Shown here one piece after another: positions 1 through 64,000 of a DNA stretch of 64,000 nucleotides. The translations under genes and the position numbers were made by a program. Every line of letters starts with the position of its first letter. Position 1 is the stretch's first letter. This stretch comes from Neolewinella aurantiaca (GTDB lineage: Bacteria > Bacteroidota > Bacteroidia > Chitinophagales > Saprospiraceae), in contig NZ_VOXD01000032.1 of NCBI RefSeq assembly GCF_008014675.1, positions 1 through 64,000 of the forward strand, read 5' to 3'. The notes under the pieces were generated by a model that saw only the letters and a program-made list of their open reading frames with translations, searched no databases and was not told where the DNA came from.

Positions 1-163
1 GTTATACCATATCGACATCTCGCTAGATTTTGTCGATCGCGCCCTGACTACCGTAACTTACCAGCAGGTCTACGACTGGGAAACCGCCAACACCTGCCCG
101 ACGCGATACACTCAGCTAAGAGTGCTCCGAGAGAGGACGGAATCGGCCACGGCCGCAGCCTAA
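1..163 (+). CDS. C-terminal fragment of an unknown protein (runs in from the left edge)
   Basis: An open frame enters from the window edge (first complete codon at base 2) and ends at TAA 161-163, giving about 53 residues. It contains a run of charged and aromatic residues (VTYQQVYDWE, then an Arg-rich tail ending TESATAAA). I recognise no family. The frame is more GC-rich than the restriction island just downstream, so it may be resident chromosome at the island's left border. A chance open frame is possible because no start is visible. Confidence 0.35.
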   Translation, partial: LYHIDISLDFVDRALTTVTYQQVYDWETANTCPTRYTQLRVLRERTESATAAA

Positions 164-200
164 CAGAGGGAACATTTTAGTTTTAAGTGTTGATGGCATC

Positions 201-665
201 TCACTTAAAACCATCAAAACATTCCGTCATATTATCATTATAAAAGCACTCTATTTTCACTCCATCATAAAGTGCAACAAAATCAACACTTTGCAGTTCA
301 TTTAAAGAGCGACTCAAGTTACTATCTGATTTTGGCAATCCTATCCCATAGTATATTGACACCCAATCAAACTTCCGAAGCAAGTATCTTAATGACTCAA
401 TATATTCGTCAGAATTCTTGATACGTTTAATCTTATCAAAATCTGACTTAGTAAATTTATCTTTATTTTCAAAATAAAGAACTACTCCATTTTTAAATGA
501 TATTATATCGGGTATAACCGATTTCTCGTTTTTTGAATCTTTACTTTTCTTATTGCTATGTAATACATAGCCCGTACCACTCTGAGGAAAATCAAAGCAG
601 ACTATTGACCAGCCCAAATCACTTAAATGGCTTAGCATTCCAACAGTTAATTCAGCTTCATCCAT
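201..665 (-). CDS. Small PD-(D/E)XK-like protein of the restriction-modification island
   Basis: This 154-aa protein is the last gene of a three-gene minus-strand operon. ATG at 665 follows the upstream stop (670-668) by two bases; an in-frame GTG at 683 is the alternative start. The middle carries PDIISFKNG followed by VVLYFENKDK, which fits the PD-X(n)-E-X-K nuclease core, with a predicted beta-alpha-beta setting around it. It is far shorter than most restriction enzymes, so it may be a second subunit, an accessory nuclease or a controller with a decayed nuclease fold. The coding sequence is very AT-rich, like the two genes before it, and supports joint transfer. The exact function is inference from motif and position. 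Confidence 0.6.
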   Translation of the reverse strand: MDEAELTVGMLSHLSDLGWSIVCFDFPQSGTGYVLHSNKKSKDSKNEKSVIPDIISFKNGVVLYFENKDKFTKSDFDKIKRIKNSDEYIESLRYLLRKFDWVSIYYGIGLPKSDSNLSRSLNELQSVDFVALYDGVKIECFYNDNMTECFDGFK

Positions 666-667
666 AA

Positions 668-1894
668 TTACCCATCTCTCCACAAGGCACCGTCAGTAAA
701 TAGAATTGCATCAGCAAAGTAGCTGTATACTCGGATATGTTTTACCTTACTGTAAGTTGATCCATATCTGACTTGCATATAATATCGAGGTATCTCTGAT
801 TTTTTTAGTTCCTTAAATGATTTAGCAAGAATATTTTTGTTCTCGCTCTTCTGAACAGCTTTTGTAAAATCATCTATAGATGCTTTTTCACTATGAAGCT
901 CTAAGCGATAATTTTTAATCTCTATACTTCCCCATGCCAAAACAAGATTATACTTCCTCTCCTCAAATGATTTACCTTCTCTACATATCAAGTAGTCAAT
1001 TGCTGCTAAAGCTCCTGGATATGGATCGCCTCTAAACTTGGCATTAACTTGATAAATTACCGTCTTGCTCCTAGACCGAAGCAATTCGCCAATTTGATAG
1101 TTCATTCCATCCTTTCTGGTAAGATATTCAATTAGATAGGATGTGTCTACCTTTACTGTAGCACTTACAGGAGACATATTTTCATGTCCGCCTTTTCTAT
1201 TGAACTCCTTACTCATGAATGTACTACGTTCCATTACTGAACGTAAGCCGAGAGAAGCCTCAAGTCCAGTCACTACTCCTTTTTTCTTAATTGATAAAAT
1301 GAGGTCGTTCATTGTACTGAACATCAAATTCATTTCATCATCCGAACTATCTGGACTTCCAGCATATTGAAAATCTGGCTCATATTTCAGCCCCTTTTTA
1401 TCCCTATTTGGGCAATCTTCTATTGCGTTTCCATCATTTAAATCAGACGGAAAATAATATAACAATGCAGGAATTTTGTGAATTTTCATTACATCCAACA
1501 GAGCCTTAAACACTAATGGGTTTATTTTATCCCATCTACTAGGGACTCCTTTCCTATCAATAATTACTCCCTCAGGATAGATGTAGAATGCTGGCACTTG
1601 ATTTTCAACAGATGCAGCTAGTCTTGCAAATCTTTGAAATGCATTATGACCAGTACCAGCCTCTGAACTCACTTCAATAGAGAAAATGGGCTCGTGATCG
1701 AGTTCTACGATTACGTCAGGTGCATCTAAATAGAGTATGTTTTTGATGTGATGAGGCATAGTGTGAAAAAAAGCAGAGTTGTTTGCATCACTCTCGTACA
1801 TTTTACTGTACATCACCTCATAATTCTTTAAGTCTGTGTTCTCGACAATAAACTTAGCAAATGGAAGAGCACTATGCCAGATCCGAAACCTCAT
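668..1894 (-). CDS. Probable type II restriction endonuclease
   Basis: This 408-aa protein starts inside the end of the methyltransferase gene (23-base overlap), which suggests coupled translation. Around residues 59-75 it has PDVIVELDHEPIFSIEVS, matching a PD-X(n)-E-X-S/K nuclease core, then a helix starting GTGHNAFQRFARLA, which is common in restriction enzymes that pair with Dcm-type methylases. The C-terminal half has no motif I recognise and could carry target recognition. Position beside a C5-methyltransferase is the main support for the restriction role. The recognition sequence cannot be read from the protein. AT-rich codon use differs from the chromosome to the right. The following small gene also has a nuclease-like core, so the active enzyme may need both. 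Confidence 0.7.
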   Translation of the reverse strand: MRFRIWHSALPFAKFIVENTDLKNYEVMYSKMYESDANNSAFFHTMPHHIKNILYLDAPDVIVELDHEPIFSIEVSSEAGTGHNAFQRFARLAASVENQVPAFYIYPEGVIIDRKGVPSRWDKINPLVFKALLDVMKIHKIPALLYYFPSDLNDGNAIEDCPNRDKKGLKYEPDFQYAGSPDSSDDEMNLMFSTMNDLILSIKKKGVVTGLEASLGLRSVMERSTFMSKEFNRKGGHENMSPVSATVKVDTSYLIEYLTRKDGMNYQIGELLRSRSKTVIYQVNAKFRGDPYPGALAAIDYLICREGKSFEERKYNLVLAWGSIEIKNYRLELHSEKASIDDFTKAVQKSENKNILAKSFKELKKSEIPRYYMQVRYGSTYSKVKHIRVYSYFADAILFTDGALWRDG

Positions 1895-3113
1895 GTAGAT
1901 ATTGTTTGATCGCTAAAGCTACAGCTTTTGCCAGTAATGGAGGCACAGCGTTTCCTGTTTGAACACGAGCCTGAACAGTTCCACCTTTTATAACTATATG
2001 ATCTGGGAAGCTTTGTATCCTACATCTTTCTCTTATAGACAATCCCCTTGGATCAGAAGGATGACCTAATTGAAATTGAGGTCGTATGCCGCCCGACACT
2101 TGAGTCGGACTCAACCCATCCCACGAAAGTCTTATTCTCTGCTTGAACTTAGGGTACATTGGTGAACCTGGTTCTGTATTCCCTATTCTTGAAATTGTAG
2201 CCTTAGGATGCTTAGGCGATCGATGATTCTCAAGCCTTTTACCTTTCTTTTTCCTCATCAACCGCTGAAATTTAGAGGTAGCTTTGCTTCCATATTCAAA
2301 TTTCTCCTCTCCATTAGATAGCGGTGGTAAATCTCCAATAGCTTGCTCTATTGTCACGTATTCTTGACTCGTAGTCGGACCATGAGTCTTAACAATATCA
2401 TCAAAACTAAAATCTTTTGACTTAGTTCCCACAAAAACTAGTCTAGTTCTTTTTTGAGGTACTCCGTAATCGGGAGCATAGAGTAGCTTACTCGTTACTT
2501 TCATCCCTGACACTAAACTAAGACTCTTTTCTATATCCTCTGAAAAAGTACCAGTACTTTTCATTCCTGATACATTCTCAACAACAATAGAATTTGGTTC
2601 TAGATAGTCCACAAACCTGAGAAATTCTAAGTACAAAAAATTCCTGTTATCGTCTTGCTTTCTTTTCCTATTATTTAAAGAGAAACCTTGACAAGGAACT
2701 CCAGCAACTAGTACATCAACCTTCTTACCGTCAAGGAGATTTTCAATCATTTCTGGTGTAACTTTCTTGATGTCACCCAAAATCGCTGAAGATTTCGGGT
2801 GATTATGCTTGAAAGTTTCGATTGCCGGTCTAAGAATATCACAACCTAATGCGACATCGAAGCCTGCCATTTCAAATCCAACGGAAGTACCACCACAACC
2901 ACAGAAGAGTTCAACTACTAGTGGCTTTTTAGACGTGTTGTGAATGGTCCCTTTATGAAGTACAGGATCTCCGTTCCAATAGTATGAACTTTTCTCGACT
3001 TCTACCTCTTTATCCCATTTGTTGTCAGTAACCATTCTCGTGCTTGAATTTTCGTACAAAGATAACTGTGTATCGTTGACCTCAAGAACACTAACGATAG
3101 ATTTATACTTCAT
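1872..3113 (-). CDS. DNA (cytosine-5-)-methyltransferase, Dcm/HsdM-C5 type
   Basis: This 413-aa enzyme transfers a methyl group from SAM to C5 of cytosine in a specific site, protecting the host from the adjacent nuclease. The ordered motifs are clear: motif I VVELFCGCGGTSVGFEMAG, motif IV VAGVPCQGFSLNNR with the catalytic Cys, motif VI VVENVSGM, motif VIII PQKRTRLVFVG, and motifs IX-X near the C-terminus (QARVQTGNAVPPLLAKAVA). A target-recognition region of about 120 residues lies between VIII and IX. The ATG at 3113 is preferred over the longer frame to 3155 because a TAnnTTTG-like box (TATTTTTG, complement of 3122-3129) lies just before it. About 60 residues precede motif I, an N-terminal extension of unknown role. 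Confidence 0.95.
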   Translation of the reverse strand: MKYKSIVSVLEVNDTQLSLYENSSTRMVTDNKWDKEVEVEKSSYYWNGDPVLHKGTIHNTSKKPLVVELFCGCGGTSVGFEMAGFDVALGCDILRPAIETFKHNHPKSSAILGDIKKVTPEMIENLLDGKKVDVLVAGVPCQGFSLNNRKRKQDDNRNFLYLEFLRFVDYLEPNSIVVENVSGMKSTGTFSEDIEKSLSLVSGMKVTSKLLYAPDYGVPQKRTRLVFVGTKSKDFSFDDIVKTHGPTTSQEYVTIEQAIGDLPPLSNGEEKFEYGSKATSKFQRLMRKKKGKRLENHRSPKHPKATISRIGNTEPGSPMYPKFKQRIRLSWDGLSPTQVSGGIRPQFQLGHPSDPRGLSIRERCRIQSFPDHIVIKGGTVQARVQTGNAVPPLLAKAVALAIKQYLHEVSDLA

Positions 3114-3121
3114 TTTTTCAA

Positions 3122-3129
3122 CAAAAATA
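3122..3129 (-). promoter_or_regulatory. -7 promoter element of the restriction-modification operon
   Basis: The minus strand reads TATTTTTG, a full match to the Bacteroidota -7 consensus TAnnTTTG, eight bases upstream of the methyltransferase ATG. Transcription would begin almost at the start codon. A possible TTTG -33 box sits at 3153-3156, but the 23-base spacer is longer than usual. Confidence 0.45.
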
Positions 3130-3226
3130 CAAATAAATTTAAAAATAAAAAACAAATTGTTCTTGCATGCAAAAACTTGCTTACATACTGTTGTACACTT
3201 CCCCTATGCCCACCAAGGCTGACGCA

Positions 3227-4033
3227 TCATACCTGAAACAATTCTGATCGTCGCTTATCTGAGAACGCAGCGCGCATTCTCGCCTTCTTGATTCCAGCTT
3301 TACTTTTACCTGGCATCAGATAATTCATCGCTATTTTTCGAATAAGGCTCAAGTTGGTCGCCGCATTTCCCTTTCGCATCCTGCTCGCATCCTCTTCAAA
3401 GGTTACATCCAGAACATGATGTAGGCTGTATTCCACAGCCCAATGCTGTCTGATTTTGATCGCAATTTCGTTTATCCCCTTGTCTAGACTCGTCACATAG
3501 TAATGTGTTTCAGTGCTAAAATCAGTTTCTTTTCGAGTTATTCGTCGTTCTCTTCTGACTTCAATTACGTTGGCCAGCATCGAATAAGGAGAGGTGACTC
3601 GGGCGTCCAATTGAGTGGCGTTTACCAGCCGATACGTTCTGCGCTCTTCGCGACCATGACCTGTTTCGGTAATTTGATACTCATCTTTTTCTATGGCCTC
3701 ATCACCAAAAACCTCTTTAGCAGCGCCAAGTAATTTACCGTTACGCCCCTTTAGCGCAATCAAATAGTCGGCACCTTTACTTATGATAAGTTCCATCAAG
3801 TCAAAGTTGCAAAAATTGGCATCACCACTAATACACTTTCCTTTAACATCAACACTTTCAATCAATTGTACAGCACCCTTCGTTTCACCCGACTTACTGT
3901 CAACAGCAGTTTGACCTAAGGCTATACTACTGGCAGCGGCAAAACAGTTGACGACGATCTTAGCGTAATCTCCACCTTCTCTGCGGGGCTTCATCTGGTC
4001 CATCCGATTAGCACTGCTCGCCAACCGTTTCAA
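3227..4033 (-). pseudogene. ISAs1-family transposase, 5'-truncated
   Basis: The 268-aa frame matches the C-terminal two thirds of ISAs1 (H-repeat-associated) DDE transposases: GDANFCNFDLMELIISKGADYLIALKG is the region of the second catalytic Asp, RRTYRLV and YYVTSL follow, and IRQHWAVEYSLHHVLDVTFEEDASR holds the W-x-x-E signature region and a downstream Asp. Full-length members are about 370-380 residues. The N-terminal DDE_Tnp_1-associated domain and the first catalytic Asp (IDGK motif) are missing. The frame opens with TTG at 4033 and has a stop about 60 bases upstream, so this is a remnant. I could not find matching terminal inverted repeats. It sits between the AT-rich restriction island and GC-rich chromosome, marking the border. 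Confidence 0.85.
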
Positions 4034-4092
4034 AGCCCCTCCACCTAAAACCCCTACCTTGTAGCCACTACCGAACCAACCAGCACGTCCTC

Positions 4093-4974
4093 ATGCGCAT
4101 TATACTTTGCTCTTTTATCCTTTTGCTTTGCACCTGCGTCCGCGCCCAGGAAACGCCCAACCAGACCATTAATTCGGTCTTTGCGTCCATGAAGGCCGGC
4201 GATACCACGGGAATGCGCGCCTACTTCCACCCGGATGCGACCCTGCACAGCGTGGTGACCAAGCCGACGGGCGAAACGGTGGTTTCTTCGGGCAGCATCG
4301 ACCGCTGGTTTGCGGGCATACAAAAAGCCGAAGCGGGCGACTGGGAAGAAGAGCTGAACTACACCGAACTGAACATCGACGGTCACCTGGCCAGCGCCTG
4401 GACGCCCTACGTGTTCAACTTCAAGGGTAAGCTGCACCACTGCGGCGTGAATGCGTTCCAACTGGTAAAAGACGGCGAAGCCGGCCAGTGGCGCATCCTC
4501 CACATCACCGATACCCGCCGCGACGCCGAAGGCGACTGCCAGCCGGTGAGCAAGCAAACACCCCGCGCGGCCATCGAAGCCCTGGCCACCGGCTGGCACA
4601 AAGCAGCCGCCGATGCCGACTCCACCGCTTTCTTCGACGCCCTGACCGACGACGCCATCTACATCGGCACCGATAAGGGCGAACACTGGACGAAGGCCGA
4701 GTTCCTCGGCTTCGCCGCGCCCTACTTTGCCCGCGGCAAAGCCTGGGATTTCCACGCCACCGAACGCCACATCTTCTACGACCCCAACCAGCAGGTCGCT
4801 TACTGGGACGAAGTGCTGGACACCTGGATGGGACCGTGCCGCGGCACCGCCGTCGTGAAACGCGCCGGCCCCGATGGTTGGAAGATCGCCCACTACACGC
4901 TGAGCATGACGATCCCGAACGAGAAGGTGCAGGAAGTGATTAAAGCTACCGGAGAAAAAACAAAAGAACGGTAA
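4093..4974 (+). CDS. Secreted protein with two NTF2-like (SnoaL) domains
   Basis: The 293-aa product starts with a signal peptide (MRIILCSFILLLCTCVRAQ, cleavage after RAQ). Two copies of an NTF2-like cone fold follow, at about residues 22-135 and 155-275. Each begins with an amphipathic helix ending in a D-T/S pattern (INSVFASMKAGDTTGMRAYFHPDATL and IEALATGWHKAAADADSTAFFDALTDDAIY) and contains the aromatic strand residues typical of SnoaL/DUF4440-like proteins. Many family members bind small ligands and are not enzymes, so no reaction is assigned. The stop is 13 bases before the next gene, suggesting co-transcription with the M20 peptidase. Signal-peptide codons 12-18 are made from one copy of the dispersed CGCAGGTGCA element. 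Confidence 0.75.
   Translation: MRIILCSFILLLCTCVRAQETPNQTINSVFASMKAGDTTGMRAYFHPDATLHSVVTKPTGETVVSSGSIDRWFAGIQKAEAGDWEEELNYTELNIDGHLASAWTPYVFNFKGKLHHCGVNAFQLVKDGEAGQWRILHITDTRRDAEGDCQPVSKQTPRAAIEALATGWHKAAADADSTAFFDALTDDAIYIGTDKGEHWTKAEFLGFAAPYFARGKAWDFHATERHIFYDPNQQVAYWDEVLDTWMGPCRGTAVVKRAGPDGWKIAHYTLSMTIPNEKVQEVIKATGEKTKER
4127..4147 (-). repeat. Dispersed GGCGC-NNN-CGCAGGTGCA element, copy 1
   Basis: Minus-strand copy with GGCGCGGACGCAGGTGCA core. It encodes part of the signal peptide (LCTCVRA) of the NTF2-like protein. Confidence 0.75.
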
Positions 4975-4987
4975 AACCAAACGGCTC

Positions 4988-6034
4988 ATGTACCTACAAC
5001 TTCTGAAAACACTGATCTCTACGCCTTCACTCTCCCGCAAGGAAGACCAGACGGCTGATATAATAGAGGCCTTCCTGCGCAACCGGGACCTGAAGCCCAA
5101 CCGCCACCTCAACAACGTGTGGTTGAAGTCGCGCAACTGGCAAGACGGCCAGCCCGTGATTTTGCTCAACAGCCACCACGACACCGTGAAGGCCGCCGCG
5201 GGGTACACCCGCGACCCGCACAAAGCAGAGGTAATCGACGGCAAACTGTACGGTTTGGGCAGCAACGATGCGGGCGGAGCGCTGGTGTCGCTCATTTCGG
5301 CTTTCGTTGAGCTGGAGAACGATCCCGATCTCGGGTGCAACCTCATTCTGGCCGCTACGGCCGAAGAAGAGATCAGCGGCCCCAACGGCATCGCCGCGCT
5401 GCTGCCGCTGCTGGGCCACATCGACGCGGGGATCGTGGGCGAGCCCACGCTGCTCGACCTCGCCGTCGCGGAGCGCGGCCTGGTGGTCATCGACGGCGAA
5501 GCGCAGGGTGTTTCCGGCCACGCCGCCCGCAAAGAGGGCGTCAATGCTCTGTACCTGGCACTGGATGACATCGCCGCCATCCGCGACCACGTATTTACCC
5601 GCCCCAGCGAGCTGCTGGGGCCTACTTCAGCCAACGTCACCGTACTGAACTCGGGGACCCAGCACAATGTGGTGCCCGACCGCGCTACCTTCCTGATCGA
5701 TCTGCGGGTCAACGAAGCGTACCGCAACGAAGAAGCCGTGGCCGAACTGCAGGCCGTTTGCCGGCACGCAGTGCTGACGCCCCGGAGTTTGCGCTTGCAG
5801 TCCAGCGGGATTGCGGCGGCGCACCCGCTGGTGCGCGCGGGTCTTGCCGTCCGGCCGGAGGCGAAGGCCTACGGCTCGCCTACCCTTTCCGATCAGGCGC
5901 TGATGCCTTTTCCTACCCTGAAACTCGGCCCGGGCGACAGTGCCCGCAGCCATACGGCGGATGAGTTCATCTACGTCGCGGAGGTGGAGGCAGGGCGGAA
6001 GATGTATGCTTCGTTGTTGCGAGAGGCTTGGTGA
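4988..6034 (+). CDS. M20-family peptidase, acetylornithine/acetylcitrulline deacetylase-like
   Basis: This 348-aa zinc hydrolase belongs to the ArgE/DapE group, which removes an N-acyl group from an amino acid. Metal and catalytic residues are visible in order: LLNSHHDTV (His-63/64, with the Asp), GLGSNDAGGALV (bridging Asp-94), TAEEEISG (catalytic Glu pair near 126-128), IVGEPT (Glu), and a final His in SHTADEF near the C-terminus. The dimerisation lid lies between about residues 160 and 270. In Bacteroidota, short ArgE-like enzymes such as this often act on N-acetylcitrulline or N-succinyl derivatives in arginine synthesis, but no other arg gene is nearby, so the substrate remains open. Follows the NTF2-like gene by 13 bases. 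Confidence 0.85.
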   Translation: MYLQLLKTLISTPSLSRKEDQTADIIEAFLRNRDLKPNRHLNNVWLKSRNWQDGQPVILLNSHHDTVKAAAGYTRDPHKAEVIDGKLYGLGSNDAGGALVSLISAFVELENDPDLGCNLILAATAEEEISGPNGIAALLPLLGHIDAGIVGEPTLLDLAVAERGLVVIDGEAQGVSGHAARKEGVNALYLALDDIAAIRDHVFTRPSELLGPTSANVTVLNSGTQHNVVPDRATFLIDLRVNEAYRNEEAVAELQAVCRHAVLTPRSLRLQSSGIAAAHPLVRAGLAVRPEAKAYGSPTLSDQALMPFPTLKLGPGDSARSHTADEFIYVAEVEAGRKMYASLLREAW

Positions 6035-6069
6035 GGCCATTCGCGGCTCAGCCGTTATTTTCGTGGTGA

Positions 6070-6414
6070 GTGTATTACAATACTACTCTACATTTTGATT
6101 TTCCCCCTCTCCCCCCGCCCTCTCCAACAAGCTTCGCCTAAGGCTCAGCGGAGAGGGAGCCAAAAATGTAGAGTAATGTGGTGTATTACAATACTACTCT
6201 ACATTTTGATTTTCCCCCCTCTCCCCCCGCCCTCTCCAACAAGCTTCGCCTAAGGCTCAGCGGAGAGGGAGCCAAAAATGTAGAGTAATGTGGTGTATTA
6301 CAATACTACTCTACATTTTGATTTTCCCCCTCTCCCCCCGCCCTCTCCAACAGGCTTCGCCTAAGGCTCAGCGGAGAGGGAGCCAAAATGTAGAGTAATG
6401 TGGTGTATTACAAT
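6070..6414. repeat. Three tandem 110-112 bp hairpin repeats
   Basis: Copies begin at 6070, 6181 and 6293, followed by a 12-base partial copy (6403-6414). Each copy opens with the palindrome GTATTACAATAC and folds on itself: TACTCTACATTTT at the left pairs with AAAATGTAGAGTA at the right, and the inner CCCTCTCC pairs with GGAGAGGG. The units differ by only a few bases (indels in the C and A runs), so the expansion is recent. No convincing gene is inside. Confidence 0.9.
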
Positions 6415-6616
6415 GGTTCGCTACGATTTCAGGCAGCTCTGGCCCCAGACAATTTTCCCTGCCGGTGCCAAGGCCGACAATCGGGAGTTAAAGCCTTGGA
6501 TTTCATTTGAAACTACTTTGGTTCCCATATAACCCTCAGGCAAAGCTCAGCCTCCTCAGGAGCTTAAGCAAAAGGTGTGTAATCTGCCGATAAAACAGAC
6601 CAACGATCTTAACCCC

Positions 6617-7704
6617 AAAACGCGAAGCGTTTTCACCAGCTCCCTTCTCCTTCGGAGAAGGGCTGGGGATGAGGTTACGAGCGGCAGCGAGCAAAGCAGT
6701 CCAGCTGCCATCATGACTTCATATCCACAGACGGAACACCCTTTTGACCTCACCTCACAGAAACTGCACAGCAAAAGGGGCCGGAAACAGGGTTAACACA
6801 TTCGATTTTAAGCCTCCAGCCCGAAACCATAGCCACCGTCAACAGCTTGCAAACTAAAACGCGGAGCGTTTTCACTAGCCCCCTTCTCCTTCGGAGAAGG
6901 GCTGGGGATGAGGTTACGAGCGGCAGCGAGCAAAGCAGCTCAGACACCATTATGACTTCATATCCACAGACGAAACACCCTTTTGACCTCACCTCACAGA
7001 AACTGCACAGCAAAAGGGGCCGGAAACAGGGTTAACACATTCGATTTTAAGCCTCCAGCCCGAAACCATAGCCACCGCCAACAGTTGTCCAGCCCAAAAC
7101 GCGGAGCGTTTTCACTAGCTCCCTTCTCCTTCGGAGAAGGGCTGGGGATGAGGTTACGAGCGGCAGCGAGCAAAGCAGCTCAGACACCATCATGACTTCA
7201 TATCCACAGACGGAACACCCTTTTGACCTCACCTCACAGAAACTGCACAGCAAAAGGGGCCGGAAACAGGGTTAACACATAAGATTCGATTTTAAGCCTC
7301 CAGCTCGAAACCATAGCTACCGCCAACAGCTGTCCAACCCAAAACGCGAAGCGTTTTCACTAGCCCCCTTCTCCTTCGGAGAAGGGCTGGGGATGAGGTT
7401 ACGAGCGACAGCGAGCAAAGCTATTCAGACACCATCATGACTTCATATCCATAGACGGAACACCCTTTTGACCTCACCTTACAGAAACTGCACAGCAAAA
7501 GGGGTCGGGAACAAGGGTTAACGCATAAGATTCGATTTTAAGCCTCCAGCTCGAAACCATAGCCACCGCCAACAGCTGTCCAGCCCTAAAACGCGAAGCG
7601 TTTTCACTAGCCCCCTTCTCCTTCGGAGAAGGGCTGGGGATGAGGTTACGAGCGGTAGCGAGCAAAGCTGTCCAGCTGCCGTCATAACTTCATATCCACA
7701 GACC
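6617..7704. repeat. Tandem ~240-bp repeat array, four full copies plus a half
   Basis: Copies begin at AAAACGC near 6617, 6856, 7096, 7341 and 7588 (units 239, 240, 245 and 247 bp; the last ends near 7704). Each starts with the stem-loop AAAACGC-GAA-GCGTTTT, then a second perfect stem-loop CCCTTCTCC-TTC-GGAGAAGGG at most copies, then a conserved stretch that includes a GTTAAC-containing end. Frames of 60-90 codons occur on both strands in each unit but have no protein character. 6415-6616 between the two arrays holds no feature I can support. Confidence 0.9.
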
Positions 7705-7742
7705 TTCATCGTCCTCCGGAGCCAGTATTCTTTTTTTAGATT

Positions 7743-7750
7743 TATTTTTG
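7743..7750 (+). promoter_or_regulatory. Possible -7 element upstream of an orphan terminator
   Basis: TATTTTTG matches TAnnTTTG, and a second match TAGTTTTG lies at 7838-7845. Neither has a clear TTTG -33 box at normal distance. They precede a strong terminator with no intervening gene, so a transcript of roughly 50 or 150 bases is possible. Confidence 0.25.
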
Positions 7751-7865
7751 CGCACAGGCAGCGTTCTGTTTATTCCAACCGTTTGCCTAACAGTTTTGAT
7801 GATGAAAGATTCTACAGCCTCACTTTATTCTCACTAGTAGTTTTGTTTTACAGGCTGTTTACGAA

Positions 7866-7909
7866 AATGGGGAAGCCGGACTAAACGTTCGGCTTCCCCA
7901 TTCTTTTTG
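7866..7909 (+). terminator. Rho-independent terminator
   Basis: A 13-bp stem (AATGGGGAAGCCG pairing with CGGCTTCCCCATT) with an 11-base loop is followed by TTCTTTTTG. It lies between the repeat array and ybaB, with no gene upstream on this strand within 1.8 kb, so what it terminates is unclear. Confidence 0.85.
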
Positions 7910-7971
7910 CGGGTGGCGAACTAAAAGCCCCTTCTAATCATTTTTATGGTTCATTACCAAAATACACACCT

Positions 7972-8283
7972 ATGTTCGGAGACATGATGAACCAGATGCA
8001 GGAGATGCAGGAGCAGATGAAGAAGCAGCTCGAAGCCCAGACCTTCACTGCCGAAGCCGGTGGTGGTGCCGTTACGGTGACGTGCACTGGTGCCCGCGAG
8101 ATCACCAACGTCAAAATTGACCCGGAGCTGCTCGACCCTGAAGATGCCGAAGGCCTCGAAGACCTGATCGTTGTAGCCACCAACCGCGTTTTGGAGAAAG
8201 CTGCCGAGTACGAGCAGGGCCAGGCGGGCAACATGATGAACAGTATGCTGCCGGGCGGCCTTGGCGGCCTTTTTGGCGGATAG
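7972..8283 (+). CDS. ybaB: YbaB/EbfC family nucleoid-associated protein
   Basis: The 103-aa protein has the family layout: an N-terminal Met/Gln-rich helix (FGDMMNQMQEMQEQMKKQLEA), a central beta-sheet (TFTAEAGGGAVTVTCTGAREITNVKIDPELL), and a C-terminal helix (LEDLIVVATNRVLEKAAEY). EbfC-type proteins form dimers that bind DNA non-specifically. The Gly-rich tail (MLPGGLGGLFGG) is usual for this family in Bacteroidota. It is not linked here to recR or dnaX, its frequent neighbours elsewhere. The start is the first ATG of the frame and fits the usual family length. Confidence 0.92.
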   Translation: MFGDMMNQMQEMQEQMKKQLEAQTFTAEAGGGAVTVTCTGAREITNVKIDPELLDPEDAEGLEDLIVVATNRVLEKAAEYEQGQAGNMMNSMLPGGLGGLFGG

Positions 8284-8354
8284 TCACTTCACCCATTTTC
8301 GGAAAGCCGTTTTCAGCTTGAGTTAGCGCCCCGGGGTGCTTCTACCAATAATCT

Positions 8355-10229
8355 ATGCAGGAATTAGCCGGAATTATTGTTCTCGGAATCTTCGCTCAGT
8401 GGTTGGCCTGGCGCGTTCGCCTGCCTGCCATTCTACCGTTGATCGTGGTCGGTCTGCTCGTAGGGCCGATTTCCACCTTGTTTACGGCCGACGGCTCTAA
8501 ACTCATCAACCCGATTTTTAACGGAGAGTCCGGTCTTTTCCCGGGGAAATCCCTGTTTTACTTCGTCAGCCTTGCCATCGGCATCATCTTGTTCGAGGGT
8601 GGGCTCACGCTCAAGGTGAAGGAAGTAAAGGAAACCCAGCGCACCATCCTGCGGCTGATTTCGATCGGTAGCCTGATCACTTTTGTTGGCGCGGGCTTCG
8701 CCGCGCACTTCCTGATGGAGCTCAGCTGGAGCATCAGTTTTCTTTTTGCCGGGCTCATCATCGTCACCGGTCCTACCGTTATTGCGCCTATTTTGCAGAA
8801 CATCCCCCTGAACCGCAACGTAGCTACGGTACTGAAGTGGGAAGGCATCCTAATTGACCCTATCGGTGCTTTGGTGGCCGTACTCGTATTCGAGTTCATT
8901 AACTCCGCGGGGCACGGAGCGGAGTACACCGTTCATGCTTTCGGCACCTTCCTTCAGATCGTGATCATTGGCGGCACTTTCGGTTTTTCGGCGGGGATTG
9001 CTCTTTTCCACATCCTCAAAAAAGAGCTCGTTCCCCACTACCTGCTCAACGTATTTGTGCTGGCCTACGTGCTGATGATCTTTGTGGGTAGCGACATGGC
9101 TGCCCACGAATCGGGCTTACTCTCGGTGGTCGTTATGGGCCTCGTACTGGCCAATAAGGACGTCCCGAGGATCGAAGAGATCCTTTACTTCAAGGAAAGC
9201 CTGAGTGTTCTGCTCATCTCCATCCTCTTCATTCTGCTGGCGGCCAACATCGACATTACTGAGCTTCAATTGCTCTACGAAGATTGGCGGCCGATTGCAC
9301 TTTTCGGCTTCGTGGGTCTCGTGCTGCGGCCGTTGAGTGTGTTCGTAAGCACCTACGGCGGTAACCTCAACTTTCAGGAGAAGCTTTTCATCAGCTGGGT
9401 TGGTCCGCGTGGCATCGTGGCGGCGGGTATTGCCTCTCTTTTTGGGCTTACACTGGCCGATAAGGGAGTTCCCGGGGCAGAATACATCACTCCGCTGGTC
9501 TTCATGATTGTGCTTGGTACCGTTTTGCTCAACGCTACAACCGCCCGGTTGGTCGCCCGCCTCCTCGGCGTGGTACAGGATGTATCGGATGGCGTACTCA
9601 TTCTGGGTGCCAACGGTTTTGCCATCACCATCGGTAAATACCTCAAAGACCACGGCCGGATGGTCCACCTTGTGGATTCCAACCCCAACCATATCGCCAA
9701 AGCGAAGAAAGCCGGCCTGGAAGGCATCGTAGCCAACATCTACAACACCGAACTGGCCGACCTGTACGAGCTGCTCGACGTAGGCTACCTGCTGGCCTTC
9801 ACCAGCAACGACGACGTGAACACCTACGCCCTCAATCGCTACGAGAAAATATTCGGCGAAAGCGGAGCTTACCGGCTCGTTACCGGCGATGAGCTGAAAG
9901 GCCGGACGGAGCCTTCCGACGAGCGCGTCTTCAGCTACACCGAAGATTTCATCAACCTGAGCGAATCCAACCGCGAGTCTGCTACCATCCGCGAATTCCC
10001 GTTCACTACGGCCGGGCAACTGCAGGAGATGCTGGCGCAGGCCGCTACGAACATCGACATCGCGCCAATTTTCCTCAAGCAGCCCGACGGGCAGCTGCAG
10101 GTAATCCCCGAAAACCCGGGCGAGCTGAACTTCGATACCGGTGCCATCTGGCAGCTCGTTTGCCTCGGTAATGCACTGGCCACTTCAGACGACACTCCGC
10201 AGGCGACCGAAGCAGAGAAGGAGGCGTAA
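8355..10229 (+). CDS. CPA1-type cation:proton antiporter with C-terminal TrkA-N domain
   Basis: The 624-aa protein has about 12 membrane segments over residues 1-400, with the CPA core regions GIILFEGGLTLK, GLIIVTGPTVIAPIL (the T-G-P-T crossover region), and GILIDPIGALVAVLVFE, which contains the conserved Asp of the ion site. From about residue 405 a Rossmann RCK/TrkA-N domain follows (GVLILGANGFAITIGKYL, then MVHLVDSNP), suggesting gating by NAD(H) or another nucleotide. The last 100 residues resemble a degenerate RCK-C region. It likely exchanges Na+ or K+ for H+ at the inner membrane; ion choice is not readable. Stands alone, 71 bases after ybaB. Confidence 0.9.
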   Translation: MQELAGIIVLGIFAQWLAWRVRLPAILPLIVVGLLVGPISTLFTADGSKLINPIFNGESGLFPGKSLFYFVSLAIGIILFEGGLTLKVKEVKETQRTILRLISIGSLITFVGAGFAAHFLMELSWSISFLFAGLIIVTGPTVIAPILQNIPLNRNVATVLKWEGILIDPIGALVAVLVFEFINSAGHGAEYTVHAFGTFLQIVIIGGTFGFSAGIALFHILKKELVPHYLLNVFVLAYVLMIFVGSDMAAHESGLLSVVVMGLVLANKDVPRIEEILYFKESLSVLLISILFILLAANIDITELQLLYEDWRPIALFGFVGLVLRPLSVFVSTYGGNLNFQEKLFISWVGPRGIVAAGIASLFGLTLADKGVPGAEYITPLVFMIVLGTVLLNATTARLVARLLGVVQDVSDGVLILGANGFAITIGKYLKDHGRMVHLVDSNPNHIAKAKKAGLEGIVANIYNTELADLYELLDVGYLLAFTSNDDVNTYALNRYEKIFGESGAYRLVTGDELKGRTEPSDERVFSYTEDFINLSESNRESATIREFPFTTAGQLQEMLAQAATNIDIAPIFLKQPDGQLQVIPENPGELNFDTGAIWQLVCLGNALATSDDTPQATEAEKEA

Positions 10230-10324
10230 AGCCAGCAGAATCCGTTCTGAACGTTGGGCGTAACCGTTCCTGACGGCTACAATTCCCGACCGCAGGAATG
10301 CGAAAAACTCACATTTGTCGTGGG

Positions 10325-10343
10325 GGCGCGGCCGCAGGTGCAA
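10325..10343 (+). repeat. Dispersed GGCGC-NNN-CGCAGGTGCA element, copy 2
   Basis: Plus-strand copy GGCGCGGCCGCAGGTGCA, identical over 18 bases to copies at 20345, 53897 and 58575. It lies in the gap after the antiporter gene. Confidence 0.8.
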
Positions 10344-10442
10344 GGCGGAGAACAACAAGGAGCAAGGCAGGGACGTTAAATGGTTACAACTGTGAGCAAC
10401 ACCTTAAAACCTGAAATTCCCCGTCTAACCAACTCTCCTCTC

Positions 10443-10862
10443 ATGCGCTTTCTGCTAACCCTGGCCATTCTGGCCTGCGCCGCGCTTTCCTTTGCACAGG
10501 ACCCGGCCGACATCTACCACAAAACCGTCGATCTCGACGACATCAACCAGATCAGTTTCGATGTCTACAAAGATGACCAGCTCGAAATCAAGAGCTGGCC
10601 GGGAGACGACATCCTGATCGAAACCAGCGTTAAGCTCAACAACGGCGAGCCCCACATCCTGAAGTTCTTCCTCGGCAAAAAACGCTGGGACCTGGCCGAG
10701 CAGGTTTCCGGAGACCAGTTGGTCCTGGAAAGTGTCGATAAGCAACGCCGCGTCGTTCAGGGTACTGAGTTCTCCACATCCGAGACCGTCAGCATCGTCG
10801 TCTATATGCCCGAAGATTTCTCCGAATCAGGAGACCGGACCTACAAGCGACAAAGCCGGTAA
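10443..10862 (+). CDS. Small exported protein of unknown function, tail made from a tandem repeat
   Basis: The ATG at 10443 is chosen over the upstream frame because it starts a clear signal peptide (MRFLLTLAILACAALSFAQ). The mature part (about 120 residues) alternates short beta-strands (ISFDVYKDDQLEIKSWPGDDI, ILIETSVKL), the pattern of DUF4097-like beta-helix proteins that often follow anti-sigma genes, but it is shorter than those. The last seven codons (TYKRQSR) lie in the first unit of the 73-bp repeat array, so the original 3' end was probably lost or replaced by repeat sequence. Likely periplasmic or surface-exposed; no function assigned. Confidence 0.6.
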   Translation: MRFLLTLAILACAALSFAQDPADIYHKTVDLDDINQISFDVYKDDQLEIKSWPGDDILIETSVKLNNGEPHILKFFLGKKRWDLAEQVSGDQLVLESVDKQRRVVQGTEFSTSETVSIVVYMPEDFSESGDRTYKRQSR

Positions 10863-11059
10863 CGCCTGTTCGGCAGCCTTCAGGCTGCCCCTGCGCCGCA
10901 AAAGCAATCGGCCCCACAAGCGACAAAGCCGACAACACCGGTTCGGCAGCCTTCAGGCTGCCCCTGCGCCGCAAAAGCAATCGGCCCCACAAGCGACAAA
11001 GCCGACAACACCGGTTCGGCAGCCTTCAGGCTGCCCCTCTATCGCAAAAGCAATCGGTC
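10843..11059. repeat. Three tandem 73-bp repeats with a perfect hairpin
   Basis: Units begin with ACAAGCGACAAAGCC at 10843, 10916 and 10989. Each contains the perfect stem-loop GGCAGCC-TTCA-GGCTGCC (10872-10889, 10945-10962, 11018-11035). The same hairpin recurs alone at 21547-21564. The first unit overlaps the 3' end of the upstream gene. The rest of the gap to 11140 shows no gene. Confidence 0.88.
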
Positions 11060-11142
11060 CTCGAGTGTGCGTATCGCCAATCAAAAGCGATTGCGACGCA
11101 GGAGCTTGCGATAGCCCTGACGCGGCTCCGAAAGGACCATTG

Positions 11143-11169
11143 TTGTACACACGGGGTTCAGTATCTTTG
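11143..11169 (+). promoter_or_regulatory. Promoter for the FAD oxidoreductase
   Basis: TTG at 11143-11145 (with a second TTG three bases earlier) is followed after 16 bases by TATCTTTG (11162-11169), a full match to the Bacteroidota -7 consensus TAnnTTTG. The ATG is only six bases further on, so the mRNA is predicted to be leaderless or nearly so. Confidence 0.7.
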
Positions 11170-11175
11170 CAGCTT

Positions 11176-12759
11176 ATGCCAACTACCTTCGAGATCAAAC
11201 TTCCCCCAGCCGATTTACACGACCAGGACGCCCTGCGCCGGGCGGTACTTCGTCAGGGACCTCTGCCATCCGCCGATGTGGGCGAAATCATTGTCGAGCG
11301 CCGGAGTATCGACGCACGTAGCGCCCGCCCCGTATTCCGGATGCGGGTAAGCGTTCTCGGCCCGCAGGAGACCATCACCCCGGAAGCTCCCGTCATGGAT
11401 GCCTACGGCGATGTTTCCGATAAGCCCGCCGTCGTGATCATCGGGTGTGGTCCGGCCGGCATGTTTGCAGCCCTGGAGCTAATCGAACTCGGCCTGAAAC
11501 CGATCATCATTGAGCGGGGTAAAGATGTACAGGCCCGGCGGCGCTCCCTGCGCGCCATTCAGCAGTTCGGGGAGGTAGACCCCGACTCCAACTATTGCTT
11601 CGGAGAAGGCGGAGCTGGCACCTATTCCGACGGAAAACTCTACACCCGCAGCCTGAAACGGGGTAATTACCAGAAGTCGCTCAACATTCTCGTAGAGCAC
11701 GGCGCTCAGTCAGAAATCCTGATCGATGCCCATCCCCACATCGGCTCCAACAAACTACCGCAGGTAGTTGCTAATATGCGCGAAACCATCCTGAAGTGCG
11801 GCGGAGAGATTCGCTTCGGGCACCGCATGACAGAGTTGGAACGGGACCAGAACGACATCCAGGCGCTGGTTATCCTCGACGAAAAAGGAGAGACCTACCG
11901 CCTGACAGCCAAAGCTTACATTATTGCGACGGGCCACTCGGCCCGCGATGTGTACGAGCTGCTGCACCGCCACAACGTACGGCTCGAGGCCAAGCCGTTC
12001 GCCCTCGGGGTCCGCATCGAGCACCCGCAACCGCTCATCGACCGCATCCAGTACCGCCAACCGGAGCGGGAGGAGAACCTCCCGGCCAGCAGTTATAAAC
12101 TCGTTACTCAGGTAAAAGGCCGGGGCGTTTTCAGTTTTTGTATGTGTCCCGGCGGCTTGGTTGTACCTGCCGCCACGGCCCCCGGCGAGATCGTTGTGAA
12201 CGGCATGAGCCTTTCGCGTCGCGACAGCCCCTACGCCAACTCGGGAACCGTTGTTGCGGTGGAACTCGAAGACCTAAAGCCTTACGCTAAACACGGGGTC
12301 TTTGCCGGCCTTGAGTTTCAGAAAGATGTAGAGCAGCGGATGTTCCGTGCCGGCAACGGCAGCCAGGCGGCCCCGGCTTCCCGCATAACGGACTTCACGA
12401 AGAGTAAAACCTCCAAAGACCTACCCGACACGAGTTACATTCCCGGTTTATTCCCGGCTCCTCTTCATCAGTTGCTTCCGCAGTCCATCTTCAGCCGCCT
12501 GCAGCAAGGCGTACAGGACTTTGGCCGCAAGATGCGCGGGTACTACACCGAGGAAGCCAACGTGATCGGTACCGAAAGCCGGACTTCAAGCCCGGTCCGT
12601 ATCCCCCGCGACCGGGCCAGTTACCAGCATCCCGACCTGCCGAGTCTCTATCCCTGCGGTGAAGGCGCCGGCTTTGCCGGCGGCATCCTGAGTGCGGCCA
12701 TGGACGGGCAGAACGTAGCGAAGGCCGTTGCGGCAGTACTCGTTGGTGATAGTAAGTGA
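11176..12759 (+). CDS. FAD-dependent oxidoreductase (YhiN/HI0933-related, BtuF-like 'FAD-dependent protein' family)
   Basis: The 527-aa product starts at the ATG just after a strong promoter; the longer open frame upstream crosses the 73-bp repeats and is rejected. After an 80-residue N-terminal domain comes a dinucleotide-binding site (VVIIGCGPAGMFAALEL, Gly-90 to Gly-95), the ribose-binding acidic end IIIERG, then FGEGGAGTYSDGKLYTRS, YIIATGHSARDVYELLH, FCMCPGGLVVPAA, and a final FAD contact LYPCGEGAGFAGGILSAAMDG. This set is typical of large uncharacterised soluble flavoproteins found widely in bacteria. The substrate is unknown. Not in an obvious operon. Confidence 0.85.
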   Translation: MPTTFEIKLPPADLHDQDALRRAVLRQGPLPSADVGEIIVERRSIDARSARPVFRMRVSVLGPQETITPEAPVMDAYGDVSDKPAVVIIGCGPAGMFAALELIELGLKPIIIERGKDVQARRRSLRAIQQFGEVDPDSNYCFGEGGAGTYSDGKLYTRSLKRGNYQKSLNILVEHGAQSEILIDAHPHIGSNKLPQVVANMRETILKCGGEIRFGHRMTELERDQNDIQALVILDEKGETYRLTAKAYIIATGHSARDVYELLHRHNVRLEAKPFALGVRIEHPQPLIDRIQYRQPEREENLPASSYKLVTQVKGRGVFSFCMCPGGLVVPAATAPGEIVVNGMSLSRRDSPYANSGTVVAVELEDLKPYAKHGVFAGLEFQKDVEQRMFRAGNGSQAAPASRITDFTKSKTSKDLPDTSYIPGLFPAPLHQLLPQSIFSRLQQGVQDFGRKMRGYYTEEANVIGTESRTSSPVRIPRDRASYQHPDLPSLYPCGEGAGFAGGILSAAMDGQNVAKAVAAVLVGDSK

Positions 12760-12849
12760 ACGGCGTGAGATCAGGCACATCAGCCAGGACATCAGGTAGT
12801 GCAGCAACCTGAAACCGTACAGTAGGCTACATCAGAAACCGGCTTCCAG

Positions 12850-13284
12850 TTATTTGCTGCTGTTCATCTTCCGCATTTCGTCTCTGATGTCAGACAGGAG
12901 CTGGATATCCTTAGGGGTTGGCACTGTGGCGTTTTTCTCGTCCTCGGCTTTCTCTTTTAGTTGGTTGATTACCTTGATCACGAAAAACAGCGTCAGGGCC
13001 ACAATCAGGAAATCGACCATGGCCTCCAGGAAGAAACCGTAACCGATCACTACTCCGGGGTCCGTCACCGTTCCGTCGGCGGCGGTTACAGGCTCCTTCA
13101 GCACCAGTTCCATATCGGTCAGATCCACCCCTGCGGTGAGGTAGCCCAGGGGAGGTGTGATGATTTTTTTGACGAGTACATCAACGATTTTGTTGAATGC
13201 CGCACCGATGACGACACCGATGGCCAGGTCGACCATATTGCCCTTGACGGCAAAGTTTTTGAACTCCTGTAAGAACTTGCTCAT
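12850..13284 (-). CDS. mscL: Large-conductance mechanosensitive channel MscL
   Basis: The 144-aa protein opens on membrane tension and releases solutes during hypo-osmotic shock. Visible features are the N-terminal amphipathic helix (SKFLQEFKNFAVKGN), pore-lining TM1 (MVDLAIGVVIGAAFNKIVDVLV), a periplasmic loop rich in Asp/Thr/Val, TM2 (FFLEAMVDFLIVALTLFFVIKVIN) and the charged C-terminal helical bundle (LLSDIRDEMRKM). Length and order fit the family, and the residues at the hydrophobic gate (GVVIGAAF) are conserved. It stands alone between genes pointing in other directions. Confidence 0.95.
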   Translation of the reverse strand: MSKFLQEFKNFAVKGNMVDLAIGVVIGAAFNKIVDVLVKKIITPPLGYLTAGVDLTDMELVLKEPVTAADGTVTDPGVVIGYGFFLEAMVDFLIVALTLFFVIKVINQLKEKAEDEKNATVPTPKDIQLLSDIRDEMRKMNSSK

Positions 13285-13370
13285 AAGTTGGGTAAGAGAC
13301 TGGTTATATCCTCTCCAACGGAAGGCGGAGACTGTTTGTTAGCAAGCCCTGCTCTTTAAGTCCGTCCGCA

Positions 13371-13390
13371 TTGCACCTGCGCCCGCGCCC
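13371..13390 (-). repeat. Dispersed GGCGC-NNN-CGCAGGTGCA element, copy 3
   Basis: Minus-strand copy with GGCGCGGGCGCAGGTGCA core, in the short gap between mscL and the membrane-protein gene. Confidence 0.75.
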
Positions 13391-13402
13391 GACCAGCAAA
13401 AG

Positions 13403-14386
13403 TTAACCTCCGAAGGCCCGCCACAGCAAAGGACCAACCGCCAAAACGAACAGGATGAGGTGAAAAAACTCAGCCCTGCCCGACGGTAAAAGAATGAACC
13501 GCAGGCCAACCAGCAGGCCCAGCGGGCACACCAGCACCTGTAAAGCCGGCAACAACCCCACGCTACTGAGCAATAAGCTCAAGGCGCCGAAAAACAATAC
13601 CCAGGCGATGATGCCCGAGTTCTTCTTCCCCTCGATGTTCAACAACCGTACTATATTCCCGTACGACCCCATCACCACCAACAGCAGCACCCCCAGAGCG
13701 ATCAGCCCCGGCAATGAGGACGCTTCGATCCCGGTAAATTCGACAAACCGGAGCCCCGAGAAATTTCTTGCCGGTACTCCTTCCCAGTTCCCGAAGATAT
13801 AAGCTATCGTAAAGCCCAGAAAGTACATGAGGCCTCCACCTACCAAAAGTTGCATGATGCTGCGGAGATCGGGCCGCCGTAACGTCCCCACCCCGATGAT
13901 CAGCGCGGGCAACAGGCAGAGATAGAGGGGAACGAACAGCGAAGCCAGCCCCAACCACGCCCCGGCGTTGAACAGGGGCACAGCGGCTTCTTCTTTCTTG
14001 TACACACTCGCCAGAGACAAAAGCCCCAGCATCAGAAAAAGATTCGCGAAGTGGAACGATTGTAACTCCCGGAAAGCAGGTATCAGGCCCCAGCAGAGTA
14101 CGATAAAAAGCCCAGGAAACTGAGTCACCTTACGCGACAACCGATACCGGGTAACCAGCATGTTGGCGACGATACCCTGCATGGTAACCAGCAGGACGGG
14201 CAGCAACAACGACAGCCACCTTTTGCCTTCCAGCCAGCCAACTACCGTCCTTCCGGCCGTACCACTGATTACCTCCGCTCCCGCCGCATCCGGAGTACCA
14301 AAGAAGGCCGGAAGCTGCAACAGCAAAGCATAAAAAAACAGTAATAGCCCCGCAGAGGCCTGATTGGTACGAAAAAGAGAAAGCAA
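13403..14386 (-). CDS. Multi-pass membrane protein, DUF6427-like
   Basis: The 327-aa protein has about nine hydrophobic helices and few charged loops. It opens MLSLFRTNQASAGLLLFFYALLLQLP, the typical start of a Bacteroidota family (DUF6427) of unknown function, and later has FRELQSFHFANLFLMLGLLSL and ARNFSGLRFVEFTG. In other genomes relatives lie near uracil phosphoribosyltransferase or polyprenyl genes; here the neighbours are mscL and the Bat operon. It could be an enzyme or scaffold in the inner membrane; nothing in the sequence fixes the role. Confidence 0.7.
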   Translation of the reverse strand: MLSLFRTNQASAGLLLFFYALLLQLPAFFGTPDAAGAEVISGTAGRTVVGWLEGKRWLSLLLPVLLVTMQGIVANMLVTRYRLSRKVTQFPGLFIVLCWGLIPAFRELQSFHFANLFLMLGLLSLASVYKKEEAAVPLFNAGAWLGLASLFVPLYLCLLPALIIGVGTLRRPDLRSIMQLLVGGGLMYFLGFTIAYIFGNWEGVPARNFSGLRFVEFTGIEASSLPGLIALGVLLLVVMGSYGNIVRLLNIEGKKNSGIIAWVLFFGALSLLLSSVGLLPALQVLVCPLGLLVGLRFILLPSGRAEFFHLILFVLAVGPLLWRAFGG

Positions 14387-14587
14387 GATGAGAAAGAGGT
14401 TGAAGCAAATAGAGGGCTTACCAGAGAATCCGCATCCGGCGGACGATTGGCCGCTTGAATTCAGCTGTTGGATTCTCTAACGGGCCCTAAGGTAATCTTG
14501 AAACGCACCTGTAAAAAGAATTTCAGGAGAAATCCGTTCATAACTGCCTAAAAACGTTGCCGAAAGAGGGTATTCCCGTAGTCTGTT

Positions 14588-16333
14588 CTAAAACTCTCCG
14601 CTTGTTTGGCGCTCAGTGTCAGCAATCAGCTCCGTTGCGGTCTTATACGCTGCCGCGAGGTCATCGGCTTTATCCTGGCCGGCATACAGGGCCATTTCGC
14701 AACGTTGGAGCAGCTGATCGTACCGGTCGGTGAGGGTCGCGCTTGCACCGGCGGAGGTCAGTTTTTCCCGGATGTTGCGCCGGGTGAGGTCCGCTACCGG
14801 CAGCTGGAACTTATCCCGTAGATACCCCAGTAGTGAGCCTTCGATCGCATCGTAGAAAGCCCGGGGCTCTACCTTGTCGAGGTGAATTTTGGCCGACTTC
14901 AAGCGTTCCTTCGCAGCCCGCGCTGCGCGTTCGCGGGCGAGTTCCACGGGGTCGCGGTTGTCCAGGTGGGAACGGTAGCGCTGCCACCCGATGAGCCCTC
15001 CGGCGAACAACAAAGGCAGCAGGAAAAGCCCCCAGTAAAGCGGCTGCCCGGGCAGGCTGCTACCGTAGGTTCTGCCCGCGGGCAGATCGGTTACGGGCAA
15101 CAGACTGAGCTTAGCCTCTTCGGTGGTGGTGGTATCGATTTCGTAGGTGGTGTTACCCGATCCCGCGGCGACCGTGATGTTGAAGTTTGTTGGTGCGTGC
15201 ACGACGTAGCGCGCACTGTCGACGTCGAAGTAATGCATTTCGGGGCGCAGGTTGTAGACGCCGGCCCGTTTGGGCACCACCTTGTATTCGAATATTTTAC
15301 GTCCCAGCATCCCCGTAGGACTGTCCAGGAATTCTTCGGAGATGATGTCCGGGTCGTAGATGTTCCAGTCTGCTTCACTCACCGGGGGGAAGGTTTCCAG
15401 CCTTTCTATATCGCCTTCACCGGTCACCGTAATCCTCAGGGTAAGGGCGTCGTCGGTCGTCATTCGGTCACGATCGGCCTGTACTTGCATGCGGTATTCA
15501 CCTACTCCGCCGCTGAAATTGTCTGGCCGCGGCTGCGGCAATTCGCTGACGTCTACGTATATCGTATCGGTGTTCAGCGGGATTTGTTCGGTAAATCTCC
15601 GGGAGTAACTGCTGTTGCCGCGGTACCGCAAAGCGCCCAGCACCATCCGGTACGGCGTGATGGTAATGCGCCCGCTCTTGGTGGGAAACAAAGCGATGCT
15701 CAGTAAGGTCCGCCGCTGGTATTCGCGCCCGTTCTCGATGATCGAACGGGGCCGGCCGTCGTATTGCCGGCGGGGCTGAGCGTAGAAACCATCGTAGCTG
15801 GGCTCCTGCACCAGGTTACGGGAAATGATGTTGGTGGTGGAGTAAAGGTTGAGGTTCAGGATGATCTGCTGGCCAACAAAAGCCGTGTCGGTGGTTAGCT
15901 CTGCGCGCAGAAAATCATCGGGCGTTCCCGCTGCTGCAGCGTCGTCTACTTCGAGTACATCTACCGATTTCGAATTGGTCCGGTACGTGCGCCCGCTGGC
16001 GCGGATGGAAGCGGGGCCAATGGCCAGCTTGCCCGTACGCTTAGGTTGCAATTGCCAGCTGTAGCTCAGGTAACTCGTCCCCACACCGTTGATGATCGAG
16101 GTTCCGAGCGAGCGCATGGGCCCGCGCAGGACAATGAAGTTGTCGAATTTCGGCGGGGTCAGCTCATTGCCCTGGGCGTTGTTGAGCGTGAGTTTGAACT
16201 CCAGCGTGCTGTTTTGCAGCATTTTCGTTTTGCTCACTTCCGCGACAAAAGTGATGTCCTGATGCTGAGCGGCCAGTTTCGGGGCGCCAACGCAGGTGCA
16301 GAGTACGATTAGAAGAGCAAAGAATGGTCGCAT
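14588..16333 (-). CDS. batD: BatD, Bacteroides aerotolerance protein
   Basis: The 581-aa protein is the last gene of the Bat operon. ATG at 16333 starts a signal peptide (MRPFFALLIVLCTCVGAPKLAAQ). The following 430 residues are beta-rich Ig-like repeats of the oxygen-tolerance family (DITFVAEVSKTKMLQNSTLEFKLTL; a second strand set at YRMQVQADRDRMTTDDALTLRITVTGEGDIE, which is the family hallmark), then one membrane helix (LYWGLFLLPLLFAGGLIGWQRYR) and a basic, helical cytoplasmic tail. BatD is thought to work in the periplasm with the VWA proteins BatA and BatB. The signal-peptide codons contain one copy of the dispersed element, and the region just before the ATG is an octamer repeat. Confidence 0.92.
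   Translation of the reverse strand: MRPFFALLIVLCTCVGAPKLAAQHQDITFVAEVSKTKMLQNSTLEFKLTLNNAQGNELTPPKFDNFIVLRGPMRSLGTSIINGVGTSYLSYSWQLQPKRTGKLAIGPASIRASGRTYRTNSKSVDVLEVDDAAAAGTPDDFLRAELTTDTAFVGQQIILNLNLYSTTNIISRNLVQEPSYDGFYAQPRRQYDGRPRSIIENGREYQRRTLLSIALFPTKSGRITITPYRMVLGALRYRGNSSYSRRFTEQIPLNTDTIYVDVSELPQPRPDNFSGGVGEYRMQVQADRDRMTTDDALTLRITVTGEGDIERLETFPPVSEADWNIYDPDIISEEFLDSPTGMLGRKIFEYKVVPKRAGVYNLRPEMHYFDVDSARYVVHAPTNFNITVAAGSGNTTYEIDTTTTEEAKLSLLPVTDLPAGRTYGSSLPGQPLYWGLFLLPLLFAGGLIGWQRYRSHLDNRDPVELARERAARAAKERLKSAKIHLDKVEPRAFYDAIEGSLLGYLRDKFQLPVADLTRRNIREKLTSAGASATLTDRYDQLLQRCEMALYAGQDKADDLAAAYKTATELIADTERQTSGEF
16283..16300 (+). repeat. Dispersed GGCGC-NNN-CGCAGGTGCA element, copy 4
   Basis: GGCGCCAACGCAGGTGCA, inside the signal-peptide codons of batD on the opposite strand. 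Confidence 0.75.
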
Positions 16334-16338
16334 CAAAG

Positions 16339-16390
16339 TTGGTTCGTTGGTTCGTTGGTTCGTTGGTTCGTTGGTTCGTTGGTTCGTTGG
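16339..16390. repeat. Octamer microsatellite (TTGGTTCG)x6.5
   Basis: Fifty-two bases of uninterrupted TTGGTTCG units start five bases upstream of the batD ATG. On the coding strand they read CGAACCAA. The units lie where ribosomes would bind the batD start, so copy-number change could alter expression. Confidence 0.9.
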
Positions 16391-16465
16391 GGCAACTCTT
16401 AATCAGAGTTGAGGTTGTCCGGGGCGGGGAAGTTTTCGGTGATTGGTCGAGATTGCTACCCGGTA

Positions 16466-17257
16466 TTACCAGTCTTTTCCGTCTTTGCATCCGGAGCGGG
16501 CTCCTTGTTGCAGTTTTTTCATTGTTTCCTTTTCTGCCTCTTCGGCAATTCCGAGTTGCCGTTCGGCTTCCTCACGGCTCATCTTCGGCTGGTTACGGTT
16601 AGCGGTAGACTCTCCGTTTTGCCCTGCCTGTTGCTGTTGTTCCTGGTCTTTCTGCTCCTGCGGATTGCCGTCTTGCTGTTGCTGGTCCTGTTGTTCTTGT
16701 TGCTGATCGCTTTCGTTCTGCTGATCGCTGTCTCCTTGCTGCGGGTTACCCTGACCTTGTTGCTGCTGATCGTTCTCCTGGTTCTGGTCCTGAGGGTCAC
16801 CTTCCTGCCCTTCTTGATTTTCCTGCTGTTGCTGTTGTTGCAGCCGACGGATGGCTTTACTCAGGTTGTACTTCGTCTCTTTGTCTTCCGGGTTGATGCG
16901 CAGGCTTTGTTTGTACGCTTCTACGCTCTCCTGGTAGTTTTCCTGACGGTAGTGTGCGTCGCCCAGGTTTCGGTAGGCACTTGAAGTAATCGTCGGGTCT
17001 TTGCTCAGGCTGGCGGCTTCTTCGTACTTCTTGGCTGCTTCCTCGTAGTCGCCGCCCTCGTAGAGCGCGTTGCCGAGGTTGTAATTCCCCTTGGCCGAGT
17101 TGTCGGATTCGAGGGCGCGGTTGTACTCCGATTTTGCTTCTTCGAAGTTCTTGTCCTTATACGCCTTGTTCCCGTTGCGCAGGGCACGGTGGCTCGTTTG
17201 GGCTTCGATTGTGGCCAGGGAGGCAAGCGTTAGCAGCAATATGAGTAAGTAGCGCAT
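16466..17257 (-). CDS. batC: BatC-like TPR protein with Gln-rich tail
   Basis: The 263-aa protein has a signal peptide (MRYLLILLLTLASLATIEAQ) and three tetratricopeptide repeats over about residues 22-130 (ALRNGNKAYKDKNFEEAKSEYNRAL; AKGNYNLGNALYEGGDYEEAAKKYEEA; AYRNLGDAHYRQENYQESVEAYKQSL). Then comes a 90-residue segment dominated by Gln, Asn, Asp and Glu (QQQQQQENQEGQEGDPQ), and a short conserved end (MSREEAERQLGIAEEAEKETMKKLQQ) that is typical of Bat TPR proteins. It probably scaffolds the periplasmic Bat complex. Its CAG-rich DNA is a low-complexity stretch prone to length change. Confidence 0.88.
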   Translation of the reverse strand: MRYLLILLLTLASLATIEAQTSHRALRNGNKAYKDKNFEEAKSEYNRALESDNSAKGNYNLGNALYEGGDYEEAAKKYEEAASLSKDPTITSSAYRNLGDAHYRQENYQESVEAYKQSLRINPEDKETKYNLSKAIRRLQQQQQQENQEGQEGDPQDQNQENDQQQQGQGNPQQGDSDQQNESDQQQEQQDQQQQDGNPQEQKDQEQQQQAGQNGESTANRNQPKMSREEAERQLGIAEEAEKETMKKLQQGARSGCKDGKDW

Positions 17258-17386
17258 TTTATTCGGATGTCAGGGTTCAGAAATCGGGGTTCAGTTGTTG
17301 GAGTTCAAAGATCAGGCTCAAACACGGAGCAAAAACTTCAGTTTTGGAGCGGGCCGTGCGGCAGCCTGATCGCCGCGCTCTGACAC

Positions 17387-18412
17387 CTAGATTTCAAGTT
17401 CCGCGGCTCGTTTGCGGTCTTTGCGCCCGAGTGCAAACTCGAACAGCAGCAGGAGGATCGCCGGAGCGAGGAACCAGTAGAAATAACTGTCGTAGGTAGA
17501 AAAAGATTGGCTCTCGAACTCTTGTTTTTCGATTCGGTCGACCTTGGCCCTGATGGCTTCGGCCAGGTTCTTGCTGTCGCCCGAGAGTGGGAAGTAGCTT
17601 CCGCCGCCAGCAGATGCGATGGCCTCCAGCGTGGCGGGATCGGCATTGGTGGTTGCGGGCCCTCCGCCGTTCTGGCGGACATAATCTCTGCGGCCATTGG
17701 CCAGCTCCACAGGCATAAAGCTCCCCTCCTGCTTACCTACACCGATGGTGTAGATCAGAAGCCCGGCGTCGTTGGCGCGGCTTGCCGCCGCGGCTGCGCT
17801 GCCGTCGTGGTCTTCTCCGTCGGAGATGATGATGAGGGCACGGTGGTTGGCGCTCTCGTCTTCGTAAGCCTCCTCGGCTCGGTCAATTGCTTCGCCGAGG
17901 TTAGTTCCCTGAGCAGAAATCTGGTAAGGCCCCGCTGCGGAGATCACCGACTTGATGAAAGCGTAATCCGTCGTGAGCGGCGCCTGCATCAGTGAGGTGC
18001 ACGTAAAGAGTTCTACACCGATGTTGTTGCCAACGAGTTCGTCGACCAGTGTCGTGGCGAAGTAGCGCGCCCGTTCCATCCGGCTGGGCTGAACGTCTTC
18101 GGCCAGCATGGAGTTAGATACATCCAGCGCTACGACTACATCGATGCCTCTGCGTTTTACTTCCTGCCGCTCGGCCGCCCACTGAGGGTTGGTCATCGCA
18201 ACGGAGAGTAAAGGGATGGCGAGTACCAGAAGGATGAACTTGGTCCAGGGCAGGCGCCGGTTCATTCCCGGAGCGAGTTGTTCGATCAATTCCCGGTCGG
18301 CAAAACGATCTAGCGCGGCACGGCGTCGGTTCCAGTACCACAAAAACAGGCCGATCAGGACGGGGACGACCAGAAGCAAATAGAGGTATTCGGGGTTTTG
18401 TAAGCGAAACAT
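17387..18412 (-). CDS. batB: BatB, von Willebrand factor A membrane protein
   Basis: The 341-aa protein starts with two membrane helices (YLYLLLVVPVLIGLFLWYW and FILLVLAIPLLSVAM), then a VWA domain from about residue 88 with an intact metal-ion-dependent adhesion site: DVSNSM (D-x-S-x-S region), the Thr in TDYAF, and SDGEDHD. A last helix (FYWFLAPAILLLLFEFAL) anchors the C-terminus. With BatA it forms the paired VWA core of the Bat system, which is linked to survival under oxygen stress in Bacteroides and to AAA+ MoxR chaperones elsewhere. It lies between the unknown helical gene and batC. Confidence 0.92.
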   Translation of the reverse strand: MFRLQNPEYLYLLLVVPVLIGLFLWYWNRRRAALDRFADRELIEQLAPGMNRRLPWTKFILLVLAIPLLSVAMTNPQWAAERQEVKRRGIDVVVALDVSNSMLAEDVQPSRMERARYFATTLVDELVGNNIGVELFTCTSLMQAPLTTDYAFIKSVISAAGPYQISAQGTNLGEAIDRAEEAYEDESANHRALIIISDGEDHDGSAAAAASRANDAGLLIYTIGVGKQEGSFMPVELANGRRDYVRQNGGGPATTNADPATLEAIASAGGGSYFPLSGDSKNLAEAIRAKVDRIEKQEFESQSFSTYDSYFYWFLAPAILLLLFEFALGRKDRKRAAELEI

Positions 18413-18637
18413 TTAGATGATTGCAGTATGCAGATTGCAGGGTTCAGGTTGCAAGATACGGGTTGAGCGCTTTTGGCGCAGCAATTTAGAGGAGCAATCG
18501 TGCGGCAGGCGTTCAGTCCCTAACGTTACCGCGGGAGAGGAGGTGCTTGAAGGCCTGTGCCCTATGCCTTCCAACCTGTTTTGTATCCCGCGTACGCGCC
18601 TTATGGTGAGAATTTACCGCGCGAGACGATACAACGC

Positions 18638-19180
18638 TTACTTAACTCCTTTTATGTCCTTTATGATTCCCATGATCGAAGGCGTCATCTCCTTCGGCAT
18701 CGCGAAGGTATCCCGCCGGTATTTCGCCCAACTTTCCTCCTCGGCCAACCGGTGATCGACTTCCCGGCGCAGCGCCGCACAAAGGTGCCTCAGGTGGCGG
18801 AACTTCTTTTCGATCTCTTCGAGTATCCGTTGTGATTCCTGCATGCTGTTACTCGGGAAGATGTCTACCTGCAGCGCGATCTCAACCCGCCGGGCCTGCT
18901 TCGAGTAGAACCACTCCTGGATTTCTTCCAGTGCAATGCCGCCCCGGTTTTCGGCGCTCCAGCACAAAACGTTGTACAGTTCTGCTACTTTAACAGCCGG
19001 TATTCCCTCGCTCAGCTTATAGATCAGTTCCGTGATTTTCTCGCGGGGCACCATGCCCAGAAAGGTGAGCAATTCGGCAAAGGTCTCTTCTCCAAACCCT
19101 ACCTGTTCGTAGCCCGGGCGGCCTTCAAGCACCATCAGGTCATAGACTTTTCGGAGTTGGGTACGGGCTTCGCTTATCAT
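18638..19180 (-). CDS. Helical protein of unknown function inside the Bat operon
   Basis: The 180-aa protein is placed between batA and batB, 72 bases after batA. I recognise no family. It is predicted to be almost all alpha-helix, with no signal peptide or membrane segment, and has charged amphipathic stretches (RILEEIEKKFRHLRHLCAALRREVDHRL). This suggests a cytosolic protein or partner of the VWA proteins. The gap after it (18417-18637) contains no gene. The ATG at 19180 is preceded by CCAACGAATCAA, a single copy of the octamer found before batD and others. Its place in the operon is the only clue to its role. Confidence 0.6.
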   Translation of the reverse strand: MISEARTQLRKVYDLMVLEGRPGYEQVGFGEETFAELLTFLGMVPREKITELIYKLSEGIPAVKVAELYNVLCWSAENRGGIALEEIQEWFYSKQARRVEIALQVDIFPSNSMQESQRILEEIEKKFRHLRHLCAALRREVDHRLAEEESWAKYRRDTFAMPKEMTPSIMGIIKDIKGVK

Positions 19181-19252
19181 AATTCATTGATTCGTTGGCA
19201 GAAGTGACTCGCTGGGCATTTTCCTTTGTTCCGGTACACCCGAACATTGTCA

Positions 19253-20260
19253 CTATGGTACTGTCCGTAACACCGTGTACCGCAAAACGGTTTCCAGTAA
19301 CAGGAGCCCCAGGCCGATGAGCAGGAACCGGCCGAATTGTTCTTCGTACCGCTTGAACACGGTCGTTTCAATTTCGGTCTTCTCCAGTTCGTCAATATAA
19401 TCGTAGATGGAAGCCAGCTCTTCTTCGTCGCGGGCACGGAAGTAACGACCGTTGGTGGTTTCGGCGATGTAAGCGAGCAGTTTGTCGTCTACCGTACCCC
19501 GGGTAGGCTTGAAGGTGTAACGCCCGCCGCCCAGCGGGCTGCTGGGCATCAAAGTTTCCTGACCGCTGCCTACGCCGATCGTGTAAACCCGGATGCCGAA
19601 TTCTTTGGCCAGCTCCGCGGCCAGCTCCGGGCTGTGGTATCCCTGATTGTTCTCGCCATCGGTAAGGAGGATGATAATTTTACTGGCCACATCACTGTCT
19701 TTGAGCCGGTTTACAGCCGTGGCAAGACCGGTTCCGATGGCGGTACCGTCGGTAATTTCCCCCATTTCAAGCTCAGCAATAAAACGGTCGATGATGTCTT
19801 TATCGACCGTCAGTGGAGATTTGGTGTAAGCTTCTCCGGCGTAAACAACCAGACCGATACGATCAAATTCCCGGCGGGATACAAACTCGCGGGCAACCTG
19901 CTTGGCTACTTCCAGGCGGTTAGGTATGAAATCGGTCGCTCCCATACTGGTAGAAAGATCCATCGTAAGCACGATATCGATTCCTTCCGCGGTGACGGAC
20001 TCTTCGCTCAGGTCCAGTCTTGGACGAGCCAGAGCGATGATCAGAGCAGAAAGAGCCGCAACCCGCAAAATGGGTAAGAACGGACGAACGGTGCTCCGCC
20101 AGCTACTGAGCCCGGCGATAGATTTTGTGCTTGGCAGGCGCAGGCTTACCTCCTGGTCGCGCGTTTTCCGGAAACGCCAGTACCAAATCAGCGGCGGCAC
20201 CACCAGTAAAGGCAGCAGCCAGGGAAAGACGAACTCGAATTGATTCCACCAGTCTATCAT
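19253..20260 (-). CDS. batA: BatA, von Willebrand factor A membrane protein
   Basis: The 335-aa product has an N-terminal helix (FVFPWLLPLLVVPPLIWYW), a second helix (ILRVAALSALIIALARP), and a VWA domain with a complete MIDAS: DLSTSMG (residues ~96-102), the Thr of TDGTAIGTG, and TDGENNQGYH. A C-terminal helix (FGRFLLIGLGLLLLETVLRY) closes the topology, so the VWA domain faces the periplasm. The ATG overlaps the stop of the preceding gene by four bases, which indicates translational coupling. This is the stronger match to BatA than the downstream VWA gene, because it lies first in the pair. Confidence 0.93.
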   Translation of the reverse strand: MIDWWNQFEFVFPWLLPLLVVPPLIWYWRFRKTRDQEVSLRLPSTKSIAGLSSWRSTVRPFLPILRVAALSALIIALARPRLDLSEESVTAEGIDIVLTMDLSTSMGATDFIPNRLEVAKQVAREFVSRREFDRIGLVVYAGEAYTKSPLTVDKDIIDRFIAELEMGEITDGTAIGTGLATAVNRLKDSDVASKIIILLTDGENNQGYHSPELAAELAKEFGIRVYTIGVGSGQETLMPSSPLGGGRYTFKPTRGTVDDKLLAYIAETTNGRYFRARDEEELASIYDYIDELEKTEIETTVFKRYEEQFGRFLLIGLGLLLLETVLRYTVLRTVP

Positions 20261-21339
20261 TCTTCTTCGTTGTTGCCCTCTCCCCCGGTCCCTTTCCCCG
20301 GAAGAGGAGAGACATTGGAGGTATCAGAGTTGTTTGAATCATCAGGCGCGGCCGCAGGTGCAGGCGAGGTTGCCGGAGCAACAACCGCTACCATATTGGG
20401 TTCGGGTTCGGGAGCTGGCTCTGGCTCAATGCCGGTTTCTTTCACAAAGGCGCGTACCCGGTCCAGACTCTCTGCGTGCAATTCCACCGCGGGGCGTGCC
20501 TTGGCGAACTTCACCAGATCAGAAATCTGCAGCAGATTACTCAGTTCTTTGGCCCTGCCTTTATCGAAATCGTTGCGCTTGCTCAGTTTATCGGTGATCT
20601 GGCGGGTCGTCATCTCCAGGGCCTGTACGTTGAAACGGCCTTCGAGGTATTCACGGAGAATGTGCGTAAGCTCGGAGTAGTATTCCTTGGTTTGGCTTTG
20701 TTGCCAGAGCTCCTTACCCTCTAGTTCTTTCAGCGCATCCAGAGCGACGAGGTAAGCCGGTGGCGGCGGTGGCGGTGGTGGCGCATCCGCTTTGCGACGC
20801 TTCTGGATGGTGTAGAGGATGTACCCCAACCCGGCCACGATGAGCAACAGGAAGAGCCACCAGAAATCTAAAAGATTCAACGGCTCTTCAATGATAGGCT
20901 TGATGGGCATGATCTCTTCGTCGTCGCCTACGGGAAGCGCGTTTACCGTCAGGAGCAGATCGTTGGTGTAGGCAGTGTCCAGGCGTCCGTCGGCAGCTTT
21001 AAAGACGAAGGGCAGCGGCGGCACAGCGATGTAGCCGGTATCGAAACTCGTGATCAGGAAACGTTGCTGGAGCAAGAGCTCCGGATTTTCGGCAACTACA
21101 TTCAGCTCTTTGGCATCGATGGTTTCTAATCCCTCGAGTCCGTCAATGTAATCGGGAGCCATGCCGGTAACGTCCGTTCCCGGAGGTGCGGAAATATTAA
21201 CCGTAAGCCAGATCTGATCGCCCAACTCAATGGTTTTACGGCCCAGCTCTGCCCGGGCAAGGACTTGCTCATTGGTACTCTGCTGGGCGGCGAGGCCGGT
21301 TGCCAGGAAGATCAGTAGGAGTAATAGTCTTTGGGGCAC
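20257..21339 (-). CDS. Bat-operon leader protein: beta domain, one TM and DUF4381-like tail
   Basis: GTG at 21339 is chosen because a perfect promoter lies between it and the longer frame's start, and because it begins a signal peptide (PQRLLLLLIFLATGLAAQ). The mature N-terminal part resembles a BatD-type beta domain (ARAELGRKTIELGDQIWLTVNISAPPG). Then follow one membrane helix (LLDFWWLFLLLIVAGLGYILYT), a proline run of eight, and a helical region like DUF4381 (YYSELTHILREYLEGRF; MTTRQITDKLSKRN). The tail is Pro/Glu-rich and its last 30 codons derive from a dispersed-element copy and a GGAAGAGGAGAG-type hairpin repeat. It is the first gene of the operon; no moxR or DUF58 gene precedes it here. 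Confidence 0.75.
   Translation of the reverse strand: MPQRLLLLLIFLATGLAAQQSTNEQVLARAELGRKTIELGDQIWLTVNISAPPGTDVTGMAPDYIDGLEGLETIDAKELNVVAENPELLLQQRFLITSFDTGYIAVPPLPFVFKAADGRLDTAYTNDLLLTVNALPVGDDEEIMPIKPIIEEPLNLLDFWWLFLLLIVAGLGYILYTIQKRRKADAPPPPPPPPAYLVALDALKELEGKELWQQSQTKEYYSELTHILREYLEGRFNVQALEMTTRQITDKLSKRNDFDKGRAKELSNLLQISDLVKFAKARPAVELHAESLDRVRAFVKETGIEPEPAPEPEPNMVAVVAPATSPAPAAAPDDSNNSDTSNVSPLPGKGTGGEGNNEEE
20345..20362 (+). repeat. Dispersed GGCGC-NNN-CGCAGGTGCA element, copy 5
   Basis: GGCGCGGCCGCAGGTGCA, identical to copies 2, 11 and 12. Read on the minus strand it encodes PAPAAAP in the tail of the Bat leader protein. Confidence 0.8.
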
Positions 21340-21383
21340 GGAGGGCTTGGTTCGTTGGTATTTTGGTTCTTTAGCTTGAGATG

Positions 21384-21412
21384 CAAACTTAATGAAAAAT
21401 GACGTGGCCAAA
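21384..21412 (-). promoter_or_regulatory. Promoter of the Bat operon
   Basis: On the minus strand TTTG (complement of 21409-21412) is followed after 17 bases by TAAGTTTG (complement of 21384-21391). This is a perfect match to the Bacteroidota housekeeping promoter (TTTG - 17 to 19 - TAnnTTTG). Transcription should start near 21377. It leaves an untranslated leader of about 38 bases before the GTG at 21339. Confidence 0.8.
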
Positions 21413-21546
21413 TTGTTCCGCAACCAAAAGGTATTCTGCCAGCGGGTAAGATTTGTACTTTGCCCGTAAGGTACCGGACAAAACCCTTCCTCCCCGAGGC
21501 CTCCGGGGCAAGCGCTTTTAGCGATTATTAGCTAACAATACCGTTC

Positions 21547-21587
21547 GGCAGCCTTCAGGCTGCCGTTTTCCGGCTGAAGCCCGGAAG
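21547..21587. repeat. Two adjacent stem-loops, one shared with the 73-bp array
   Basis: GGCAGCCTTCAGGCTGCC (21547-21564) is identical to the hairpin in the 73-bp array at 10.9 kb. It is followed by TTCCGG-CTGAAGC-CCGGAA (about 21568-21587). They look like REP-type elements. The rest of 21424-21744 shows only the Bat promoter. Confidence 0.75.
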
Positions 21588-21744
21588 ATTAATGGAGAAC
21601 AGGTTTGACCGCGCCGGCCTGATCGTTATTTTTTTCACGCTAAAGCATAACGAGCAACAGCCTAAAGACTGCCGGGCAGAGCTTTCGGCCCGATCCCATA
21701 ATTTCAATAACTTACACTATCCCTTTCACGACGAAATAATAAAA

Positions 21745-22326
21745 ATGAACGACAACGACCCGGACCGCTATACGCCTTCAAGCCAACACGACTGGCGAAA
21801 CTGGTTAGAAGAGAATCATGTGTCCCGCGACTTCGTCTGGGTGATATTTTACAAAGTATCCACTGGGAAGTGCACTATCACCTGGAGCCAGGCCGTGGAA
21901 GAGGCGCTCTGCTTCGGCTGGATCGACAGCGTAAAGAAGACGCTCGACAAAGAACGATACATCCAGTACTTTAGCAAACGAAAACCCGGAAGCACCTGGT
22001 CCCGGGTCAATAAAGAAGCTGTAACCAAATTGATTCAGGAAAAACGGATGATGGAAGCAGGGGCCAAAAGCATCGCTGTCGCCAAAGAGAATGGATCGTG
22101 GACAATCCTTGACCAGGTGGAAGCCCTGATTATTCCGGATGATCTTGCTGCTGCGTTCAAGACCCGGCCGGGATCAGAAGCTTTTTTCCTGAGTCTCAGC
22201 AAATCGAAACGAAAAGTGATGCTCTCCTGGATAGTTCTGGCCAAGCGCAAGGATACGCGGGACAAACGGATAAAAACCATAGCTGAGCACGCAGAGCAGG
22301 GGAAGCGTCCTCCTAATTTTGCGTAG
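21745..22326 (+). CDS. YdeI/OmpD-associated-like protein
   Basis: The ATG at 21745 gives a 193-aa protein of family length; the 51-residue extension upstream runs across hairpin repeats and is rejected. Features are SQHDWRNWLEENHVSRDFVWVIFYK, WSQAVEEALCFGWIDSVKK (the family core), YIQYFSKRKPGSTWSRVNKE, and a C-terminal YdeI-type segment (LSLSKSKRKVMLSWIVLAKRKDTRDKRI), where many relatives have a similar K/R-rich end. YdeI-type proteins have been linked to resistance to antimicrobial peptides, but the mechanism is not known and I infer only family membership. Cytosolic; no operon partner. Confidence 0.82.
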   Translation: MNDNDPDRYTPSSQHDWRNWLEENHVSRDFVWVIFYKVSTGKCTITWSQAVEEALCFGWIDSVKKTLDKERYIQYFSKRKPGSTWSRVNKEAVTKLIQEKRMMEAGAKSIAVAKENGSWTILDQVEALIIPDDLAAAFKTRPGSEAFFLSLSKSKRKVMLSWIVLAKRKDTRDKRIKTIAEHAEQGKRPPNFA

Positions 22327-22399
22327 CGGCCGGTCGGGTAATCCCGGTCATTCTTCTCCCCCTGAAAGCTGGCAAATGCCCGTTCTGCGCCCCATCCCC

Positions 22400-22407
22400 T
22401 ATCTTAG
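22400..22407 (+). promoter_or_regulatory. -7-like element abutting the transglycosylase start
   Basis: TATCTTAG matches TAnnTTTG at six positions and ends three bases before the GTG start, as for several other genes here. Confidence 0.4.
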
Positions 22408-22410
22408 CCC

Positions 22411-23793
22411 GTGAATTATCCCCCCTCCCCGGCTTTGAATCTTTCCAAACAGTTTACCTATTTACTTTTTCTGCTGCTGCTCCCCGTCCTTACAGTTCGG
22501 GCCGAAACGCCCGTTGAAGCGCAGGTAACTTACATCATGGAAACTGCAGATTCGTTGGTGAAGGCCCGCCTCGCCCTCTTCGACCAGTCGATCATGGAGC
22601 ACCGCTTCGATAAAGCGGTACGCCGTCGGATCGAGAACTACGTCGGCAACTGGAGCCACGCTACCGGCCGCGTGTTGGCCCGTTCTGCCCGCTTCTTCCC
22701 CATCTTCGAAGAGCAACTGGCGGCGAAGGGAATGCCCCTTGGCCTCAAATACGTTACCATTCAGGAAAGCGCACTGCGGCCCTACGCTACCAGCCACGCC
22801 GGAGCCGGAGGGCTGTGGCAACTAATGCCGGGGACTGCCCGCGAGCACGGTCTTGTCGTCGATGAAATACTCGATGAGCGCCTCGACCCCGAACTCGGCT
22901 GCGCCGCCGGGCTGGAGTACCTCCAGATCCAGTACGAGCGCTACGAGGACTGGGCCCTGGCGCTGGCTGCATACAATTGCGGCCCCGGCAACGTAAACAA
23001 AGCCCTGCGCAAGGCCGGAGGCCGGGACAAAAACTACTGGCAAATCCGCCGCTTTCTGCCGCGGGAGACGCGCAACTACCTGCCCAACATCATTGCGGCG
23101 GCCTACGTGATGGCTTTCCACCACCTGCACGACGTCCCCGCCGGACAAATGGACCTTGACTTACAGATTACCGAAGCCATCACGGTAGAGCGCAGGCTGA
23201 GCCTGCACCGCGTAATTCAGGTGACGGGCCTGAGGCCCGACGTTGTGATCGAGCTCAACGCCCAGTACCTGAAAGGTTACCTGCCCGGGTTACCTGGCGG
23301 CCACCGCCTGAGGCTTCCCAAACGGGTGATGCCCGCCATGCGCAGCTACCTCACCCTGCATCCTGCGGACGCGCCCGAAACCGACGCGGACCTTCCCTGG
23401 ACCAGCCCGCGCCTTCATAAAGGAGAGTTGACAAGCGAGCGCTATTACAGCCAGTACCGCACCACGGTCGGAAGCCAGGACACGACCCTGCGGCAGGTTG
23501 CCGGAAGTTTTCGCATTCCGGTAGATCAACTTGCCATCTGGAGCAACCGCGGCGAATTCGACAGCCTTGCACTTTTCGACGAGGTCGTGTTTTATAATGT
23601 AAGCGAGTACCTCCCTTTCGATCCGCGCGACCGTGACACTCCCGCAGCAGCACCACAGGTGGATATGCTTCCCGCCGCGCCGGTGAGAATTCCGAACCGG
23701 AACCGGGTCAACGGTCTTCCGGAGGTGCAGCCAGCGGTTAAAACCGAAAAAAGAAAACCAGGACTCGGAGATATCCTCAAGTCCTGGTTTTAG
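22411..23793 (+). CDS. Membrane-bound lytic transglycosylase, MltD-like
   Basis: The 460-aa protein cleaves peptidoglycan between MurNAc and GlcNAc, forming 1,6-anhydro ends. The GTG start is followed by a signal sequence (FTYLLFLLLLPVLTVRAE). The SLT domain spans about residues 95-230: YVTIQESALRPYATSHAGAGGLWQLMPGTA contains the catalytic Glu (near residue 119), the GLWQLMPGTA motif is textbook, and ALAAYNCGPGNVNKAL closes the fold. Two LysM-like stretches follow (LSLHRVIQVTGLRPDVVIELN and DTTLRQVAGSFRIPVDQLAIWS). No lipobox Cys is seen, so it is probably periplasmic and soluble. A basic linker ends the protein. Confidence 0.92.
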   Translation: MNYPPSPALNLSKQFTYLLFLLLLPVLTVRAETPVEAQVTYIMETADSLVKARLALFDQSIMEHRFDKAVRRRIENYVGNWSHATGRVLARSARFFPIFEEQLAAKGMPLGLKYVTIQESALRPYATSHAGAGGLWQLMPGTAREHGLVVDEILDERLDPELGCAAGLEYLQIQYERYEDWALALAAYNCGPGNVNKALRKAGGRDKNYWQIRRFLPRETRNYLPNIIAAAYVMAFHHLHDVPAGQMDLDLQITEAITVERRLSLHRVIQVTGLRPDVVIELNAQYLKGYLPGLPGGHRLRLPKRVMPAMRSYLTLHPADAPETDADLPWTSPRLHKGELTSERYYSQYRTTVGSQDTTLRQVAGSFRIPVDQLAIWSNRGEFDSLALFDEVVFYNVSEYLPFDPRDRDTPAAAPQVDMLPAAPVRIPNRNRVNGLPEVQPAVKTEKRKPGLGDILKSWF

Positions 23794-23817
23794 GGTCTAC
23801 TGGTTCTTTCCAGAAAG

Positions 23818-24407
23818 CTATTCTTCTTCTGTATCCGGTAAAACTTCGTCCACATTTACCTCCCCACAAAACGGGCTCGTGAATTGCGATCCGGATTCAT
23901 ATACCGAAAGTGTGCGGTAAAGTCCCTTTTTTTCACTAGGCTTGAGGTACAGTTCAACCTGACGCTCTGGAATATTGATTATCCAATATTCTTTCACTCC
24001 TGCTAATGCATAAGCTTCTGCCTTTTGGCTACGATCGTACTGCAGGGTAGAATCCGCTACCTCAATAAGCAGTAAAATATCCTCGGGCTTTGGATGCCCG
24101 GTTGTGCGATTGTACTTACGGCGGACAACAACGGCAAAGCCTGGCTCCGGTTCAGAGTCATTCGGAAGCGTAACCGGACTTTGCGCCCTGAATTTGTACT
24201 TCGTGCCAAGTCTTTGGTAAAAGAAATCTGCGATGTTGGACAGGACGTCCGCGTGATGTTCTCCTACCGGCATCTTTGCAATTATTTTTCCAACGAGTAA
24301 TTCGACCTTGTCCAATTCCGTCAGCACCCCAATTCAATTGCCTGATGGTAGCGCTCAAGGCTCCATCGGAATTCAAAGTTTGATGCTTCTGAAACAAACT
24401 TGGTCAT
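23818..24407 (-). pseudogene. Uma2-family (DUF820) PD-(D/E)XK protein, frameshifted
   Basis: The 169-codon frame ending at 23818 has the Uma2 core: PVGEHHADVLSNIADFF, the acidic PEPGFAVVVRR, LLLIEVADSTLQYDR (nuclease Glu), and KAEAYALAGVKEYWIINI. It lacks the usual N-terminus. That part is present in another frame from an ATG at 24407: MTKFVSEAS, then WSLERYHQAIELG. Joining WSLERYHQAIELG to VLTELDKVELLVGKI restores the canonical order, but the C run at 24327-24330 is one base short for that. So either the gene is broken or the base was missed in sequencing. Members are abundant in cyanobacteria and some Bacteroidota; their role is unknown. Confidence 0.85.
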
Positions 24408-24434
24408 GATCCAAAGATAAGGATTTTATCTGCG

Positions 24435-25469
24435 TTATGCCGTAGCAGTCTCCGCTTCCTCTTTAGGCAATCCCTCGACTCCGTTTACGGTAGTGTACTT
24501 GAAGCTGAGCTTCTTATCGGGGTAGATGTAGCTGAAGGCAGACTGCACCGCAATCGTTCCTTCGTGGAAACCACAGAGGATCAGCTTCAACTTTCCTTCG
24601 TAGTGGTTGATGTCGCCGATGGCGTAGATGCCTTCGATGCCGGTGCTGTAATCACGGGTATCAACCACGATAGCGTTCTTGTTTACCTGAAGTCCCCAGT
24701 CGGCAATCGGGCCGAGCTTGGGCGCGAGGCCAAAGAGTGGAATGAATTCCTCGACTTCAACGAGTTCCTCCTCTCCGGATTTGTGCTTCACGGTGATTCC
24801 TTCCACGTGGTCGTTGCCAGAGATGCCAACGGCCTGAGCGTTGGTCAACAGATTGATTTTTCCTGCTTCGGCGAGTTCCATTACCTTCTCGACGCTGTCG
24901 AGGGCTCCCCGGAAGGAGTCACGGCGGTGCACGAGGGTTACCTCTTTAGCTACGTCGGCGAGGAAGATCGTCCAGTCGAGAGCAGAGTCACCGCCACCGG
25001 CCAGTAGCACCTTCTTATCGCGGTAAACTTCCGGATCACGGATTACGTAAGCAACGCCTTTGTCCTCGAAATCAGCGATACCCGGGATTGGGGGTTTGCG
25101 GGGGGTGAATACACCGAGCCCTCCGGCAATCATGATAACGGGAGCCTGATGAACGGTGCCTTTCGACGTCGTCACCTGGTACATCTTCTCCCCCACCTTT
25201 TCGATGGTTTGAGCACTTTCACCCAGGGTGAAACCGGGGTTGAAGGGTTTGATCTGTTCCATCAGGTTATCTACCAACTCTCCGGCCAGCACGCTGGGGT
25301 AACCGGGGATATCATAGATCGGCTTTTTTGGGTAAATCTCCGTCAGCTGGCCGCCGGGTTGCCCGAGGCTGTCGATCAGGTGACAACGGAGCTTCAGCAG
25401 TCCTGCTTCAAATACGGTAAATAAGCCAACGGGGCCTGCGCCGATTATGAGGATGTCTGTTTGGATCAC
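24435..25469 (-). CDS. Ferredoxin/flavodoxin--NADP+ reductase, thioredoxin-reductase-like (YumC type)
   Basis: The 344-aa flavoprotein has FAD site LIIGAGPVGLFTVFEAGLL, PGGQLTEIYPKKPIYDIPGYP (isoalloxazine region), an NADPH site VLLAGGGDSALDWTIFLA, HRRDSFRG, and the C-terminal FAD motif GIYAIGDINHYEG. There is no CxxC pair where thioredoxin reductases have CATC, so it is the FNR type. Coming last in the sulfate-reduction operon, it can pass NADPH electrons via ferredoxin to the sulfite reductase encoded first. The assignment of that electron route is inference. Confidence 0.88.
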   Translation of the reverse strand: MIQTDILIIGAGPVGLFTVFEAGLLKLRCHLIDSLGQPGGQLTEIYPKKPIYDIPGYPSVLAGELVDNLMEQIKPFNPGFTLGESAQTIEKVGEKMYQVTTSKGTVHQAPVIMIAGGLGVFTPRKPPIPGIADFEDKGVAYVIRDPEVYRDKKVLLAGGGDSALDWTIFLADVAKEVTLVHRRDSFRGALDSVEKVMELAEAGKINLLTNAQAVGISGNDHVEGITVKHKSGEEELVEVEEFIPLFGLAPKLGPIADWGLQVNKNAIVVDTRDYSTGIEGIYAIGDINHYEGKLKLILCGFHEGTIAVQSAFSYIYPDKKLSFKYTTVNGVEGLPKEEAETATA

Positions 25470-25519
25470 GGGGTATTAATTTTAATTGTTGGAGTTAAAA
25501 CGGTTCTGATTCTTTTGGG

Positions 25520-25650
25520 TTTTGGGCCAGTGGGTAGAAGGTAGTAGATAGTGGGTATTGGGTATTGGGTAGTGGGTAGTGGGTAGAATGTAGTGGGTAG
25601 TGCTACCGCACGAAAGCACTCCTTGCTGAGCACTACCCACTACTTTCTAC
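25520..25650. repeat. Degenerate GTGGGTAGT-type tandem repeat and inverted copy
   Basis: Several imperfect units of GTGGGTAGT or GGGTATTG occur between 25530 and 25600, and an inverted copy (CACTACCCACTACTTTCTAC) lies at about 25628-25647. It fills the gap between cysH and the reductase gene; the arms can pair. Confidence 0.75.
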
Positions 25651-25660
25651 TCACTGCTTA

Positions 25661-26338
25661 TCAACTGACGTGCAGGCCACATTCGTCTTTGTCCTTACCG
25701 GCCCAGCGGCCAGCCCTACCCTGCCCCGGGCGGGTACAGTGGTGGCAACCGATGGATCCGTAGCCTTTGGCTTCGAGCGGATGACGTGGTAGTTTGTCTT
25801 TTTCAAGGTAGTAAAGAAATTCACCTTCGGTGATGTCGATGAGCGGGTGAAAGTGGATAAGACCATCAACTTCTTCAAAAATCCGCATCGCCGCACGGTT
25901 CATGGTCTGGTAGCTGTGAACCCCCGACATCCAGACGGTGTGTACGTCTTTTACTGCCTTAAGGGGCATCACTTTATTGTAGTGGCAACACCGGGCGGGT
26001 TGGCTTTCCCACATTTCGGTATCGAGCGTTTGCTGGTGGCGGGTCTCATCGGGATGAATTTCAACGACCTCCAGCCCGGTCACTTCCGAGAGCGTGTCTT
26101 TGTAAGCCAGCGTTTCCGGAAAGTGATAACCGGTATTCAGCATGTGTACCTTCTGTGCAGCGTTGCCGCGGCTCACCAGGGTCAGCATCACAACAGACTT
26201 GGTACCGAAACTGCTCGTAAACAGCACCTGATTTACCGGAAAGTATTCATAGAGTCGCTTGATTCGTTCCTGAAAATCCAGCGGCTCGAATTCGGCATTC
26301 AAGGCCTCTATGTCTGCGTTTATGATGGTTTGGCTCAT
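25661..26338 (-). CDS. cysH: Assimilatory APS/PAPS reductase
   Basis: The 225-aa enzyme reduces activated sulfate to sulfite. Hallmarks are the P-loop-like SSFGTKSVVMLTLVS (PAPS reductase ATP-pyrophosphatase fold), HMLNTGYHFPET, the CC of ARCCHYNKVMPL, GVHSYQTMNRA, and GCHHCTRPGQ before the catalytic C-terminal ECGLH. The CC plus C-x-x-C set is the ligand pattern of a [4Fe-4S] cluster, so it fits the APS-reducing subtype. It lies between the siroheme genes and the FNR gene. No cysD/N is in this window. Confidence 0.93.
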   Translation of the reverse strand: MSQTIINADIEALNAEFEPLDFQERIKRLYEYFPVNQVLFTSSFGTKSVVMLTLVSRGNAAQKVHMLNTGYHFPETLAYKDTLSEVTGLEVVEIHPDETRHQQTLDTEMWESQPARCCHYNKVMPLKAVKDVHTVWMSGVHSYQTMNRAAMRIFEEVDGLIHFHPLIDITEGEFLYYLEKDKLPRHPLEAKGYGSIGCHHCTRPGQGRAGRWAGKDKDECGLHVS

Positions 26339-26398
26339 TGTTGGTTATTATTAAAACAGGACCTGAAAGAAAGCCCCTTTCGGTGTTCAAACATCACC

Positions 26399-27241
26399 TT
26401 ATCGTTCAGGCTCGTTATCCGGCGCACCTTCCAGGGGCGAGGCCGCAGGTGCACTGATGGTTGAAGAAGCAGTACGGTTAGCTGCCGCTTCTACCAGACA
26501 TTCTCCTTCGGGGCACCGGCAAGCCGGATTTGAGTCTTCGGTAGAAGCGAGTAAACTATTGGTCACCGCATTTAGTTGGCGCACCTTCGCCCGAAAATCT
26601 CCGGTTAGCCGGTCCCTGAACGTTTTCAGGTTGTCCAGCAGGTTACTGGTTTCGAGGTCTGGCAGCTCTGCTTCCAGAAACTGCCGGAACCGTTTGGCAA
26701 AGGTCGGGCTCTGTCCGTTGGTACTGATCGCGATCTTGAGCGGGCCACGGGTTACGATGCTACCGAGGTAGAAATCGCACAGGCTGGGAGTATCGGCAAT
26801 GTTCGTTAGCCGGCGGGCAGCTTTAGCCGAGGCGTGTACCGTCAGGTTCACTTCTTTGAGGTCGGTAGCGGCAATAACGAGGTCTGCGATTTCAACGTCT
26901 TTTGCTTTGAATCTCCGGGCGTACCAGATTACGGTACCGCCGGCGGCGGTGCGCCATTCCCCGGCTGGCGCTTCGTGGGTAAAGCGGGCAGCCGTGAGAA
27001 CATCGCCACCAAACCCTGCTTCGTCCAACGGGCTTTGCTCCTGCGTGCGCGCCTGCTTATCGTAGTTGTCCAGAAGACCCTTCAGTTCTTCTCCCATCCA
27101 TGGAGCGACAATGACCACCCGGGCGTTTGGGCTCGACTTGAGGATAAAGCTGAGTTTTTCTTCGCCCACCTCGCCCGCTCCGACCACCAGCAACTGGAGG
27201 CGGTCTAAACGAAAGAAAGCGGGGTATAGTGGATTGGTCAT
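26399..27241 (-). CDS. Precorrin-2 dehydrogenase / sirohydrochlorin ferrochelatase (Met8/CysG-N type)
   Basis: The 280-aa enzyme oxidises precorrin-2 with NAD+ and inserts Fe into sirohydrochlorin. NAD-binding GAGEVGEEKLSFIL is at residues 21-34, then VIVAP, ADLVIAATDLKEVNLTVHASAKA, LTNIADTPSLCDFYLGSIVTRGPLKIAISTNGQSPTFAKRFR (the catalytic Asp and the active-site signature), and a helical dimerisation domain. The last ~50 residues (after NAVTNS) are a low-complexity Ala/Ser/Pro/Glu tail with a dispersed-element copy in its codons. That tail is not part of the family. It makes siroheme cofactor for the sulfite reductase of the same operon. Confidence 0.9.
   Translation of the reverse strand: MTNPLYPAFFRLDRLQLLVVGAGEVGEEKLSFILKSSPNARVVIVAPWMGEELKGLLDNYDKQARTQEQSPLDEAGFGGDVLTAARFTHEAPAGEWRTAAGGTVIWYARRFKAKDVEIADLVIAATDLKEVNLTVHASAKAARRLTNIADTPSLCDFYLGSIVTRGPLKIAISTNGQSPTFAKRFRQFLEAELPDLETSNLLDNLKTFRDRLTGDFRAKVRQLNAVTNSLLASTEDSNPACRCPEGECLVEAAANRTASSTISAPAASPLEGAPDNEPER
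26436..26453 (+). repeat. Dispersed GGCGC-NNN-CGCAGGTGCA element, copy 6
   Basis: GGCGAGGCCGCAGGTGCA, one mismatch from the commonest form. It encodes part of the tail (SAPAASP) of the siroheme synthase. Confidence 0.75.
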
Positions 27242-27264
27242 AAAGGTTCTTGATTCTCGGTTTG

Positions 27265-28062
27265 CTACCGTGCGTTGGAAGTCGTTGCGAGTACCCTGGC
27301 TTTGAAGTCCGGGTGCTGAGAAACGGTCGCTCCCAAGACGATGATCCCCGGTCCTTTGTCACGTTCGGCGGCCACGCGGGGAGCAATGTCGTTTACGGTG
27401 CCCACCCAGGCGCGTTCGTTCGGGCGGCTACCGTTCTGGATTACCATCGCGGGAAGATCGCCTTTTCCTTCGGCATCCCAAAGCGCGCAGATCTGATCCA
27501 GACGACCAAGCCCCATCAAAATGATTACGGTAGCGTTGCTGCGCGGGGCCAAAAGTAAGTCATTACTCAGGCCTCCGTTACGTGTATGCGCCGTCAATAC
27601 CCAAAAACTGTCGGCATAGCCCCGGCTGGTGGGCGCAACGCCCTGCAGCTCGGGTAAACTGATACAGCTGCTGATTCCAGGCACCACCGTCACGTCCAGG
27701 CCCTCTGCTTCGGCGTAAGCTTTTTCTTCCTGACCACGACCAAAGATGAAAGGATCGCCTCCCTTAAGCCGGACGGCGTGCCCGTACTCGTAGGCCGAGG
27801 CAACCAACAACGCATTGATCTCGTCCTGCTTTTTGTAGTGGCACCCGGCCCGCTTACCAACGAAGATCCGGACACAGTGATCGGGGGTCTCCTCAAGCAA
27901 CTCATCCGAGCTCAGCGCGTCGTACAGGATCACATCTGCGGTTTGCAACGCCTTGAGGCCCTTGCGGGTGATCAGGTCGGGATCGCCGGGGCCGGCGCCT
28001 ACCAGGGTTACTTTTGGTTCGTTGGCCCGTTGGTTCATTGGTTCCTTGAGTTGTATAGCCAT
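27265..28062 (-). CDS. cobA: Uroporphyrinogen-III C-methyltransferase
   Basis: The 265-aa SUMT adds two methyl groups to uroporphyrinogen III to make precorrin-2, the step before the neighbouring ferrochelatase. Motifs are VTLVGAGPGDPDLITRKGL (SAM site), VIYDAL-type loop as VILYDALSSDELL, VGKRAGCHYKKQDEINALLV, VRLKGGDPFIFGRGQEEK, VVPGISSCISLPELQGVAPTSRGYADSFWVLTAH, and ATVIILMGLGRL. The ATG at 28062 fits. Its first 18 codons (EPMNQRANEP) come from an imperfect octamer repeat of the GAACCAAC type. A change of unit number there would shift the frame. Confidence 0.94.
   Translation of the reverse strand: MAIQLKEPMNQRANEPKVTLVGAGPGDPDLITRKGLKALQTADVILYDALSSDELLEETPDHCVRIFVGKRAGCHYKKQDEINALLVASAYEYGHAVRLKGGDPFIFGRGQEEKAYAEAEGLDVTVVPGISSCISLPELQGVAPTSRGYADSFWVLTAHTRNGGLSNDLLLAPRSNATVIILMGLGRLDQICALWDAEGKGDLPAMVIQNGSRPNERAWVGTVNDIAPRVAAERDKGPGIIVLGATVSQHPDFKARVLATTSNAR
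28015..28046. repeat. Imperfect octamer repeat inside the cobA 5' codons
   Basis: About four units related to TTGGTTCG, with GGCCC and ATT variants. It has the same unit as the array before batD. Confidence 0.8.
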
Positions 28063-28111
28063 TTGCTCTTGCTTTGTGGTGAAGGACGGTCGTGACGGCC
28101 CAACAGACCAA

Positions 28112-30232
28112 TTACGCTTTGTAGTATTCGCCCACAACGACTTTGTCCAGCTGGCTCTCCCGCTCCCGGATGGCTTTCGAGACAAAAGCCCGGGCATCAT
28201 TCAGGTACTCGGTAACGAACGCTACGGTAGGCTCCTGTTTCTTGATACGGAGTACGAATTCCTCGAAGGGCATCGCTTCGGAGAAACGGTCGCCGAAGAA
28301 CTCACTGAAATCGCGCAGGATGCCGATGTGGGTGTTACACTTTTTGTCTTCGGCCAGCATCAGGGCTTTAGCAGCCGTGATCATGGATGAGTAAGCGTGG
28401 TAGGCAGCATCCTTCTCGTGGCCAGCCTTGAGGGCTTCGCCGGCGGCGATAACTTTATTGGAGGCGTCGTTCAGAATGGCTCCGATCACATCGAGGCTCA
28501 CCCCGGCACATTCGCCTACACCAATCTCCTGGATGTACTCTTTGTCCTGGCCCCAGTCGTAGAACTCCTCCTCGGTGATGGTTTTTGCGTCGCCGAGTGG
28601 CTTGAGCACGTCGTAGAAGTAACGCTTGCCCTGGCGCACTACGTAGTCGTTGTAGTATTCGCCTTCGGTAGCGTTCGCTTTGTAGTCGTTGAACAGGTCG
28701 CGGATCACCTGCGGGATGCGGCGGGTGGGCACTTTGATTACTTTCTCGGCCACAAAACCACGGCCGTCGTCGGTGATACCTCCACCCACAACCACCTGCA
28801 TGGCCGGGGCGATCTTCTTCCCTACCCTGATGCTGGAACCGTGGAAACCGATGTTCGCCGCCATGTGCTGGCCACAGCCATTCATGCAGCCGCTGATTTT
28901 GATGCGCACGTCGTTTTCGGTAACCATCTCGGGGAACTCGTCACGGACGAGCTCCTCAAGAATAGTGGCTAAACCAGTCGAGTTGGTAACACCCAGTGCA
29001 CAGGTGTCGGTTCCAGGACAGGCGGTTATATCGGCGGTGGTATCATACCCCGGCAGGCCGAGGTTCAGGGCGTAAAGGCCGTTAAACAAATGCGGCAACG
29101 CACTGGGGGGAACGTATCGAAGAATCATTCCCTGTTGCACGCTCAGGCGAATATCGTCGCTGGCAAAATCTTTTACCAGGCCGGCCAGTAAGCGTGCTTG
29201 CTCTGCCTCCAGATTACCGAGTGGCACCCGGATCGCAACGGCGCGGTAGCCCCCCTGCTTTTGTTCGGATACGTTTGTTTTCAGCCATTCGGCGTACATG
29301 GCGGGATGCAGAGGTTCAACGGGCTCGAAAGTGTCGGCCGGAATATCTCCCAGGGACGGAGCGAAAGATTCATCTACCTCGAAGGTTTGGTGCTCGATGG
29401 CAACCATTTCTTCGTTCACGAGGGTCATGAACTGCTCCAGACCAAGGTCTTTCAGCAAGTACTTCATCCGGGCTTTCATCCGTTTTTCGCGCTCGCCGTA
29501 ACGGTCGAATACGCGGATAGAAGCTTCCATGAAAGGAATGATCCGGTTGGCTTCCAGAAACTCATAGGCCGTGGGGGCGATCATCGAAACGGCTCCGAGG
29601 CCTCCGGCGATTACCACCTTGAAGCCTTTAACACCGTCCCGAATGCGGGGGATGAAGCCAAAATCATGGAAATAAGTGAACGCAGAGTCCTCCTCACTGC
29701 TCGAAAAGGCAGGCTTTATTTTGCGGCCCATCTCCTGACAGATCGGGTTACGCAGAAAGAACTCATAAGAAGCCTGAACGTAAGGAGTTACATCGAACGG
29801 CTCTTTAGGATCAACGCCGGCAAGGGGACTGGCGGTGATGTTGCGCACGGTGTTGCCGCACGCTTCGCGGGCGGTCATACCGGCTGTTGCCAGGTCTTGC
29901 CACACCTTTACACTATCGTTCAGTTTAACGTAGTGCATCTGTATATTCTGACGGGTCGTGATGTGCAACCGGCCGTTGGTGTACTTCTCAGACATATCGG
30001 CTAAAGCAATCAATTGATCCGGCGTCAGGTGACCAAACGGAATTTTGGTACGAAACATATGCACCCCGTGCTGCCGCTGGCCGTACACCCCCCTGGTCAG
30101 GCGGTAGTGCTTGAAGCGGTCTTCATCTTCCTGCATCCGCTGGTAGGCATGGATGCGGTCAGAAAGTTCCTGAATATCGTCGCGGACAGGAGCGGCAAGG
30201 TGGTCCAGATTTAATTGTTCGGTAGTAGTCAT
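28112..30232 (-). CDS. Ferredoxin-dependent sulfite/nitrite reductase with C-terminal HEPN-like extension
   Basis: The 706-aa protein carries two ferredoxin-like half-domains (HGVHMFRTKIPFGHLTPDQLIALADM; GGYRAVAIRVPLGNLEAEQARLLAGLV) and the siroheme/[4Fe-4S] ligands TACPGTDTCALGV (Cys near 405 and 411) and SGCMNGCGQH (Cys near 447 and 451). Near residues 120-150, LHITTRQNIQMHYV and CGNTVRNITASP bind siroheme and substrate. From about 575 on there is a helical HEPN-like segment (AAYHAYSSMITAAKALMLAEDK) that the core family lacks but Bacteroidota members often have. ATG at 30232 replaces a longer, hydrophobic frame. Sulfite, not nitrite, is the likely substrate because cysH and FNR share the operon. 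Confidence 0.92.
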   Translation of the reverse strand: MTTTEQLNLDHLAAPVRDDIQELSDRIHAYQRMQEDEDRFKHYRLTRGVYGQRQHGVHMFRTKIPFGHLTPDQLIALADMSEKYTNGRLHITTRQNIQMHYVKLNDSVKVWQDLATAGMTAREACGNTVRNITASPLAGVDPKEPFDVTPYVQASYEFFLRNPICQEMGRKIKPAFSSSEEDSAFTYFHDFGFIPRIRDGVKGFKVVIAGGLGAVSMIAPTAYEFLEANRIIPFMEASIRVFDRYGEREKRMKARMKYLLKDLGLEQFMTLVNEEMVAIEHQTFEVDESFAPSLGDIPADTFEPVEPLHPAMYAEWLKTNVSEQKQGGYRAVAIRVPLGNLEAEQARLLAGLVKDFASDDIRLSVQQGMILRYVPPSALPHLFNGLYALNLGLPGYDTTADITACPGTDTCALGVTNSTGLATILEELVRDEFPEMVTENDVRIKISGCMNGCGQHMAANIGFHGSSIRVGKKIAPAMQVVVGGGITDDGRGFVAEKVIKVPTRRIPQVIRDLFNDYKANATEGEYYNDYVVRQGKRYFYDVLKPLGDAKTITEEEFYDWGQDKEYIQEIGVGECAGVSLDVIGAILNDASNKVIAAGEALKAGHEKDAAYHAYSSMITAAKALMLAEDKKCNTHIGILRDFSEFFGDRFSEAMPFEEFVLRIKKQEPTVAFVTEYLNDARAFVSKAIRERESQLDKVVVGEYYKA

Positions 30233-30338
30233 GTCCGAAAGTACCCGTCTGAAGCGGCTTAGTTTGAATAAAAACATGAACAAAACAACATATGAACGGA
30301 CAATGGTTAAGTACAACATTTTAAACAACAGCACTTTA

Positions 30339-30346
30339 CAAAAATA
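30339..30346 (-). promoter_or_regulatory. Candidate -7 element of the sulfate-reduction operon
   Basis: TATTTTTG on the minus strand (TAnnTTTG type) would give a leader of about 100 bases before the sulfite reductase ATG. No clear -33 TTTG is seen. About 15 bases further upstream is the inverted repeat TAAGA-A-TCTTA (30362-30372), a possible operator. Confidence 0.4.
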
Positions 30347-30434
30347 AAATTAAATCAACCATAAGAATCTTAACATATATTTATTTAAATAAATTAAATG
30401 ATTAGTGTTTTTGCTCAGTTTGGCTAAGCAGGAG

Positions 30435-30455
30435 GGCGCCGGCGCGCAGGTGCAA
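30435..30455 (+). repeat. Dispersed GGCGC-NNN-CGCAGGTGCA element, copy 7
   Basis: A slightly longer form, GGCGCCGGCGCGCAGGTGCAA, in the gap upstream of the membrane-protein gene. Apart from this and the sulfate-operon promoter the gap 30233-30710 holds nothing clear. Confidence 0.65.
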
Positions 30456-30710
30456 TACAGGGACGAATGAGCAAAGGAGGTTGGGAGGTGAAAAAAGCGG
30501 AATACCGGGCAACATCCGTAGCGGTTGCATCTTTGCCGAAAGAGCGCAAACGGAGAAAAGGCGCTTCCCGTGATAAATCAGCTAATGGAGAGTGCAACCG
30601 CCCGAAAAAGTAAGCTGTTGCGTTTTTTGCCTGTTCTTGCGGTAGAAAATAACAGCCGCATCAACGAAGGCCCGGATGAACCCTCCTTGCTTCAAGACCA
30701 TTATACCCCT

Positions 30711-31241
30711 ATGCCAACCGATCAACGCATTCTATTCCATCCAGGCCTCAACCCTCTTTGGGAGAGCATGGAACGCGACCGCCGTCAGCAACAATACGCA
30801 GCTATTGTGCTGATGCTTCTGTGCTTCGCATCGATTATCGTGGGAGCAACCTCGCAATACCTGGGCTGGGCTTTGCTTGGCGGATTCGGTGCCGCCGGAG
30901 CTCTGTGGTGGCTGCTCCGCATCGTGACCGAGCAGCCCCTGGCCTACTGGCGAAGACTGCTCACCGAACATCCGGAGTCTGTTGTCTGGGTCTACGGATT
31001 GGTGACGGAGCGGATGCCCTTTGGCTTCAAAACCGTTGCCATCGGCACGCTCCACCTTGTGGGTTCTGACGGCGAAATCCACACCTTCGGGATGAAGCCC
31101 ACCGAACTGAAACTGGTTACCAAAACGCTCAACCGTGTACTTCCTCACGCTGAATTCGGCTACTCCGCCGAGCGGGAACTCAGGTACCGGGGTGAGGTGA
31201 CCGACTTCAAAGGTCGGGACCAGTTCAATCAGATCAAATGA
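30711..31241 (+). CDS. Small membrane protein of unknown function
   Basis: The ATG at 30711 gives 176 residues (an in-frame ATG at 30585 would add 42). Two adjacent membrane helices lie near residues 28-72 (YAAIVLMLLCFASIIVG, GWALLGGFGAAGALWWLLR), then a soluble domain of short beta-strands (VVWVYGLVTERMPFGFKTVAIGTLHLVGSDGEIHTFGMKPTELKLV), which is PH-like in pattern. The family is not recognised. Inner membrane with both ends in the cytosol is likely from the charge pattern. Followed by another hypothetical on the same strand after 70 bases. Confidence 0.55.
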   Translation: MPTDQRILFHPGLNPLWESMERDRRQQQYAAIVLMLLCFASIIVGATSQYLGWALLGGFGAAGALWWLLRIVTEQPLAYWRRLLTEHPESVVWVYGLVTERMPFGFKTVAIGTLHLVGSDGEIHTFGMKPTELKLVTKTLNRVLPHAEFGYSAERELRYRGEVTDFKGRDQFNQIK

Positions 31242-31311
31242 TTGTCTTTTACCCCGCCGGTTGCCGGTAACCGTTCTCCTTCAGCCTTGATTATTCTTTA
31301 ATGCTCCGCCT

Positions 31312-31899
31312 ATGACCTTCTGGGACCAGATCAAAAAAATATTTGCCGAGGCCGACAGTTCTTCACCTTCTTCCCCCACCATCCATGAACTCATACAACG
31401 AAGCGAAGAAGACCTTGCCGCTTACGGGTACTGGAAATCGACTGCAGCCCCACGCCGGCTGCTCGACTGGCTCAGTACCCAGTACACCCGGAGTAAAGAC
31501 GGACTGACGACCGATAATACCATCGGCTTTCTCGACACCCAAAGCTCTAAGGGTTTTGTGATGTACTTCCGGGAGATGAACTACAACAGGGAAGAAATAA
31601 CTCACTTTTTCCACTACCTCAAAGAACGGGTACTTACCCTCAACTACCGTTCCGATATATCCGACCGACGCATCTTCCCCCGCAACGATTGGATCGAGAC
31701 CCAGGAGCGCCATTATCTTAAACCTAATACGACCTTTAGTGAGGTGAAGATGGACCAGGCCTTTGGCAACATCATGATCGAGTTTGAGCTGCGCAACGAA
31801 CTTCCGCATAACCTCCGCCTGAGAGCTACCGTTTACAACGACGCGCTCTACGAAGCCGGCGGCAGCTTCGGCGGTCTGGTTATGGCGCTCACTGCGTAG
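31312..31899 (+). CDS. Conserved-looking cytosolic protein of unknown function
   Basis: The 195-aa protein has no signal or membrane segment. Visible pieces are the N-terminal MTFWDQIKKIFAEADS, a Ser-rich linker, IHELIQRSEEDLAAYGYWKSTAAPRRLLDWLSTQY, GFVMYFREMNYNREEITHFFHYLKERVLTLNYR, and FGNIMIEFELRNELPHNLRLRATVYNDALY. The regular strand-turn pattern and codon use support a real gene; I do not recognise the family. The stop is 26 bases before a dispersed element and the gap before the symporter. Confidence 0.6.
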   Translation: MTFWDQIKKIFAEADSSSPSSPTIHELIQRSEEDLAAYGYWKSTAAPRRLLDWLSTQYTRSKDGLTTDNTIGFLDTQSSKGFVMYFREMNYNREEITHFFHYLKERVLTLNYRSDISDRRIFPRNDWIETQERHYLKPNTTFSEVKMDQAFGNIMIEFELRNELPHNLRLRATVYNDALYEAGGSFGGLVMALTA

Positions 31900-31924
31900 C
31901 AAGCCCTGGCCTCTTACCTCACGC

Positions 31925-31942
31925 TGCACCTGCGTCAGCGCC
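31925..31942 (-). repeat. Dispersed GGCGC-NNN-CGCAGGTGCA element, copy 8
   Basis: Complement reads GGCGCTGACGCAGGTGCA, identical to copy 9 at 38013, in an intergenic gap between convergent genes. Confidence 0.8.
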
Positions 31943-32055
31943 GACTCCACACCGGCAAATGAGATTATTCTCTTCACAAAAAGACAGCATCCAGGCCACC
32001 GTAAGTAGATCTGGATGCTGAATATATGCTTTCTGAGTCGTCGAAAATTGACTCG

Positions 32056-33918
32056 TTAAGCGAGGAACCCGTAAATGAGGGCCAGGATAAGCAGCACCGC
32101 AAGTGCTGAAATATTGAAGCCCATCCGGGTACGGAAGAGCGAAGGCTCCAGATCGATTGCCTTATGATCGTCTTCCTGCTTATCGGTATAAATCAGGGCC
32201 AGCACGGCGACCGAGAGAACGGCGAAGAGGTACACCGCCCAGTCTGGAACACCCGGTACTGGCTGTACGAATAACCGAATGGCCGTACATACACCAATAA
32301 CGATCACGAGCACCGCAATACCATTCCGGATACTCATATCCTTTACGATAGCTGCCGACGATACAGTAGGGGAAGAAGCCTCTTCCGATGCGTTGCTGAG
32401 CGTTTGGTTGAGCGCCGGATCAGCTGCTTTTTTGCTGGTCACACCGCTGAGTACGATCATCAGCGCACTGGAGATGAGGAACATCAGCGCCATCCGGTCA
32501 AGGAAAGCCAGGTCTGGCAGGATGAACTTGAACAGCAGCGAAAGCGGGACACCCAGCAGAATAACCACCAGTGCAGCGCGGGCAGTACCACGACGGTAGA
32601 ACATACCGAAAATGAATACGACCAGAACCCCCGGGCTAAGGAACCCGGTATACTCCTGGATCACCTGAAAAACCTGATCTGCCGCAGCCAGAGCCGGAGC
32701 CACGATGGCTCCGATGATCAGAGCCGATGCCGCTGCGATCTGTCCCATTTTAACTTGCCGTTTCTGGCTGGCCGCAGGGTTGATGAATTTGTTGTAGATA
32801 TCAATCGTGAAGATCGTGGAAGCACTATTTACCATCGAACTTACAGAAGAGCCGATTGCGGCCACCAGAGCCGCAAAGGTGAGCCCTCTGAATCCGACTC
32901 CTACGTAGTTACCGAGAACCCAGGGAAAGACCTGATCTGCCTTCTCGATGTCTACGTTAATTCCCTTTTCGGTAAGCAGGTAGAAAGCTGCAATACCGGG
33001 AAGCACCGCGAAGAACGGAATAAACAGTTTCATGAAAGCAGCAAAGGCGATACCTTTTTGCGCTTCCGGCAGGCTTTTTGCCGCCAGCGCACGCTGGATG
33101 ATGTACTGATTGAAGCCCCAGTAATAAGTATTCACAATCCACATTCCACCAAGAAGGAGTGCCATACCAGGAAGAAGGTTAAAGCTCGAACGTTCCTCGC
33201 CGGTCGCAGTATCCCGGAAAGTATCGGACGGCTCAAACAGCATTTCGAAGTGGCCAGGCAGGACATTGTAAAGTTCTGTAACCCCTCCTATGACGCTGCC
33301 TTTGCCCACAAAACTGAGGATACCCCACGCCGCGATCGTTCCACCAAGCAGCAGGACAACAACCTGGACGACGTCGGTCCAGACGACCGCTTTGAGCCCC
33401 CCAAAAATCGAGAAACAGGCAGAATAAATGACCAACCCGATGATGCCTATATACAAGGGAACATCCAGCAATTGCTCGATCGCCAGAGCTCCGAGGTACA
33501 GGACCGTGGAAATATTCACGAAAACGAACAGCGCAATCCACATCACCGACATAATCGTACGTACCGTACCATCATAGCGTTCCTCGAGGAACTGAGGCAT
33601 CGTATAAATTTCCTTTTTCAGAAAGACCGGCAGCAGGAATTTAGCAACGATGATGAGTGTAATAGCAGCCATTAACTCGTAGGTGGCAATGGCGAGCCCC
33701 AGTTCAAAACCGGAACCGTTCATTCCGATGATCTGCTCCGCGGAGATGTTAGACGCGATGAGTGAGCCACCTACCGCCCACCAGGGCAGGCTGCGGCCGG
33801 CCAGAAAGTAATCACTGGCCGTAGCGGACTTATCCCGGTTCGATATCCAAATACCGAAAATGATTACAGCGACGATATAAACGCCGAAAATGGTTAGGTC
33901 TAAACCTTCTAATTGCAT
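32056..33918 (-). CDS. Sodium:solute symporter (SSS family, SGLT-like)
   Basis: The 620-aa protein has about 14 membrane helices. The N-terminus (DLTIFGVYIVAVIIFGIWIS) and SDYFLAGRSLPWWAVGGSLIASNISAEQIIGMNGSGFELGLAIATYELMAAI match SGLT-like transporters, as do TMPQFLEERYDGTVRT and ISTVLYLGALAIE. Near the middle, GGMWIVNTYYWGFNQYIIQRALAAKSLPEAQKG is the sugar-binding stretch of this group. The last ~100 residues have two more helices separated by a Ser/Thr/Ala linker. It likely imports a sugar, polyol or related solute with Na+. No catabolic genes adjoin it, so the substrate is open. Confidence 0.92.
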   Translation of the reverse strand: MQLEGLDLTIFGVYIVAVIIFGIWISNRDKSATASDYFLAGRSLPWWAVGGSLIASNISAEQIIGMNGSGFELGLAIATYELMAAITLIIVAKFLLPVFLKKEIYTMPQFLEERYDGTVRTIMSVMWIALFVFVNISTVLYLGALAIEQLLDVPLYIGIIGLVIYSACFSIFGGLKAVVWTDVVQVVVLLLGGTIAAWGILSFVGKGSVIGGVTELYNVLPGHFEMLFEPSDTFRDTATGEERSSFNLLPGMALLLGGMWIVNTYYWGFNQYIIQRALAAKSLPEAQKGIAFAAFMKLFIPFFAVLPGIAAFYLLTEKGINVDIEKADQVFPWVLGNYVGVGFRGLTFAALVAAIGSSVSSMVNSASTIFTIDIYNKFINPAASQKRQVKMGQIAAASALIIGAIVAPALAAADQVFQVIQEYTGFLSPGVLVVFIFGMFYRRGTARAALVVILLGVPLSLLFKFILPDLAFLDRMALMFLISSALMIVLSGVTSKKAADPALNQTLSNASEEASSPTVSSAAIVKDMSIRNGIAVLVIVIGVCTAIRLFVQPVPGVPDWAVYLFAVLSVAVLALIYTDKQEDDHKAIDLEPSLFRTRMGFNISALAVLLILALIYGFLA

Positions 33919-34240
33919 GATCCCTAAATATGATAGGTGAAAAAAGTATGCCCAAAGTCACCCTACCGGACATTTCTGATGGTCTCTTCGCTGAGCCGGA
34001 AACCGGCCATGAAGTATTGTGGTGCCCCCCCCCTGCCGGAAAGACTGGAAGGTAGGGTCGTTCAAATATGTCTGACAATGTGCTGAAAGCACTAAAAGCG
34101 AGGCAATATAGTGGATTGAAACATAAGCACAGCGATCAGTTCGTGTAAAATGACCACTAAGCACCATTCATTTACGGTCAGATGAACAAAAGTTACCTGC
34201 TTTTGATCAGAATTAGCCTCTTAATCCCCAACGACCTGGC

Positions 34241-34822
34241 TCAGTAAACCCTCCGGGTTCCGGTTTGCATCAAGCCTTCCACAGCCTCAAAAATACGTTC
34301 CGGCTTCTGAGGTCGCCAGGCAAGATTATTGAACTGCTCTCCGTAGGCGAGATAATTATCCAACCTGGTTTGGGTGAGTTCATCCATCACATGATCGTGA
34401 GAATTGAGCAACGCAATCCACCCACCATCTTCAGTTATTTCTTCCACCCATTCCTCGTAGTAGTCGGTATCTCCGCCGTGGAAATTCAGAACGCCCTCCA
34501 TGATGATGATGAAGTAACGAATTCCGTTGCCGATGAGCTGGTCTGTAAACTCACGCTTCAGGTGCATCACATCATTATGCACGGCATCGTTCCACTCCCC
34601 TATCATTTCAATGATGACGTAGTGCTCGTCGTAGTCCGTAAACAATTGTTTCAGGTACAGGGTCTCGGCTCCGAATTCATCCCATTGAGGATGAAGGAGG
34701 TAATTGTACACCTTGTTGGTGTAGCCGAATTCGGAATATTCGCGGCCGTAAAAAGGGGAGTAGTTATCATTTTCGGCGCGGTACTTTTCGCGCCAGCCGA
34801 AGTGGGGTTCAATATCGTGCAC
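34241..34822 (-). CDS. Conserved-looking cytosolic protein of unknown function, bestrophin neighbour
   Basis: The 193-aa acidic protein has no membrane segment. Recognisable stretches are MHDIEPHFGWREKYRAENDNYSPFYGREYSEFGYTNKVYNYLLHPQWDEFGAETLYLKQLFTDYDEHYVIIEMIGEWNDAVHNDVMHLKRE. The regular alternation of aromatic and charged residues and the length of the open frame support a gene. The pattern recalls Bacteroidota proteins of unknown function found near bestrophins. It follows the bestrophin gene after 83 bases on the same strand, so they may be co-transcribed. The gap 33919-34240 on its downstream side shows no gene; it has a run of C around 34026. Confidence 0.6.
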   Translation of the reverse strand: MHDIEPHFGWREKYRAENDNYSPFYGREYSEFGYTNKVYNYLLHPQWDEFGAETLYLKQLFTDYDEHYVIIEMIGEWNDAVHNDVMHLKREFTDQLIGNGIRYFIIIMEGVLNFHGGDTDYYEEWVEEITEDGGWIALLNSHDHVMDELTQTRLDNYLAYGEQFNNLAWRPQKPERIFEAVEGLMQTGTRRVY

Positions 34823-34905
34823 AGGCTTTATCGATTTGTTCTTTAATCGGTTCGCTTCTAAAACGCCTGCCTTTACAAACAGTGCGGTTAGCGTTCAGAT
34901 AGCCA

Positions 34906-35832
34906 TCAGAATACTTTCGTGTAAAGCTCCTTTCGGTGTTCCTCGGTCGGCGACCGGTCTTCGAGCAGTTCGAATACATTCCGCTTGATGGTGTGGGCCA
35001 TGTCGCCTGTGGGCAGATCGTTGCAGTCAAGCCCGAAAGGATCTTCGATTTCTTCGCCCATCAGTTCAATCCCCAGCAAAGCAAAGAAAATGAGCATGGT
35101 GACGGGCACCGTCGTCCAACCAAAACTTTCCATCAGTCCGCAGGGCAACAACAATGCATAAGCCGAGATGAACAGCTTCAGGTACACGTTATAGCTGAAT
35201 GGAATTGGTGTTTTCTTGATTCGTTCGCACGCCCCCAGAATGTCGAGCAGGCTTTGATGCTGTGCTTTTATGTTGATGTAGTCGCCTTCGTTGATGTCAC
35301 CCTTTCGGTGCGCCTCCGCCATTTGCTGAAATATACGCAAGGCGATGAAGTTGGGGACATGGTCTTTCGACGAGTAGTATTCGTTTTCTTCCGGGCTGAG
35401 ATAAATCAGTTTATCGAGCTTAACCCCATCACGAAGGTGCTCAGACAGGGCAATACAAAAATTAGCAATGTGCTTAGCCATAAACCTGCGGATCCCCACA
35501 TCGCTCTCCGGCCACATCGTATCTACGTAGATCGCCATGTTCCGGGTGTTGTTAACCAGTGCCCCCCACTGTTTTCGGGCTTCCCACCAGCGATCGTAAG
35601 CGGTTGTCGTCCGAAAACCAAGAAACAACGAAAGAATCACCCCCAGGAGCGAAAAGACCGTTGGGTCCATCATCATAAAATGACCAAGGTCAAAATAGTC
35701 TACCACCCACACAAAGGCAGCTGAATAAATACCGATGCCCACAACCGACCGGACGATGCGCCTCATTGTCCATGATGTGAACAGATGGCGCATATCGCCA
35801 AACCAGTTTCCGTTGGTTTTGTAGAGTATCAT
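34906..35832 (-). CDS. Bestrophin-family anion channel
   Basis: The 308-aa inner-membrane protein has the signature N-terminus WFGDMRHLFTSWTMRRIVRSVVGIGIYSAAFV, the RTTTAYDRWWEARKQWGALVNNTRNMA block (the strongest family match), and a helix-rich cytosolic domain (FIALRIFQQMAEAHRKGDI; HQSLLDILGACERIKKTPIPFSYNVYLKLF). Bacterial bestrophins form pentameric channels for anions or cations. The C-terminal segment (PFGLDCNDLPTGDMAHTIKRNVFELL) is also typical. It appears to be transcribed first, ahead of the acidic protein. Confidence 0.92.
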   Translation of the reverse strand: MILYKTNGNWFGDMRHLFTSWTMRRIVRSVVGIGIYSAAFVWVVDYFDLGHFMMMDPTVFSLLGVILSLFLGFRTTTAYDRWWEARKQWGALVNNTRNMAIYVDTMWPESDVGIRRFMAKHIANFCIALSEHLRDGVKLDKLIYLSPEENEYYSSKDHVPNFIALRIFQQMAEAHRKGDINEGDYINIKAQHQSLLDILGACERIKKTPIPFSYNVYLKLFISAYALLLPCGLMESFGWTTVPVTMLIFFALLGIELMGEEIEDPFGLDCNDLPTGDMAHTIKRNVFELLEDRSPTEEHRKELYTKVF

Positions 35833-36121
35833 ATTTTTTTTGTGAGTGTCTGACCCTGGTAATACAGTTTAAAGCCTTCAAGGTTTGGATTTCCTTCGGA
35901 CCAGAGGCCTGTTCCCTTGGCAAAATTGCCACTCAGCATACTCACGAGTCTCTGTCCGGTGTGCCTTTCGTTACGGTTTTCACCCCTGCTTCCCCTGCCC
36001 CCTCAGGGGCTTCTGCTATAGTGATGTTAAAGCTACAGCCAACTAGTGCGGAAGCGTTATTAAAGCTTTAAAAGACATCATACCACGTACCTTTTCAACT
36101 GCCTTGAGCGTCAATACGGGC

Positions 36122-36211
36122 ATGAACAACGTCGAAAAATACTTTCGCCTTTCCGTCCTGGTCTTACTCCTTGTAGCACCGGCATTGTTACTCTCCCTTC
36201 TGGGAGGTTAA
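36122..36211 (+). CDS. Possible 29-residue membrane peptide
   Basis: In the 516-base gap between the bestrophin and RlpA genes, an ATG-to-TAA frame reads MNNVEKYFRLSVLVLLLVAP then ALLLSLLGG: a short polar start, one hydrophobic helix and a Gly end. This is the layout of small membrane peptides or type I toxin-like peptides. A TACCTTTT (TAnnTTTG with one mismatch) lies at 36089-36096. The stem-loop CGCTGCC-TTGA-GGCAGCG follows at 36253-36270. Expression is not shown and the frame is short, so it could be chance. Confidence 0.3.
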   Translation: MNNVEKYFRLSVLVLLLVAPALLLSLLGG

Positions 36212-36252
36212 AGACAACAACGTGTCGCTTTCCGGCAGTACGTCTGTAACAG

Positions 36253-36270
36253 CCGCTGCCTTGAGGCAGC
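36253..36270. repeat. Stem-loop CGCTGCC-TTGA-GGCAGCG
   Basis: A perfect 7-bp inverted repeat with a TTGA loop; it is a relative of the GGCAGCC-TTCA-GGCTGCC hairpin seen at 10.9 and 21.5 kb. Confidence 0.6.
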
Positions 36271-36348
36271 GCACCTAAGGAAATCAGACTACCGAAAGCA
36301 GCATTTTCAATCATCCCCGATGTCAGGTGATTACGGGGTGGCCGACTA

Positions 36349-37920
36349 CTATTGAACTCTCCGTACGGAGGCACCTTCAATGCCGGCCTCTTCGAGTTTG
36401 CCCTTCTCTTCCGCGGCCTGGCTCTGGAAGTAAAACTTCCCGACGAAGACCCGAATGGTTTTACCTACATCTGCACTATACACCAGGTCAAAACCGAGGT
36501 TTTTCAACTTCTCCATCATCTTGTCGGCATTGCTCTTCGAAGAGTAAGCGCCCACCTGAACACCGAAAAGTATTTCGTCAGGTGCAAATTCCCGTTGTAC
36601 AGGCTTGGCCGGCTCCGGGCTGGCACCTCCCGCATTACCATACGTTGCGGGGGCGGCATCAGGAACCTCCGGTGTTTCGAATTTGCTCCTGAGCACTCGA
36701 ATGGAAACCACTTTGGGTTTAGCATATCCTGCTTCCACCAGGTCTTTTTCAACTACTTTGGCTTCCTCCTTTGTCTCTGCCAAACCGGTGAAAACTTTGG
36801 TGAGTTTTGTTCCGGTGACTGAATAGGCGTCAGAGAATCCGTTATTTTTCAGTTCCGCGACTAACTTTTCGGCGTTATCCCGGCTGCCAAAAGCACCTAC
36901 CTGCAGGGTATAGGCGCCCACCAGGTTTTCGGGCTGCTCTTCAGCGGATTTAACGGGAACAGTAACCTGAATTGGTTCCGATCCACCGGTCCCCGGCTTA
37001 AGGGCAACTGCATTTGCTTCAGTTTCTTTCTGATTTTTCAGCCACTCGGAGCGGTTACACGTCGGGCCTTTAGTTCCCTGTTCAAGAATTCTGATGCTCA
37101 CCATCGCGGTCCCTGCTGCCAGAATACCGATTTGCTCGGCGGCAACACGGCTCAGGTCCAGAATACGATCCGGGCTGCTTGGGCCACAGTCGTTTACCGT
37201 AACTTCGGTTTTAGCTCCACTAACGATGTTGGTCACTTCCAGGCGGGTACCGTAAGCAAAGGCTTTACTTGCTGCAGTGTATTTGTTATGGTCGTACACC
37301 TCCCCTGTACTGGTGGTACGCCCCTGAAACCGATCGGCATAGTAACTCGCAAGGCCCTGTATATCTCCTTGTGGTATCGGGAACCCAGGACTCACAGAAG
37401 GGCCCGGAACCACTTCGTTTACCGGAGCTATTGCTACTGTTTCGGTAGGATCCCACGGTGGTGGAGGTCCCGGAATTTCTTTTCCTGCTGCTTTCAGCTT
37501 TTTGGCCCACTTGCTCCGGTTACACGTTGGCCCTGAATTGCTCGCCTTGATGATCCGAAGACGGACATTGGCTTCCCCGTCTTTGACAAAGTCGAGGTCT
37601 TCGGCTGCAGCACGACTCAGGTCAATGATTCTTCCTTTAGCATGCGGGCCGCAATCATTCACTCTTACCTGAGTGGTTTTGCCATTGCTCAGATTAGTTA
37701 CTTCAACGATTGTACCCCAGGGCAAATCCAGGCTGGCCGCGGAATAACCTGCTTTCCGAAAAGTTTCTCCGGTACTGGTGGGTCGGCCGTCAAACTTATC
37801 ACCGTAAAAACTGGCAACGCCTTCCAGCTTCTGGGCCATAGCGTAATGAGTCGATCCGAGGGTGACCAGAAGAAGGAAAAGCCCCTGAATAAAGCGGGCA
37901 ACAAGAGGTTGATTATTCAT
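36349..37920 (-). CDS. RlpA-like protein with two double-psi beta-barrels and two SPOR domains
   Basis: The 523-aa protein starts at 37920 with signal peptide NNQPLVARFIQGLFLLLVTL and cleavage after AMAQ. Two RlpA barrels follow, about residues 32-140 (GVASFYGDKFDGRPTSTGETF; VRVNDCGPHAKGRIIDLSRAAA) and 187-295 (GLASYYADRFQGRTTSTGEVYD; VTVNDCGPSSPDRILDLSRVAA), then SPOR domains at ~335-410 and ~450-522 (LQVGAFGSRDNAEKLVAEL; VQVGAYSSKSNADKMMEKL). RlpA enzymes cut glycan lacking peptide stems; SPOR binds such glycan at division sites. Each barrel has NDCGP and GPTCNRS, giving two Cys that could form a disulfide. Usual family members have one barrel and one SPOR. Confidence 0.93.
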   Translation of the reverse strand: MNNQPLVARFIQGLFLLLVTLGSTHYAMAQKLEGVASFYGDKFDGRPTSTGETFRKAGYSAASLDLPWGTIVEVTNLSNGKTTQVRVNDCGPHAKGRIIDLSRAAAEDLDFVKDGEANVRLRIIKASNSGPTCNRSKWAKKLKAAGKEIPGPPPPWDPTETVAIAPVNEVVPGPSVSPGFPIPQGDIQGLASYYADRFQGRTTSTGEVYDHNKYTAASKAFAYGTRLEVTNIVSGAKTEVTVNDCGPSSPDRILDLSRVAAEQIGILAAGTAMVSIRILEQGTKGPTCNRSEWLKNQKETEANAVALKPGTGGSEPIQVTVPVKSAEEQPENLVGAYTLQVGAFGSRDNAEKLVAELKNNGFSDAYSVTGTKLTKVFTGLAETKEEAKVVEKDLVEAGYAKPKVVSIRVLRSKFETPEVPDAAPATYGNAGGASPEPAKPVQREFAPDEILFGVQVGAYSSKSNADKMMEKLKNLGFDLVYSADVGKTIRVFVGKFYFQSQAAEEKGKLEEAGIEGASVRRVQ

Positions 37921-38012
37921 AGTTCGGGAAAATGATGAGGCACAAATTAGCCCGGTTTTTTGAAATACTGATCTTAAGGGTGAAAAATGACCTGTTTTAT
38001 TTAGCAGATCAG

Positions 38013-38031
38013 GGCGCTGACGCAGGTGCAA
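38013..38031 (+). repeat. Dispersed GGCGC-NNN-CGCAGGTGCA element, copy 9
   Basis: GGCGCTGACGCAGGTGCA, identical to copy 8. It lies in the gap upstream of rlpA; the remainder of the gap 37921-38324 shows only the promoter at 38292. Confidence 0.8.
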
Positions 38032-38291
38032 GGCTAAAACGCTTCGCTGTAGCTTCATTGTTGCAGAACACTTCGTTTTCTGCTCCAAAGCCCATTTCAA
38101 GCCCCGGCCAAGGAGTAATCCACTCCATCTCCAACTCTTTACTGTCGCAGAATACCGGGATAAAGCGCTACCCCGTACTACTGATTGTATCCATAGGTTT
38201 CCTCCGGAGACGTCTGTTGAGGCCAGGATAATTAAGCTCAGGATTTCTCTTATGCCCCCGTTGAGGTTTAAGTAATGCAAGGGTACTGGCT

Positions 38292-38299
38292 TACCTTTG
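38292..38299 (+). promoter_or_regulatory. -7 element before the enoyl-CoA hydratase gene
   Basis: TACCTTTG, full match to TAnnTTTG, 25 bases before the ATG at 38325. The -33 position has GTTTAAG, a weak TTTG. Confidence 0.6.
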
Positions 38300-38324
38300 C
38301 TGAACCAAATAAAATCATCAGATC

Positions 38325-39086
38325 ATGAACCCCAACGGAGAACTCCAAAGCCAACTCGCGCCCTCCGGTGTACGCACCATTACCTTCGGCCACCCGGCGC
38401 ACAACAGTTTCCCCACCCACCAGTTACGTGCCTTAGTTGCAGCCCTTGACTCTGCCTCACAGGACGACGCTACCCGCAGCGTGCTGCTGCGCAGCGCCGG
38501 CGACCGCACTTTCTGCGCAGGAGCCAACCTCGACGAACTACTGGCCATCACCGATAATAAATCCGGGCAAGAATTTTTCATGGGTTTTGCCAACCTGATA
38601 CTTGCGATGCGACGGTGCAAAAAACCGGTAGTCGTTGCAGTACAAGGCAAAGCCATCGGAGGAGGAGTCGGGATTGCTGCTGCCGCAGACTATTGCCTGG
38701 CAACCGACGCAGCAAGCATCAAACTCAGTGAACTGGCCATCGCTATCGGCCCCTTCGTTATTCTTCCGGCCCTGGTCCGGAAAATGGGAATCGCCGCAGC
38801 CTCTGAGCTCAGCATCGACACCGAGTGGCACAATGCCGGTTGGGCCAAAGAAAAAGGTCTTTACCAGCGCGTATTCGCGACCAACGAAGAACTCTACGAT
38901 GCGGCTACTGCGCTTGCATCCAAATTAGCGACCTACAGCCTCCAAGCCACCGCAGAATTGAAAGCGACGCTCTGGCACGGCACCAACCACTGGCCATCGT
39001 TACTTGAAGAAAGAGCCGGAGTTTCGGGAAGACTGGTACTCACGGACGAAGCCAAAGAAGCCCTATCTGCCTTTAAGCGAAAGTAA
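38325..39086 (+). CDS. Enoyl-CoA hydratase/isomerase family protein
   Basis: The 253-aa crotonase-fold protein has VRTITFGHPAHNSFPTHQLRALVAAL, RSVLLRSAGDRTFCAGANLDELLAI (oxyanion-hole loop), and KKPVVVAVQGKAIGGGVGIAAAADYCLATDAASIKLSELAIAIGPFVILPALVRKMG. In hydratases the two catalytic Glu sit in the last block and just before it; here the IGGGVG loop and SELAI are kept, but the first Glu position (usually A-E-GG or similar) is not evident, so an isomerase, hydrolase or methylglutaconyl-CoA-type role is possible. Monocistronic under its own promoter. The substrate is unknown. Confidence 0.85.
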   Translation: MNPNGELQSQLAPSGVRTITFGHPAHNSFPTHQLRALVAALDSASQDDATRSVLLRSAGDRTFCAGANLDELLAITDNKSGQEFFMGFANLILAMRRCKKPVVVAVQGKAIGGGVGIAAAADYCLATDAASIKLSELAIAIGPFVILPALVRKMGIAAASELSIDTEWHNAGWAKEKGLYQRVFATNEELYDAATALASKLATYSLQATAELKATLWHGTNHWPSLLEERAGVSGRLVLTDEAKEALSAFKRK

Positions 39087-39104
39087 CCTCCCTCGCCGGA
39101 AAAC

Positions 39105-39308
39105 TCAGGCAAGGTTACTACGCTCAACCTTATCCGCGAAGTAGCCTTGCCGGCTTTCCTTCATTTCAAAACGCACTATATCTCCGGCTTTTATGCCGGC
39201 CGATAACAGGTTCTTTTCCCGGAAATGAAACTCCTCCCGCGTATTCAGCAGACGGAGGTAACCGTACCCCTTTTCGGGAAGATAAAAAACAATGATGCCT
39301 GTATGCAT
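39105..39308 (-). CDS. Small cold-shock-domain-like protein
   Basis: The 67-aa protein matches the CSD/OB pattern: GIIVFYLPEKGYGYLRLLNTREEFHFREKNLLSAGIKAGDIVRFEMKESRQGYFADKVE, where KGYGYL and EEFHFREKNL stand where CspA has KGFGFI and DVFVHFSAI. The RNA-contact aromatic residues are partly kept. Starts nine bases after the preceding gene's stop on the same strand, so it is likely co-transcribed with the outer-membrane protein gene. Probable single-stranded RNA/DNA binder; it is a divergent member. Confidence 0.75.
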   Translation of the reverse strand: MHTGIIVFYLPEKGYGYLRLLNTREEFHFREKNLLSAGIKAGDIVRFEMKESRQGYFADKVERSNLA

Positions 39309-39317
39309 AGAAGAGGT

Positions 39318-39953
39318 TCAATTTGTCACCACAATACCCAAAGCTGCATAAGCCCAACGCTGGCCACCGAAATCTCGGTTGATGTCACTCTTACCCGGGC
39401 TGAACAGCTCACCTGTTCCGTTTCGAACAGTAAATTCAGGCCGAAATTTAAGGCTCTTTAGCTCAACCTCCACACCAACTACCACTTCGAGGTACGGCAG
39501 TACTTGCTCCGGCACGGGAGCAAGCGATGACTCCATCTTCCCCACTCTGATCAAAAACCCGCCTCCCAATCCAACCGAGGGTTGCAACCGCTGCTTGCCA
39601 AAGTTCAAGGTTGCCCGGACTGGGAGCAAAAATGCATCAGGAAAAACCTTTTCCTTAAACCGGACACCTCCATCATTGTCAAAGTGACGAAAGGAACTTG
39701 TTGACTGCCGAATATAGCCAGGCCTCAGACTTAAAGTTAACTGATCAATCCGGTAACCAAGCAGCAGGGAAAGTTCGTATCCTTCCCCTCCCATCACACC
39801 CGTAGACTCCTCCGGTCTGACATTCAGAGGTAAACGTTCGACTTCCCAGCTTGTACCTACGGCAACGGTAAGCCCCGCCACGAACTCCTGAGCACGAAGC
39901 GGGTGAAAGAGGAGAAACAGAAAAGTAAGGCAGATAAGAATTCGGGTAATCAC
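39318..39953 (-). CDS. Outer-membrane beta-barrel protein (PorT-like)
   Basis: The 211-aa protein begins with a signal peptide (MITRILICLTFLFLLFHPLRAQ) and has alternating hydrophobic strands that end in aromatics (YELSLLLGYRIDQLTLSLRPGYIRQ; LLPVRATLNFGKQRLQPSVGLGGGFLIRVG; LKFRPEFTVRNG; WAYAALGIVVTN), the pattern of an eight-strand barrel. This fits the PorT/OMP_b-brl_2 group found in Bacteroidota. The family is diverse and no specific role is assigned. The C-terminal residue is not the classic Phe. Confidence 0.7.
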   Translation of the reverse strand: MITRILICLTFLFLLFHPLRAQEFVAGLTVAVGTSWEVERLPLNVRPEESTGVMGGEGYELSLLLGYRIDQLTLSLRPGYIRQSTSSFRHFDNDGGVRFKEKVFPDAFLLPVRATLNFGKQRLQPSVGLGGGFLIRVGKMESSLAPVPEQVLPYLEVVVGVEVELKSLKFRPEFTVRNGTGELFSPGKSDINRDFGGQRWAYAALGIVVTN

Positions 39954-40056
39954 GGTAAAGTAAGCGGGAACACCCTAAACGTATTTCAGGACAGGCCTTT
40001 TTTAACGTTTGCGGATAACGAAAAGGCACTACGGCACCTTCATTTCCGACCAATAA

Positions 40057-40092
40057 AAAAGCCGCCCTTCCCGGAAGAGAAGAGCGGCTTTT
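40057..40092 (-). terminator. Terminator after the second exbD-like gene
   Basis: On the minus strand the stem AAAAGCCGC/GCGGCTTTT is followed by TTTTTTATT. It lies 27 bases after the exbD stop at 40119. Confidence 0.85.
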
Positions 40093-40118
40093 CAGCCGTT
40101 AAGGCAGAGGCGGTTAGC

Positions 40119-40598
40119 CTAGTTCTTAATTTCACCTGCACGTTTACCGGCAGAGTAGTTGATACGTAACTGGTTACTCTTACGTAGTTTGGTTTTTACA
40201 TCCTGTACGATGCCCATTGTCACTTCACCATCAACCCGGAGGGAAGAAGTGATACGACTGCGCTTCGCTTCGGGCAGCTTTACCTTATGCTGCTCAAGAA
40301 ACAGTGGAATATCATCAACGGTAGAAATTTTGTCGCCCAACTGAATGCGGGGAGACGTACCGTAAACTTGTTGGTACTGCTGCGTCGGACGGCCTACGTA
40401 AATGTAGTTTACCAGCGACTTCTCATCAAGCTTAGTAAGCTGGGTCGCTTCCGGAGTATTTACTGAGAGCTTCAAGTCAGAATCCCGCAGAACGGTTACC
40501 ATCATGAAGAAGAACAGCAACATGAAGATGATGTCCGGAAGAGAAGCGGTAGAAATCGCGGGGCTTGACTTGCCGCGTTTTTTAGAAAACTTAGCCAT
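40119..40598 (-). CDS. ExbD/TolR-family biopolymer transport protein (second copy)
   Basis: The 159-aa protein has a basic cytosolic start (AKFSKKRGKSSPAISTASLPD), one membrane helix (IIFMLLFFFMMVTVL) with the essential Asp at its start (LPDII), and a periplasmic domain with the family's strand pattern. ExbD-type proteins couple the proton-motive force to TonB-type outer-membrane transport as part of an ExbB-ExbD motor. This one and the next differ enough to be paralogues with separate jobs or to form a mixed complex. Last gene of the cluster. Confidence 0.9.
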   Translation of the reverse strand: MAKFSKKRGKSSPAISTASLPDIIFMLLFFFMMVTVLRDSDLKLSVNTPEATQLTKLDEKSLVNYIYVGRPTQQYQQVYGTSPRIQLGDKISTVDDIPLFLEQHKVKLPEAKRSRITSSLRVDGEVTMGIVQDVKTKLRKSNQLRINYSAGKRAGEIKN

Positions 40599-40687
40599 TA
40601 GATTGATGCTTGAATTGAGTGAACGGTGCTATTGAACAACCGTAAGATGCCACATCGGGCAAGGTTTGGTGGAGGGAGAATAAAAAA

Positions 40688-40722
40688 ACGGGCCGGAACA
40701 CGCCGTAGCGGAACCGGCCCGT
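40688..40722 (-). terminator. Terminator between the two exbD-like genes
   Basis: A 10-bp stem (ACGGGCCGG...CCGGCCCGT) is followed on the minus strand by seven T and TATT. It lies six bases beyond the end of the first exbD-like gene and may partly separate the two genes. Confidence 0.9.
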
Positions 40723-40728
40723 GTCTAT

Positions 40729-41286
40729 TTAATTCTCTTCACCAAAGTTGGTGGGCTCCGCTTCGGAGAGTACCATCGGAATCTCTCCCTTGATGGCCTT
40801 GCGTTGAGCAAAAGGCATATCGTCGGAGTAAGGTTCACCGTAACGTTTCTGGGCAAGTTCGTCCCATAGTTCGTCGTAAGCACCTTTCAGTTCGTTATAA
40901 ACGGCCAGGTACGTTTCGTAATTCGTACCACGGTCATTCTTCAGCGAAATGATCGCGTTCTTAGGTGATTCAGCCATGTTTGGCAGTTTCCGGGGGTTCG
41001 CGATGAACTCCTTAGCATTTTCCCGTAGTTGGGCAATGCGCATAGGTTCTTCACGGACCAACAACTGGTTGTTGGCGTTAACGAGTACGGAGTACACGTT
41101 ACGTTCCTTCAACTTAGTGATATCAGGGTCTTCGTCAGACCAGGGCGGCAATCTTACGAGGATACCCTTGTCTTCGGCGATCGTAGTAGTGACGAGGAAG
41201 AAAATGAGAAGCAGGAAGGCGATGTCCGCCATAGATCCAGCATTGATCTCATTGTTCATCCGGTCTCTGGTCTTAGTCTTAGCCAT
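40729..41286 (-). CDS. ExbD/TolR-family biopolymer transport protein (first copy)
   Basis: The 185-aa protein starts with a basic stretch (AKTKTRDRMNNEINAGS) and the membrane helix MADIAFLLLIFFLVTTTIA with the conserved Asp. The periplasmic part includes VLVNANNQLLVREEPM, typical of this family. The C-terminal half is longer than in standard ExbD and has extra charged residues (NELKGAYDELWDELAQKRYG). It follows the small membrane-protein gene by 23 bases. Confidence 0.92.
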   Translation of the reverse strand: MAKTKTRDRMNNEINAGSMADIAFLLLIFFLVTTTIAEDKGILVRLPPWSDEDPDITKLKERNVYSVLVNANNQLLVREEPMRIAQLRENAKEFIANPRKLPNMAESPKNAIISLKNDRGTNYETYLAVYNELKGAYDELWDELAQKRYGEPYSDDMPFAQRKAIKGEIPMVLSEAEPTNFGEEN

Positions 41287-41309
41287 AGTCTGGTTGAGAT
41301 TTATTCAGG

Positions 41310-41822
41310 TTACTTAAAGATGCCGCGGATACCAAACACTACAAGTGAAAGGATCGAGAGGGCAATCATGATCAGGGCGGCCAGAATAGCACCACTAATG
41401 AATTTCAGGTTTCCGCCGGAGAAGGTGGTTTCCTGAGAAGTGGTGAACTTTTCGATAGCCCGTTGGATCTCGGGAGTTTCAGCTGCGATTTCGCCGTTGG
41501 CTGTAGAGTAGCCAATGAAAACGATAACGCCAAGAACCACCAGACCGATCAGGCCTTTAATGGAACCTTTAGGGTTACTGGCAAACTGGACGATACCGAA
41601 GAGTAAAGCCACAATAAATGCCAGAGCAGTGAGCGCGAGGGAGATACCGATACCGAAGTCAAAGACACCCGTATCGTACTTCTCCGCACCTGCGGACTCA
41701 GAGTTCAACAGTTCCATCTCGGCGGGGTCGCCGGAGAAGATACTCATCAAAAAGATGGCAACAACCAGCACTCCAATCCCGAAAGCCAGCGCCTGACCGT
41801 ATTTATTTAAAAATGCGTACAT
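41310..41822 (-). CDS. Membrane protein of unknown function in the exb cluster
   Basis: The 170-aa protein has four hydrophobic helices (LAFGIGVLVVAIFLMSIFSG; ISLALTALAFIVALLFGIVQFA; IGLVVLGVIVFIGYS; ISGAILAALIMIALSILSLVVFGI) with a polar Glu/Ser-rich loop after the first. I know this gene order, ExbB then such a protein then ExbD, from Bacteroidota genomes, but the function is not established. It may help assemble the motor. Spacing to both neighbours is short. Confidence 0.8.
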   Translation of the reverse strand: MYAFLNKYGQALAFGIGVLVVAIFLMSIFSGDPAEMELLNSESAGAEKYDTGVFDFGIGISLALTALAFIVALLFGIVQFASNPKGSIKGLIGLVVLGVIVFIGYSTANGEIAAETPEIQRAIEKFTTSQETTFSGGNLKFISGAILAALIMIALSILSLVVFGIRGIFK

Positions 41823-41853
41823 GCTATGATTGGATTTATAAAATGAGGGCTGG

Positions 41854-42573
41854 TTAGGCCTTAAAGCTGTTGTTTGTGGCCATGATGTCTACCAGGGCGA
41901 TGGAAGCGTCTTCCATTTTGTTGACAATACCGTCGATCTTGTTAACGATGTAGTTGTACAGGATCTGCAGGATAATGGCGACAACGAGACCGAATACCGT
42001 CGTAAGAAGTGCTACTTTAATACCACCGGCTACTACTGCAGGAGAAAGGTCACCTACTGTTTCGATACGGTTGAAGGCCTGGATCATACCTACTACTGTA
42101 CCCATGAACCCGAGCATGGGCGCAATCGCGATAAAGAGAGAGATCCAAACAAGGCCGCGCTCCAAAAGACCCATTTGTACGGAGCCGTAAGAAACGATAG
42201 CTTTTTCTACAGCGTCGGGGCCTTCACCACTGTGGCGGAGTCCTTCGTAAAGTACGCTTGCAGTTGGGCCAGGGGTGGATTTGGCTACTTCACGAGCACC
42301 TGCCATGTCGCCTTCTTCAAGACGTTCACCGATACGGGAAAGTAGTTTGTCCGTGTTGACGGAAGCAAGGTTGAGCGTTATGATACGCTCGATGCAGAAT
42401 GCAAGTCCGAGAATCAGACAGACAAGAACGATCGCCATAAAGCGCCAGTCACCATCAATGAATTGCTTCTTGAGGACCTGGAAGCCAGAGGCTTCTTCTG
42501 CTTGTGCTGCGAGATCGGCAGCGGAAAATACTACCAGCGTGAGCGCCGCCAGTGTTTTGGAAAGATGTCGCAT
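41854..42573 (-). CDS. ExbB/TolQ/MotA proton-channel family protein
   Basis: ATG at 42573 gives 239 residues; the longer open frame upstream is rejected. The signal-like start (MRHLSKTLAALTLVVFSAADLAAQ) is unusual for plain ExbB but common in Bacteroidota members. Three membrane helices follow (FMAIVLVCLILGLAFCIERII; GLVWISLFIAIAPMLGFMGTVVGMIQAFN; VALLTTVFGLVVAIILQILYNYIV), with the family signature G-L-x-G-T-V-x-G near the second. It makes the proton-driven motor with the ExbD-like proteins. Confidence 0.92.
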   Translation of the reverse strand: MRHLSKTLAALTLVVFSAADLAAQAEEASGFQVLKKQFIDGDWRFMAIVLVCLILGLAFCIERIITLNLASVNTDKLLSRIGERLEEGDMAGAREVAKSTPGPTASVLYEGLRHSGEGPDAVEKAIVSYGSVQMGLLERGLVWISLFIAIAPMLGFMGTVVGMIQAFNRIETVGDLSPAVVAGGIKVALLTTVFGLVVAIILQILYNYIVNKIDGIVNKMEDASIALVDIMATNNSFKA

Positions 42574-42576
42574 AGC

Positions 42577-42584
42577 CAAATTTA
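42577..42584 (-). promoter_or_regulatory. -7 element before the exbB-like gene
   Basis: TAAATTTG on the minus strand (complement of CAAATTTA) is a full match to TAnnTTTG and ends three bases before the ATG. The rest of the gap 42574-42982 contains no gene I can see. Confidence 0.45.
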
Positions 42585-42982
42585 GGTTTAACGAATAGTT
42601 TGTGCGTGAAGAGAATAAGAACCGGCACGAATGCCAGCGTATAGTGTTCTTTGAACCGCCGTTGCGGTCGAATGTGCGACGAACATCGCAACATATCATG
42701 CCGAAAGGTAAGAAAAATTCCATCTTATTGATTGTAATGATGGAAAATGCGCCGATGAAACCATCGGTAAACGTCAGATTGCAGATTAACAAGATAATTT
42801 AATCCCGTCGTACTACCATGACAGTTCCACACCCTACGATACTAAGAAAAGGTCTTACCCCTTTCTGTTCTTCTAAAAAAACGGAAAAGAAGGAAAAACC
42901 TCTGACCATGATTAAAGGGTACAAAATTTGTACTCCGTAACACACGACGAGGAGAACTTCCTTCCTTTCCTGAATTTCAATG

Positions 42983-43069
42983 CGGAGAGAGAGGGATTCG
43001 AACCCTCGGTACAGTTACCCGCACACACGCTTTCCAAGCGTGCTCCTTAAGCCACTCGGACACCTCTCC
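42983..43069 (-). tRNA. tRNA-Ser (GGA anticodon)
   Basis: Eighty-seven bases form a class II tRNA: acceptor GGAGAGG pairing with TCTCTCC, D arm, anticodon stem-loop ACGCTTGGAAAGCGT with GGA in the loop, a long variable arm, and T arm GAGGGTTCGAATCCCTC. The discriminator base is G. The CCA end is not encoded. Confidence 0.93.
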
Positions 43070-43191
43070 TTTTGTTGTCAATCTCCGGCGAAATGAGCTC
43101 ACTCGTTAGTAACAGCTCCCGGAATAGACGCAAAAATTGCAAAAACGATCAACAAAACAAAATTTTTATTGGCATTCGTGAAGATTAATAC

Positions 43192-44010
43192 TCAACGGCT
43201 AGCCGGTCTTGTGGCCGCCCAGGGGTAAGTTGTCTTTACAAAGCGGTCAAGTTCAAAGAGTTGCCATGTATTTGCGTTTGTTTGTCGGCCAACTTCCTCC
43301 GGAGAAGTTTCCCAAAGTTCTGCAATTTTTTCTGCAACAAGTGGGATGTAAGCCGTTTCGTTTCGTTTCCCTCGTTTCGGAACGGGTGCCAGGTAAGGTG
43401 CATCGGTTTCCAGTAAAATCCGGTCGCGGGGCACCGAACTTACAACCGGACCGATACCTCCGTTTTTGAAAGTTACCACTCCTCCGATTCCGAGGTAGAA
43501 GCCTCTCGCTATTGCCCGGTTGGCTTGTTCGAGGTTTCCTGTCCAGCAATGAAAAACGCCCCTTAATTTGGCATCGTCGATACCATCGATCAGTTCCAAC
43601 AGTTCATCAATTGCTTCACGGGCGTGGATACAGATGGGCAGATCGTAATCGATTGCCCACTGACATTGCCGCAGGAAAGCAGTTTCCTGTTGTGCACGGA
43701 AGGTTTTATCCCAGTACAAATCCATCCCGATTTCGCCGATCGCTACCCAGGAGCGTTCTCCCAGGTATTTTTCTACAGCAGCAAGCTCAGTCTCGAAATC
43801 TTCCCCAACGCTACAGGGGTGCAGGCCGATCATGGCCAGCGTCTCAGCGGGGTATGCTTTTTCGAGTTCCAACATAGCCTTATGGCTACGTAAATCGACC
43901 GCTGGCATGATGGCCAATTCGACCCCGGCGTTCCGGGAGCGCATCATCATTTCATCACGGTCGTCCTTAAATTTATCACTGTAAAGGTGGGTATGCGTAT
44001 CGATGTACAT
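43192..44010 (-). CDS. tatD: TatD-family metal-dependent deoxyribonuclease
   Basis: The 272-aa TIM-barrel hydrolase has the metal ligands in order: YIDTHTHLYSDKF, VAIGEIGMDLYWD (with a Glu in GEIG), LPICIHAREA (His), GVFHCWTGN (His), and ILLETDAPYLAP (Asp). TatD-type enzymes are 3'-5' exonucleases with a role in DNA quality control. It stands alone, just after the tRNA-Ser gene on the same strand. Confidence 0.93.
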   Translation of the reverse strand: MYIDTHTHLYSDKFKDDRDEMMMRSRNAGVELAIMPAVDLRSHKAMLELEKAYPAETLAMIGLHPCSVGEDFETELAAVEKYLGERSWVAIGEIGMDLYWDKTFRAQQETAFLRQCQWAIDYDLPICIHAREAIDELLELIDGIDDAKLRGVFHCWTGNLEQANRAIARGFYLGIGGVVTFKNGGIGPVVSSVPRDRILLETDAPYLAPVPKRGKRNETAYIPLVAEKIAELWETSPEEVGRQTNANTWQLFELDRFVKTTYPWAATRPASR

Positions 44011-44221
44011 ATATAAGGTATGTTCTAGATGCAGAGCAAGTTCGGTTTGGTGGGTACTTTAGTTCTCCGTCAACCTGAAAAGGATGGATAACTGAGGGAC
44101 CACCGGCCGGGTGGTCATTGCAAAGACGACTCGCCTGCACCTTAGTTTGCTTTAGCGGGCCCAAAGGTAGCAAGCCGGTAGGTGAGTCTCAGAGAAACAA
44201 CTCGATAACTCCGAGACTCAT

Positions 44222-44229
44222 TACCTTGC
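44222..44229 (+). promoter_or_regulatory. -7-like element abutting the RNase H start
   Basis: TACCTTGC, six of eight positions of TAnnTTTG, ends four bases before the ATG. Confidence 0.35.
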
Positions 44230-44233
44230 GGCC

Positions 44234-44905
44234 ATGGCAAAAGCAAAGAAATTCTATGTAGTCTGGGTAGGTCACGAACCGGGGGTCTATACAGACTGGG
44301 GTAAAGCCAAAAGTCAGATTGATGGTTATAAAGGAGCAAAGTATAAATCTTTCCCCTCCCGGGCGCAGGCCGAAGCGGCGTACGCTAACAGCTTCGGTAA
44401 TTACATTAAAACGGCAGCGTCGGGCATCAAAAAACCATCTTCGCACCCGCGTTCGCGCCAAAAAGCACCACGGAGAGGCAACGCGCCTTCCACCCCCACG
44501 ATTATAAGTCAGAGTATCAGCGTCGATGCCGCCTGCTCGGGAAACCCAGGAAAGATGGAGTACCAGGGCGTGACAACCAGCGGAAAAAAACAACTGTTTC
44601 ACAGGGCGTTTCCGCTCGGCACCAACAACATCGGGGAGTTCCTGGCGCTCGTCCATGCCCTGGCTTTCCTGAAAGGCCAGGATATGCCCGACCTGCCCAT
44701 TTACAGTGACTCTCAGATTGCCATCGGGTGGGTAAAAAAGGGCAAATGCAAAACCACCCTTGCACGCAGTAAGAAAACCGCCGAGCTCTTCGAGTACATC
44801 GACCGGGCCGAAGCCTGGCTGAAAGCAAATAAAGTAACCAATCCCATTTATAAATGGGACACCAAGGGGTGGGGAGAAATTCCGGCAGACTTTGGCAGGA
44901 AGTGA
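44234..44905 (+). CDS. rnhA: Ribonuclease H1 with N-terminal viroplasmin/HBD domain
   Basis: The 223-aa enzyme removes RNA from RNA:DNA hybrids. Residues 1-55 form a hybrid-binding domain (KFYVVWVGHEPGVYTDWGKAKSQIDGYKGAKYKSFPSRAQAEAAY). After a basic linker comes the catalytic domain with metal ligands SVDAACSGNPGK (Asp), NIGEFLALVHAL (Glu), IYSDSQIAIGWV (Asp) and YKWDTKGWGEIPADFGRK (Asp). This arrangement is common in Bacteroidota. Confidence 0.95.
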   Translation: MAKAKKFYVVWVGHEPGVYTDWGKAKSQIDGYKGAKYKSFPSRAQAEAAYANSFGNYIKTAASGIKKPSSHPRSRQKAPRRGNAPSTPTIISQSISVDAACSGNPGKMEYQGVTTSGKKQLFHRAFPLGTNNIGEFLALVHALAFLKGQDMPDLPIYSDSQIAIGWVKKGKCKTTLARSKKTAELFEYIDRAEAWLKANKVTNPIYKWDTKGWGEIPADFGRK

Positions 44906-44988
44906 CGCGTGTTACTTTGTCCCGGCCCAGGGAACGCTTTGTTTGTTGACCGGGACAGCTACACAACCAATCAAATATCGAGAATCAG

Positions 44989-44996
44989 TACCTTCG
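44989..44996 (+). promoter_or_regulatory. -7-like element abutting the glycosyltransferase start
   Basis: TACCTTCG, one mismatch to TAnnTTTG, ends five bases before the ATG. Confidence 0.45.
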
Positions 44997-45001
44997 CCCC
45001 T

Positions 45002-46105
45002 ATGCTCAACCTCCTAGTCGTAAGCGATTATCGTGACTCTCTCAATGCTGTGCGGCCCGAAGGGCGCTGGTTTACCGGATTGATAAAGGACTTCGGTTAT
45101 TCCATTACCCTGATGACGCCGCGTGAAGGCTCCAGTTACATCAGTGAACTCGAAGCGGGAGGCGTCCGCATCATCGACTGGCACCCCGAGAGCAAGTTTG
45201 GCAAAGCTGATCGGGACGGCATCAGGGCTGAGCTGGAAGCTAATCACTACGACTTACTGCATCTGTTCAACAATAAAAGCATCGTTGCGGGTATTCGCGC
45301 AGCGAAGGGCTGGCCGGGGAAAGTGCTTACTTACCGGGGCTATACCGGCAACATTCACTGGTGGGATCCCGGTGCCTACTTTCAGCACCTCAACAAGCGG
45401 GTCGATGGTATCATCTGTGTTTCCGGAGCCGTAAAAGAAAGTTTTGACCGGCTCCCGTTCTTCGACAAGTCCAAAACTCTCGTGGTTGGCAAGGGGCACG
45501 ACCCTGCCTGGTACGCCGATATTGAGCCCGTTGACCTGGAAGCCGAATTTGACATCCCTCCGGAGCGTACCACCATAATAGTGGTTGCCAACGCCCGCCG
45601 GATGAAGGGGATGAACTACCTTGGTACGGCCATCGGCCGCTTGCCCGCTGATCTAGGACTTCACTTCCTCTTCGTTGGCCGCGGCCTGCAGGTTCCCGAC
45701 TTTGAGTCTGACCTCGCCGACAGCTACTACGCCCACCAGTACACTTTTGCCGGTTTCAGAACCGACGTTCTTAATATCCTTGCCGCTGCCGACGTAAGCC
45801 TCTTGCCCAGCGTAAAAGGCGAGGGCCTCAGTAAAGTCCTTCTTGAAAGCATGTTCCTCGGCCGCCCCACCATCATGACCGACATCGGTGGCAATAAAGG
45901 CCTCGGGATCAACGGCGAAACGGCCATTATTGTGCCGGCAAGAAGCGATGAAGCGCTTACCGAAGCAATCCTCAGCATTGCCGAAAACCCGGCACTCCGC
46001 CAAAAGCTGGGCCCGGCGGGAAAGACCTACATCACGGAGCACTTCCGGGCAGACCGGACCGTACAGGAGCTCCACGCTGCTTACCAGACCGTTTTGAGCA
46101 GGTAA
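45002..46105 (+). CDS. GT4-type glycosyltransferase
   Basis: The 367-aa GT-B enzyme has an N-terminal Rossmann half (LLVVSDYRDSLNAVRPEGRWFTGLIKDFGY), and the C-terminal nucleotide-sugar half has TTIIVVANARRMKGMNYLGTAI, LHFLFVGRG, FAGFRTDVLNILAAADVSLLPSVKGEGLSKVLLESMFLGRPTIMTDIGGNKGLGINGETAIIV, where the E-x7-E motif is EGLSKVLLE. The start is the ATG at 45002, not the upstream frame. It likely adds a sugar in cell-surface polysaccharide or glycolipid synthesis. No other surface genes adjoin. Confidence 0.9.
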   Translation: MLNLLVVSDYRDSLNAVRPEGRWFTGLIKDFGYSITLMTPREGSSYISELEAGGVRIIDWHPESKFGKADRDGIRAELEANHYDLLHLFNNKSIVAGIRAAKGWPGKVLTYRGYTGNIHWWDPGAYFQHLNKRVDGIICVSGAVKESFDRLPFFDKSKTLVVGKGHDPAWYADIEPVDLEAEFDIPPERTTIIVVANARRMKGMNYLGTAIGRLPADLGLHFLFVGRGLQVPDFESDLADSYYAHQYTFAGFRTDVLNILAAADVSLLPSVKGEGLSKVLLESMFLGRPTIMTDIGGNKGLGINGETAIIVPARSDEALTEAILSIAENPALRQKLGPAGKTYITEHFRADRTVQELHAAYQTVLSR

Positions 46106-46259
46106 AGCTGCCCACCAGTGCCCCGTCAGACGACTTCCCGCAAGGCAGCTTTGTGTCACATTGGGTGTATTTTCTGACACCAATCGATTGCTAAGGCATT
46201 CTTGTGGCTTTAGTTCCCTGCCGTTTACTATCTTCCCCTTCTCATATTCAACAACGTTC

Positions 46260-47033
46260 ATGCGAAGCATTAATCTGATCTTTTCCGCGGCACTGCTTTT
46301 GCTGCTGTCCTGTGGAGACACTGCCACCTCTACTACCTCGCCAGAAACAGACCCCGCACCTGCTGCCGAGCCCGAAATCAAACCGATGACGGCAACCGGT
46401 GAATGGGTATCCCTCTTCAACGGAGAAGATTTCACCGGCTGGCACACCTACGGCAAAGAAAGCGTTGGTGCTGCATGGAAGATTGCCGACGGTAGCATCT
46501 ACCTCGACGTAGCCAACAAAGACGGCTGGCAAACCGAAGGCGGCGGCGATATTGTCACCGACAAATCTTACGCCAATTACGAGCTCGAACTCGAATGGAA
46601 AATCGGCAAAAACGGCAACAGCGGCATCATCTACAACATCGTTGAAACCGACGAATACGACTACCCCTGGCTCACCGGCCCCGAAATGCAGGTGCTCGAC
46701 AACGACGGCCACCCCGACGGAAAAATCAAGACCCACCGCGCCGGCGACCTTTATGACTTCATCTCCGTCGCCGAAGAAAACGTGAAGCCCGTTGGCGAGT
46801 GGAACAAAGTAAAACTCGTTGTTACCGACGGCAAGGTCGAGCACTGGCTCAACGGCAAAAAACAGGTTGAATACGCCAACAAAGGCCCAGAATGGGAGGC
46901 CATGATCGACAAGTCGAAGTTCAAAGATTACGACGCTTTCGGTATGTCGACCTCCGGCAAAATCTCTCTTCAGGATCACGGCGACGCCGTTTGGTTCCGG
47001 GGCATTCGCATTCGCGAGTTGGGATCAAAATAA
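46260..47033 (+). CDS. DUF1080 (3-keto-disaccharide hydrolase type) lipoprotein
   Basis: ATG at 46260 begins a lipoprotein signal (MRSINLIFSAALLLLLSCGD, lipobox LLSC). A Thr/Pro/Ala linker follows, with codons holding a relative of the dispersed element, then the DUF1080 concanavalin-like fold: WVSLFNGEDFTGWHTYGKESVGAAWKIADGSIYLD, YELELEWKIGKNGNSGIIYNIVETDEY, GPEMQVLDNDGHPDGKIKTHRAGDLYDF, EWNKVKLVVTDGKVEHWLNGKKQVEY, and FGMSTSGKISLQDHGDAVWFRGIRIREL. Such proteins hydrolyse 3-keto-glycosides or bind carbohydrate at the surface. It precedes an MFS gene by 43 bases. Confidence 0.9.
   Translation: MRSINLIFSAALLLLLSCGDTATSTTSPETDPAPAAEPEIKPMTATGEWVSLFNGEDFTGWHTYGKESVGAAWKIADGSIYLDVANKDGWQTEGGGDIVTDKSYANYELELEWKIGKNGNSGIIYNIVETDEYDYPWLTGPEMQVLDNDGHPDGKIKTHRAGDLYDFISVAEENVKPVGEWNKVKLVVTDGKVEHWLNGKKQVEYANKGPEWEAMIDKSKFKDYDAFGMSTSGKISLQDHGDAVWFRGIRIRELGSK
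46356..46373 (-). repeat. Variant of the dispersed element in a lipoprotein linker
   Basis: GCACCTGCTGCCGAGCCC; the same 18-mer recurs at 51409-51426 in the RNase R tail. It keeps GCAGGTGC and the GGGCTC-like end of the main element. Confidence 0.5.
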
Positions 47034-47075
47034 TACTTCAGTTTAATTTCACCACTTAACAAAAAGCTTAAAGAC

Positions 47076-48326
47076 ATGCCTACATTAGATAGCGGCGCGA
47101 TTCCCAAGCGGACATTTGCCGACGTTCCCGAGAACCGCGACCGGCTCTTCCTCGCCAGTTGTTTTGCCCTCGTCGTAACTTCCATGACCTTTGCCATCAG
47201 GGCCGGCATCCTGGGAGATCTTGCTGCAGATTTCGGCCTGACCGATGGCCAGCTGGGCTGGGTTAACTCGATGAACTTTTTCGGCTTCCCCGTAGCTATG
47301 CTTGTTGGTGGCGCCATCTACAATGTGGTAGGCCCTAAAATCTTGCTCTGGCTTGCATTTGCGACCCACGTGCTTGGTCTTGCCCTCACCATCATGGCCG
47401 GAGGTTACTGGGGGCTCCTCATTTCCACCTTCCTGATCGGTTTTGCCAACGGCTCCGTTGAAGCGGCCTGTAACCCGCTCATCGCGGATATGTACCCGGA
47501 CAAGCAGACCGCCATGCTCAACAAATTCCACGTTTGGTTCCCTGGCGGCATCGTGATCGGCTCTCTGATTGCCTTCTTCTTCGGCGGCGCTATGTCATGG
47601 CAGATGCTGATTGCCACCATGTTTATCCCCACAGCTATTTACGGATTCCTTATGCTGGGCCAGGCTTTCCCCAAAGGAGCCAACATCGTCAGCGACACCG
47701 CAGAGAACATCAAAGGTATTCTTACGCCGCTGTTCATCATCATGGCGTTGATTATGACGGTTACCGCTACTACAGAATTCGGCACCACCCAGTGGGTGGA
47801 GCGCATTCTCAGTAATGCAGGCGCCAACGCAATGATCCTGCTGGCACTTACGGCAGGCATCATGGCCACCGGACGCTTTTTTGCCGGTCCGCTCATTCAG
47901 AAACTGAACCCTATCGGAGTACTTATTGGCTCCGCCGTTCTTGCATGCCTGGGCTTATTTATCCTTAGCAGCGTTACCGGCCCGATGATTTACGTCGGAA
48001 CCGCAGTCTTCGGTCTTGGCATCTGTTACTTCTGGCCAACAATGATCGGTTTCACCGCCGAGAACATCCCCCAATCTGGTGCCTTTGGCCTTTCCCTCAT
48101 TGGTGGCGCGGGCATGCTCGGTGCGGGTATCTGGAACCCCATTATTGGTGGTTGGATCGACAGTGGCCGCGAAACGGCACTCGCCAGTGGCCTTACGGGC
48201 GAAGCCGCCGAACTGGCAACCGGTCAGGCAACGCTGGGAAATATTGCTCTGTTCCCGCTGTTGCTCATCTTTGTCTTTACCGGACTCTTTTTCTACATGC
48301 GGAGCCGTAAGCCGGCCGCAGCTTAA
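47076..48326 (+). CDS. MFS sugar/nucleoside-type permease
   Basis: The 416-aa protein has 12 membrane helices, including RLFLASCFALVVTSMTFAIRAGILGDLAADFGLTDGQLGWVNSMNFFGFPVAMLVGGAIYNVVGPK (TM1-2 with the loop containing the GxxxD/R-type motif), WGLLISTFLIGFANGSVEAACNPLIADMYPDKQTAMLNKFHVWFPGG, and TATTEFGTTQWVERIL. This N-terminal pattern fits the fucose/glucose (FHS)-type permeases. It follows the DUF1080 lipoprotein gene by 43 bases, so the pair could hydrolyse and import a disaccharide or keto-sugar. Terminated by a strong hairpin. Confidence 0.88.
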   Translation: MPTLDSGAIPKRTFADVPENRDRLFLASCFALVVTSMTFAIRAGILGDLAADFGLTDGQLGWVNSMNFFGFPVAMLVGGAIYNVVGPKILLWLAFATHVLGLALTIMAGGYWGLLISTFLIGFANGSVEAACNPLIADMYPDKQTAMLNKFHVWFPGGIVIGSLIAFFFGGAMSWQMLIATMFIPTAIYGFLMLGQAFPKGANIVSDTAENIKGILTPLFIIMALIMTVTATTEFGTTQWVERILSNAGANAMILLALTAGIMATGRFFAGPLIQKLNPIGVLIGSAVLACLGLFILSSVTGPMIYVGTAVFGLGICYFWPTMIGFTAENIPQSGAFGLSLIGGAGMLGAGIWNPIIGGWIDSGRETALASGLTGEAAELATGQATLGNIALFPLLLIFVFTGLFFYMRSRKPAAA

Positions 48327-48348
48327 TGCACTTAGTTGTTCCTAAAAA

Positions 48349-48384
48349 AAACGCCCACGCTCCAGTTCCGGAACGTGGGCGTTT
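48349..48384 (+). terminator. Bidirectional terminator after the MFS gene
   Basis: An 11-bp stem, AAACGCCCACG with CGTGGGCGTTT, follows the permease stop. It has A and T runs on either side and lies between genes that converge (the EamA gene ends at 48420). Confidence 0.9.
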
Positions 48385-48389
48385 CTTAT

Positions 48390-48408
48390 GGCGCGCACGC
48401 GGGTGCAA
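48390..48408 (+). repeat. Dispersed GGCGC-NNN-CGCAGGTGCA element, copy 10
   Basis: GGCGCGCACGCGGGTGCAA, one mismatch in CAGG, placed directly after the terminator. Confidence 0.65.
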
Positions 48409-48419
48409 AAAACGCTACC

Positions 48420-49322
48420 TTAAAGAGCAGTGTTTCTGGCCAGTCGTTCCGCCCGGAGGCGGAAATACCGCTTCAGTCCAGCGTACCCGAATACAGCGAC
48501 CAGGATCAGCCCCGTCCCCCAGTAAAAACTAGGTGTAAGCTCTTCAGCGTCGTTGAGCAGAAAATAGGCCAGTACGATGCCGTAAACCGGCTCCAGGTTC
48601 ACCGTCAGGTTTGCCGCAAAAGCGGAGAGCTTCTTGAGCGCCCGCAGGAAGAGGAAGTTGGTAAAGGTGGTACAAATCACGGCCAGGACGATCAGCCAGA
48701 CCCAGTCCATCGGGGTGGGCCAGAAACTACCCGGCATGAACGGGAGGAAGGGGGTAAGGAACAGCGTACCCGCCGAAAGCTCGATAAAGGTGATCCGCAG
48801 AGGATCAGATTTTTCCACGTACAACTTGTTGAAGGTGGTAAAAAAGGTCACCAGCAGCGCGGAACTCAGCCCTACCAGTACACCGGTTGTCATCGAAGCA
48901 TCCACTCCGTCGATGATAAGCCAGATTCCCGGAAGAATAAATAATCCCAGGGCGAGTTCGTACCAAAGAAATTTTCGTTTCACGATCAACGGCTCCAGGA
49001 TGCTCGAAAACAAAGCGGTGGTAGCCAGACAAATCAGTCCCACACTTGCGTTGGCCAGTTTGATCGCACCGTAGAAAGTTACCCAGTGTAATGCAACGAT
49101 GCACCCCAGGCCGGCAAAGATCAATGCCTGCTTACGACCAACATCTCTGATGATGGTTTTCACCCGCACCAGCGGCAACAGGCTGATACTCGTAAGCAGC
49201 ACCCGCCACCACACCAACGTGACGGCGTTAAGGGATATGATGTCGCCCAGGATGGCCGTAAAACCCCAGAGGAAAACAGCGATGTGGAGTTCTAAATAAG
49301 CACGATTGTTGGAGTATGCCAT
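48420..49322 (-). CDS. EamA/DMT-superfamily transporter
   Basis: The 300-aa protein has ten membrane helices in two EamA halves (LELHIAVFLWGFTAILGDIISLNAVTLVWWRVLLTSISLLPLVRV; GALFLTPFLPFMPGS-type second half with VWLIVLAVICTTFTNFLFLRALKKLSAFAANLTVNLEPVYGIVLAYFLL). Members export amino acids, metabolites or drugs; substrate is not readable. The ATG at 49322 begins just before the first helix. The 392-base gap upstream (49323-49714) shows a run of T near 49385 and no gene. Confidence 0.9.
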   Translation of the reverse strand: MAYSNNRAYLELHIAVFLWGFTAILGDIISLNAVTLVWWRVLLTSISLLPLVRVKTIIRDVGRKQALIFAGLGCIVALHWVTFYGAIKLANASVGLICLATTALFSSILEPLIVKRKFLWYELALGLFILPGIWLIIDGVDASMTTGVLVGLSSALLVTFFTTFNKLYVEKSDPLRITFIELSAGTLFLTPFLPFMPGSFWPTPMDWVWLIVLAVICTTFTNFLFLRALKKLSAFAANLTVNLEPVYGIVLAYFLLNDAEELTPSFYWGTGLILVAVFGYAGLKRYFRLRAERLARNTAL

Positions 49323-49688
49323 ATTGCAAGATTCAGGTTGCAGTTTGAAAGGTACTGGACTGCGCACGTTCCAGGTGCGCGTACTTTTTTTTTTCAGGAA
49401 TCAATTTGGGGCGAAGGTGGCATATAAATACGAGAAAAATAAAGCCTGCCGCACGAATGGCCTCCACCCACATTTAAAACTTGCTTTGGTACTTAATCCT
49501 AAGAATCTGCATCACAGCTAAACACCCCAACAGCATTCAAAAAACGCATCAATACTCGTGCAATGAGTACAAACCCCCGAAATACAAAAACCGTAAAATC
49601 ACTCTTTCCTCCCCCTCTCACATGCTCCTAATTTTGCTCTGTTGCAATGACAGACATTGTGATTAGTATTTAACCATCGGAGAGAAAC

Positions 49689-49718
49689 ATGCCACTCCGG
49701 ACAAATATTCTTTTATGA
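49689..49718 (+). CDS. Possible 9-residue leader peptide
   Basis: MPLRTNILL ends with TGA that overlaps the next gene's ATG (ATGA). A purine-rich GGAGAG lies eight bases upstream, rare for this genome. This would couple translation of the two frames, but such a short frame may be chance. Confidence 0.25.
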   Translation: MPLRTNILL

Positions 49719-50218
49719 ATGCCACCAATCATTACCTACTAACCCAACAGCTACACGAGGCAGCCGTTAGCAACCTCCAACAAGGTTTGGAGAGCAGTCA
49801 GCAGTTTCACGAACAGGTATTGGGTACGAATGCACCTAACGCACTCTTGGACAGTGCGGCTACGGGCGAGCAAATTTCCGCCAGCGTGCACTGGTGGGGC
49901 GTTGACATCGTGATGAACGAAAAACTCACAGACGACATCATCAACGGTATTACTGGTGGCGGGGCAGTAGGCAGTGCCATTGCAGCTGCCTTCGGAGCTG
50001 CTGGAGTCGTAACCGGAGGGGTGGCGACGGCCATCGGTGCTGCCATCGGCGCCATCGTTGCCTTGAAGATCGCCGAGATAAAAATTGTTAACAATGGCAG
50101 TGGCGTTCACTGGCCAATCACCTGGCCACAATGGGCACTGCTCTTAGCAGCACTACCGGCCGGGCCTGCTGGAATCATCACTGCGGGAATGGCTTTCATC
50201 CACCCACTACGTAACTAA
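49715..50218 (+). CDS. Glycine-zipper-rich small protein of unknown function
   Basis: The 167-aa protein has a polar N-terminal helix (YLLTQQLHEAAVSNLQQGLESSQQFHEQVLGTNA), then a short aromatic segment (VHWWGVDIVMNEKLTDDIINGI) and a long small-residue helix pair (GGGAVGSAIAAAFGAAGVVTGGVATAIGAAIGAIVALKIAEI) with repeated G-x3-G. A second aromatic patch (VHWPITWPQWALLLAALPAGPAGIITAG) repeats the VHW motif. This looks like a membrane-inserting or pore-forming protein, as in some bacteriocins, but no immunity or export gene is near and I do not recognise the family. Confidence 0.6.
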   Translation: MNATNHYLLTQQLHEAAVSNLQQGLESSQQFHEQVLGTNAPNALLDSAATGEQISASVHWWGVDIVMNEKLTDDIINGITGGGAVGSAIAAAFGAAGVVTGGVATAIGAAIGAIVALKIAEIKIVNNGSGVHWPITWPQWALLLAALPAGPAGIITAGMAFIHPLRN

Positions 50219-50324
50219 TACCGTAACCTTGCCAAGGTCTTTCCTACTCAGGCTTCAGTTCTCCTGCGATTGAGCCCGGGCAACAACTGCTGAGCCCAGA
50301 TGCGGGGAAAGAAGGGAAAAACCA

Positions 50325-50363
50325 GAGAAGCCGGATCTCCCCAAAAGGACGATCCGGCTTCTC
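50325..50363 (-). terminator. Terminator after the cupredoxin-like gene
   Basis: A 13-bp stem (GAGAAGCCGGATC...GATCCGGCTTCTC) lies just after the gene end at 50399 on the minus strand and is followed by GGTTTTTCCC. Confidence 0.9.
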
Positions 50364-50398
50364 AATTAATGTCTCTCGTTTTATTTTTCGGGAGTACC

Positions 50399-51079
50399 CT
50401 ACTTCACAGTCACGCTGTAGTGCGGTGTGGGGTTCAGCGGGCAGGAGTACTGGTAGTTACCCGGTGTCAGAAAGACCAGTCCGGTGGTATTGGTTTCGCC
50501 TTTACCAACGAGTTCTTTGAGACCGGAGTTTTGCACCTGTGCACCAGTTTCGTCCTGGAGGTAGAAGCCGAGGTCTTTAGCGACCTTCTTGTTCGTTACT
50601 TCAAAAACGTAGTAGCCGGCGGCGAGTTCCAGATTGCCTTCGTTGTAAACGCCCTCCTTTTGGGTCAGCTTGATGGTTTTAGGCGTACCGACATTTACGG
50701 CGTAGTGAGGCGTTGGGTTCAGCGGGCAGCTGTACTGGAAAGAACCTTCGGTGAGGGTTACCACGCCGGTCCGGCTGGTTTGGCCCTTACCGATCAGGTT
50801 AGCAAGGCCGGAATTCTCCACCTGCGCTCCATCTTTATCCTGAAGGTAAAAACCGAGGTCTTTGTCCACCTCAGTGTTAGTCACCTCAAAAATGTAATCT
50901 CCGGGAACAAGGTTGAGTTGGGTAGTGGTGTACTCACCTTCAACCTGATCGAGTTTGATTACGGTAGGAGTGGCTTTACCTTTCATTTTTTTGCCTTTAG
51001 CAGCCATGTGCTGGGCACCGACCGCAGAAGCAGCAAAAACGAGAACGAGAAGAGAGAGGAGTTTTGCAAAATTTTTCAT
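50399..51079 (-). CDS. Exported protein with two tandem cupredoxin-like domains
   Basis: The 226-aa product has a signal peptide (MKNFAKLLSLLVLVFAASAVGAQ) and two near-identical ~88-residue domains at about 40-130 and 135-226. Each has YIFEVTN or YVFEVTN, KDLGFYLQD, GAQVENSGL or GAQVQNSGL, then ends FQYSCPLNPTPHY or YQYSCPLNPTPHY. The last motif gives one Cys and one His about seven residues apart, similar in place to the C-terminal copper loop of cupredoxins, but the distal Met and an upstream His are not obvious. Copper or another metal may be bound at a changed site, or the fold may have lost it. Confidence 0.75.
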   Translation of the reverse strand: MKNFAKLLSLLVLVFAASAVGAQHMAAKGKKMKGKATPTVIKLDQVEGEYTTTQLNLVPGDYIFEVTNTEVDKDLGFYLQDKDGAQVENSGLANLIGKGQTSRTGVVTLTEGSFQYSCPLNPTPHYAVNVGTPKTIKLTQKEGVYNEGNLELAAGYYVFEVTNKKVAKDLGFYLQDETGAQVQNSGLKELVGKGETNTTGLVFLTPGNYQYSCPLNPTPHYSVTVK

Positions 51080-51269
51080 TGTACTATCAATTTTGGTTGT
51101 TAATGACCCGGGGGCCGTTTAATTTGATAGTACAAAGATGGGGGGAGCAGCAACCGGTTAGCCTACCAGTTTTCCCCGCAGGAAGATCATTATTTCCCTT
51201 TCCGATTAATTCTTCACCCGAAGGTGCGAATGGTCACGCTCCCCTCGCCTGGTAACGGAGATCGCCGCG

Positions 51270-53669
51270 CTATTTTTTCTTGCGCGGAGTACGTTGCTTA
51301 CGGGCGGGCTTAGGCGAACCTAACGAAGACTTCGCCTTTCCGCGCCGGGAAGAGGATGCCTTTGCGGTGTTACCCGTACGCCGGCCACTGCTCCTCCGAC
51401 CGGTTTTTGCACCTGCTGCCGAGCCCTTATCGTATTTCTTGCGCGATCCACCGGCTGCACCTTTGTCCGGGGCGGCCAAATCAGCTTCGGTTCCGTGCAC
51501 CTCGAGCACATCAATAAGTTCCATATCGATGCGACGGCGCTCCATGTCGACCTTCTTAACACGGATGCGGACGGAATCCCCCATCTTGAGGCGCTTACCG
51601 GTTTTGCGACCGGTGATGTAAAGTTTTCCGGAGCTGATATCGTACGGCTCGTCCATATCATCGTAGCTGATCATGCCCTCTACATAGTTGGCGGTCAGTT
51701 CTACAAACACACCAAAGTCGGCCATACCGTTGATGATACCGTCAAACTCTTCGCCGACGTTGTCGAGCATGAATTCGGTCTGTTTGTACTTGATGCTCTC
51801 CCGCTCGGCGGTGGTCGCTTTTTTCTCCTGCGCAGAGATGTGCTTACAGATTTCCTCCAGCTTTGTGGGGTTCATCTTATAAAGGCTTCCCTTTTCGAGG
51901 TTCTCGTCCAGGATGCGGTGCACCAATACGTCGGCGTAGCGGCGGATCGGGCTGGTGAAGTGCGTGTAGTTTTCGAAGCCGAGACCATAGTGACCGATAT
52001 TTTCGGTCGTGTAGATCGCCTTAGCCATCGTCCGTATTGCAATCGGCGAAAGCATCTTGACCATCGGGTCTTCGGCGGCTTTGGCCAGCAACTCGGTGTA
52101 ACTCTTAGCGATGGATTGCGGCGTACGAAGGTCCATTTTGTACCCCAGGGCTTCTGCGAATGCAGCCAGTTCGATCACTTTCTCCATGTTCGGCTCATCG
52201 TGGACACGGAAGACGAACGGAATTACTTCCTTGAGTCGTTCAGCTTTCTTGACCATAAAGGTGGCCACCTCTTTGTTGGCCAGCAGCATGAAGTCTTCGA
52301 TTAGCATGTTCGTATCGATGCGTTCCTTCACGTAAACCTCGAGCGGCGTGCCGTCTTCGTCCAGTTTGAAACGCACCTCGTTGGTAGCGAAGTCAATCGC
52401 ACCGTGCTTGAAGCGTTCCTTACGGAGCACTTTCGAAATCTTATCCAGCTGCAGCAATTCGTCGCAAAAGTCACCGCTTTTGGTATCCAGCACTTCCTGC
52501 GCTTCCTCGTAAGTGAAGCGTCGGTCGGAGTGAATAACCGTAGCTCCGAACCAGCGCTGGGTGATTTTGAAGGTCTTAGGGTGCATATTGAAGACGGCAG
52601 AGTAGCTCAGTTTGTCTTCGTGCGGGCGCAGAGAGCACAACTCGTTGGAGATGCGTTCGGGCAGCATCGGGCAGACGCGGTCTACGAGGTAGACAGAGGT
52701 TGTCCGTGCAGCAGCTTCCTTATCCAGGGCACTACCCGGGCGGACGTAGTGGCTCACATCGGCGATGTGAATGCCAACTTCTATTTCTCCGCTTTCGAGC
52801 GTCCGGATGGAAAGTGCGTCGTCAAAGTCCTTCGCCGTTAACGGATCGATGGTGAAGGTCGTGATGTCACGCATGTCCCGGCGGATGTTGATTTCCATCG
52901 GGCTGATTTCGCTGGGCAGCGCTTCGCTCTCGGCAATCACTTCTTCGGGGAAGGTGATTTGGAAGCCGTTGTTGATGAGGATCGACTGCATAGCGATTTC
53001 ACTGCTCCCTTCTTCGCCGAGCACGGCGGTGATTTTACCGCTGATCTGGCCAAAGCGATTGGGTTCCCAATCCAGGATCTTAACGACAACCTGGTCGTTG
53101 TTTTCACCGCCGATGAGTTCGGCGCGGTGTACAGCTACGGCGAGCGTTGCGTCGCCCGGTTGCTTCACCACCACTTCGGCGTACTTCTCGTGAATCATGA
53201 GTTTACCGACGAAGTGAGTTACACTACGTTCCAAAACTTCTACCACTTCGCCCTCGGGTTTCCTGCGACCGGTGGGCGTCCAGGTGCGGATTTTTACTTT
53301 GTCTCCGTCTTGAGCATTTCCCAGGCGGCGGTTGGTGACGAAAACGTCATCCTGATCGCCGTCGAGGACGATAAAGGCGGAACCGGAGCGGGTCATATCG
53401 ACCACGCCTTCCGCGTAAGTTTTGGAGGTTTTCTCCTGTATATTCTTGATTGCTTGAAATTTGTAGTCGCCGTTTTCGCGAACGAGTCCGTCGCTTACCA
53501 GCTTACTCAGAGCGGCCTTGACGCTATCCTGAGAATTTTTGATTTTCAGCTTCCTGATGAGCTGTTTCGGGTTAAATTGTTTGCGGGCGTTGCTCTTGAG
53601 TTCTTTCAGGAGGGCACTGCGTAAATCGCTGGCCTTGAGCTTACTGCCCTTAATCTTCTTTCTAGACAT
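51270..53669 (-). CDS. rnr: Ribonuclease R
   Basis: The 799-aa 3'-5' exoribonuclease degrades structured RNA. The ATG at 53669 starts MSRKKIKGSKLKASDLRSAL (N-terminal helix-turn-helix region); cold-shock-type OB folds follow, then the RNB catalytic core with DITTFTIDPLTAKDFDDALSIRTLESGEIEVGIHIADVSHYVRPGSALDKEAAARTTSVYLVDRVCPMLPERISNELCSLRPHEDKLSYSAVF (Asp ligands in DPLTAKDFDDA), the lane NIGHYGLGFENYTHFTSPIRRYADVLVHRIL, and an S1 domain (FDGIINGMADFGVFVEL). The tail from ~735 is Lys/Arg/Ser/Gly-rich and longer than in most homologues, with a variant of the dispersed element in its codons. Confidence 0.95.
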   Translation of the reverse strand: MSRKKIKGSKLKASDLRSALLKELKSNARKQFNPKQLIRKLKIKNSQDSVKAALSKLVSDGLVRENGDYKFQAIKNIQEKTSKTYAEGVVDMTRSGSAFIVLDGDQDDVFVTNRRLGNAQDGDKVKIRTWTPTGRRKPEGEVVEVLERSVTHFVGKLMIHEKYAEVVVKQPGDATLAVAVHRAELIGGENNDQVVVKILDWEPNRFGQISGKITAVLGEEGSSEIAMQSILINNGFQITFPEEVIAESEALPSEISPMEINIRRDMRDITTFTIDPLTAKDFDDALSIRTLESGEIEVGIHIADVSHYVRPGSALDKEAAARTTSVYLVDRVCPMLPERISNELCSLRPHEDKLSYSAVFNMHPKTFKITQRWFGATVIHSDRRFTYEEAQEVLDTKSGDFCDELLQLDKISKVLRKERFKHGAIDFATNEVRFKLDEDGTPLEVYVKERIDTNMLIEDFMLLANKEVATFMVKKAERLKEVIPFVFRVHDEPNMEKVIELAAFAEALGYKMDLRTPQSIAKSYTELLAKAAEDPMVKMLSPIAIRTMAKAIYTTENIGHYGLGFENYTHFTSPIRRYADVLVHRILDENLEKGSLYKMNPTKLEEICKHISAQEKKATTAERESIKYKQTEFMLDNVGEEFDGIINGMADFGVFVELTANYVEGMISYDDMDEPYDISSGKLYITGRKTGKRLKMGDSVRIRVKKVDMERRRIDMELIDVLEVHGTEADLAAPDKGAAGGSRKKYDKGSAAGAKTGRRSSGRRTGNTAKASSSRRGKAKSSLGSPKPARKQRTPRKKK
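51406..51426 (-). repeat. Variant of the dispersed element in the RNase R tail
   Basis: TTTGCACCTGCTGCCGAGCCC shares an 18-mer with the site in the DUF1080 lipoprotein at 46356-46373. Confidence 0.5.
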
Positions 53670-53896
53670 ATAAATTGCTGGGTGTGGGTGGCCATCTGCC
53701 ACCACCGCGTTCGTTATGTTGGACGCACAAATAATGAGCTTTACGCGTCATTTGCCCGAAATACAGGCGGCGCTGTCGCGGATTTTGGGTTTAGGGTTAT
53801 TCCCTTATTCGCACTCATAACACTTTCCAATCTTCAAAAGTTCTGTCTTACCCCGGGGCCAGCTTTATGGTTAGGTTAAGTTTATGGGTTTTCCTG

Positions 53897-53914
53897 GGCG
53901 CGGCCGCAGGTGCA
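53897..53914 (+). repeat. Dispersed GGCGC-NNN-CGCAGGTGCA element, copy 11
   Basis: GGCGCGGCCGCAGGTGCA, identical to copies 2, 5 and 12, in the 304-base gap before the reductase gene. No gene is visible in the rest of this gap (53670-53973). Confidence 0.8.
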
Positions 53915-53961
53915 GGGAAAAGTTCGGAGGCTCAGGCGAAGAACTATAATAAACCTCGCCG

Positions 53962-53969
53962 TACCTTGT
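53962..53969 (+). promoter_or_regulatory. -7-like element abutting the reductase start
   Basis: TACCTTGT, six of eight positions of TAnnTTTG, ends four bases before the ATG at 53974. Confidence 0.35.
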
Positions 53970-53973
53970 GCCC

Positions 53974-55257
53974 ATGTCTTCAAAGAAAACAAACATTCTC
54001 ATTGTTGGTGCAGGTCCTGCCGGAGCAGCCACTGCTCTACGCCTGTCTTACCTCAACATTCCTTGTGTCCTGGTCGACAAAGCCACTTTCCCGCGCGATA
54101 AGGTTTGCGGCGACGCTTTGTCCGGAAAAGTTCCTACCCTACTGAACCGGCTGGACCCGGCAATCATGGACAGATTCCGTCAGCGGTTTACGCCGGTAGA
54201 CGTATGGGGAATTCGCTTTTTCCCGCCCAGTAAGAAGCTCATTGAGCTTCCCTTCAAGGTAGGCTACGAGCGCGTCCCCGACGAGGCTCCCGGATACGTC
54301 TCCAAGCGGATGGATTTCGACGCCTTTCTCATCGAAGAAGTTCAGCGGCGCGAGAACATTGAGCTCCGGCTGAACACCGAAATCGGCAGCTGGGTAAAAA
54401 CAGCAGAAGGCTACACCGTAACCACCAAAGACAAATCTGAGAGCTGGGACTGTCGCTTGCTCGTAGACGCCAGCGGAGCCAACTCCCGTTTCAGCCGCAA
54501 AGAGGCCGGCCAGGAAATGGATCACGACCACCACGCCGCCGCAGTGCGCGCTTACTGGAAAGGAATTACCGGTTTCCACAAAGACAATTTCATCGAACTC
54601 CATTTTCTGGAGAAATACAACCCCGGTTACTTCTGGATCTTCCCCCTGCCCAACGGCGAAGCCAACATCGGTCTGGGGATGCGATCAGACATCGTCAAGA
54701 AGAAAAACATCAACCTCCGCGAAGCTCTGGACGACATCGTTGCCTCCGACGAATTCAAAGAGCGCTTCAAAGATGCAGAGCAAATAGACCCGACCATGGG
54801 CTACGGTCTTCCCCTTGGCTCTAAAGACCGCGTTCTTTCCGGAGACAACTATCTCCTCGTAGGTGATGCCGGGCACCTCATCGACCCGCTTACCGGAGAA
54901 GGTATCGGTAACGCAACTTACTCCGGCTTCATCGCCGCCGAACTGGCCGAGAAGTGTCTCGCTGAGAACCGTTTCGACGCCGAATACCTCGGCGCGTACG
55001 ACGTCAGAATCGAGCGCGTACTCCGTACCGAACTACGCCTGAGCTACCGGATGCAGCAAATAATGCAGATAAAATGGCTAACTAATTTCCTTACCGGCAT
55101 CGTCGCAGCCAACCCTAAGGTCATTGAAGTACTCTGTAGAATGTACACCGACTTCGAGTTGCGCAAACAATTGGTAAAACCAATGTTCTGGTGGAAACTT
55201 TTCCGGGCCAAGACCGGAAAGCTCCCAGCAATAGATTCTTCGGTGTCCGACCAGTAA
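53974..55257 (+). CDS. Geranylgeranyl-reductase-like FAD oxidoreductase
   Basis: The 427-aa flavoprotein has ILIVGAGPAGAATALRLSYLNIPCVLVDKATFPRDKVCGDALSGK, where the DKxCG motif is a hallmark of the geranylgeranyl-reductase family. Other blocks are LLVDASGANS, NPGYFWIFPLPNGEANIGLGM and LLVGDAGHLIDPLTGEGIGNATYSG. It probably reduces isoprenoid chains, for example in menaquinone or lipid metabolism. The start is ATG at 53974, not the GTG six bases before. Its terminator may be the hairpin at 55450. Confidence 0.9.
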   Translation: MSSKKTNILIVGAGPAGAATALRLSYLNIPCVLVDKATFPRDKVCGDALSGKVPTLLNRLDPAIMDRFRQRFTPVDVWGIRFFPPSKKLIELPFKVGYERVPDEAPGYVSKRMDFDAFLIEEVQRRENIELRLNTEIGSWVKTAEGYTVTTKDKSESWDCRLLVDASGANSRFSRKEAGQEMDHDHHAAAVRAYWKGITGFHKDNFIELHFLEKYNPGYFWIFPLPNGEANIGLGMRSDIVKKKNINLREALDDIVASDEFKERFKDAEQIDPTMGYGLPLGSKDRVLSGDNYLLVGDAGHLIDPLTGEGIGNATYSGFIAAELAEKCLAENRFDAEYLGAYDVRIERVLRTELRLSYRMQQIMQIKWLTNFLTGIVAANPKVIEVLCRMYTDFELRKQLVKPMFWWKLFRAKTGKLPAIDSSVSDQ

Positions 55258-55449
55258 AATTTGACCGAAAGTCAAATCCCGACCGTCTGTCAGTGACCAA
55301 ATATCACGCTTCAGTCAGGAATCAGACATCAAATCAAGTTCTTCTCATTTAATACGTTAATATTTTACTAACAACGTAACAAATCGCAAATGAGACTGGT
55401 TATGGTTCGTAGTTGATTAAGTTTCATATACTAGTGAGTGTAAAGTGAG

Positions 55450-55488
55450 CCTCCGACCCTATTTGACGGGTACGGGGGTTCTTTTTTT
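55450..55488 (+). terminator. Rho-independent terminator with T-run
   Basis: CCTCCGACCC pairs with GGGTACGGGGG (one bulge and one wobble pair) and is followed by TTCTTTTTTTG. It is 190 bases after the reductase stop and could end its mRNA or a small RNA in the gap. A weak TAAGTTTC (TAnnTTTG with one mismatch) sits upstream near 55418. The gap 55258-55656 holds no gene. Confidence 0.7.
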
Positions 55489-55656
55489 GCCCCCCTCGCT
55501 TAAATCTCCTACTTGCCTGCACCGTCAGATTTATCTCGTTTCCGCCCCGGCGATTACCCTGCGGGAAAAAATTAATTTCTAAGTTGCGCGCCTGTCCGCC
55601 CGGAGCGGTCTTGCGAGAGCAGTTATAAACGTCCGCTTCAACATTTTCAATTTAAT

Positions 55657-56298
55657 ATGCGCAACGAAATCGATCCCCACTTCGAGTACGCCCAGGCTCT
55701 TTCCGGCCCTGTCCCCGATTATCTTCTGGAAGTGGAACGACAAACGTTTCTGAAGACCATGGCTCCCCAGATGCTTAGTGGCCAGCTTCAGGGTAGGTTG
55801 CTCTCTTTGCTCAGCAAACTCCGCCAGCCGGAGACCATCCTCGAGGTAGGAGCCTTCACCGGTTACTCGGCCCTGTGCCTCGCCGAGGGGCTCGCTCCCG
55901 GTGGAAAGCTGCACACCATTGAGGGCAATCAGGAGGTAGCATTTCTTGCCCGCCAGAATTTTGCGGCATCTCCCTTTGCTGACAGCATCGAGTTATACAC
56001 CGGGCAGGCAATGAACCTGCTCCCTGATCTCCCCCCGGTATTCGACCTCGTTTTTCTGGACGGAGACAAGCGTGGCTACCCGGAGTACTTCGACCTGCTC
56101 ATCGACCGCCTCTCCCCCGGTGGCCTGTTGCTGGCCGACAATATTTTATGGGACGGTAAAGTAAGCACCTCCGGGAAGAAGGATCTCGATGCCGAAGCGC
56201 TCCGCGCTTACAACCAGTTACTCGCCGATGATGACCGGGTTGAAGTAGTTGTACTCCCCCTGCGAGACGGACTCAGCGTGGCACGAAAAACGGTTTAA
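55657..56298 (+). CDS. SAM-dependent O-methyltransferase (caffeoyl-CoA OMT-like)
   Basis: The 213-aa class I methyltransferase has the SAM site ILEVGAFTGYSALCLAEGL, then LHTIEGNQEVAFLARQNF, LVFLDGDKRGYPEYFDLL (Asp cluster that binds a metal ion in this family), LSPGGLLLADNILWDGKV, and a C-terminal VEVVVLPLRDGLSVARKT. Family members methylate catechol-type hydroxyl groups; in bacteria the substrate is usually unknown. The ATG at 55657 fits the normal length. No linked pathway genes are present. Confidence 0.92.
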   Translation: MRNEIDPHFEYAQALSGPVPDYLLEVERQTFLKTMAPQMLSGQLQGRLLSLLSKLRQPETILEVGAFTGYSALCLAEGLAPGGKLHTIEGNQEVAFLARQNFAASPFADSIELYTGQAMNLLPDLPPVFDLVFLDGDKRGYPEYFDLLIDRLSPGGLLLADNILWDGKVSTSGKKDLDAEALRAYNQLLADDDRVEVVVLPLRDGLSVARKTV

Positions 56299-56586
56299 TC
56301 CCGACCAGGAGCTCCAGAAAAACCAGAAGGCAAAGCCTGGCTATGCTACTCCGAAGGAACCTCCCTTCGCACCAGCGCTCCCGCCCCTCCCTTTTCTGCA
56401 CTCGGGTGCAAACAAAACCCTGGTATCTTTCCAATTGCGCTAAGGAAAACGTTAGTGTGCGATCAGAAACAGACCTACGGCCATGGAAAGCCCGGCAGCT
56501 GCCGCGGATTCGTATAGTCTGTTACACCGCAAGCCGGCAGCGGGTCGATGTGGAGCTAAAAACTTATCTTTAGCCTACTAACCACC

Positions 56587-58563
56587 ATGGACACAGCCAA
56601 CCCTTACCTCAACCCGGTAGAACTCTTTGACCTTTCCGAAAAGCCGGAACTTAAGCCTGCCGACCTGCGTAAAGCGAAAAAACGGTTTCTTACAGAACTC
56701 GAACTGGATGGTCGTGAAGACTTCGACTACCACGGCCGGCTCTTCACCCGCAATGATCTCGATCGCGTAAGCCAGGACATTGAAGACGAGGCAATGCTCG
56801 TTGCATACGTCACCGCAGCTAAAACAAAAGGGCTTTCGGCGTTTCTGGCCTCAGGCCGGACGGATCAGGAATTCGACAGCAACCAGCTTTTCAATCCTCG
56901 CCTCAAGCCTCTCCTCAGGTCTTATTTTGGTCCGGCCTTCAATCAGACCTTCGGGCGGGCGGTAGCCAATCAGGACCAACAGGCCGTCGACAAAATGAGA
57001 AACTGGAAGGCGGAGAGCGCAGGCATTTCCCCGTCGGTACTCTACCAGGACGCTTACCGTAACCTGGACTCGAAGATTGAAGTCCTTGCCGGTACGGTAG
57101 ATGCCTACCTCCGCGACCCTAAAAGCCCCGCCGCCCAAAACCTGCGGGGCATGAAAGCTTTCGACGATAACTTCCCGAAGGAACTCATTTCAGCCCTCCC
57201 ACCCTACTTTACCGATCTGACCGGCAAACTGGCCGACCGGCTCACGCCTTATATCATTCGCCTCAACAACGAACGGCAGAACCCCCGCATGGCCCTGGCC
57301 CTGACCAAATCCATCCTCCGGCTGGAAAACCTGGCCGACGATAAACGAGAACAACTGAAAAAGATCGGGCGGCAGTTACGTGATAATGTCAACACTGCTA
57401 ACCACAATCGTGAGGCACAGAGTAGTGAAGGAGGAATGGGCGCAGGCCGCATTGTATGGCTGATCATTGTTCTGGTAGTGATGCTGTTTCGGGTAGGCTC
57501 GTGTATCTCCAGCAACAGCCGTTCCAGCCGGAGCAATTACCGGACAAATTCTTACTACGCCGAGCAGCGCTATAAGCCTGTTTCGGCACTGACCTACAAA
57601 ATACGGTATGCTATCAACCTGAGGCAGGCGGTGCAGCGGGGCCTCTCGCCCACCGCTGTCACACCAGACAGCCGGGCCGATATCCCTTCCTTTCTGCTAA
57701 GCCCATTGTATCGCCCCGGAGCGGGCGTCCTGGAAGCCAACGATGTCCTGCGGGCACTTAATCAGGATACCGTCTATCACATCGAACGCTACGTCCTGAG
57801 CCGAAGGACCACTCCTTTCCAGGTCGATAAGGTCTTTCAGCAAACCATCAAGCGCCCTGTGGTTGCCAAAGACAAGGACACCAGCAGGCTCTACCTCGCG
57901 CTGGATGCTCTCAACAAAGAACTGACAGAAGAAGCGCGCATCCGCGAGGAGCGCCGCAAAGAAGCGGAAAAGAAATACACCGTCAGTAGTAAAAAATATC
58001 CGGGAGGAATTGTAGTCAAGGCCGATCGTGGCAACGGGCCGCCTTCGGCGGCCAGCAACGGAGTCCGCGAAGTAACCAGCTACGCAAAAGAGAAGAAAGA
58101 CCAACTCCTGGGGCCAAAGGCTAAAATGCCCGCCAACTACTACCTCTACCAGAAGCGGGGAGAAAAGAACGATGGCCGGCTGATGAAGATGAAAGCCGCC
58201 CCCGACGCTGCTGACGTTGGTCTCATTCTGGTTTGGCGAGACACGCTCGGCCTGCGGCAGGTCAGGATGCCCGGAGGGCTCACCGCCCCGTTCACCTTCG
58301 ACGTTGCCGTGGGGCAGGTAGACAAACTTCTTGAAGGCTACGTCGTCTACGGCAAGCTCTGGTCCGATACCGAAACCAGTCCCTTCGGAGGGCAGGGTTG
58401 GTACCGCGAAGTAATTTGCTATTGCGGACCCAACGATCACCTCGCGTTCATTAACGGTAAAAAGTCTTACCGCAAAAACATCTGGTTTCCCACCAAAAAG
58501 ATTGACACCAGTAAAAGCATGAGCCCCCAGGCCTGGTTGCGGGGGATAAAACGCTTGCGCTGA
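56587..58563 (+). CDS. Membrane-anchored protein of the Hsp70 module
   Basis: The 658-aa protein has a helical cytosolic domain (residues 1-280), one membrane helix at about 289-304 (IVWLIIVLVVMLFRVGSC), and a long C-terminal domain (305-658). The start PYLNPVELFDLSEKPELKP followed by ADLRKAKKRFLTELELDG resembles the first two helices of a J domain, but no HPD motif is present, so any co-chaperone role is speculative. The C-terminal part has a charged coiled segment (LTEEARIREERRKEAEKKYTV) and strand-rich endings. A GrpE-like and an Hsp70 gene follow on the same strand. I do not recognise the family. Confidence 0.65.
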   Translation: MDTANPYLNPVELFDLSEKPELKPADLRKAKKRFLTELELDGREDFDYHGRLFTRNDLDRVSQDIEDEAMLVAYVTAAKTKGLSAFLASGRTDQEFDSNQLFNPRLKPLLRSYFGPAFNQTFGRAVANQDQQAVDKMRNWKAESAGISPSVLYQDAYRNLDSKIEVLAGTVDAYLRDPKSPAAQNLRGMKAFDDNFPKELISALPPYFTDLTGKLADRLTPYIIRLNNERQNPRMALALTKSILRLENLADDKREQLKKIGRQLRDNVNTANHNREAQSSEGGMGAGRIVWLIIVLVVMLFRVGSCISSNSRSSRSNYRTNSYYAEQRYKPVSALTYKIRYAINLRQAVQRGLSPTAVTPDSRADIPSFLLSPLYRPGAGVLEANDVLRALNQDTVYHIERYVLSRRTTPFQVDKVFQQTIKRPVVAKDKDTSRLYLALDALNKELTEEARIREERRKEAEKKYTVSSKKYPGGIVVKADRGNGPPSAASNGVREVTSYAKEKKDQLLGPKAKMPANYYLYQKRGEKNDGRLMKMKAAPDAADVGLILVWRDTLGLRQVRMPGGLTAPFTFDVAVGQVDKLLEGYVVYGKLWSDTETSPFGGQGWYREVICYCGPNDHLAFINGKKSYRKNIWFPTKKIDTSKSMSPQAWLRGIKRLR

Positions 58564-58574
58564 CACTATCATTT

Positions 58575-58593
58575 GGCGCGGCCGCAGGTGCAA
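58575..58593 (+). repeat. Dispersed GGCGC-NNN-CGCAGGTGCA element, copy 12
   Basis: GGCGCGGCCGCAGGTGCAA in the 157-base gap between the membrane-anchored gene and the GrpE-like gene. Confidence 0.8.
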
Positions 58594-58720
58594 AGAAAGC
58601 TGGACGGCAAAACGGCTCTCTATTCTCCCCGCCCATCTGGCATCCGATCCCTTCCGGGAACCAACGACTTTAACTCCGGACACAGCAAAAGTAAAACCCG
58701 GCAGACACACAACACCAACC

Positions 58721-59068
58721 ATGCAAACCGTACCTCAATTCTACCTCGACCTTATCAACCAACTCTTCGAGTTGGAGAAAAAACTGGAAGACCAACTCGA
58801 CAACCGCGCCCTGGCCCGACCACTCGACCGCATGAAACGCCTTTTCGAGGAAAGCCTCCCCAACGCTGAAGGAGCTGTTCCCGTAGGCCTGTTTGTCCAC
58901 AACCCTATCGGTGAGAAATACACCGAAACACGCACCGATTGCGAAGCCAGCATCGCTGGCGAAGGAGAGGGAAAGCTTCGCATCGTCGAGGTAATCAAGC
59001 CCATTGTTTACCTTAGAGGCGGCGGCTACAACCAAATTGTCCAACGGGGAGTAGTCATCGTTGAGTGA
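58721..59068 (+). CDS. Small GrpE-like protein
   Basis: The 115-aa protein has an amphipathic helical start (FYLDLINQLFELEKKLEDQLDNRALARPLDRMKRLFEESL) and a beta-rich end. There the order of GLFVHNPIGEKYTETRTDCEAS and IVEVIKPIVYLRGGGYNQIVQRGVVIV recalls the GrpE beta-wing (usually EVLQKGY followed by RPA.V.V). It is shorter than true GrpE (about 180-200 residues), lacks the long N-terminal coiled-coil, and Arg and Gly replace some wing positions. As it lies 75 bases before the Hsp70 gene, it could be a dedicated nucleotide-exchange factor. The fold assignment is inference from pattern. Confidence 0.6.
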   Translation: MQTVPQFYLDLINQLFELEKKLEDQLDNRALARPLDRMKRLFEESLPNAEGAVPVGLFVHNPIGEKYTETRTDCEASIAGEGEGKLRIVEVIKPIVYLRGGGYNQIVQRGVVIVE

Positions 59069-59124
59069 TACTGCCCTGCTGCTCCATCGCTCCTGATCAC
59101 CTTTTATGGTAAGACCAAAAGCCT

Positions 59125-59137
59125 AACGAACCAACAG
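59125..59137 (+). repeat. Octamer-type sequence before the hsp70-like start
   Basis: AACGAACCAACAG, on the sense strand six bases before the ATG. It is the same unit as in the batD array. Confidence 0.5.
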
Positions 59138-59143
59138 ACTGAA

Positions 59144-61681
59144 ATGACTATTAATCTCGGCATCGACCTCGGCACCACCAACTCCGCCATCGCTTACGCG
59201 AAGGAGGGGCGCGTTCAGATTTTCTCCAACCCCAAGGATATGGGCCGCCGGACGCTTCCCAGCGTAGTCGGTTTCAGAAAAGAACGGACCATCATAGGCA
59301 CAAAAGCCAGAGAACGGATGGAAAAAGACCCAAAGAACGTCTTTGGGGTTTTCAAGCGGAAAATGGGGACGAGTGAACGCTTTCAGGTGCCGGCCAGCGG
59401 CAGAGAGGAGAGTCCGATTACGTTGTCGAGTTACATTCTAAGGGAACTGCTGACTTTTTTGCCGGCCGACATTTCCACGCGGGCGGCGGTGATCACCATT
59501 CCCGCGAGTTTCGACACCGTTCAGAGCAAGGCTACAGAAGCCGCTGGCATTGCCGCCGGTTTCGAGCAGGTAAGCCTGCTGCAGGAGCCCATCGCGGCAA
59601 GCCTTGCCTTCGCCAACCAGGCAGAAAACGCCGTACCGGAAGACGGTAAATGGCTGGTTTACGACCTCGGCGGCGGTACCTTCGACGTTGCCCTTCTGTC
59701 CATCACCGACGGAGAAATGAAGGTCATCGACCACGTTGGCGACAACTTCCTCGGCGGAACAGACTTCGACCGCATGATCGTCGAAAAAATAATGGTTCCA
59801 AAGCTGGAAGAGGAGTACGAATTCACCAACCTGCTCGATGAGATGAAGAGCGCGAAGGGCAAATACAACGCCCAGTTTTATGTCTTGCGCCAACGGGCCG
59901 AAGAAATCAAGATTCAGCTATCCACTCAGGAGAGTGCAGAAATTCTGATCGATGGCTTCGACGATGAGGACGGCGAGGAGGTAGACCTGGAATTCACCTT
60001 CAGCCGTAATGATTTCAACAGGATTATCAGCCCCTACATCGAGGGGACGATGGACCTGATTGTCGATCTGTTGCAGCGCAACGGATTGACGGCTGAGACG
60101 CTGGAGTTCGTACTACTTGTAGGTGGCTCCACTTTTATTCCGCTGGTTCGGGAACGGTTGGAGGCCCGCATCGGCCGGCCGCTCAACGCCGATATTGACC
60201 CGACCACTTGTGTTGCCGAAGGGGCAGCGGCTTACGCTGCTACCCGTCCGCTGCGGCTGAAAGCGGAGGTTTCTGACAACCCTGCTACCAACGAACCGGC
60301 TGCGGCACCTGCGTCTGCGCCCAAACTGAAAATGGCCTACCCCCGCGCCAGCCGCGAAGAAGAAGAAACCCTTGTTGGTAAATCTGACGGCGACACCGAC
60401 GGCTGGCAGTACCGCATTCTGCGCCAGGACGGCGGTTTTGATTCCGGCCTTCGCCCCCTCAAAGGCCGTTTCTTCGAAGACCTCCCCCTGGTTTCCGGTG
60501 CATTCAACACCTTTACGCTGACCCTGACCAGCCCCGAAGGTAAAAGCCATGAGCACCCCGAGACCATCGGTATCAACGGCGGCTACGCCATCAGCGGCCA
60601 GCCACTGCCCGAAGACATCACCCTCGAGGTCGACGACCCCGAGCGCCCCGGCGGGTCGCGCTGCCTGGCGGTATTCAACAAAAACGCAGTCCTTCCCCTT
60701 CGCCGTACCATTACCCGGGCCCTCAACCGGCCGCTCCGAAAAGGCTACGAAGAAGACCAAATCAGGATCAACGTACTCGAAGGCCCTGCCGGCGCCAGCC
60801 CGGAAGCCAACAAAAAGATCGGCTTTCTAAGCATCACTGGTCGGCAGCTGAGCCGCGACGTCAGCAGCGGCACCGATGTGGAGATCAGCCTGCAAATGAA
60901 CGAAAACCGAGACCTGACCGTAATGGCTTACCTGGCCATGACCGGCCAGGAATTCGAAGAAACTTTCACCCCTACCGAACGCCACACACCACTGGATCTC
61001 CTCCGGCTCGAATACAACAACCTGGCCCGTCGCTGGGAAGATGAGCGTGCCGCAGCCGAACGCAACGAAGAGTACGAGCTGCTGGGCGTGATGAAAAGCC
61101 TGCAGGAAGAATTCGAAGACCTCGGTCGCCGCATCTCTGGCCTCAACGCCGATGATGCAACCGACGAACGCTACCAACTCGAAGACCGCCGCCGCACCAT
61201 CGTCCGGAAAATGGACAGCGCAATGGTGAACCGCGTTTTCCACGAAGCCTTGAAGAAATACGAAGAGGCTAAGCGAAAAACAATTCTGCTCGTAGAAACG
61301 GAAGGGACCAAAGCAGACCAAAAACAACTGACCGACTTGCGCCGACAGGAAACCGACATCCTTGCTGCCGGCATGACGGGGAAACTCGAAAGCCTTACCC
61401 GACAGATGAACGACCTGCACAGCCGTGTCTACGTGTCCTCTCCCGCTAATCTAAAAAATCACTTTAACCAGTTGCTGATGATGCGGGGGGTATACACCGA
61501 TGCCAGGATGGCGGAAACCTTCATCATGGCCGGGCAAACAGCTATCAGCCAAGAAAACTGGCCCGGGTTGCTGAACGTAATTCAGCAGTTACACGGTCTT
61601 TTGCCACGGAGTGTATTCCAAAATCCGGGCAATGATTCTACCGGCGGAGGAATTCCGGATCTGGGGAAAATCGGGTTTTAG
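59144..61681 (+). CDS. Divergent Hsp70 chaperone with an inserted domain
   Basis: The 845-aa protein has a clear ATPase domain at 1-375: INLGIDLGTTNSAIAYAKEG, RRTLPSVVGF, VITIPASFDTVQSKATEAAGIAAGFEQVSLLQEPIAASLAFA, WLVYDLGGGTFDVALLSI, GDNFLGGTDFDR, VLLVGGSTFIPLVRE. An Ala/Pro linker with a dispersed element follows. About 90 residues (DGWQYRILRQDGGFDSGLRPLKGRFF) not found in DnaK come before an SBD-beta-like part (VFNKNAVLPLRRTITRAL; IRINVLEGPAGASPEANKKIGFL; MNENRDLTVMAYLAMTGQEFEETF) and a long coiled C-terminus. It is about 200 residues longer than DnaK. It lies with a GrpE-like and a membrane protein gene, so it probably serves a special substrate. Confidence 0.85.
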   Translation: MTINLGIDLGTTNSAIAYAKEGRVQIFSNPKDMGRRTLPSVVGFRKERTIIGTKARERMEKDPKNVFGVFKRKMGTSERFQVPASGREESPITLSSYILRELLTFLPADISTRAAVITIPASFDTVQSKATEAAGIAAGFEQVSLLQEPIAASLAFANQAENAVPEDGKWLVYDLGGGTFDVALLSITDGEMKVIDHVGDNFLGGTDFDRMIVEKIMVPKLEEEYEFTNLLDEMKSAKGKYNAQFYVLRQRAEEIKIQLSTQESAEILIDGFDDEDGEEVDLEFTFSRNDFNRIISPYIEGTMDLIVDLLQRNGLTAETLEFVLLVGGSTFIPLVRERLEARIGRPLNADIDPTTCVAEGAAAYAATRPLRLKAEVSDNPATNEPAAAPASAPKLKMAYPRASREEEETLVGKSDGDTDGWQYRILRQDGGFDSGLRPLKGRFFEDLPLVSGAFNTFTLTLTSPEGKSHEHPETIGINGGYAISGQPLPEDITLEVDDPERPGGSRCLAVFNKNAVLPLRRTITRALNRPLRKGYEEDQIRINVLEGPAGASPEANKKIGFLSITGRQLSRDVSSGTDVEISLQMNENRDLTVMAYLAMTGQEFEETFTPTERHTPLDLLRLEYNNLARRWEDERAAAERNEEYELLGVMKSLQEEFEDLGRRISGLNADDATDERYQLEDRRRTIVRKMDSAMVNRVFHEALKKYEEAKRKTILLVETEGTKADQKQLTDLRRQETDILAAGMTGKLESLTRQMNDLHSRVYVSSPANLKNHFNQLLMMRGVYTDARMAETFIMAGQTAISQENWPGLLNVIQQLHGLLPRSVFQNPGNDSTGGGIPDLGKIGF
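60304..60322 (-). repeat. Dispersed element, copy 13 (variant) in the hsp70 linker
   Basis: Complement is GGGCGCAGACGCAGGTGCC, one change from the core. It encodes AAPASAP in the linker of the Hsp70-like protein. Confidence 0.6.
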
Positions 61682-61783
61682 GCTAATTAGAATCCACCTT
61701 TAACAAGGCCTCTTCGCCCCCTTTTAGAATCTTTTTAAAATATTAAAAACACGATTCACCACCAAAAATAAGCCACACCTCTA

Positions 61784-61810
61784 TTGAGCATAAGACTCTT
61801 ATTACCTTTG
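61784..61810 (+). promoter_or_regulatory. Promoter of an orphan transcript
   Basis: TTG (61784-61786), a 16-base spacer, then TACCTTTG (61803-61810), a full match to TAnnTTTG. No ORF of plausible size starts downstream before a terminator. Confidence 0.65.
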
Positions 61811-61815
61811 ATCGA

Positions 61816-61896
61816 ATTGCTTTTTAACTGACACTTGAACATATTGTACCAAAACGGTAGTCGATCCTTTACCCTGGTGACTACCGTTTTCTTTTG
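61816..61896 (+). ncRNA. Candidate small RNA (promoter to terminator, ~80 nt)
   Basis: The promoter at 61784-61810 should start a transcript near 61816. A 12-bp hairpin (AAAACGGTAGTC...GACTACCGTTTT, 61851-61890) followed by CTTTTG would end it near 61895. No ATG is present in the predicted RNA. About 35 bases of single-stranded sequence (TTTTTAACTGACACTTGAAC region) precede the hairpin, as in many base-pairing RNAs. Confidence 0.45.
61851..61896 (+). terminator. Terminator of the candidate small RNA
   Basis: Twelve-base-pair stem, 16-base loop, then CTTTTG. Confidence 0.85.
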
Positions 61897-61913
61897 GGGA
61901 TATACGCCAATAG

Positions 61914-61952
61914 AAAAGGGCAGAAACACACACTGTGCTTCTGCCCTTTTTC
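61914..61952 (-). terminator. Terminator after the repetitive exported protein
   Basis: AAAAGGGCAGAA pairs with TTCTGCCCTTTT, a symmetric stem with T-runs on both strands. It lies 48 bases after the stop of the gene at 62000 on the minus strand. The rest of 61682-61999 is taken up by the small-RNA candidate. Confidence 0.9.
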
Positions 61953-61999
61953 AAAGACTTTCGGACCCTGCCTTAAGCGGGGAATCATCAAACGTTCAA

Positions 62000-63172
62000 C
62001 TATTCTCCTCCGCGGCCACGGCTGCTTGTAGAGCGGGTGGCGGTTGAAGTAGAACGGCTACTGGAGCGGCTCGGCGTCGCGGAACGCGACGGAGTTGCAG
62101 AACGACTTGGCGTTACTGAACGGGTAGAGCGGCTCGGAGTGTAGCTCCGGGTGCTGCTGCGGCTTGGGGTCGCAGAGCGGGTAGAACGGCTCGGAGTGTA
62201 AGTCCGGGTGCTGCTACGGCTTGGGGTCGCAGAACGGGTAGAACGGCTCGGAGTGTAAGTCCGCGTGCTGCTGCGGCTTGGGGTCGCAGAGCGGGTAGTC
62301 GGCGTAGAGCGCGATGAACGAGTGGTCGTAGAGCGGGTAGTCTGGCTGCGACCGGTAGAGCGGGTAGTTGTTGGACGAGTACTGCTGCGAGTAGCCGTGC
62401 TGGTTCCCCGGGTTGAACGGGCGTTAGAAGATTGCGGGATGGCACGTGAAGCGCTGGAGCGCTGAATCCGGTTAGCAATCGAAGTGGTTGAGCCACGTGG
62501 AACGGAAGTCCGTGCACGGTTATTTACCGTAACGTTGTTATTGATCGTGTTGTAGCTTACACCACCTCCGTAGGTAGGAGGACAGTAGTAGGCACCTGAG
62601 TTTGCATAACCAAACCCACCGGCACCGTAAGCGTTACCGAAGCGATTGTTCCAGGAGTTGAAGCCAAAACCGTTGTTCCAGGAATTGTAACCGAAACCAC
62701 GGTTGTTCCAGGAGTTGTAGCCGAAACCATTGTTCCATGCGTAGGGATTACCGAAACCAACGTTGATGAAACGAGGTCCGAAAGCAGTACGGATGGGGCG
62801 GTAGTAGCTACCGGTGTTGTAGATCAAAACCGTGGTACCGCCGCCGAAGTAAGCCGGGTTGTAGTAACCAGCGTTGGCGTAGATCGGATCGTAGTAACCG
62901 AAACCAGAGTAAGGACGGCGGAAGCGACGGATGCGGCTACTGTACTGGTAGTTGTAGCTATCGTCATCGTAGTCGTAGCCTTCATCGTCGTACGAGCTGT
63001 AAGCGTCGTCGTCGTAGCCGTCGTAAGAGTTATTGTAGTCATCGGAATAACTCGTGTTATCGAAGTCATCCGGGTTGTAGTACACATCGTCGTACTGAGC
63101 CGAAGCCGGAGCTGCGACGAAGAGCAAAGCCAGTAAGGCAAGAGCTGAAGTAAAGATAGATTGCTTACGCAT
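62000..63172 (-). CDS. Exported low-complexity protein with Tyr/Asp, Asn/Gly/Trp and Ser/Thr/Arg repeats
   Basis: The 390-aa product starts at 63172 with a signal peptide (KQSIFTSALALLALLFVAAPASAQ). It has four zones: an acidic Tyr/Asp-rich part (YDGYDDDAYSSYDDEGYDYDDD), a Tyr/Gly/Phe part, a Trp/Asn/Gly part with WNN units (GYNSWNN, five times), and a basic tail of about 160 residues rich in Ser, Thr, Arg, Pro, made from ~20-residue repeats (about 3.3 copies of a TRSATPSRSSTR-type unit, 62130-62300). The opposite charge of the ends suggests self-association, as in some matrix, adhesive or biomineralisation proteins. Function is unknown. Confidence 0.75.
   Translation of the reverse strand: MRKQSIFTSALALLALLFVAAPASAQYDDVYYNPDDFDNTSYSDDYNNSYDGYDDDAYSSYDDEGYDYDDDSYNYQYSSRIRRFRRPYSGFGYYDPIYANAGYYNPAYFGGGTTVLIYNTGSYYRPIRTAFGPRFINVGFGNPYAWNNGFGYNSWNNRGFGYNSWNNGFGFNSWNNRFGNAYGAGGFGYANSGAYYCPPTYGGGVSYNTINNNVTVNNRARTSVPRGSTTSIANRIQRSSASRAIPQSSNARSTRGTSTATRSSTRPTTTRSTGRSQTTRSTTTRSSRSTPTTRSATPSRSSTRTYTPSRSTRSATPSRSSTRTYTPSRSTRSATPSRSSTRSYTPSRSTRSVTPSRSATPSRSATPSRSSSRSTSTATRSTSSRGRGGE
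62130..62310. repeat. ~60-bp coding repeats, about three copies
   Basis: Near-identical 60-bp units encode the Ser/Thr/Arg/Pro tail of the exported protein; they differ by single bases. Confidence 0.8.
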
Positions 63173-63343
63173 AATATTGTTAGTTTGATGTAATCCGTGA
63201 GTCTGCCACTTATTACAATGTCGAAAGTAGTACTTTTGTGCCTTCCGTTTGGTTAAGGTAGGCTTAAAGCCGGGAAAAGAAGCGTTAAATCGCTTCCTGG
63301 CGACTGAAAAAGCAACTTTTCCGATCACCAGGCGGCTTTATTT

Positions 63344-63364
63344 GGCGCGAACGCAAGTTCGAAG
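63344..63364 (+). repeat. Degenerate relative of the dispersed element
   Basis: GGCGCGAACGCAAGTTCGAA keeps GGCGC-NNN-CGCA and diverges after that. It lies in the gap upstream of proS. Confidence 0.3.
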
Positions 63365-63420
63365 TTAAGACGTATGAAGCAGTGTTTGGTAACCTGCACT
63401 GCTCTTCACACTCTAAACCC

Positions 63421-63438
63421 TGCACCTGCGACAGCGCC
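63421..63438 (-). repeat. Dispersed GGCGC-NNN-CGCAGGTGCA element, copy 14
   Basis: Complement is GGCGCTGTCGCAGGTGCA. It lies 37 bases upstream of the proS ATG. The gap 63173-63474 has no gene. Confidence 0.8.
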
Positions 63439-63453
63439 TACATAAAACGTTGA

Positions 63454-64000
<547 letters not shown>

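Follow-up and report, generated by a model that had tools for sequence, protein, structure and literature searches.

The question raised by the window, a 64,000-nt stretch of Neolewinella aurantiaca DNA analysed over its full length, is why one short sequence should recur there so many times, on both strands and both inside and between genes. With a probability of about one half, we consider the element to be a self tag resembling a DNA uptake sequence, which biased, one-directional uptake would maintain. This reading is drawn from the composition and arrangement of the sites.

Abundance and anatomy of the element

A sequence-only reading had described a dispersed 18-bp element in at least 14 copies, which was borne out: the window contains 25 matches to GGCGCNNNCGCAGGTGCA with up to three mismatches on both strands (10 exact, four with one mismatch, three with two and eight with three), compared to a mean of 2.49 and a maximum of 6 in 100 dinucleotide shuffles. 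Several of the two- and three-mismatch matches are probably due to chance. The positions originally listed were correct (Table 1), except that the minus-strand coordinates were off by 1-2 bases and the minus-strand copy at 27036 was missing, while the copy at 30435 does belong to the element, but its spacer has six bases instead of four. The identities noted among the copies at 10325, 20345, 53897 and 58575 and between those at 31925 and 38013 hold, the suspected degenerate copy at 63344 is indeed present, and the related 18-mer seen at two sites is a member of a second class, GGCTCGGCAGCAGGTGC, with seven copies in 464 kb. An Rfam search of the window found no known structured RNA at the element, the single match being a tRNA.

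Table 1. Copies of the element in the window
Copy	Position	Strand	Context
Exact core	4129..4146	-	Antisense in signal peptide of SnoaL-like gene 4093-4974(+); tail toward lower coordinates
Exact core	10325..10342	+	Intergenic; degraded version with tail kept in G008
Exact core	13372..13389	-	Intergenic, upstream of MscL gene
Exact core	16283..16300	+	Antisense at N-terminus of BatD-like gene 14588-16336(-); site common to G008, G003, G006 and G002, missing from G005 and G018
Exact core	20345..20362	+	Antisense, near C-terminal end of ORF 20257-21423(-)
One-mismatch core	26436..26453	+	Antisense, near C-terminal end of siroheme-synthase-like gene 26399-27241(-)
One-mismatch core	27036..27053	-	Sense, within siroheme-synthase-like gene 26399-27241(-); gap-free alignment to two G008 loci
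6-base-spacer copy, GGCG-N6-CGCAGGTGCA	30435..30454	+	Intergenic; read by eye
Exact core	31925..31942	-	Inside ORF 31363-31977(-), a doubtful gene that has no Pfam match
Exact core	38013..38030	+	Antisense in ORF 36349-38280(-), lytic transglycolase/SPOR
Second-class copy, GGCTCGGCAGCAGGTGC	46355..46372	-	Antisense in gene 46161-47033(+)
One-mismatch core	48390..48407	+	Intergenic
Second-class copy, GGCTCGGCAGCAGGTGC	51408..51425	-	Sense, near C-terminal end of RNase-R-like gene 51270-53705(-)
Exact core	53897..53914	+	Intergenic
Exact core	58575..58592	+	Intergenic, directly after ORF 56587-58563(+)
One-mismatch core	60304..60321	-	Antisense in Hsp70-like gene 59144-61681(+)
Degenerate copy, 3 mismatches	63344..63361	+	Intergenic, facing 63421-
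Exact core	63421..63438	-	Intergenic, convergent with 63344+

It is now confirmed that the element is real and more extensive than first described. The 6.0-Mb genome carries 760 exact copies, 379 on the plus strand and 381 on the minus strand, versus none of the reversed control, and a looser core occurs 1,744 times versus 113 in its control, which places the genome-wide count far above chance. Given these equal strand counts and the local alternation of orientations, a partition site, as had been suggested, or any other replication-polar site is a poor fit.

Each site is oriented and spans approximately 40 bases, comprising GGCG and CGC(A)GGTGC(A), separated by four variable bases, followed by a weak tail that is rich in purines and contains G, GTT and GAGCA. 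Seven of the 15 fixed positions are invariant among the 59 one-mismatch copies found in 464 kb, and in these same copies the loose core positions are 4, 11 and 17 (counted from 0). This division into invariant and loose positions supports the earlier proposal that two conserved arms around a variable middle may behave as a recognition site. Tails score 3.3 at one-mismatch sites versus 2.8, with a background of 1.24. The copies are not clonal, as a firm core is joined to a weak and variable tail that differs between copies. The core also contains a small inverted repeat, GCG...CGC, which reads GCT...AGC in the second class; aside from this fixed variant with its seven copies, complementary changes in the putative hairpin stem were not clearly above expectation.

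Distribution and dialects

Relatives carry the element too, with the looser core being over-represented in 20 of 21 Neolewinella species, so that neither of the two outcomes named beforehand as refuting the sequence-only reading was obtained. Exact copies range from 0 to 760 among the genus members, and the species exhibit specific dialects that are common to the sister pairs G001/G007, G004/G017 and G016/G013. The most divergent species, G011, has a different motif in a similar layout. Outside of the genus, an exact match was found in only one of 19 genomes, as a single copy. No clear dispersed word emerged from approximately 63 kb of each of the family members G021 and G023, to which this comparison was confined, G022 and G024 being too short. 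Matches were also present in at least 120 stretches of viral contigs, nearly all of which contain one or two each with mostly low tail scores.

Placement and same-orientation exclusion

The copies had been regarded as mostly intergenic. Intergenic copies are certainly present, but they are closer to half than to a majority: 29 of the 63 exact sites in 464 kb lie outside ORFs and 34 lie within them. With ORFs covering 87.8% of the bases (according to a simple ORF caller), the element occurs inside genes and is enriched between them. The 29 inter-ORF sites comprise 17 tandem, 9 divergent and 3 convergent cases, for which 27.7, 17.4 and 9.7 kb of gaps are available, respectively, and these counts exhibit no preference of the kind that a promoter or terminator element would require. 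Within 150 bp of gene borders in G000, 36 sites are antisense and 14 sense at starts, and 31 are sense and 11 antisense at stops; this polarity is absent in G001 and only partial in G011.

A key feature of the arrangement is that sites of the same orientation avoid each other within approximately 3 kb, whereas those of opposite orientation are placed at random and independently of each other. Same:opposite pairs less than 3 kb apart number 8:57, 6:43, 4:22 and 1:15 in four species. The effect is weaker in nine thinner samples (30:57 combined) and weak or absent in the samples of G016, G009, G013, G015 and G020. At 3-6 kb, G000 returns to parity (61:61). Similarly, the plus-strand sites of G019 exhibit two gaps below 2 kb versus 9.3 expected, and none of 831 and none of 1,658 control words yielded an equal exclusion pattern. 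The gene-border polarity was tested as a cause and does not account for the exclusion. The sequence-only reading had noted that there is no fixed spacing, which is true, but incomplete, since neighboring sites alternate in orientation locally and the spacing in this genome is more even than random (across genomes, the evenness is significant only in G000, P 0.0005, barely so in G001, P 0.053, and not in G011, P 0.42). Convergent close pairs are mostly about 100-400 bp apart. Together with the tail and the dialects, the same-orientation exclusion is an addition to what had previously been recognized.

A candidate self-DNA tag and its alternatives

From these patterns, we infer a receptor, uptake itself, an uptake direction and a molecular drive. 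A surface receptor would bind the tag on DNA released by kin. Such DNA would be taken in with preference, the import proceeding one way from the site, and ComEC/RecA-type steps would then recombine it into the chromosome. Copies may accumulate and persist because tagged alleles would enter more often than untagged ones, and a drifting receptor could shift the entire set, giving rise to species dialects. Within the length of one import, a further copy pointing the same way should add nothing, so that same-orientation copies would come to be separated by at least about 3 kb, with the placement of one orientation being independent of the other. A more specific version, in which a pilus-free Bacteroidota machine binds the roughly 40-base oriented tag and takes in DNA from one side only, over approximately 3 kb or more, with two interleaved independent lattices of sites and dialects serving as mating barriers, is more tentative and falls short of even odds.

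The machinery encoded by the genus constrains this scenario. Searches turned up no receptor, and none of the 21 genomes has a match to prepilin (PF07963) or to full-length PilB/PilT (PF00437); for the latter there are only partial matches with E values of 1.3e-5 or weaker. Therefore, a receptor of the known type is unlikely. ComEC is found in 21 of 21 genomes, but no conclusion can be drawn from it or from HHH proteins, both being widespread. Only one of the 21 encodes DUF5689, which occurs as a domain in a Riemerella transformation protein. A receptor adjoining comEC was considered as well and rejected: in the genome of the window, comEC is followed by the gene for a secreted PF13620/Por_Secre_tail protein, which has no counterpart beside the comEC of G001. 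Among the literature, in which our coverage of subscription papers was thin, we found no report of uptake or competence for Neolewinella, no accepted uptake word for Bacteroidota and no description of a Neolewinella repeat. Other Bacteroidota are described as transforming without type IV pili (PMC8459023).

Four alternatives were considered. For a Chi-like signal, a DNA-end-processing enzyme would read the site from one direction and switch to recombination, with each orientation being spaced separately. This would explain a one-way action over kilobases and the independence of the two orientations. However, the site is very long for Chi and has a tail, there is no genome-wide strand excess, the orientations alternate locally rather than following replication (as judged from strand counts and neighboring sites), and dialect turnover within a single genus would be hard to reconcile with recognition by an essential enzyme. 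We consider this explanation unlikely. A nucleoid, condensin-loading or occlusion protein acting upon oriented sites chromosome-wide is quite unlikely as well. Such an organizing role would agree with the many copies on both strands, inside and between genes, and with the even spacing in G000, but by itself it predicts neither an exclusion limited to the same orientation nor a joint change of dialect at hundreds of sites.

The possibility of a mobile repeat, also raised in the sequence-only reading, has lost support. A REP- or MITE-type element spread by a transposase might be expected from the genus-specific occurrence, the wide range of exact counts, the enrichment between genes, the convergent close pairs and the inverted repeats of both classes. 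However, over half of the exact sites are in ORFs, the tails are not copies of one another, and insertion leaves the exclusion by orientation unexplained. Furthermore, gap-free alignments to relatives were obtained for coding sites 16283 and 27036 and for one G003 site, although few sites can be aligned (an alignment spanning to the window exists for only 3 of 40 relatives' sites) and the alignments at 13372 and 20345 do contain gaps. A mobile origin is highly doubtful. Equally improbable are start sites from which a gene-transfer-agent-like particle would package chromosomal DNA in a single direction. These would suit a one-way action reaching over a few kilobases, but to our knowledge no gene transfer agent has defined start sites across the genome.

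Comparison with known systems

Known Chi sites are short, are co-oriented with replication, are read by a RecBCD/AddAB-type enzyme and act on one side over kilobases. The Neolewinella element is likewise oriented and has a putative one-sided reach, but it is longer (15 fixed bases), tailed, equally distributed between strands and divided into dialects. REP elements with RAYT transposases are likewise species-specific, number in the hundreds and contain a small inverted repeat, but they reside almost wholly outside of genes, whereas about half of the Neolewinella sites are in ORFs, their tails are non-clonal and they exhibit exclusion by orientation. Whatever machine is responsible, the same-orientation exclusion of approximately 3 kb serves as the quantitative footprint of a one-way process and can be searched for in any genome.

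Among transformable bacteria, Riemerella (Flavobacteriaceae) belongs to the same phylum and employs a ComEC-based, pilus-free transformation; R. columbina is reported to prefer its own DNA (PMC7965970). In Riemerella, however, the candidate uptake words are only low-complexity A/T, and its DUF5689 is nearly absent from Neolewinella. The sources consulted describe genomic uptake sequences for Neisseriaceae and Pasteurellaceae. Like these, the Neolewinella element is strongly over-represented, equally distributed between strands, both genic and intergenic, and divided into dialects among related species. It differs in that the genus has no match to the two type IV pilus families of the machinery that carries the receptor, and in the relevance of orientation, the latter being a genomic pattern rather than the outcome of an uptake assay. 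For H. influenzae, orientation is reported not to affect uptake (PMC1939737), and an orientation rule is therefore not a known trait of uptake sequences. Close pairs of the Pasteurellaceae USS overlap and can form terminators (PMC7811141), whereas the convergent Neolewinella pairs are separated.

The closest parallel is the Neisseriaceae DUS, which is read by the minor pilin ComP. Both are very abundant short words with dialects, located on both strands within and between genes, and the DUS dialects are reported to be consistent with phylogeny (PMC3630211). The DUS has 10-12 bases, in contrast to 15 fixed bases plus a tail, and the density is lower in Neolewinella, which also has exclusion by orientation, no match to prepilin or full-length PilB/PilT, and a putative uptake role. 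If the uptake reading is true, placing the tag on donor DNA would make these environmental bacteria more accessible to genetics, and a dialect-forming tag without a recognizable type IV pilus would mean that species-specific DNA exchange arose independently in a genus of Bacteroidota.

Abundance and anatomy of the tag

The tag is an oriented element of ~40 bases, consisting of GGCG, a 4-base spacer, CGC(A)GGTGC(A) and a weak tail. In the window, the pattern GGCGCNNNCGCAGGTGCA yields 25 matches with up to 3 mismatches, including 10 exact and 4 one-mismatch copies; shuffled sequences (n = 100) average 2.49. The sequence-only reading had staked this dispersed element on a genome-wide excess, and such an excess is now evident: the source genome (6.0 Mb, 104 contigs) encodes 760 exact copies, divided 379 to 381 between the strands, vs. 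0 copies of a reversed control pattern. Within a 464-kb sample comprising the window and 20 stretches of the same genome, sites with 0, 1, 2 and 3 mismatches number 63, 59, 22 and 30, and 40 permuted patterns average 0, 0.05, 1.1 and 16.5; given the last of these means, the three-mismatch sites may be mostly due to chance. Among the matches listed in a scan of named genomes are many Neolewinella contigs (persica, agarilytica, lacunae, antarctica) as well as Lewinella-labelled records, while the single matches listed in other, mostly GC-rich genomes were taken for chance.

Alignment of the 63 exact copies reveals little conservation 5' of the core, apart from a weak T and a G, followed on the 3' side by a weak tail with a purine at +18, G at +20, A at +22/23, G at +24, TT at +26/27 and purines to about +36. 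GAGCA is frequent in the tail at a shifting distance from the core, and the tails of different copies are not duplicates of each other. Among the 59 one-mismatch sites, the altered position (numbered from 0) is 11 in 23 cases, 4 in 17, 17 in 9 and elsewhere in 10, with positions 2, 3, 8, 9, 10, 12 and 13 unchanged throughout. These sites also have higher tail scores than exact sites (3.3 vs. 2.8; background 1.24), as would be expected if total site strength matters. A second class, GGCTCGGCAGCAGGTGC, is represented by 7 copies in the 464-kb sample, and the majority of these are followed by a tail resembling that of the first class. Two copies of a related 18-mer reported by the sequence-only reading are real, but belong to this second class; another of its copies is likewise present, but with a spacer of 6 bases.

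Dialects and turnover

Across 21 genus members (the source genome and G001 to G020), exact-core counts range from 0 to 760, and word enrichment recovers variants, or dialects, in place of the exact core in low-count species. G001 and G007 share GGCG[GA]CGGAGCGCAGG[TA] and A-rich sequence (43 seed-word instances in 400 kb of G001, including a few incomplete motifs; 8 in 100 kb of G007), G004 and G017 share a GGCGGGGACGC[GA]GGAGCA-like variant (10 seed words in 160 kb and 10 in 100 kb, respectively), G016 and G013 share CGCGGGTGCC, and G011 encodes GGCT(NN or T)CAAAGTAGCA[AG]TG (52 seed words in 234 kb). Evidence for the variants in G016, G013, G009, G015 and G020 comes from 95-100 kb each, with 10-mer counts of 5-10. 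The looser pattern GGCGN{4,6}CGCRGGW has 680-1,866 matches in 20 of the 21 genomes (reversed control, 64-357); in G011 it has 45 vs. 36 for the control. In a midpoint-rooted tree of one antiporter protein from 20 of the 21 species (G006 absent), G001/G007, G004/G017 and G016/G013 are sisters, and G011 sits on a long branch with an unsure placement. Separately, the word ATCCGTGGTGAA occurs 10 times in the 160-kb G004 sample vs. 0.05 expected and is absent from the dispersed-word list.

Individual sites are kept, altered or replaced among relatives (Table), and a one-mismatch site of G003 aligns gap-free to window sequence lacking the core. Relatives were compared for sites up to 44 kb, and 3 of 40 relatives' sites had an alignment spanning to the window. 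Turnover by substitution appears supported for sites in genes, a support that stops short of sites in general.

Table. Coordinates of features (window positions unless a locus is named)
Feature	Position	Strand	Remark
C-5 cytosine DNA methylase gene	1872-3155	-	Pfam; adjoins DDE transposase gene
DDE transposase gene	3227-4033	-	Pfam; near first tag, at 4129
Misplaced called gene	4054-5727		Pfam matches on opposite strand
Gene with signal peptide encoded by antisense tag	4093-4974		by eye
Gene with signal peptide encoded by antisense tag	14588-16336		by eye
Site	10325		tail and part of core kept in G008
Site	13372		20 gap positions in alignments
Site	16283		common to G008, G003, G006, G002; replaced in G005, G018
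GTTCGTTG units	16320-16380		short tandem run directly upstream of BatD-like gene
Site	20345		9 gap positions in alignments
Site	27036		two G008 loci align gap-free
Longer-spacer copy	30435
Second-class copy	46355
Second-class copy	51408
comEC, then 1,326-aa secreted protein	L066:11840-18192		carboxypeptidase-regulatory-like domain, T9SS sorting tail

Same-orientation exclusion

The 132 looser sites of the 464-kb sample are spaced more evenly than random (CV 0.763 vs. 0.986, P 0.0005); even spacing is borderline in G001 (P 0.053) and absent in G011 (P 0.42). In the source genome, neighbors <4 kb apart have opposite orientations in 73 of 84 cases, and all pairs <3 kb apart divide 8:57 between same and opposite orientation, returning to 61:61 at 3-6 kb. 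The corresponding ratios <3 kb are 6:43 in G002 (96 sites among the matches listed) and 1:15 in G011; for G001, where the looser pattern gives 69 sites, the ratio is 4:22. Opposite pairs occur at the random expectation, ~9.4 per 500 bp in the source genome, and therefore sites of one orientation keep away from their own kind but are placed independently of the other orientation. In G019, 50 plus-strand sites among the matches listed leave 2 gaps <2 kb vs. 9.3 expected. Of the control 7-mers, 831 are present 100-170 times in the source-genome sample, and none reaches the fraction of the tag, nor does any of 1,658 control words in G011; for a strict G001 pattern (39 sites, 2:7), 4 of 1,818 control words do. 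Nine further genomes, sampled at 75-160 kb each, give a pooled 30:57 (P 0.005). The rule is obeyed in G004 (2:9), G007 (1:4) and G017 (1:7), weak in G015 (6:11), G016 (6:10), G009 (5:7) and G013 (4:6), and not followed in G020 (5:2); the G012 sample holds one pair in all. Despite its scant sequence similarity to the tag, the word of G011 obeys the rule, suggesting that G011 uses a different dialect of one shared system. One contig called viral (IMG/VR, L423, 58% GC) has five strictly alternating looser tags, three with high tail scores, and may be a Neolewinella relative or a provirus.

Such exclusion implies some process acting on one side of a site over ~3 kb. One-way import of DNA from the tag would produce this pattern, and a Chi-like reading of DNA ends at the tag would do so as well. 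Gene-border placement does not account for the exclusion: when sites are reassigned to randomly chosen gene borders, each keeping its offset and sense, the predicted ratios are 59:60 in the source genome and 18:18 in G011, and the observed same-orientation counts were reached in 0 of 1,000 trials in both.

Placement relative to genes

Exact sites lie inside ORFs in 34 of 63 cases and outside in 29, and 87.8% of the bases in the 464-kb sample are ORF, as called by a simple longest-ORF caller that misplaces some genes. Looser sites of the source genome are antisense in 36 of 50 cases within 150 bp of gene starts and sense in 31 of 42 cases close to gene stops, such that at the gene borders of this sample cores point to the gene and tails to the gap. 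G001 exhibits no such polarity (6:6 at starts, 8:6 at stops) and G011 exhibits it at starts only (antisense 14 of 21). Antisense tags also encode signal peptides (e.g. LCTCxxAQ) in several genes of the source genome, as judged by eye, and the tag may thus influence the sequence of some signal peptides.

Candidate machinery and comparison with known systems

A search for prepilins (PF07963) gave no match in any of the 21 genus members vs. matches in 8 of 14 control genomes, and PilB/PilT-type ATPases (PF00437) gave only partial matches in the genus (E 1.3e-5 or weaker) vs. E near 1e-123 in two members of the order. All 21 encode ComEC, and 20 encode helix-hairpin-helix proteins (the genome without a match is 55% complete); neither is specific. 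The secreted protein type that follows comEC at locus L066 has no counterpart beside comEC in G001. Transformation of Riemerella anatipestifer is reported to involve ComEC, DprA, ComF and RecA plus four proteins that do not resemble established transformation components (PMC8459023). One Riemerella protein contains the domain DUF5689, which was matched in a single genome of the 21, that of G011. R. columbina is reported to favor its own DNA, and its candidate words are low-complexity A/T sequences whose function the authors left open (PMC7965970).

DNA uptake sequences (DUS) are the closest match to the tag, because it is long, oriented, non-clonal, dialect-forming and present in hundreds of copies, and by analogy it may work like one, a reading to which we assign roughly even odds (about 0.5). 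To our knowledge, biased uptake is the known process able to rewrite such a set of sites within one genus. Unlike DUS systems, the 21 Neolewinella genomes lack prepilin and full PilB/PilT matches, and owing to this lack of matches we do not class the tag as a DUS member, the uptake reading being one of analogy. Same-orientation exclusion is new relative to the literature on uptake sequences that we consulted. In Haemophilus influenzae, orientation is reported to be irrelevant to uptake (PMC1939737), whereas Neolewinella tags exhibit the exclusion as a genomic pattern. The dialects of Neisseriaceae DUS are reported to be consistent with phylogeny (PMC3630211), and the Neolewinella dialects are likewise shared by sister species.
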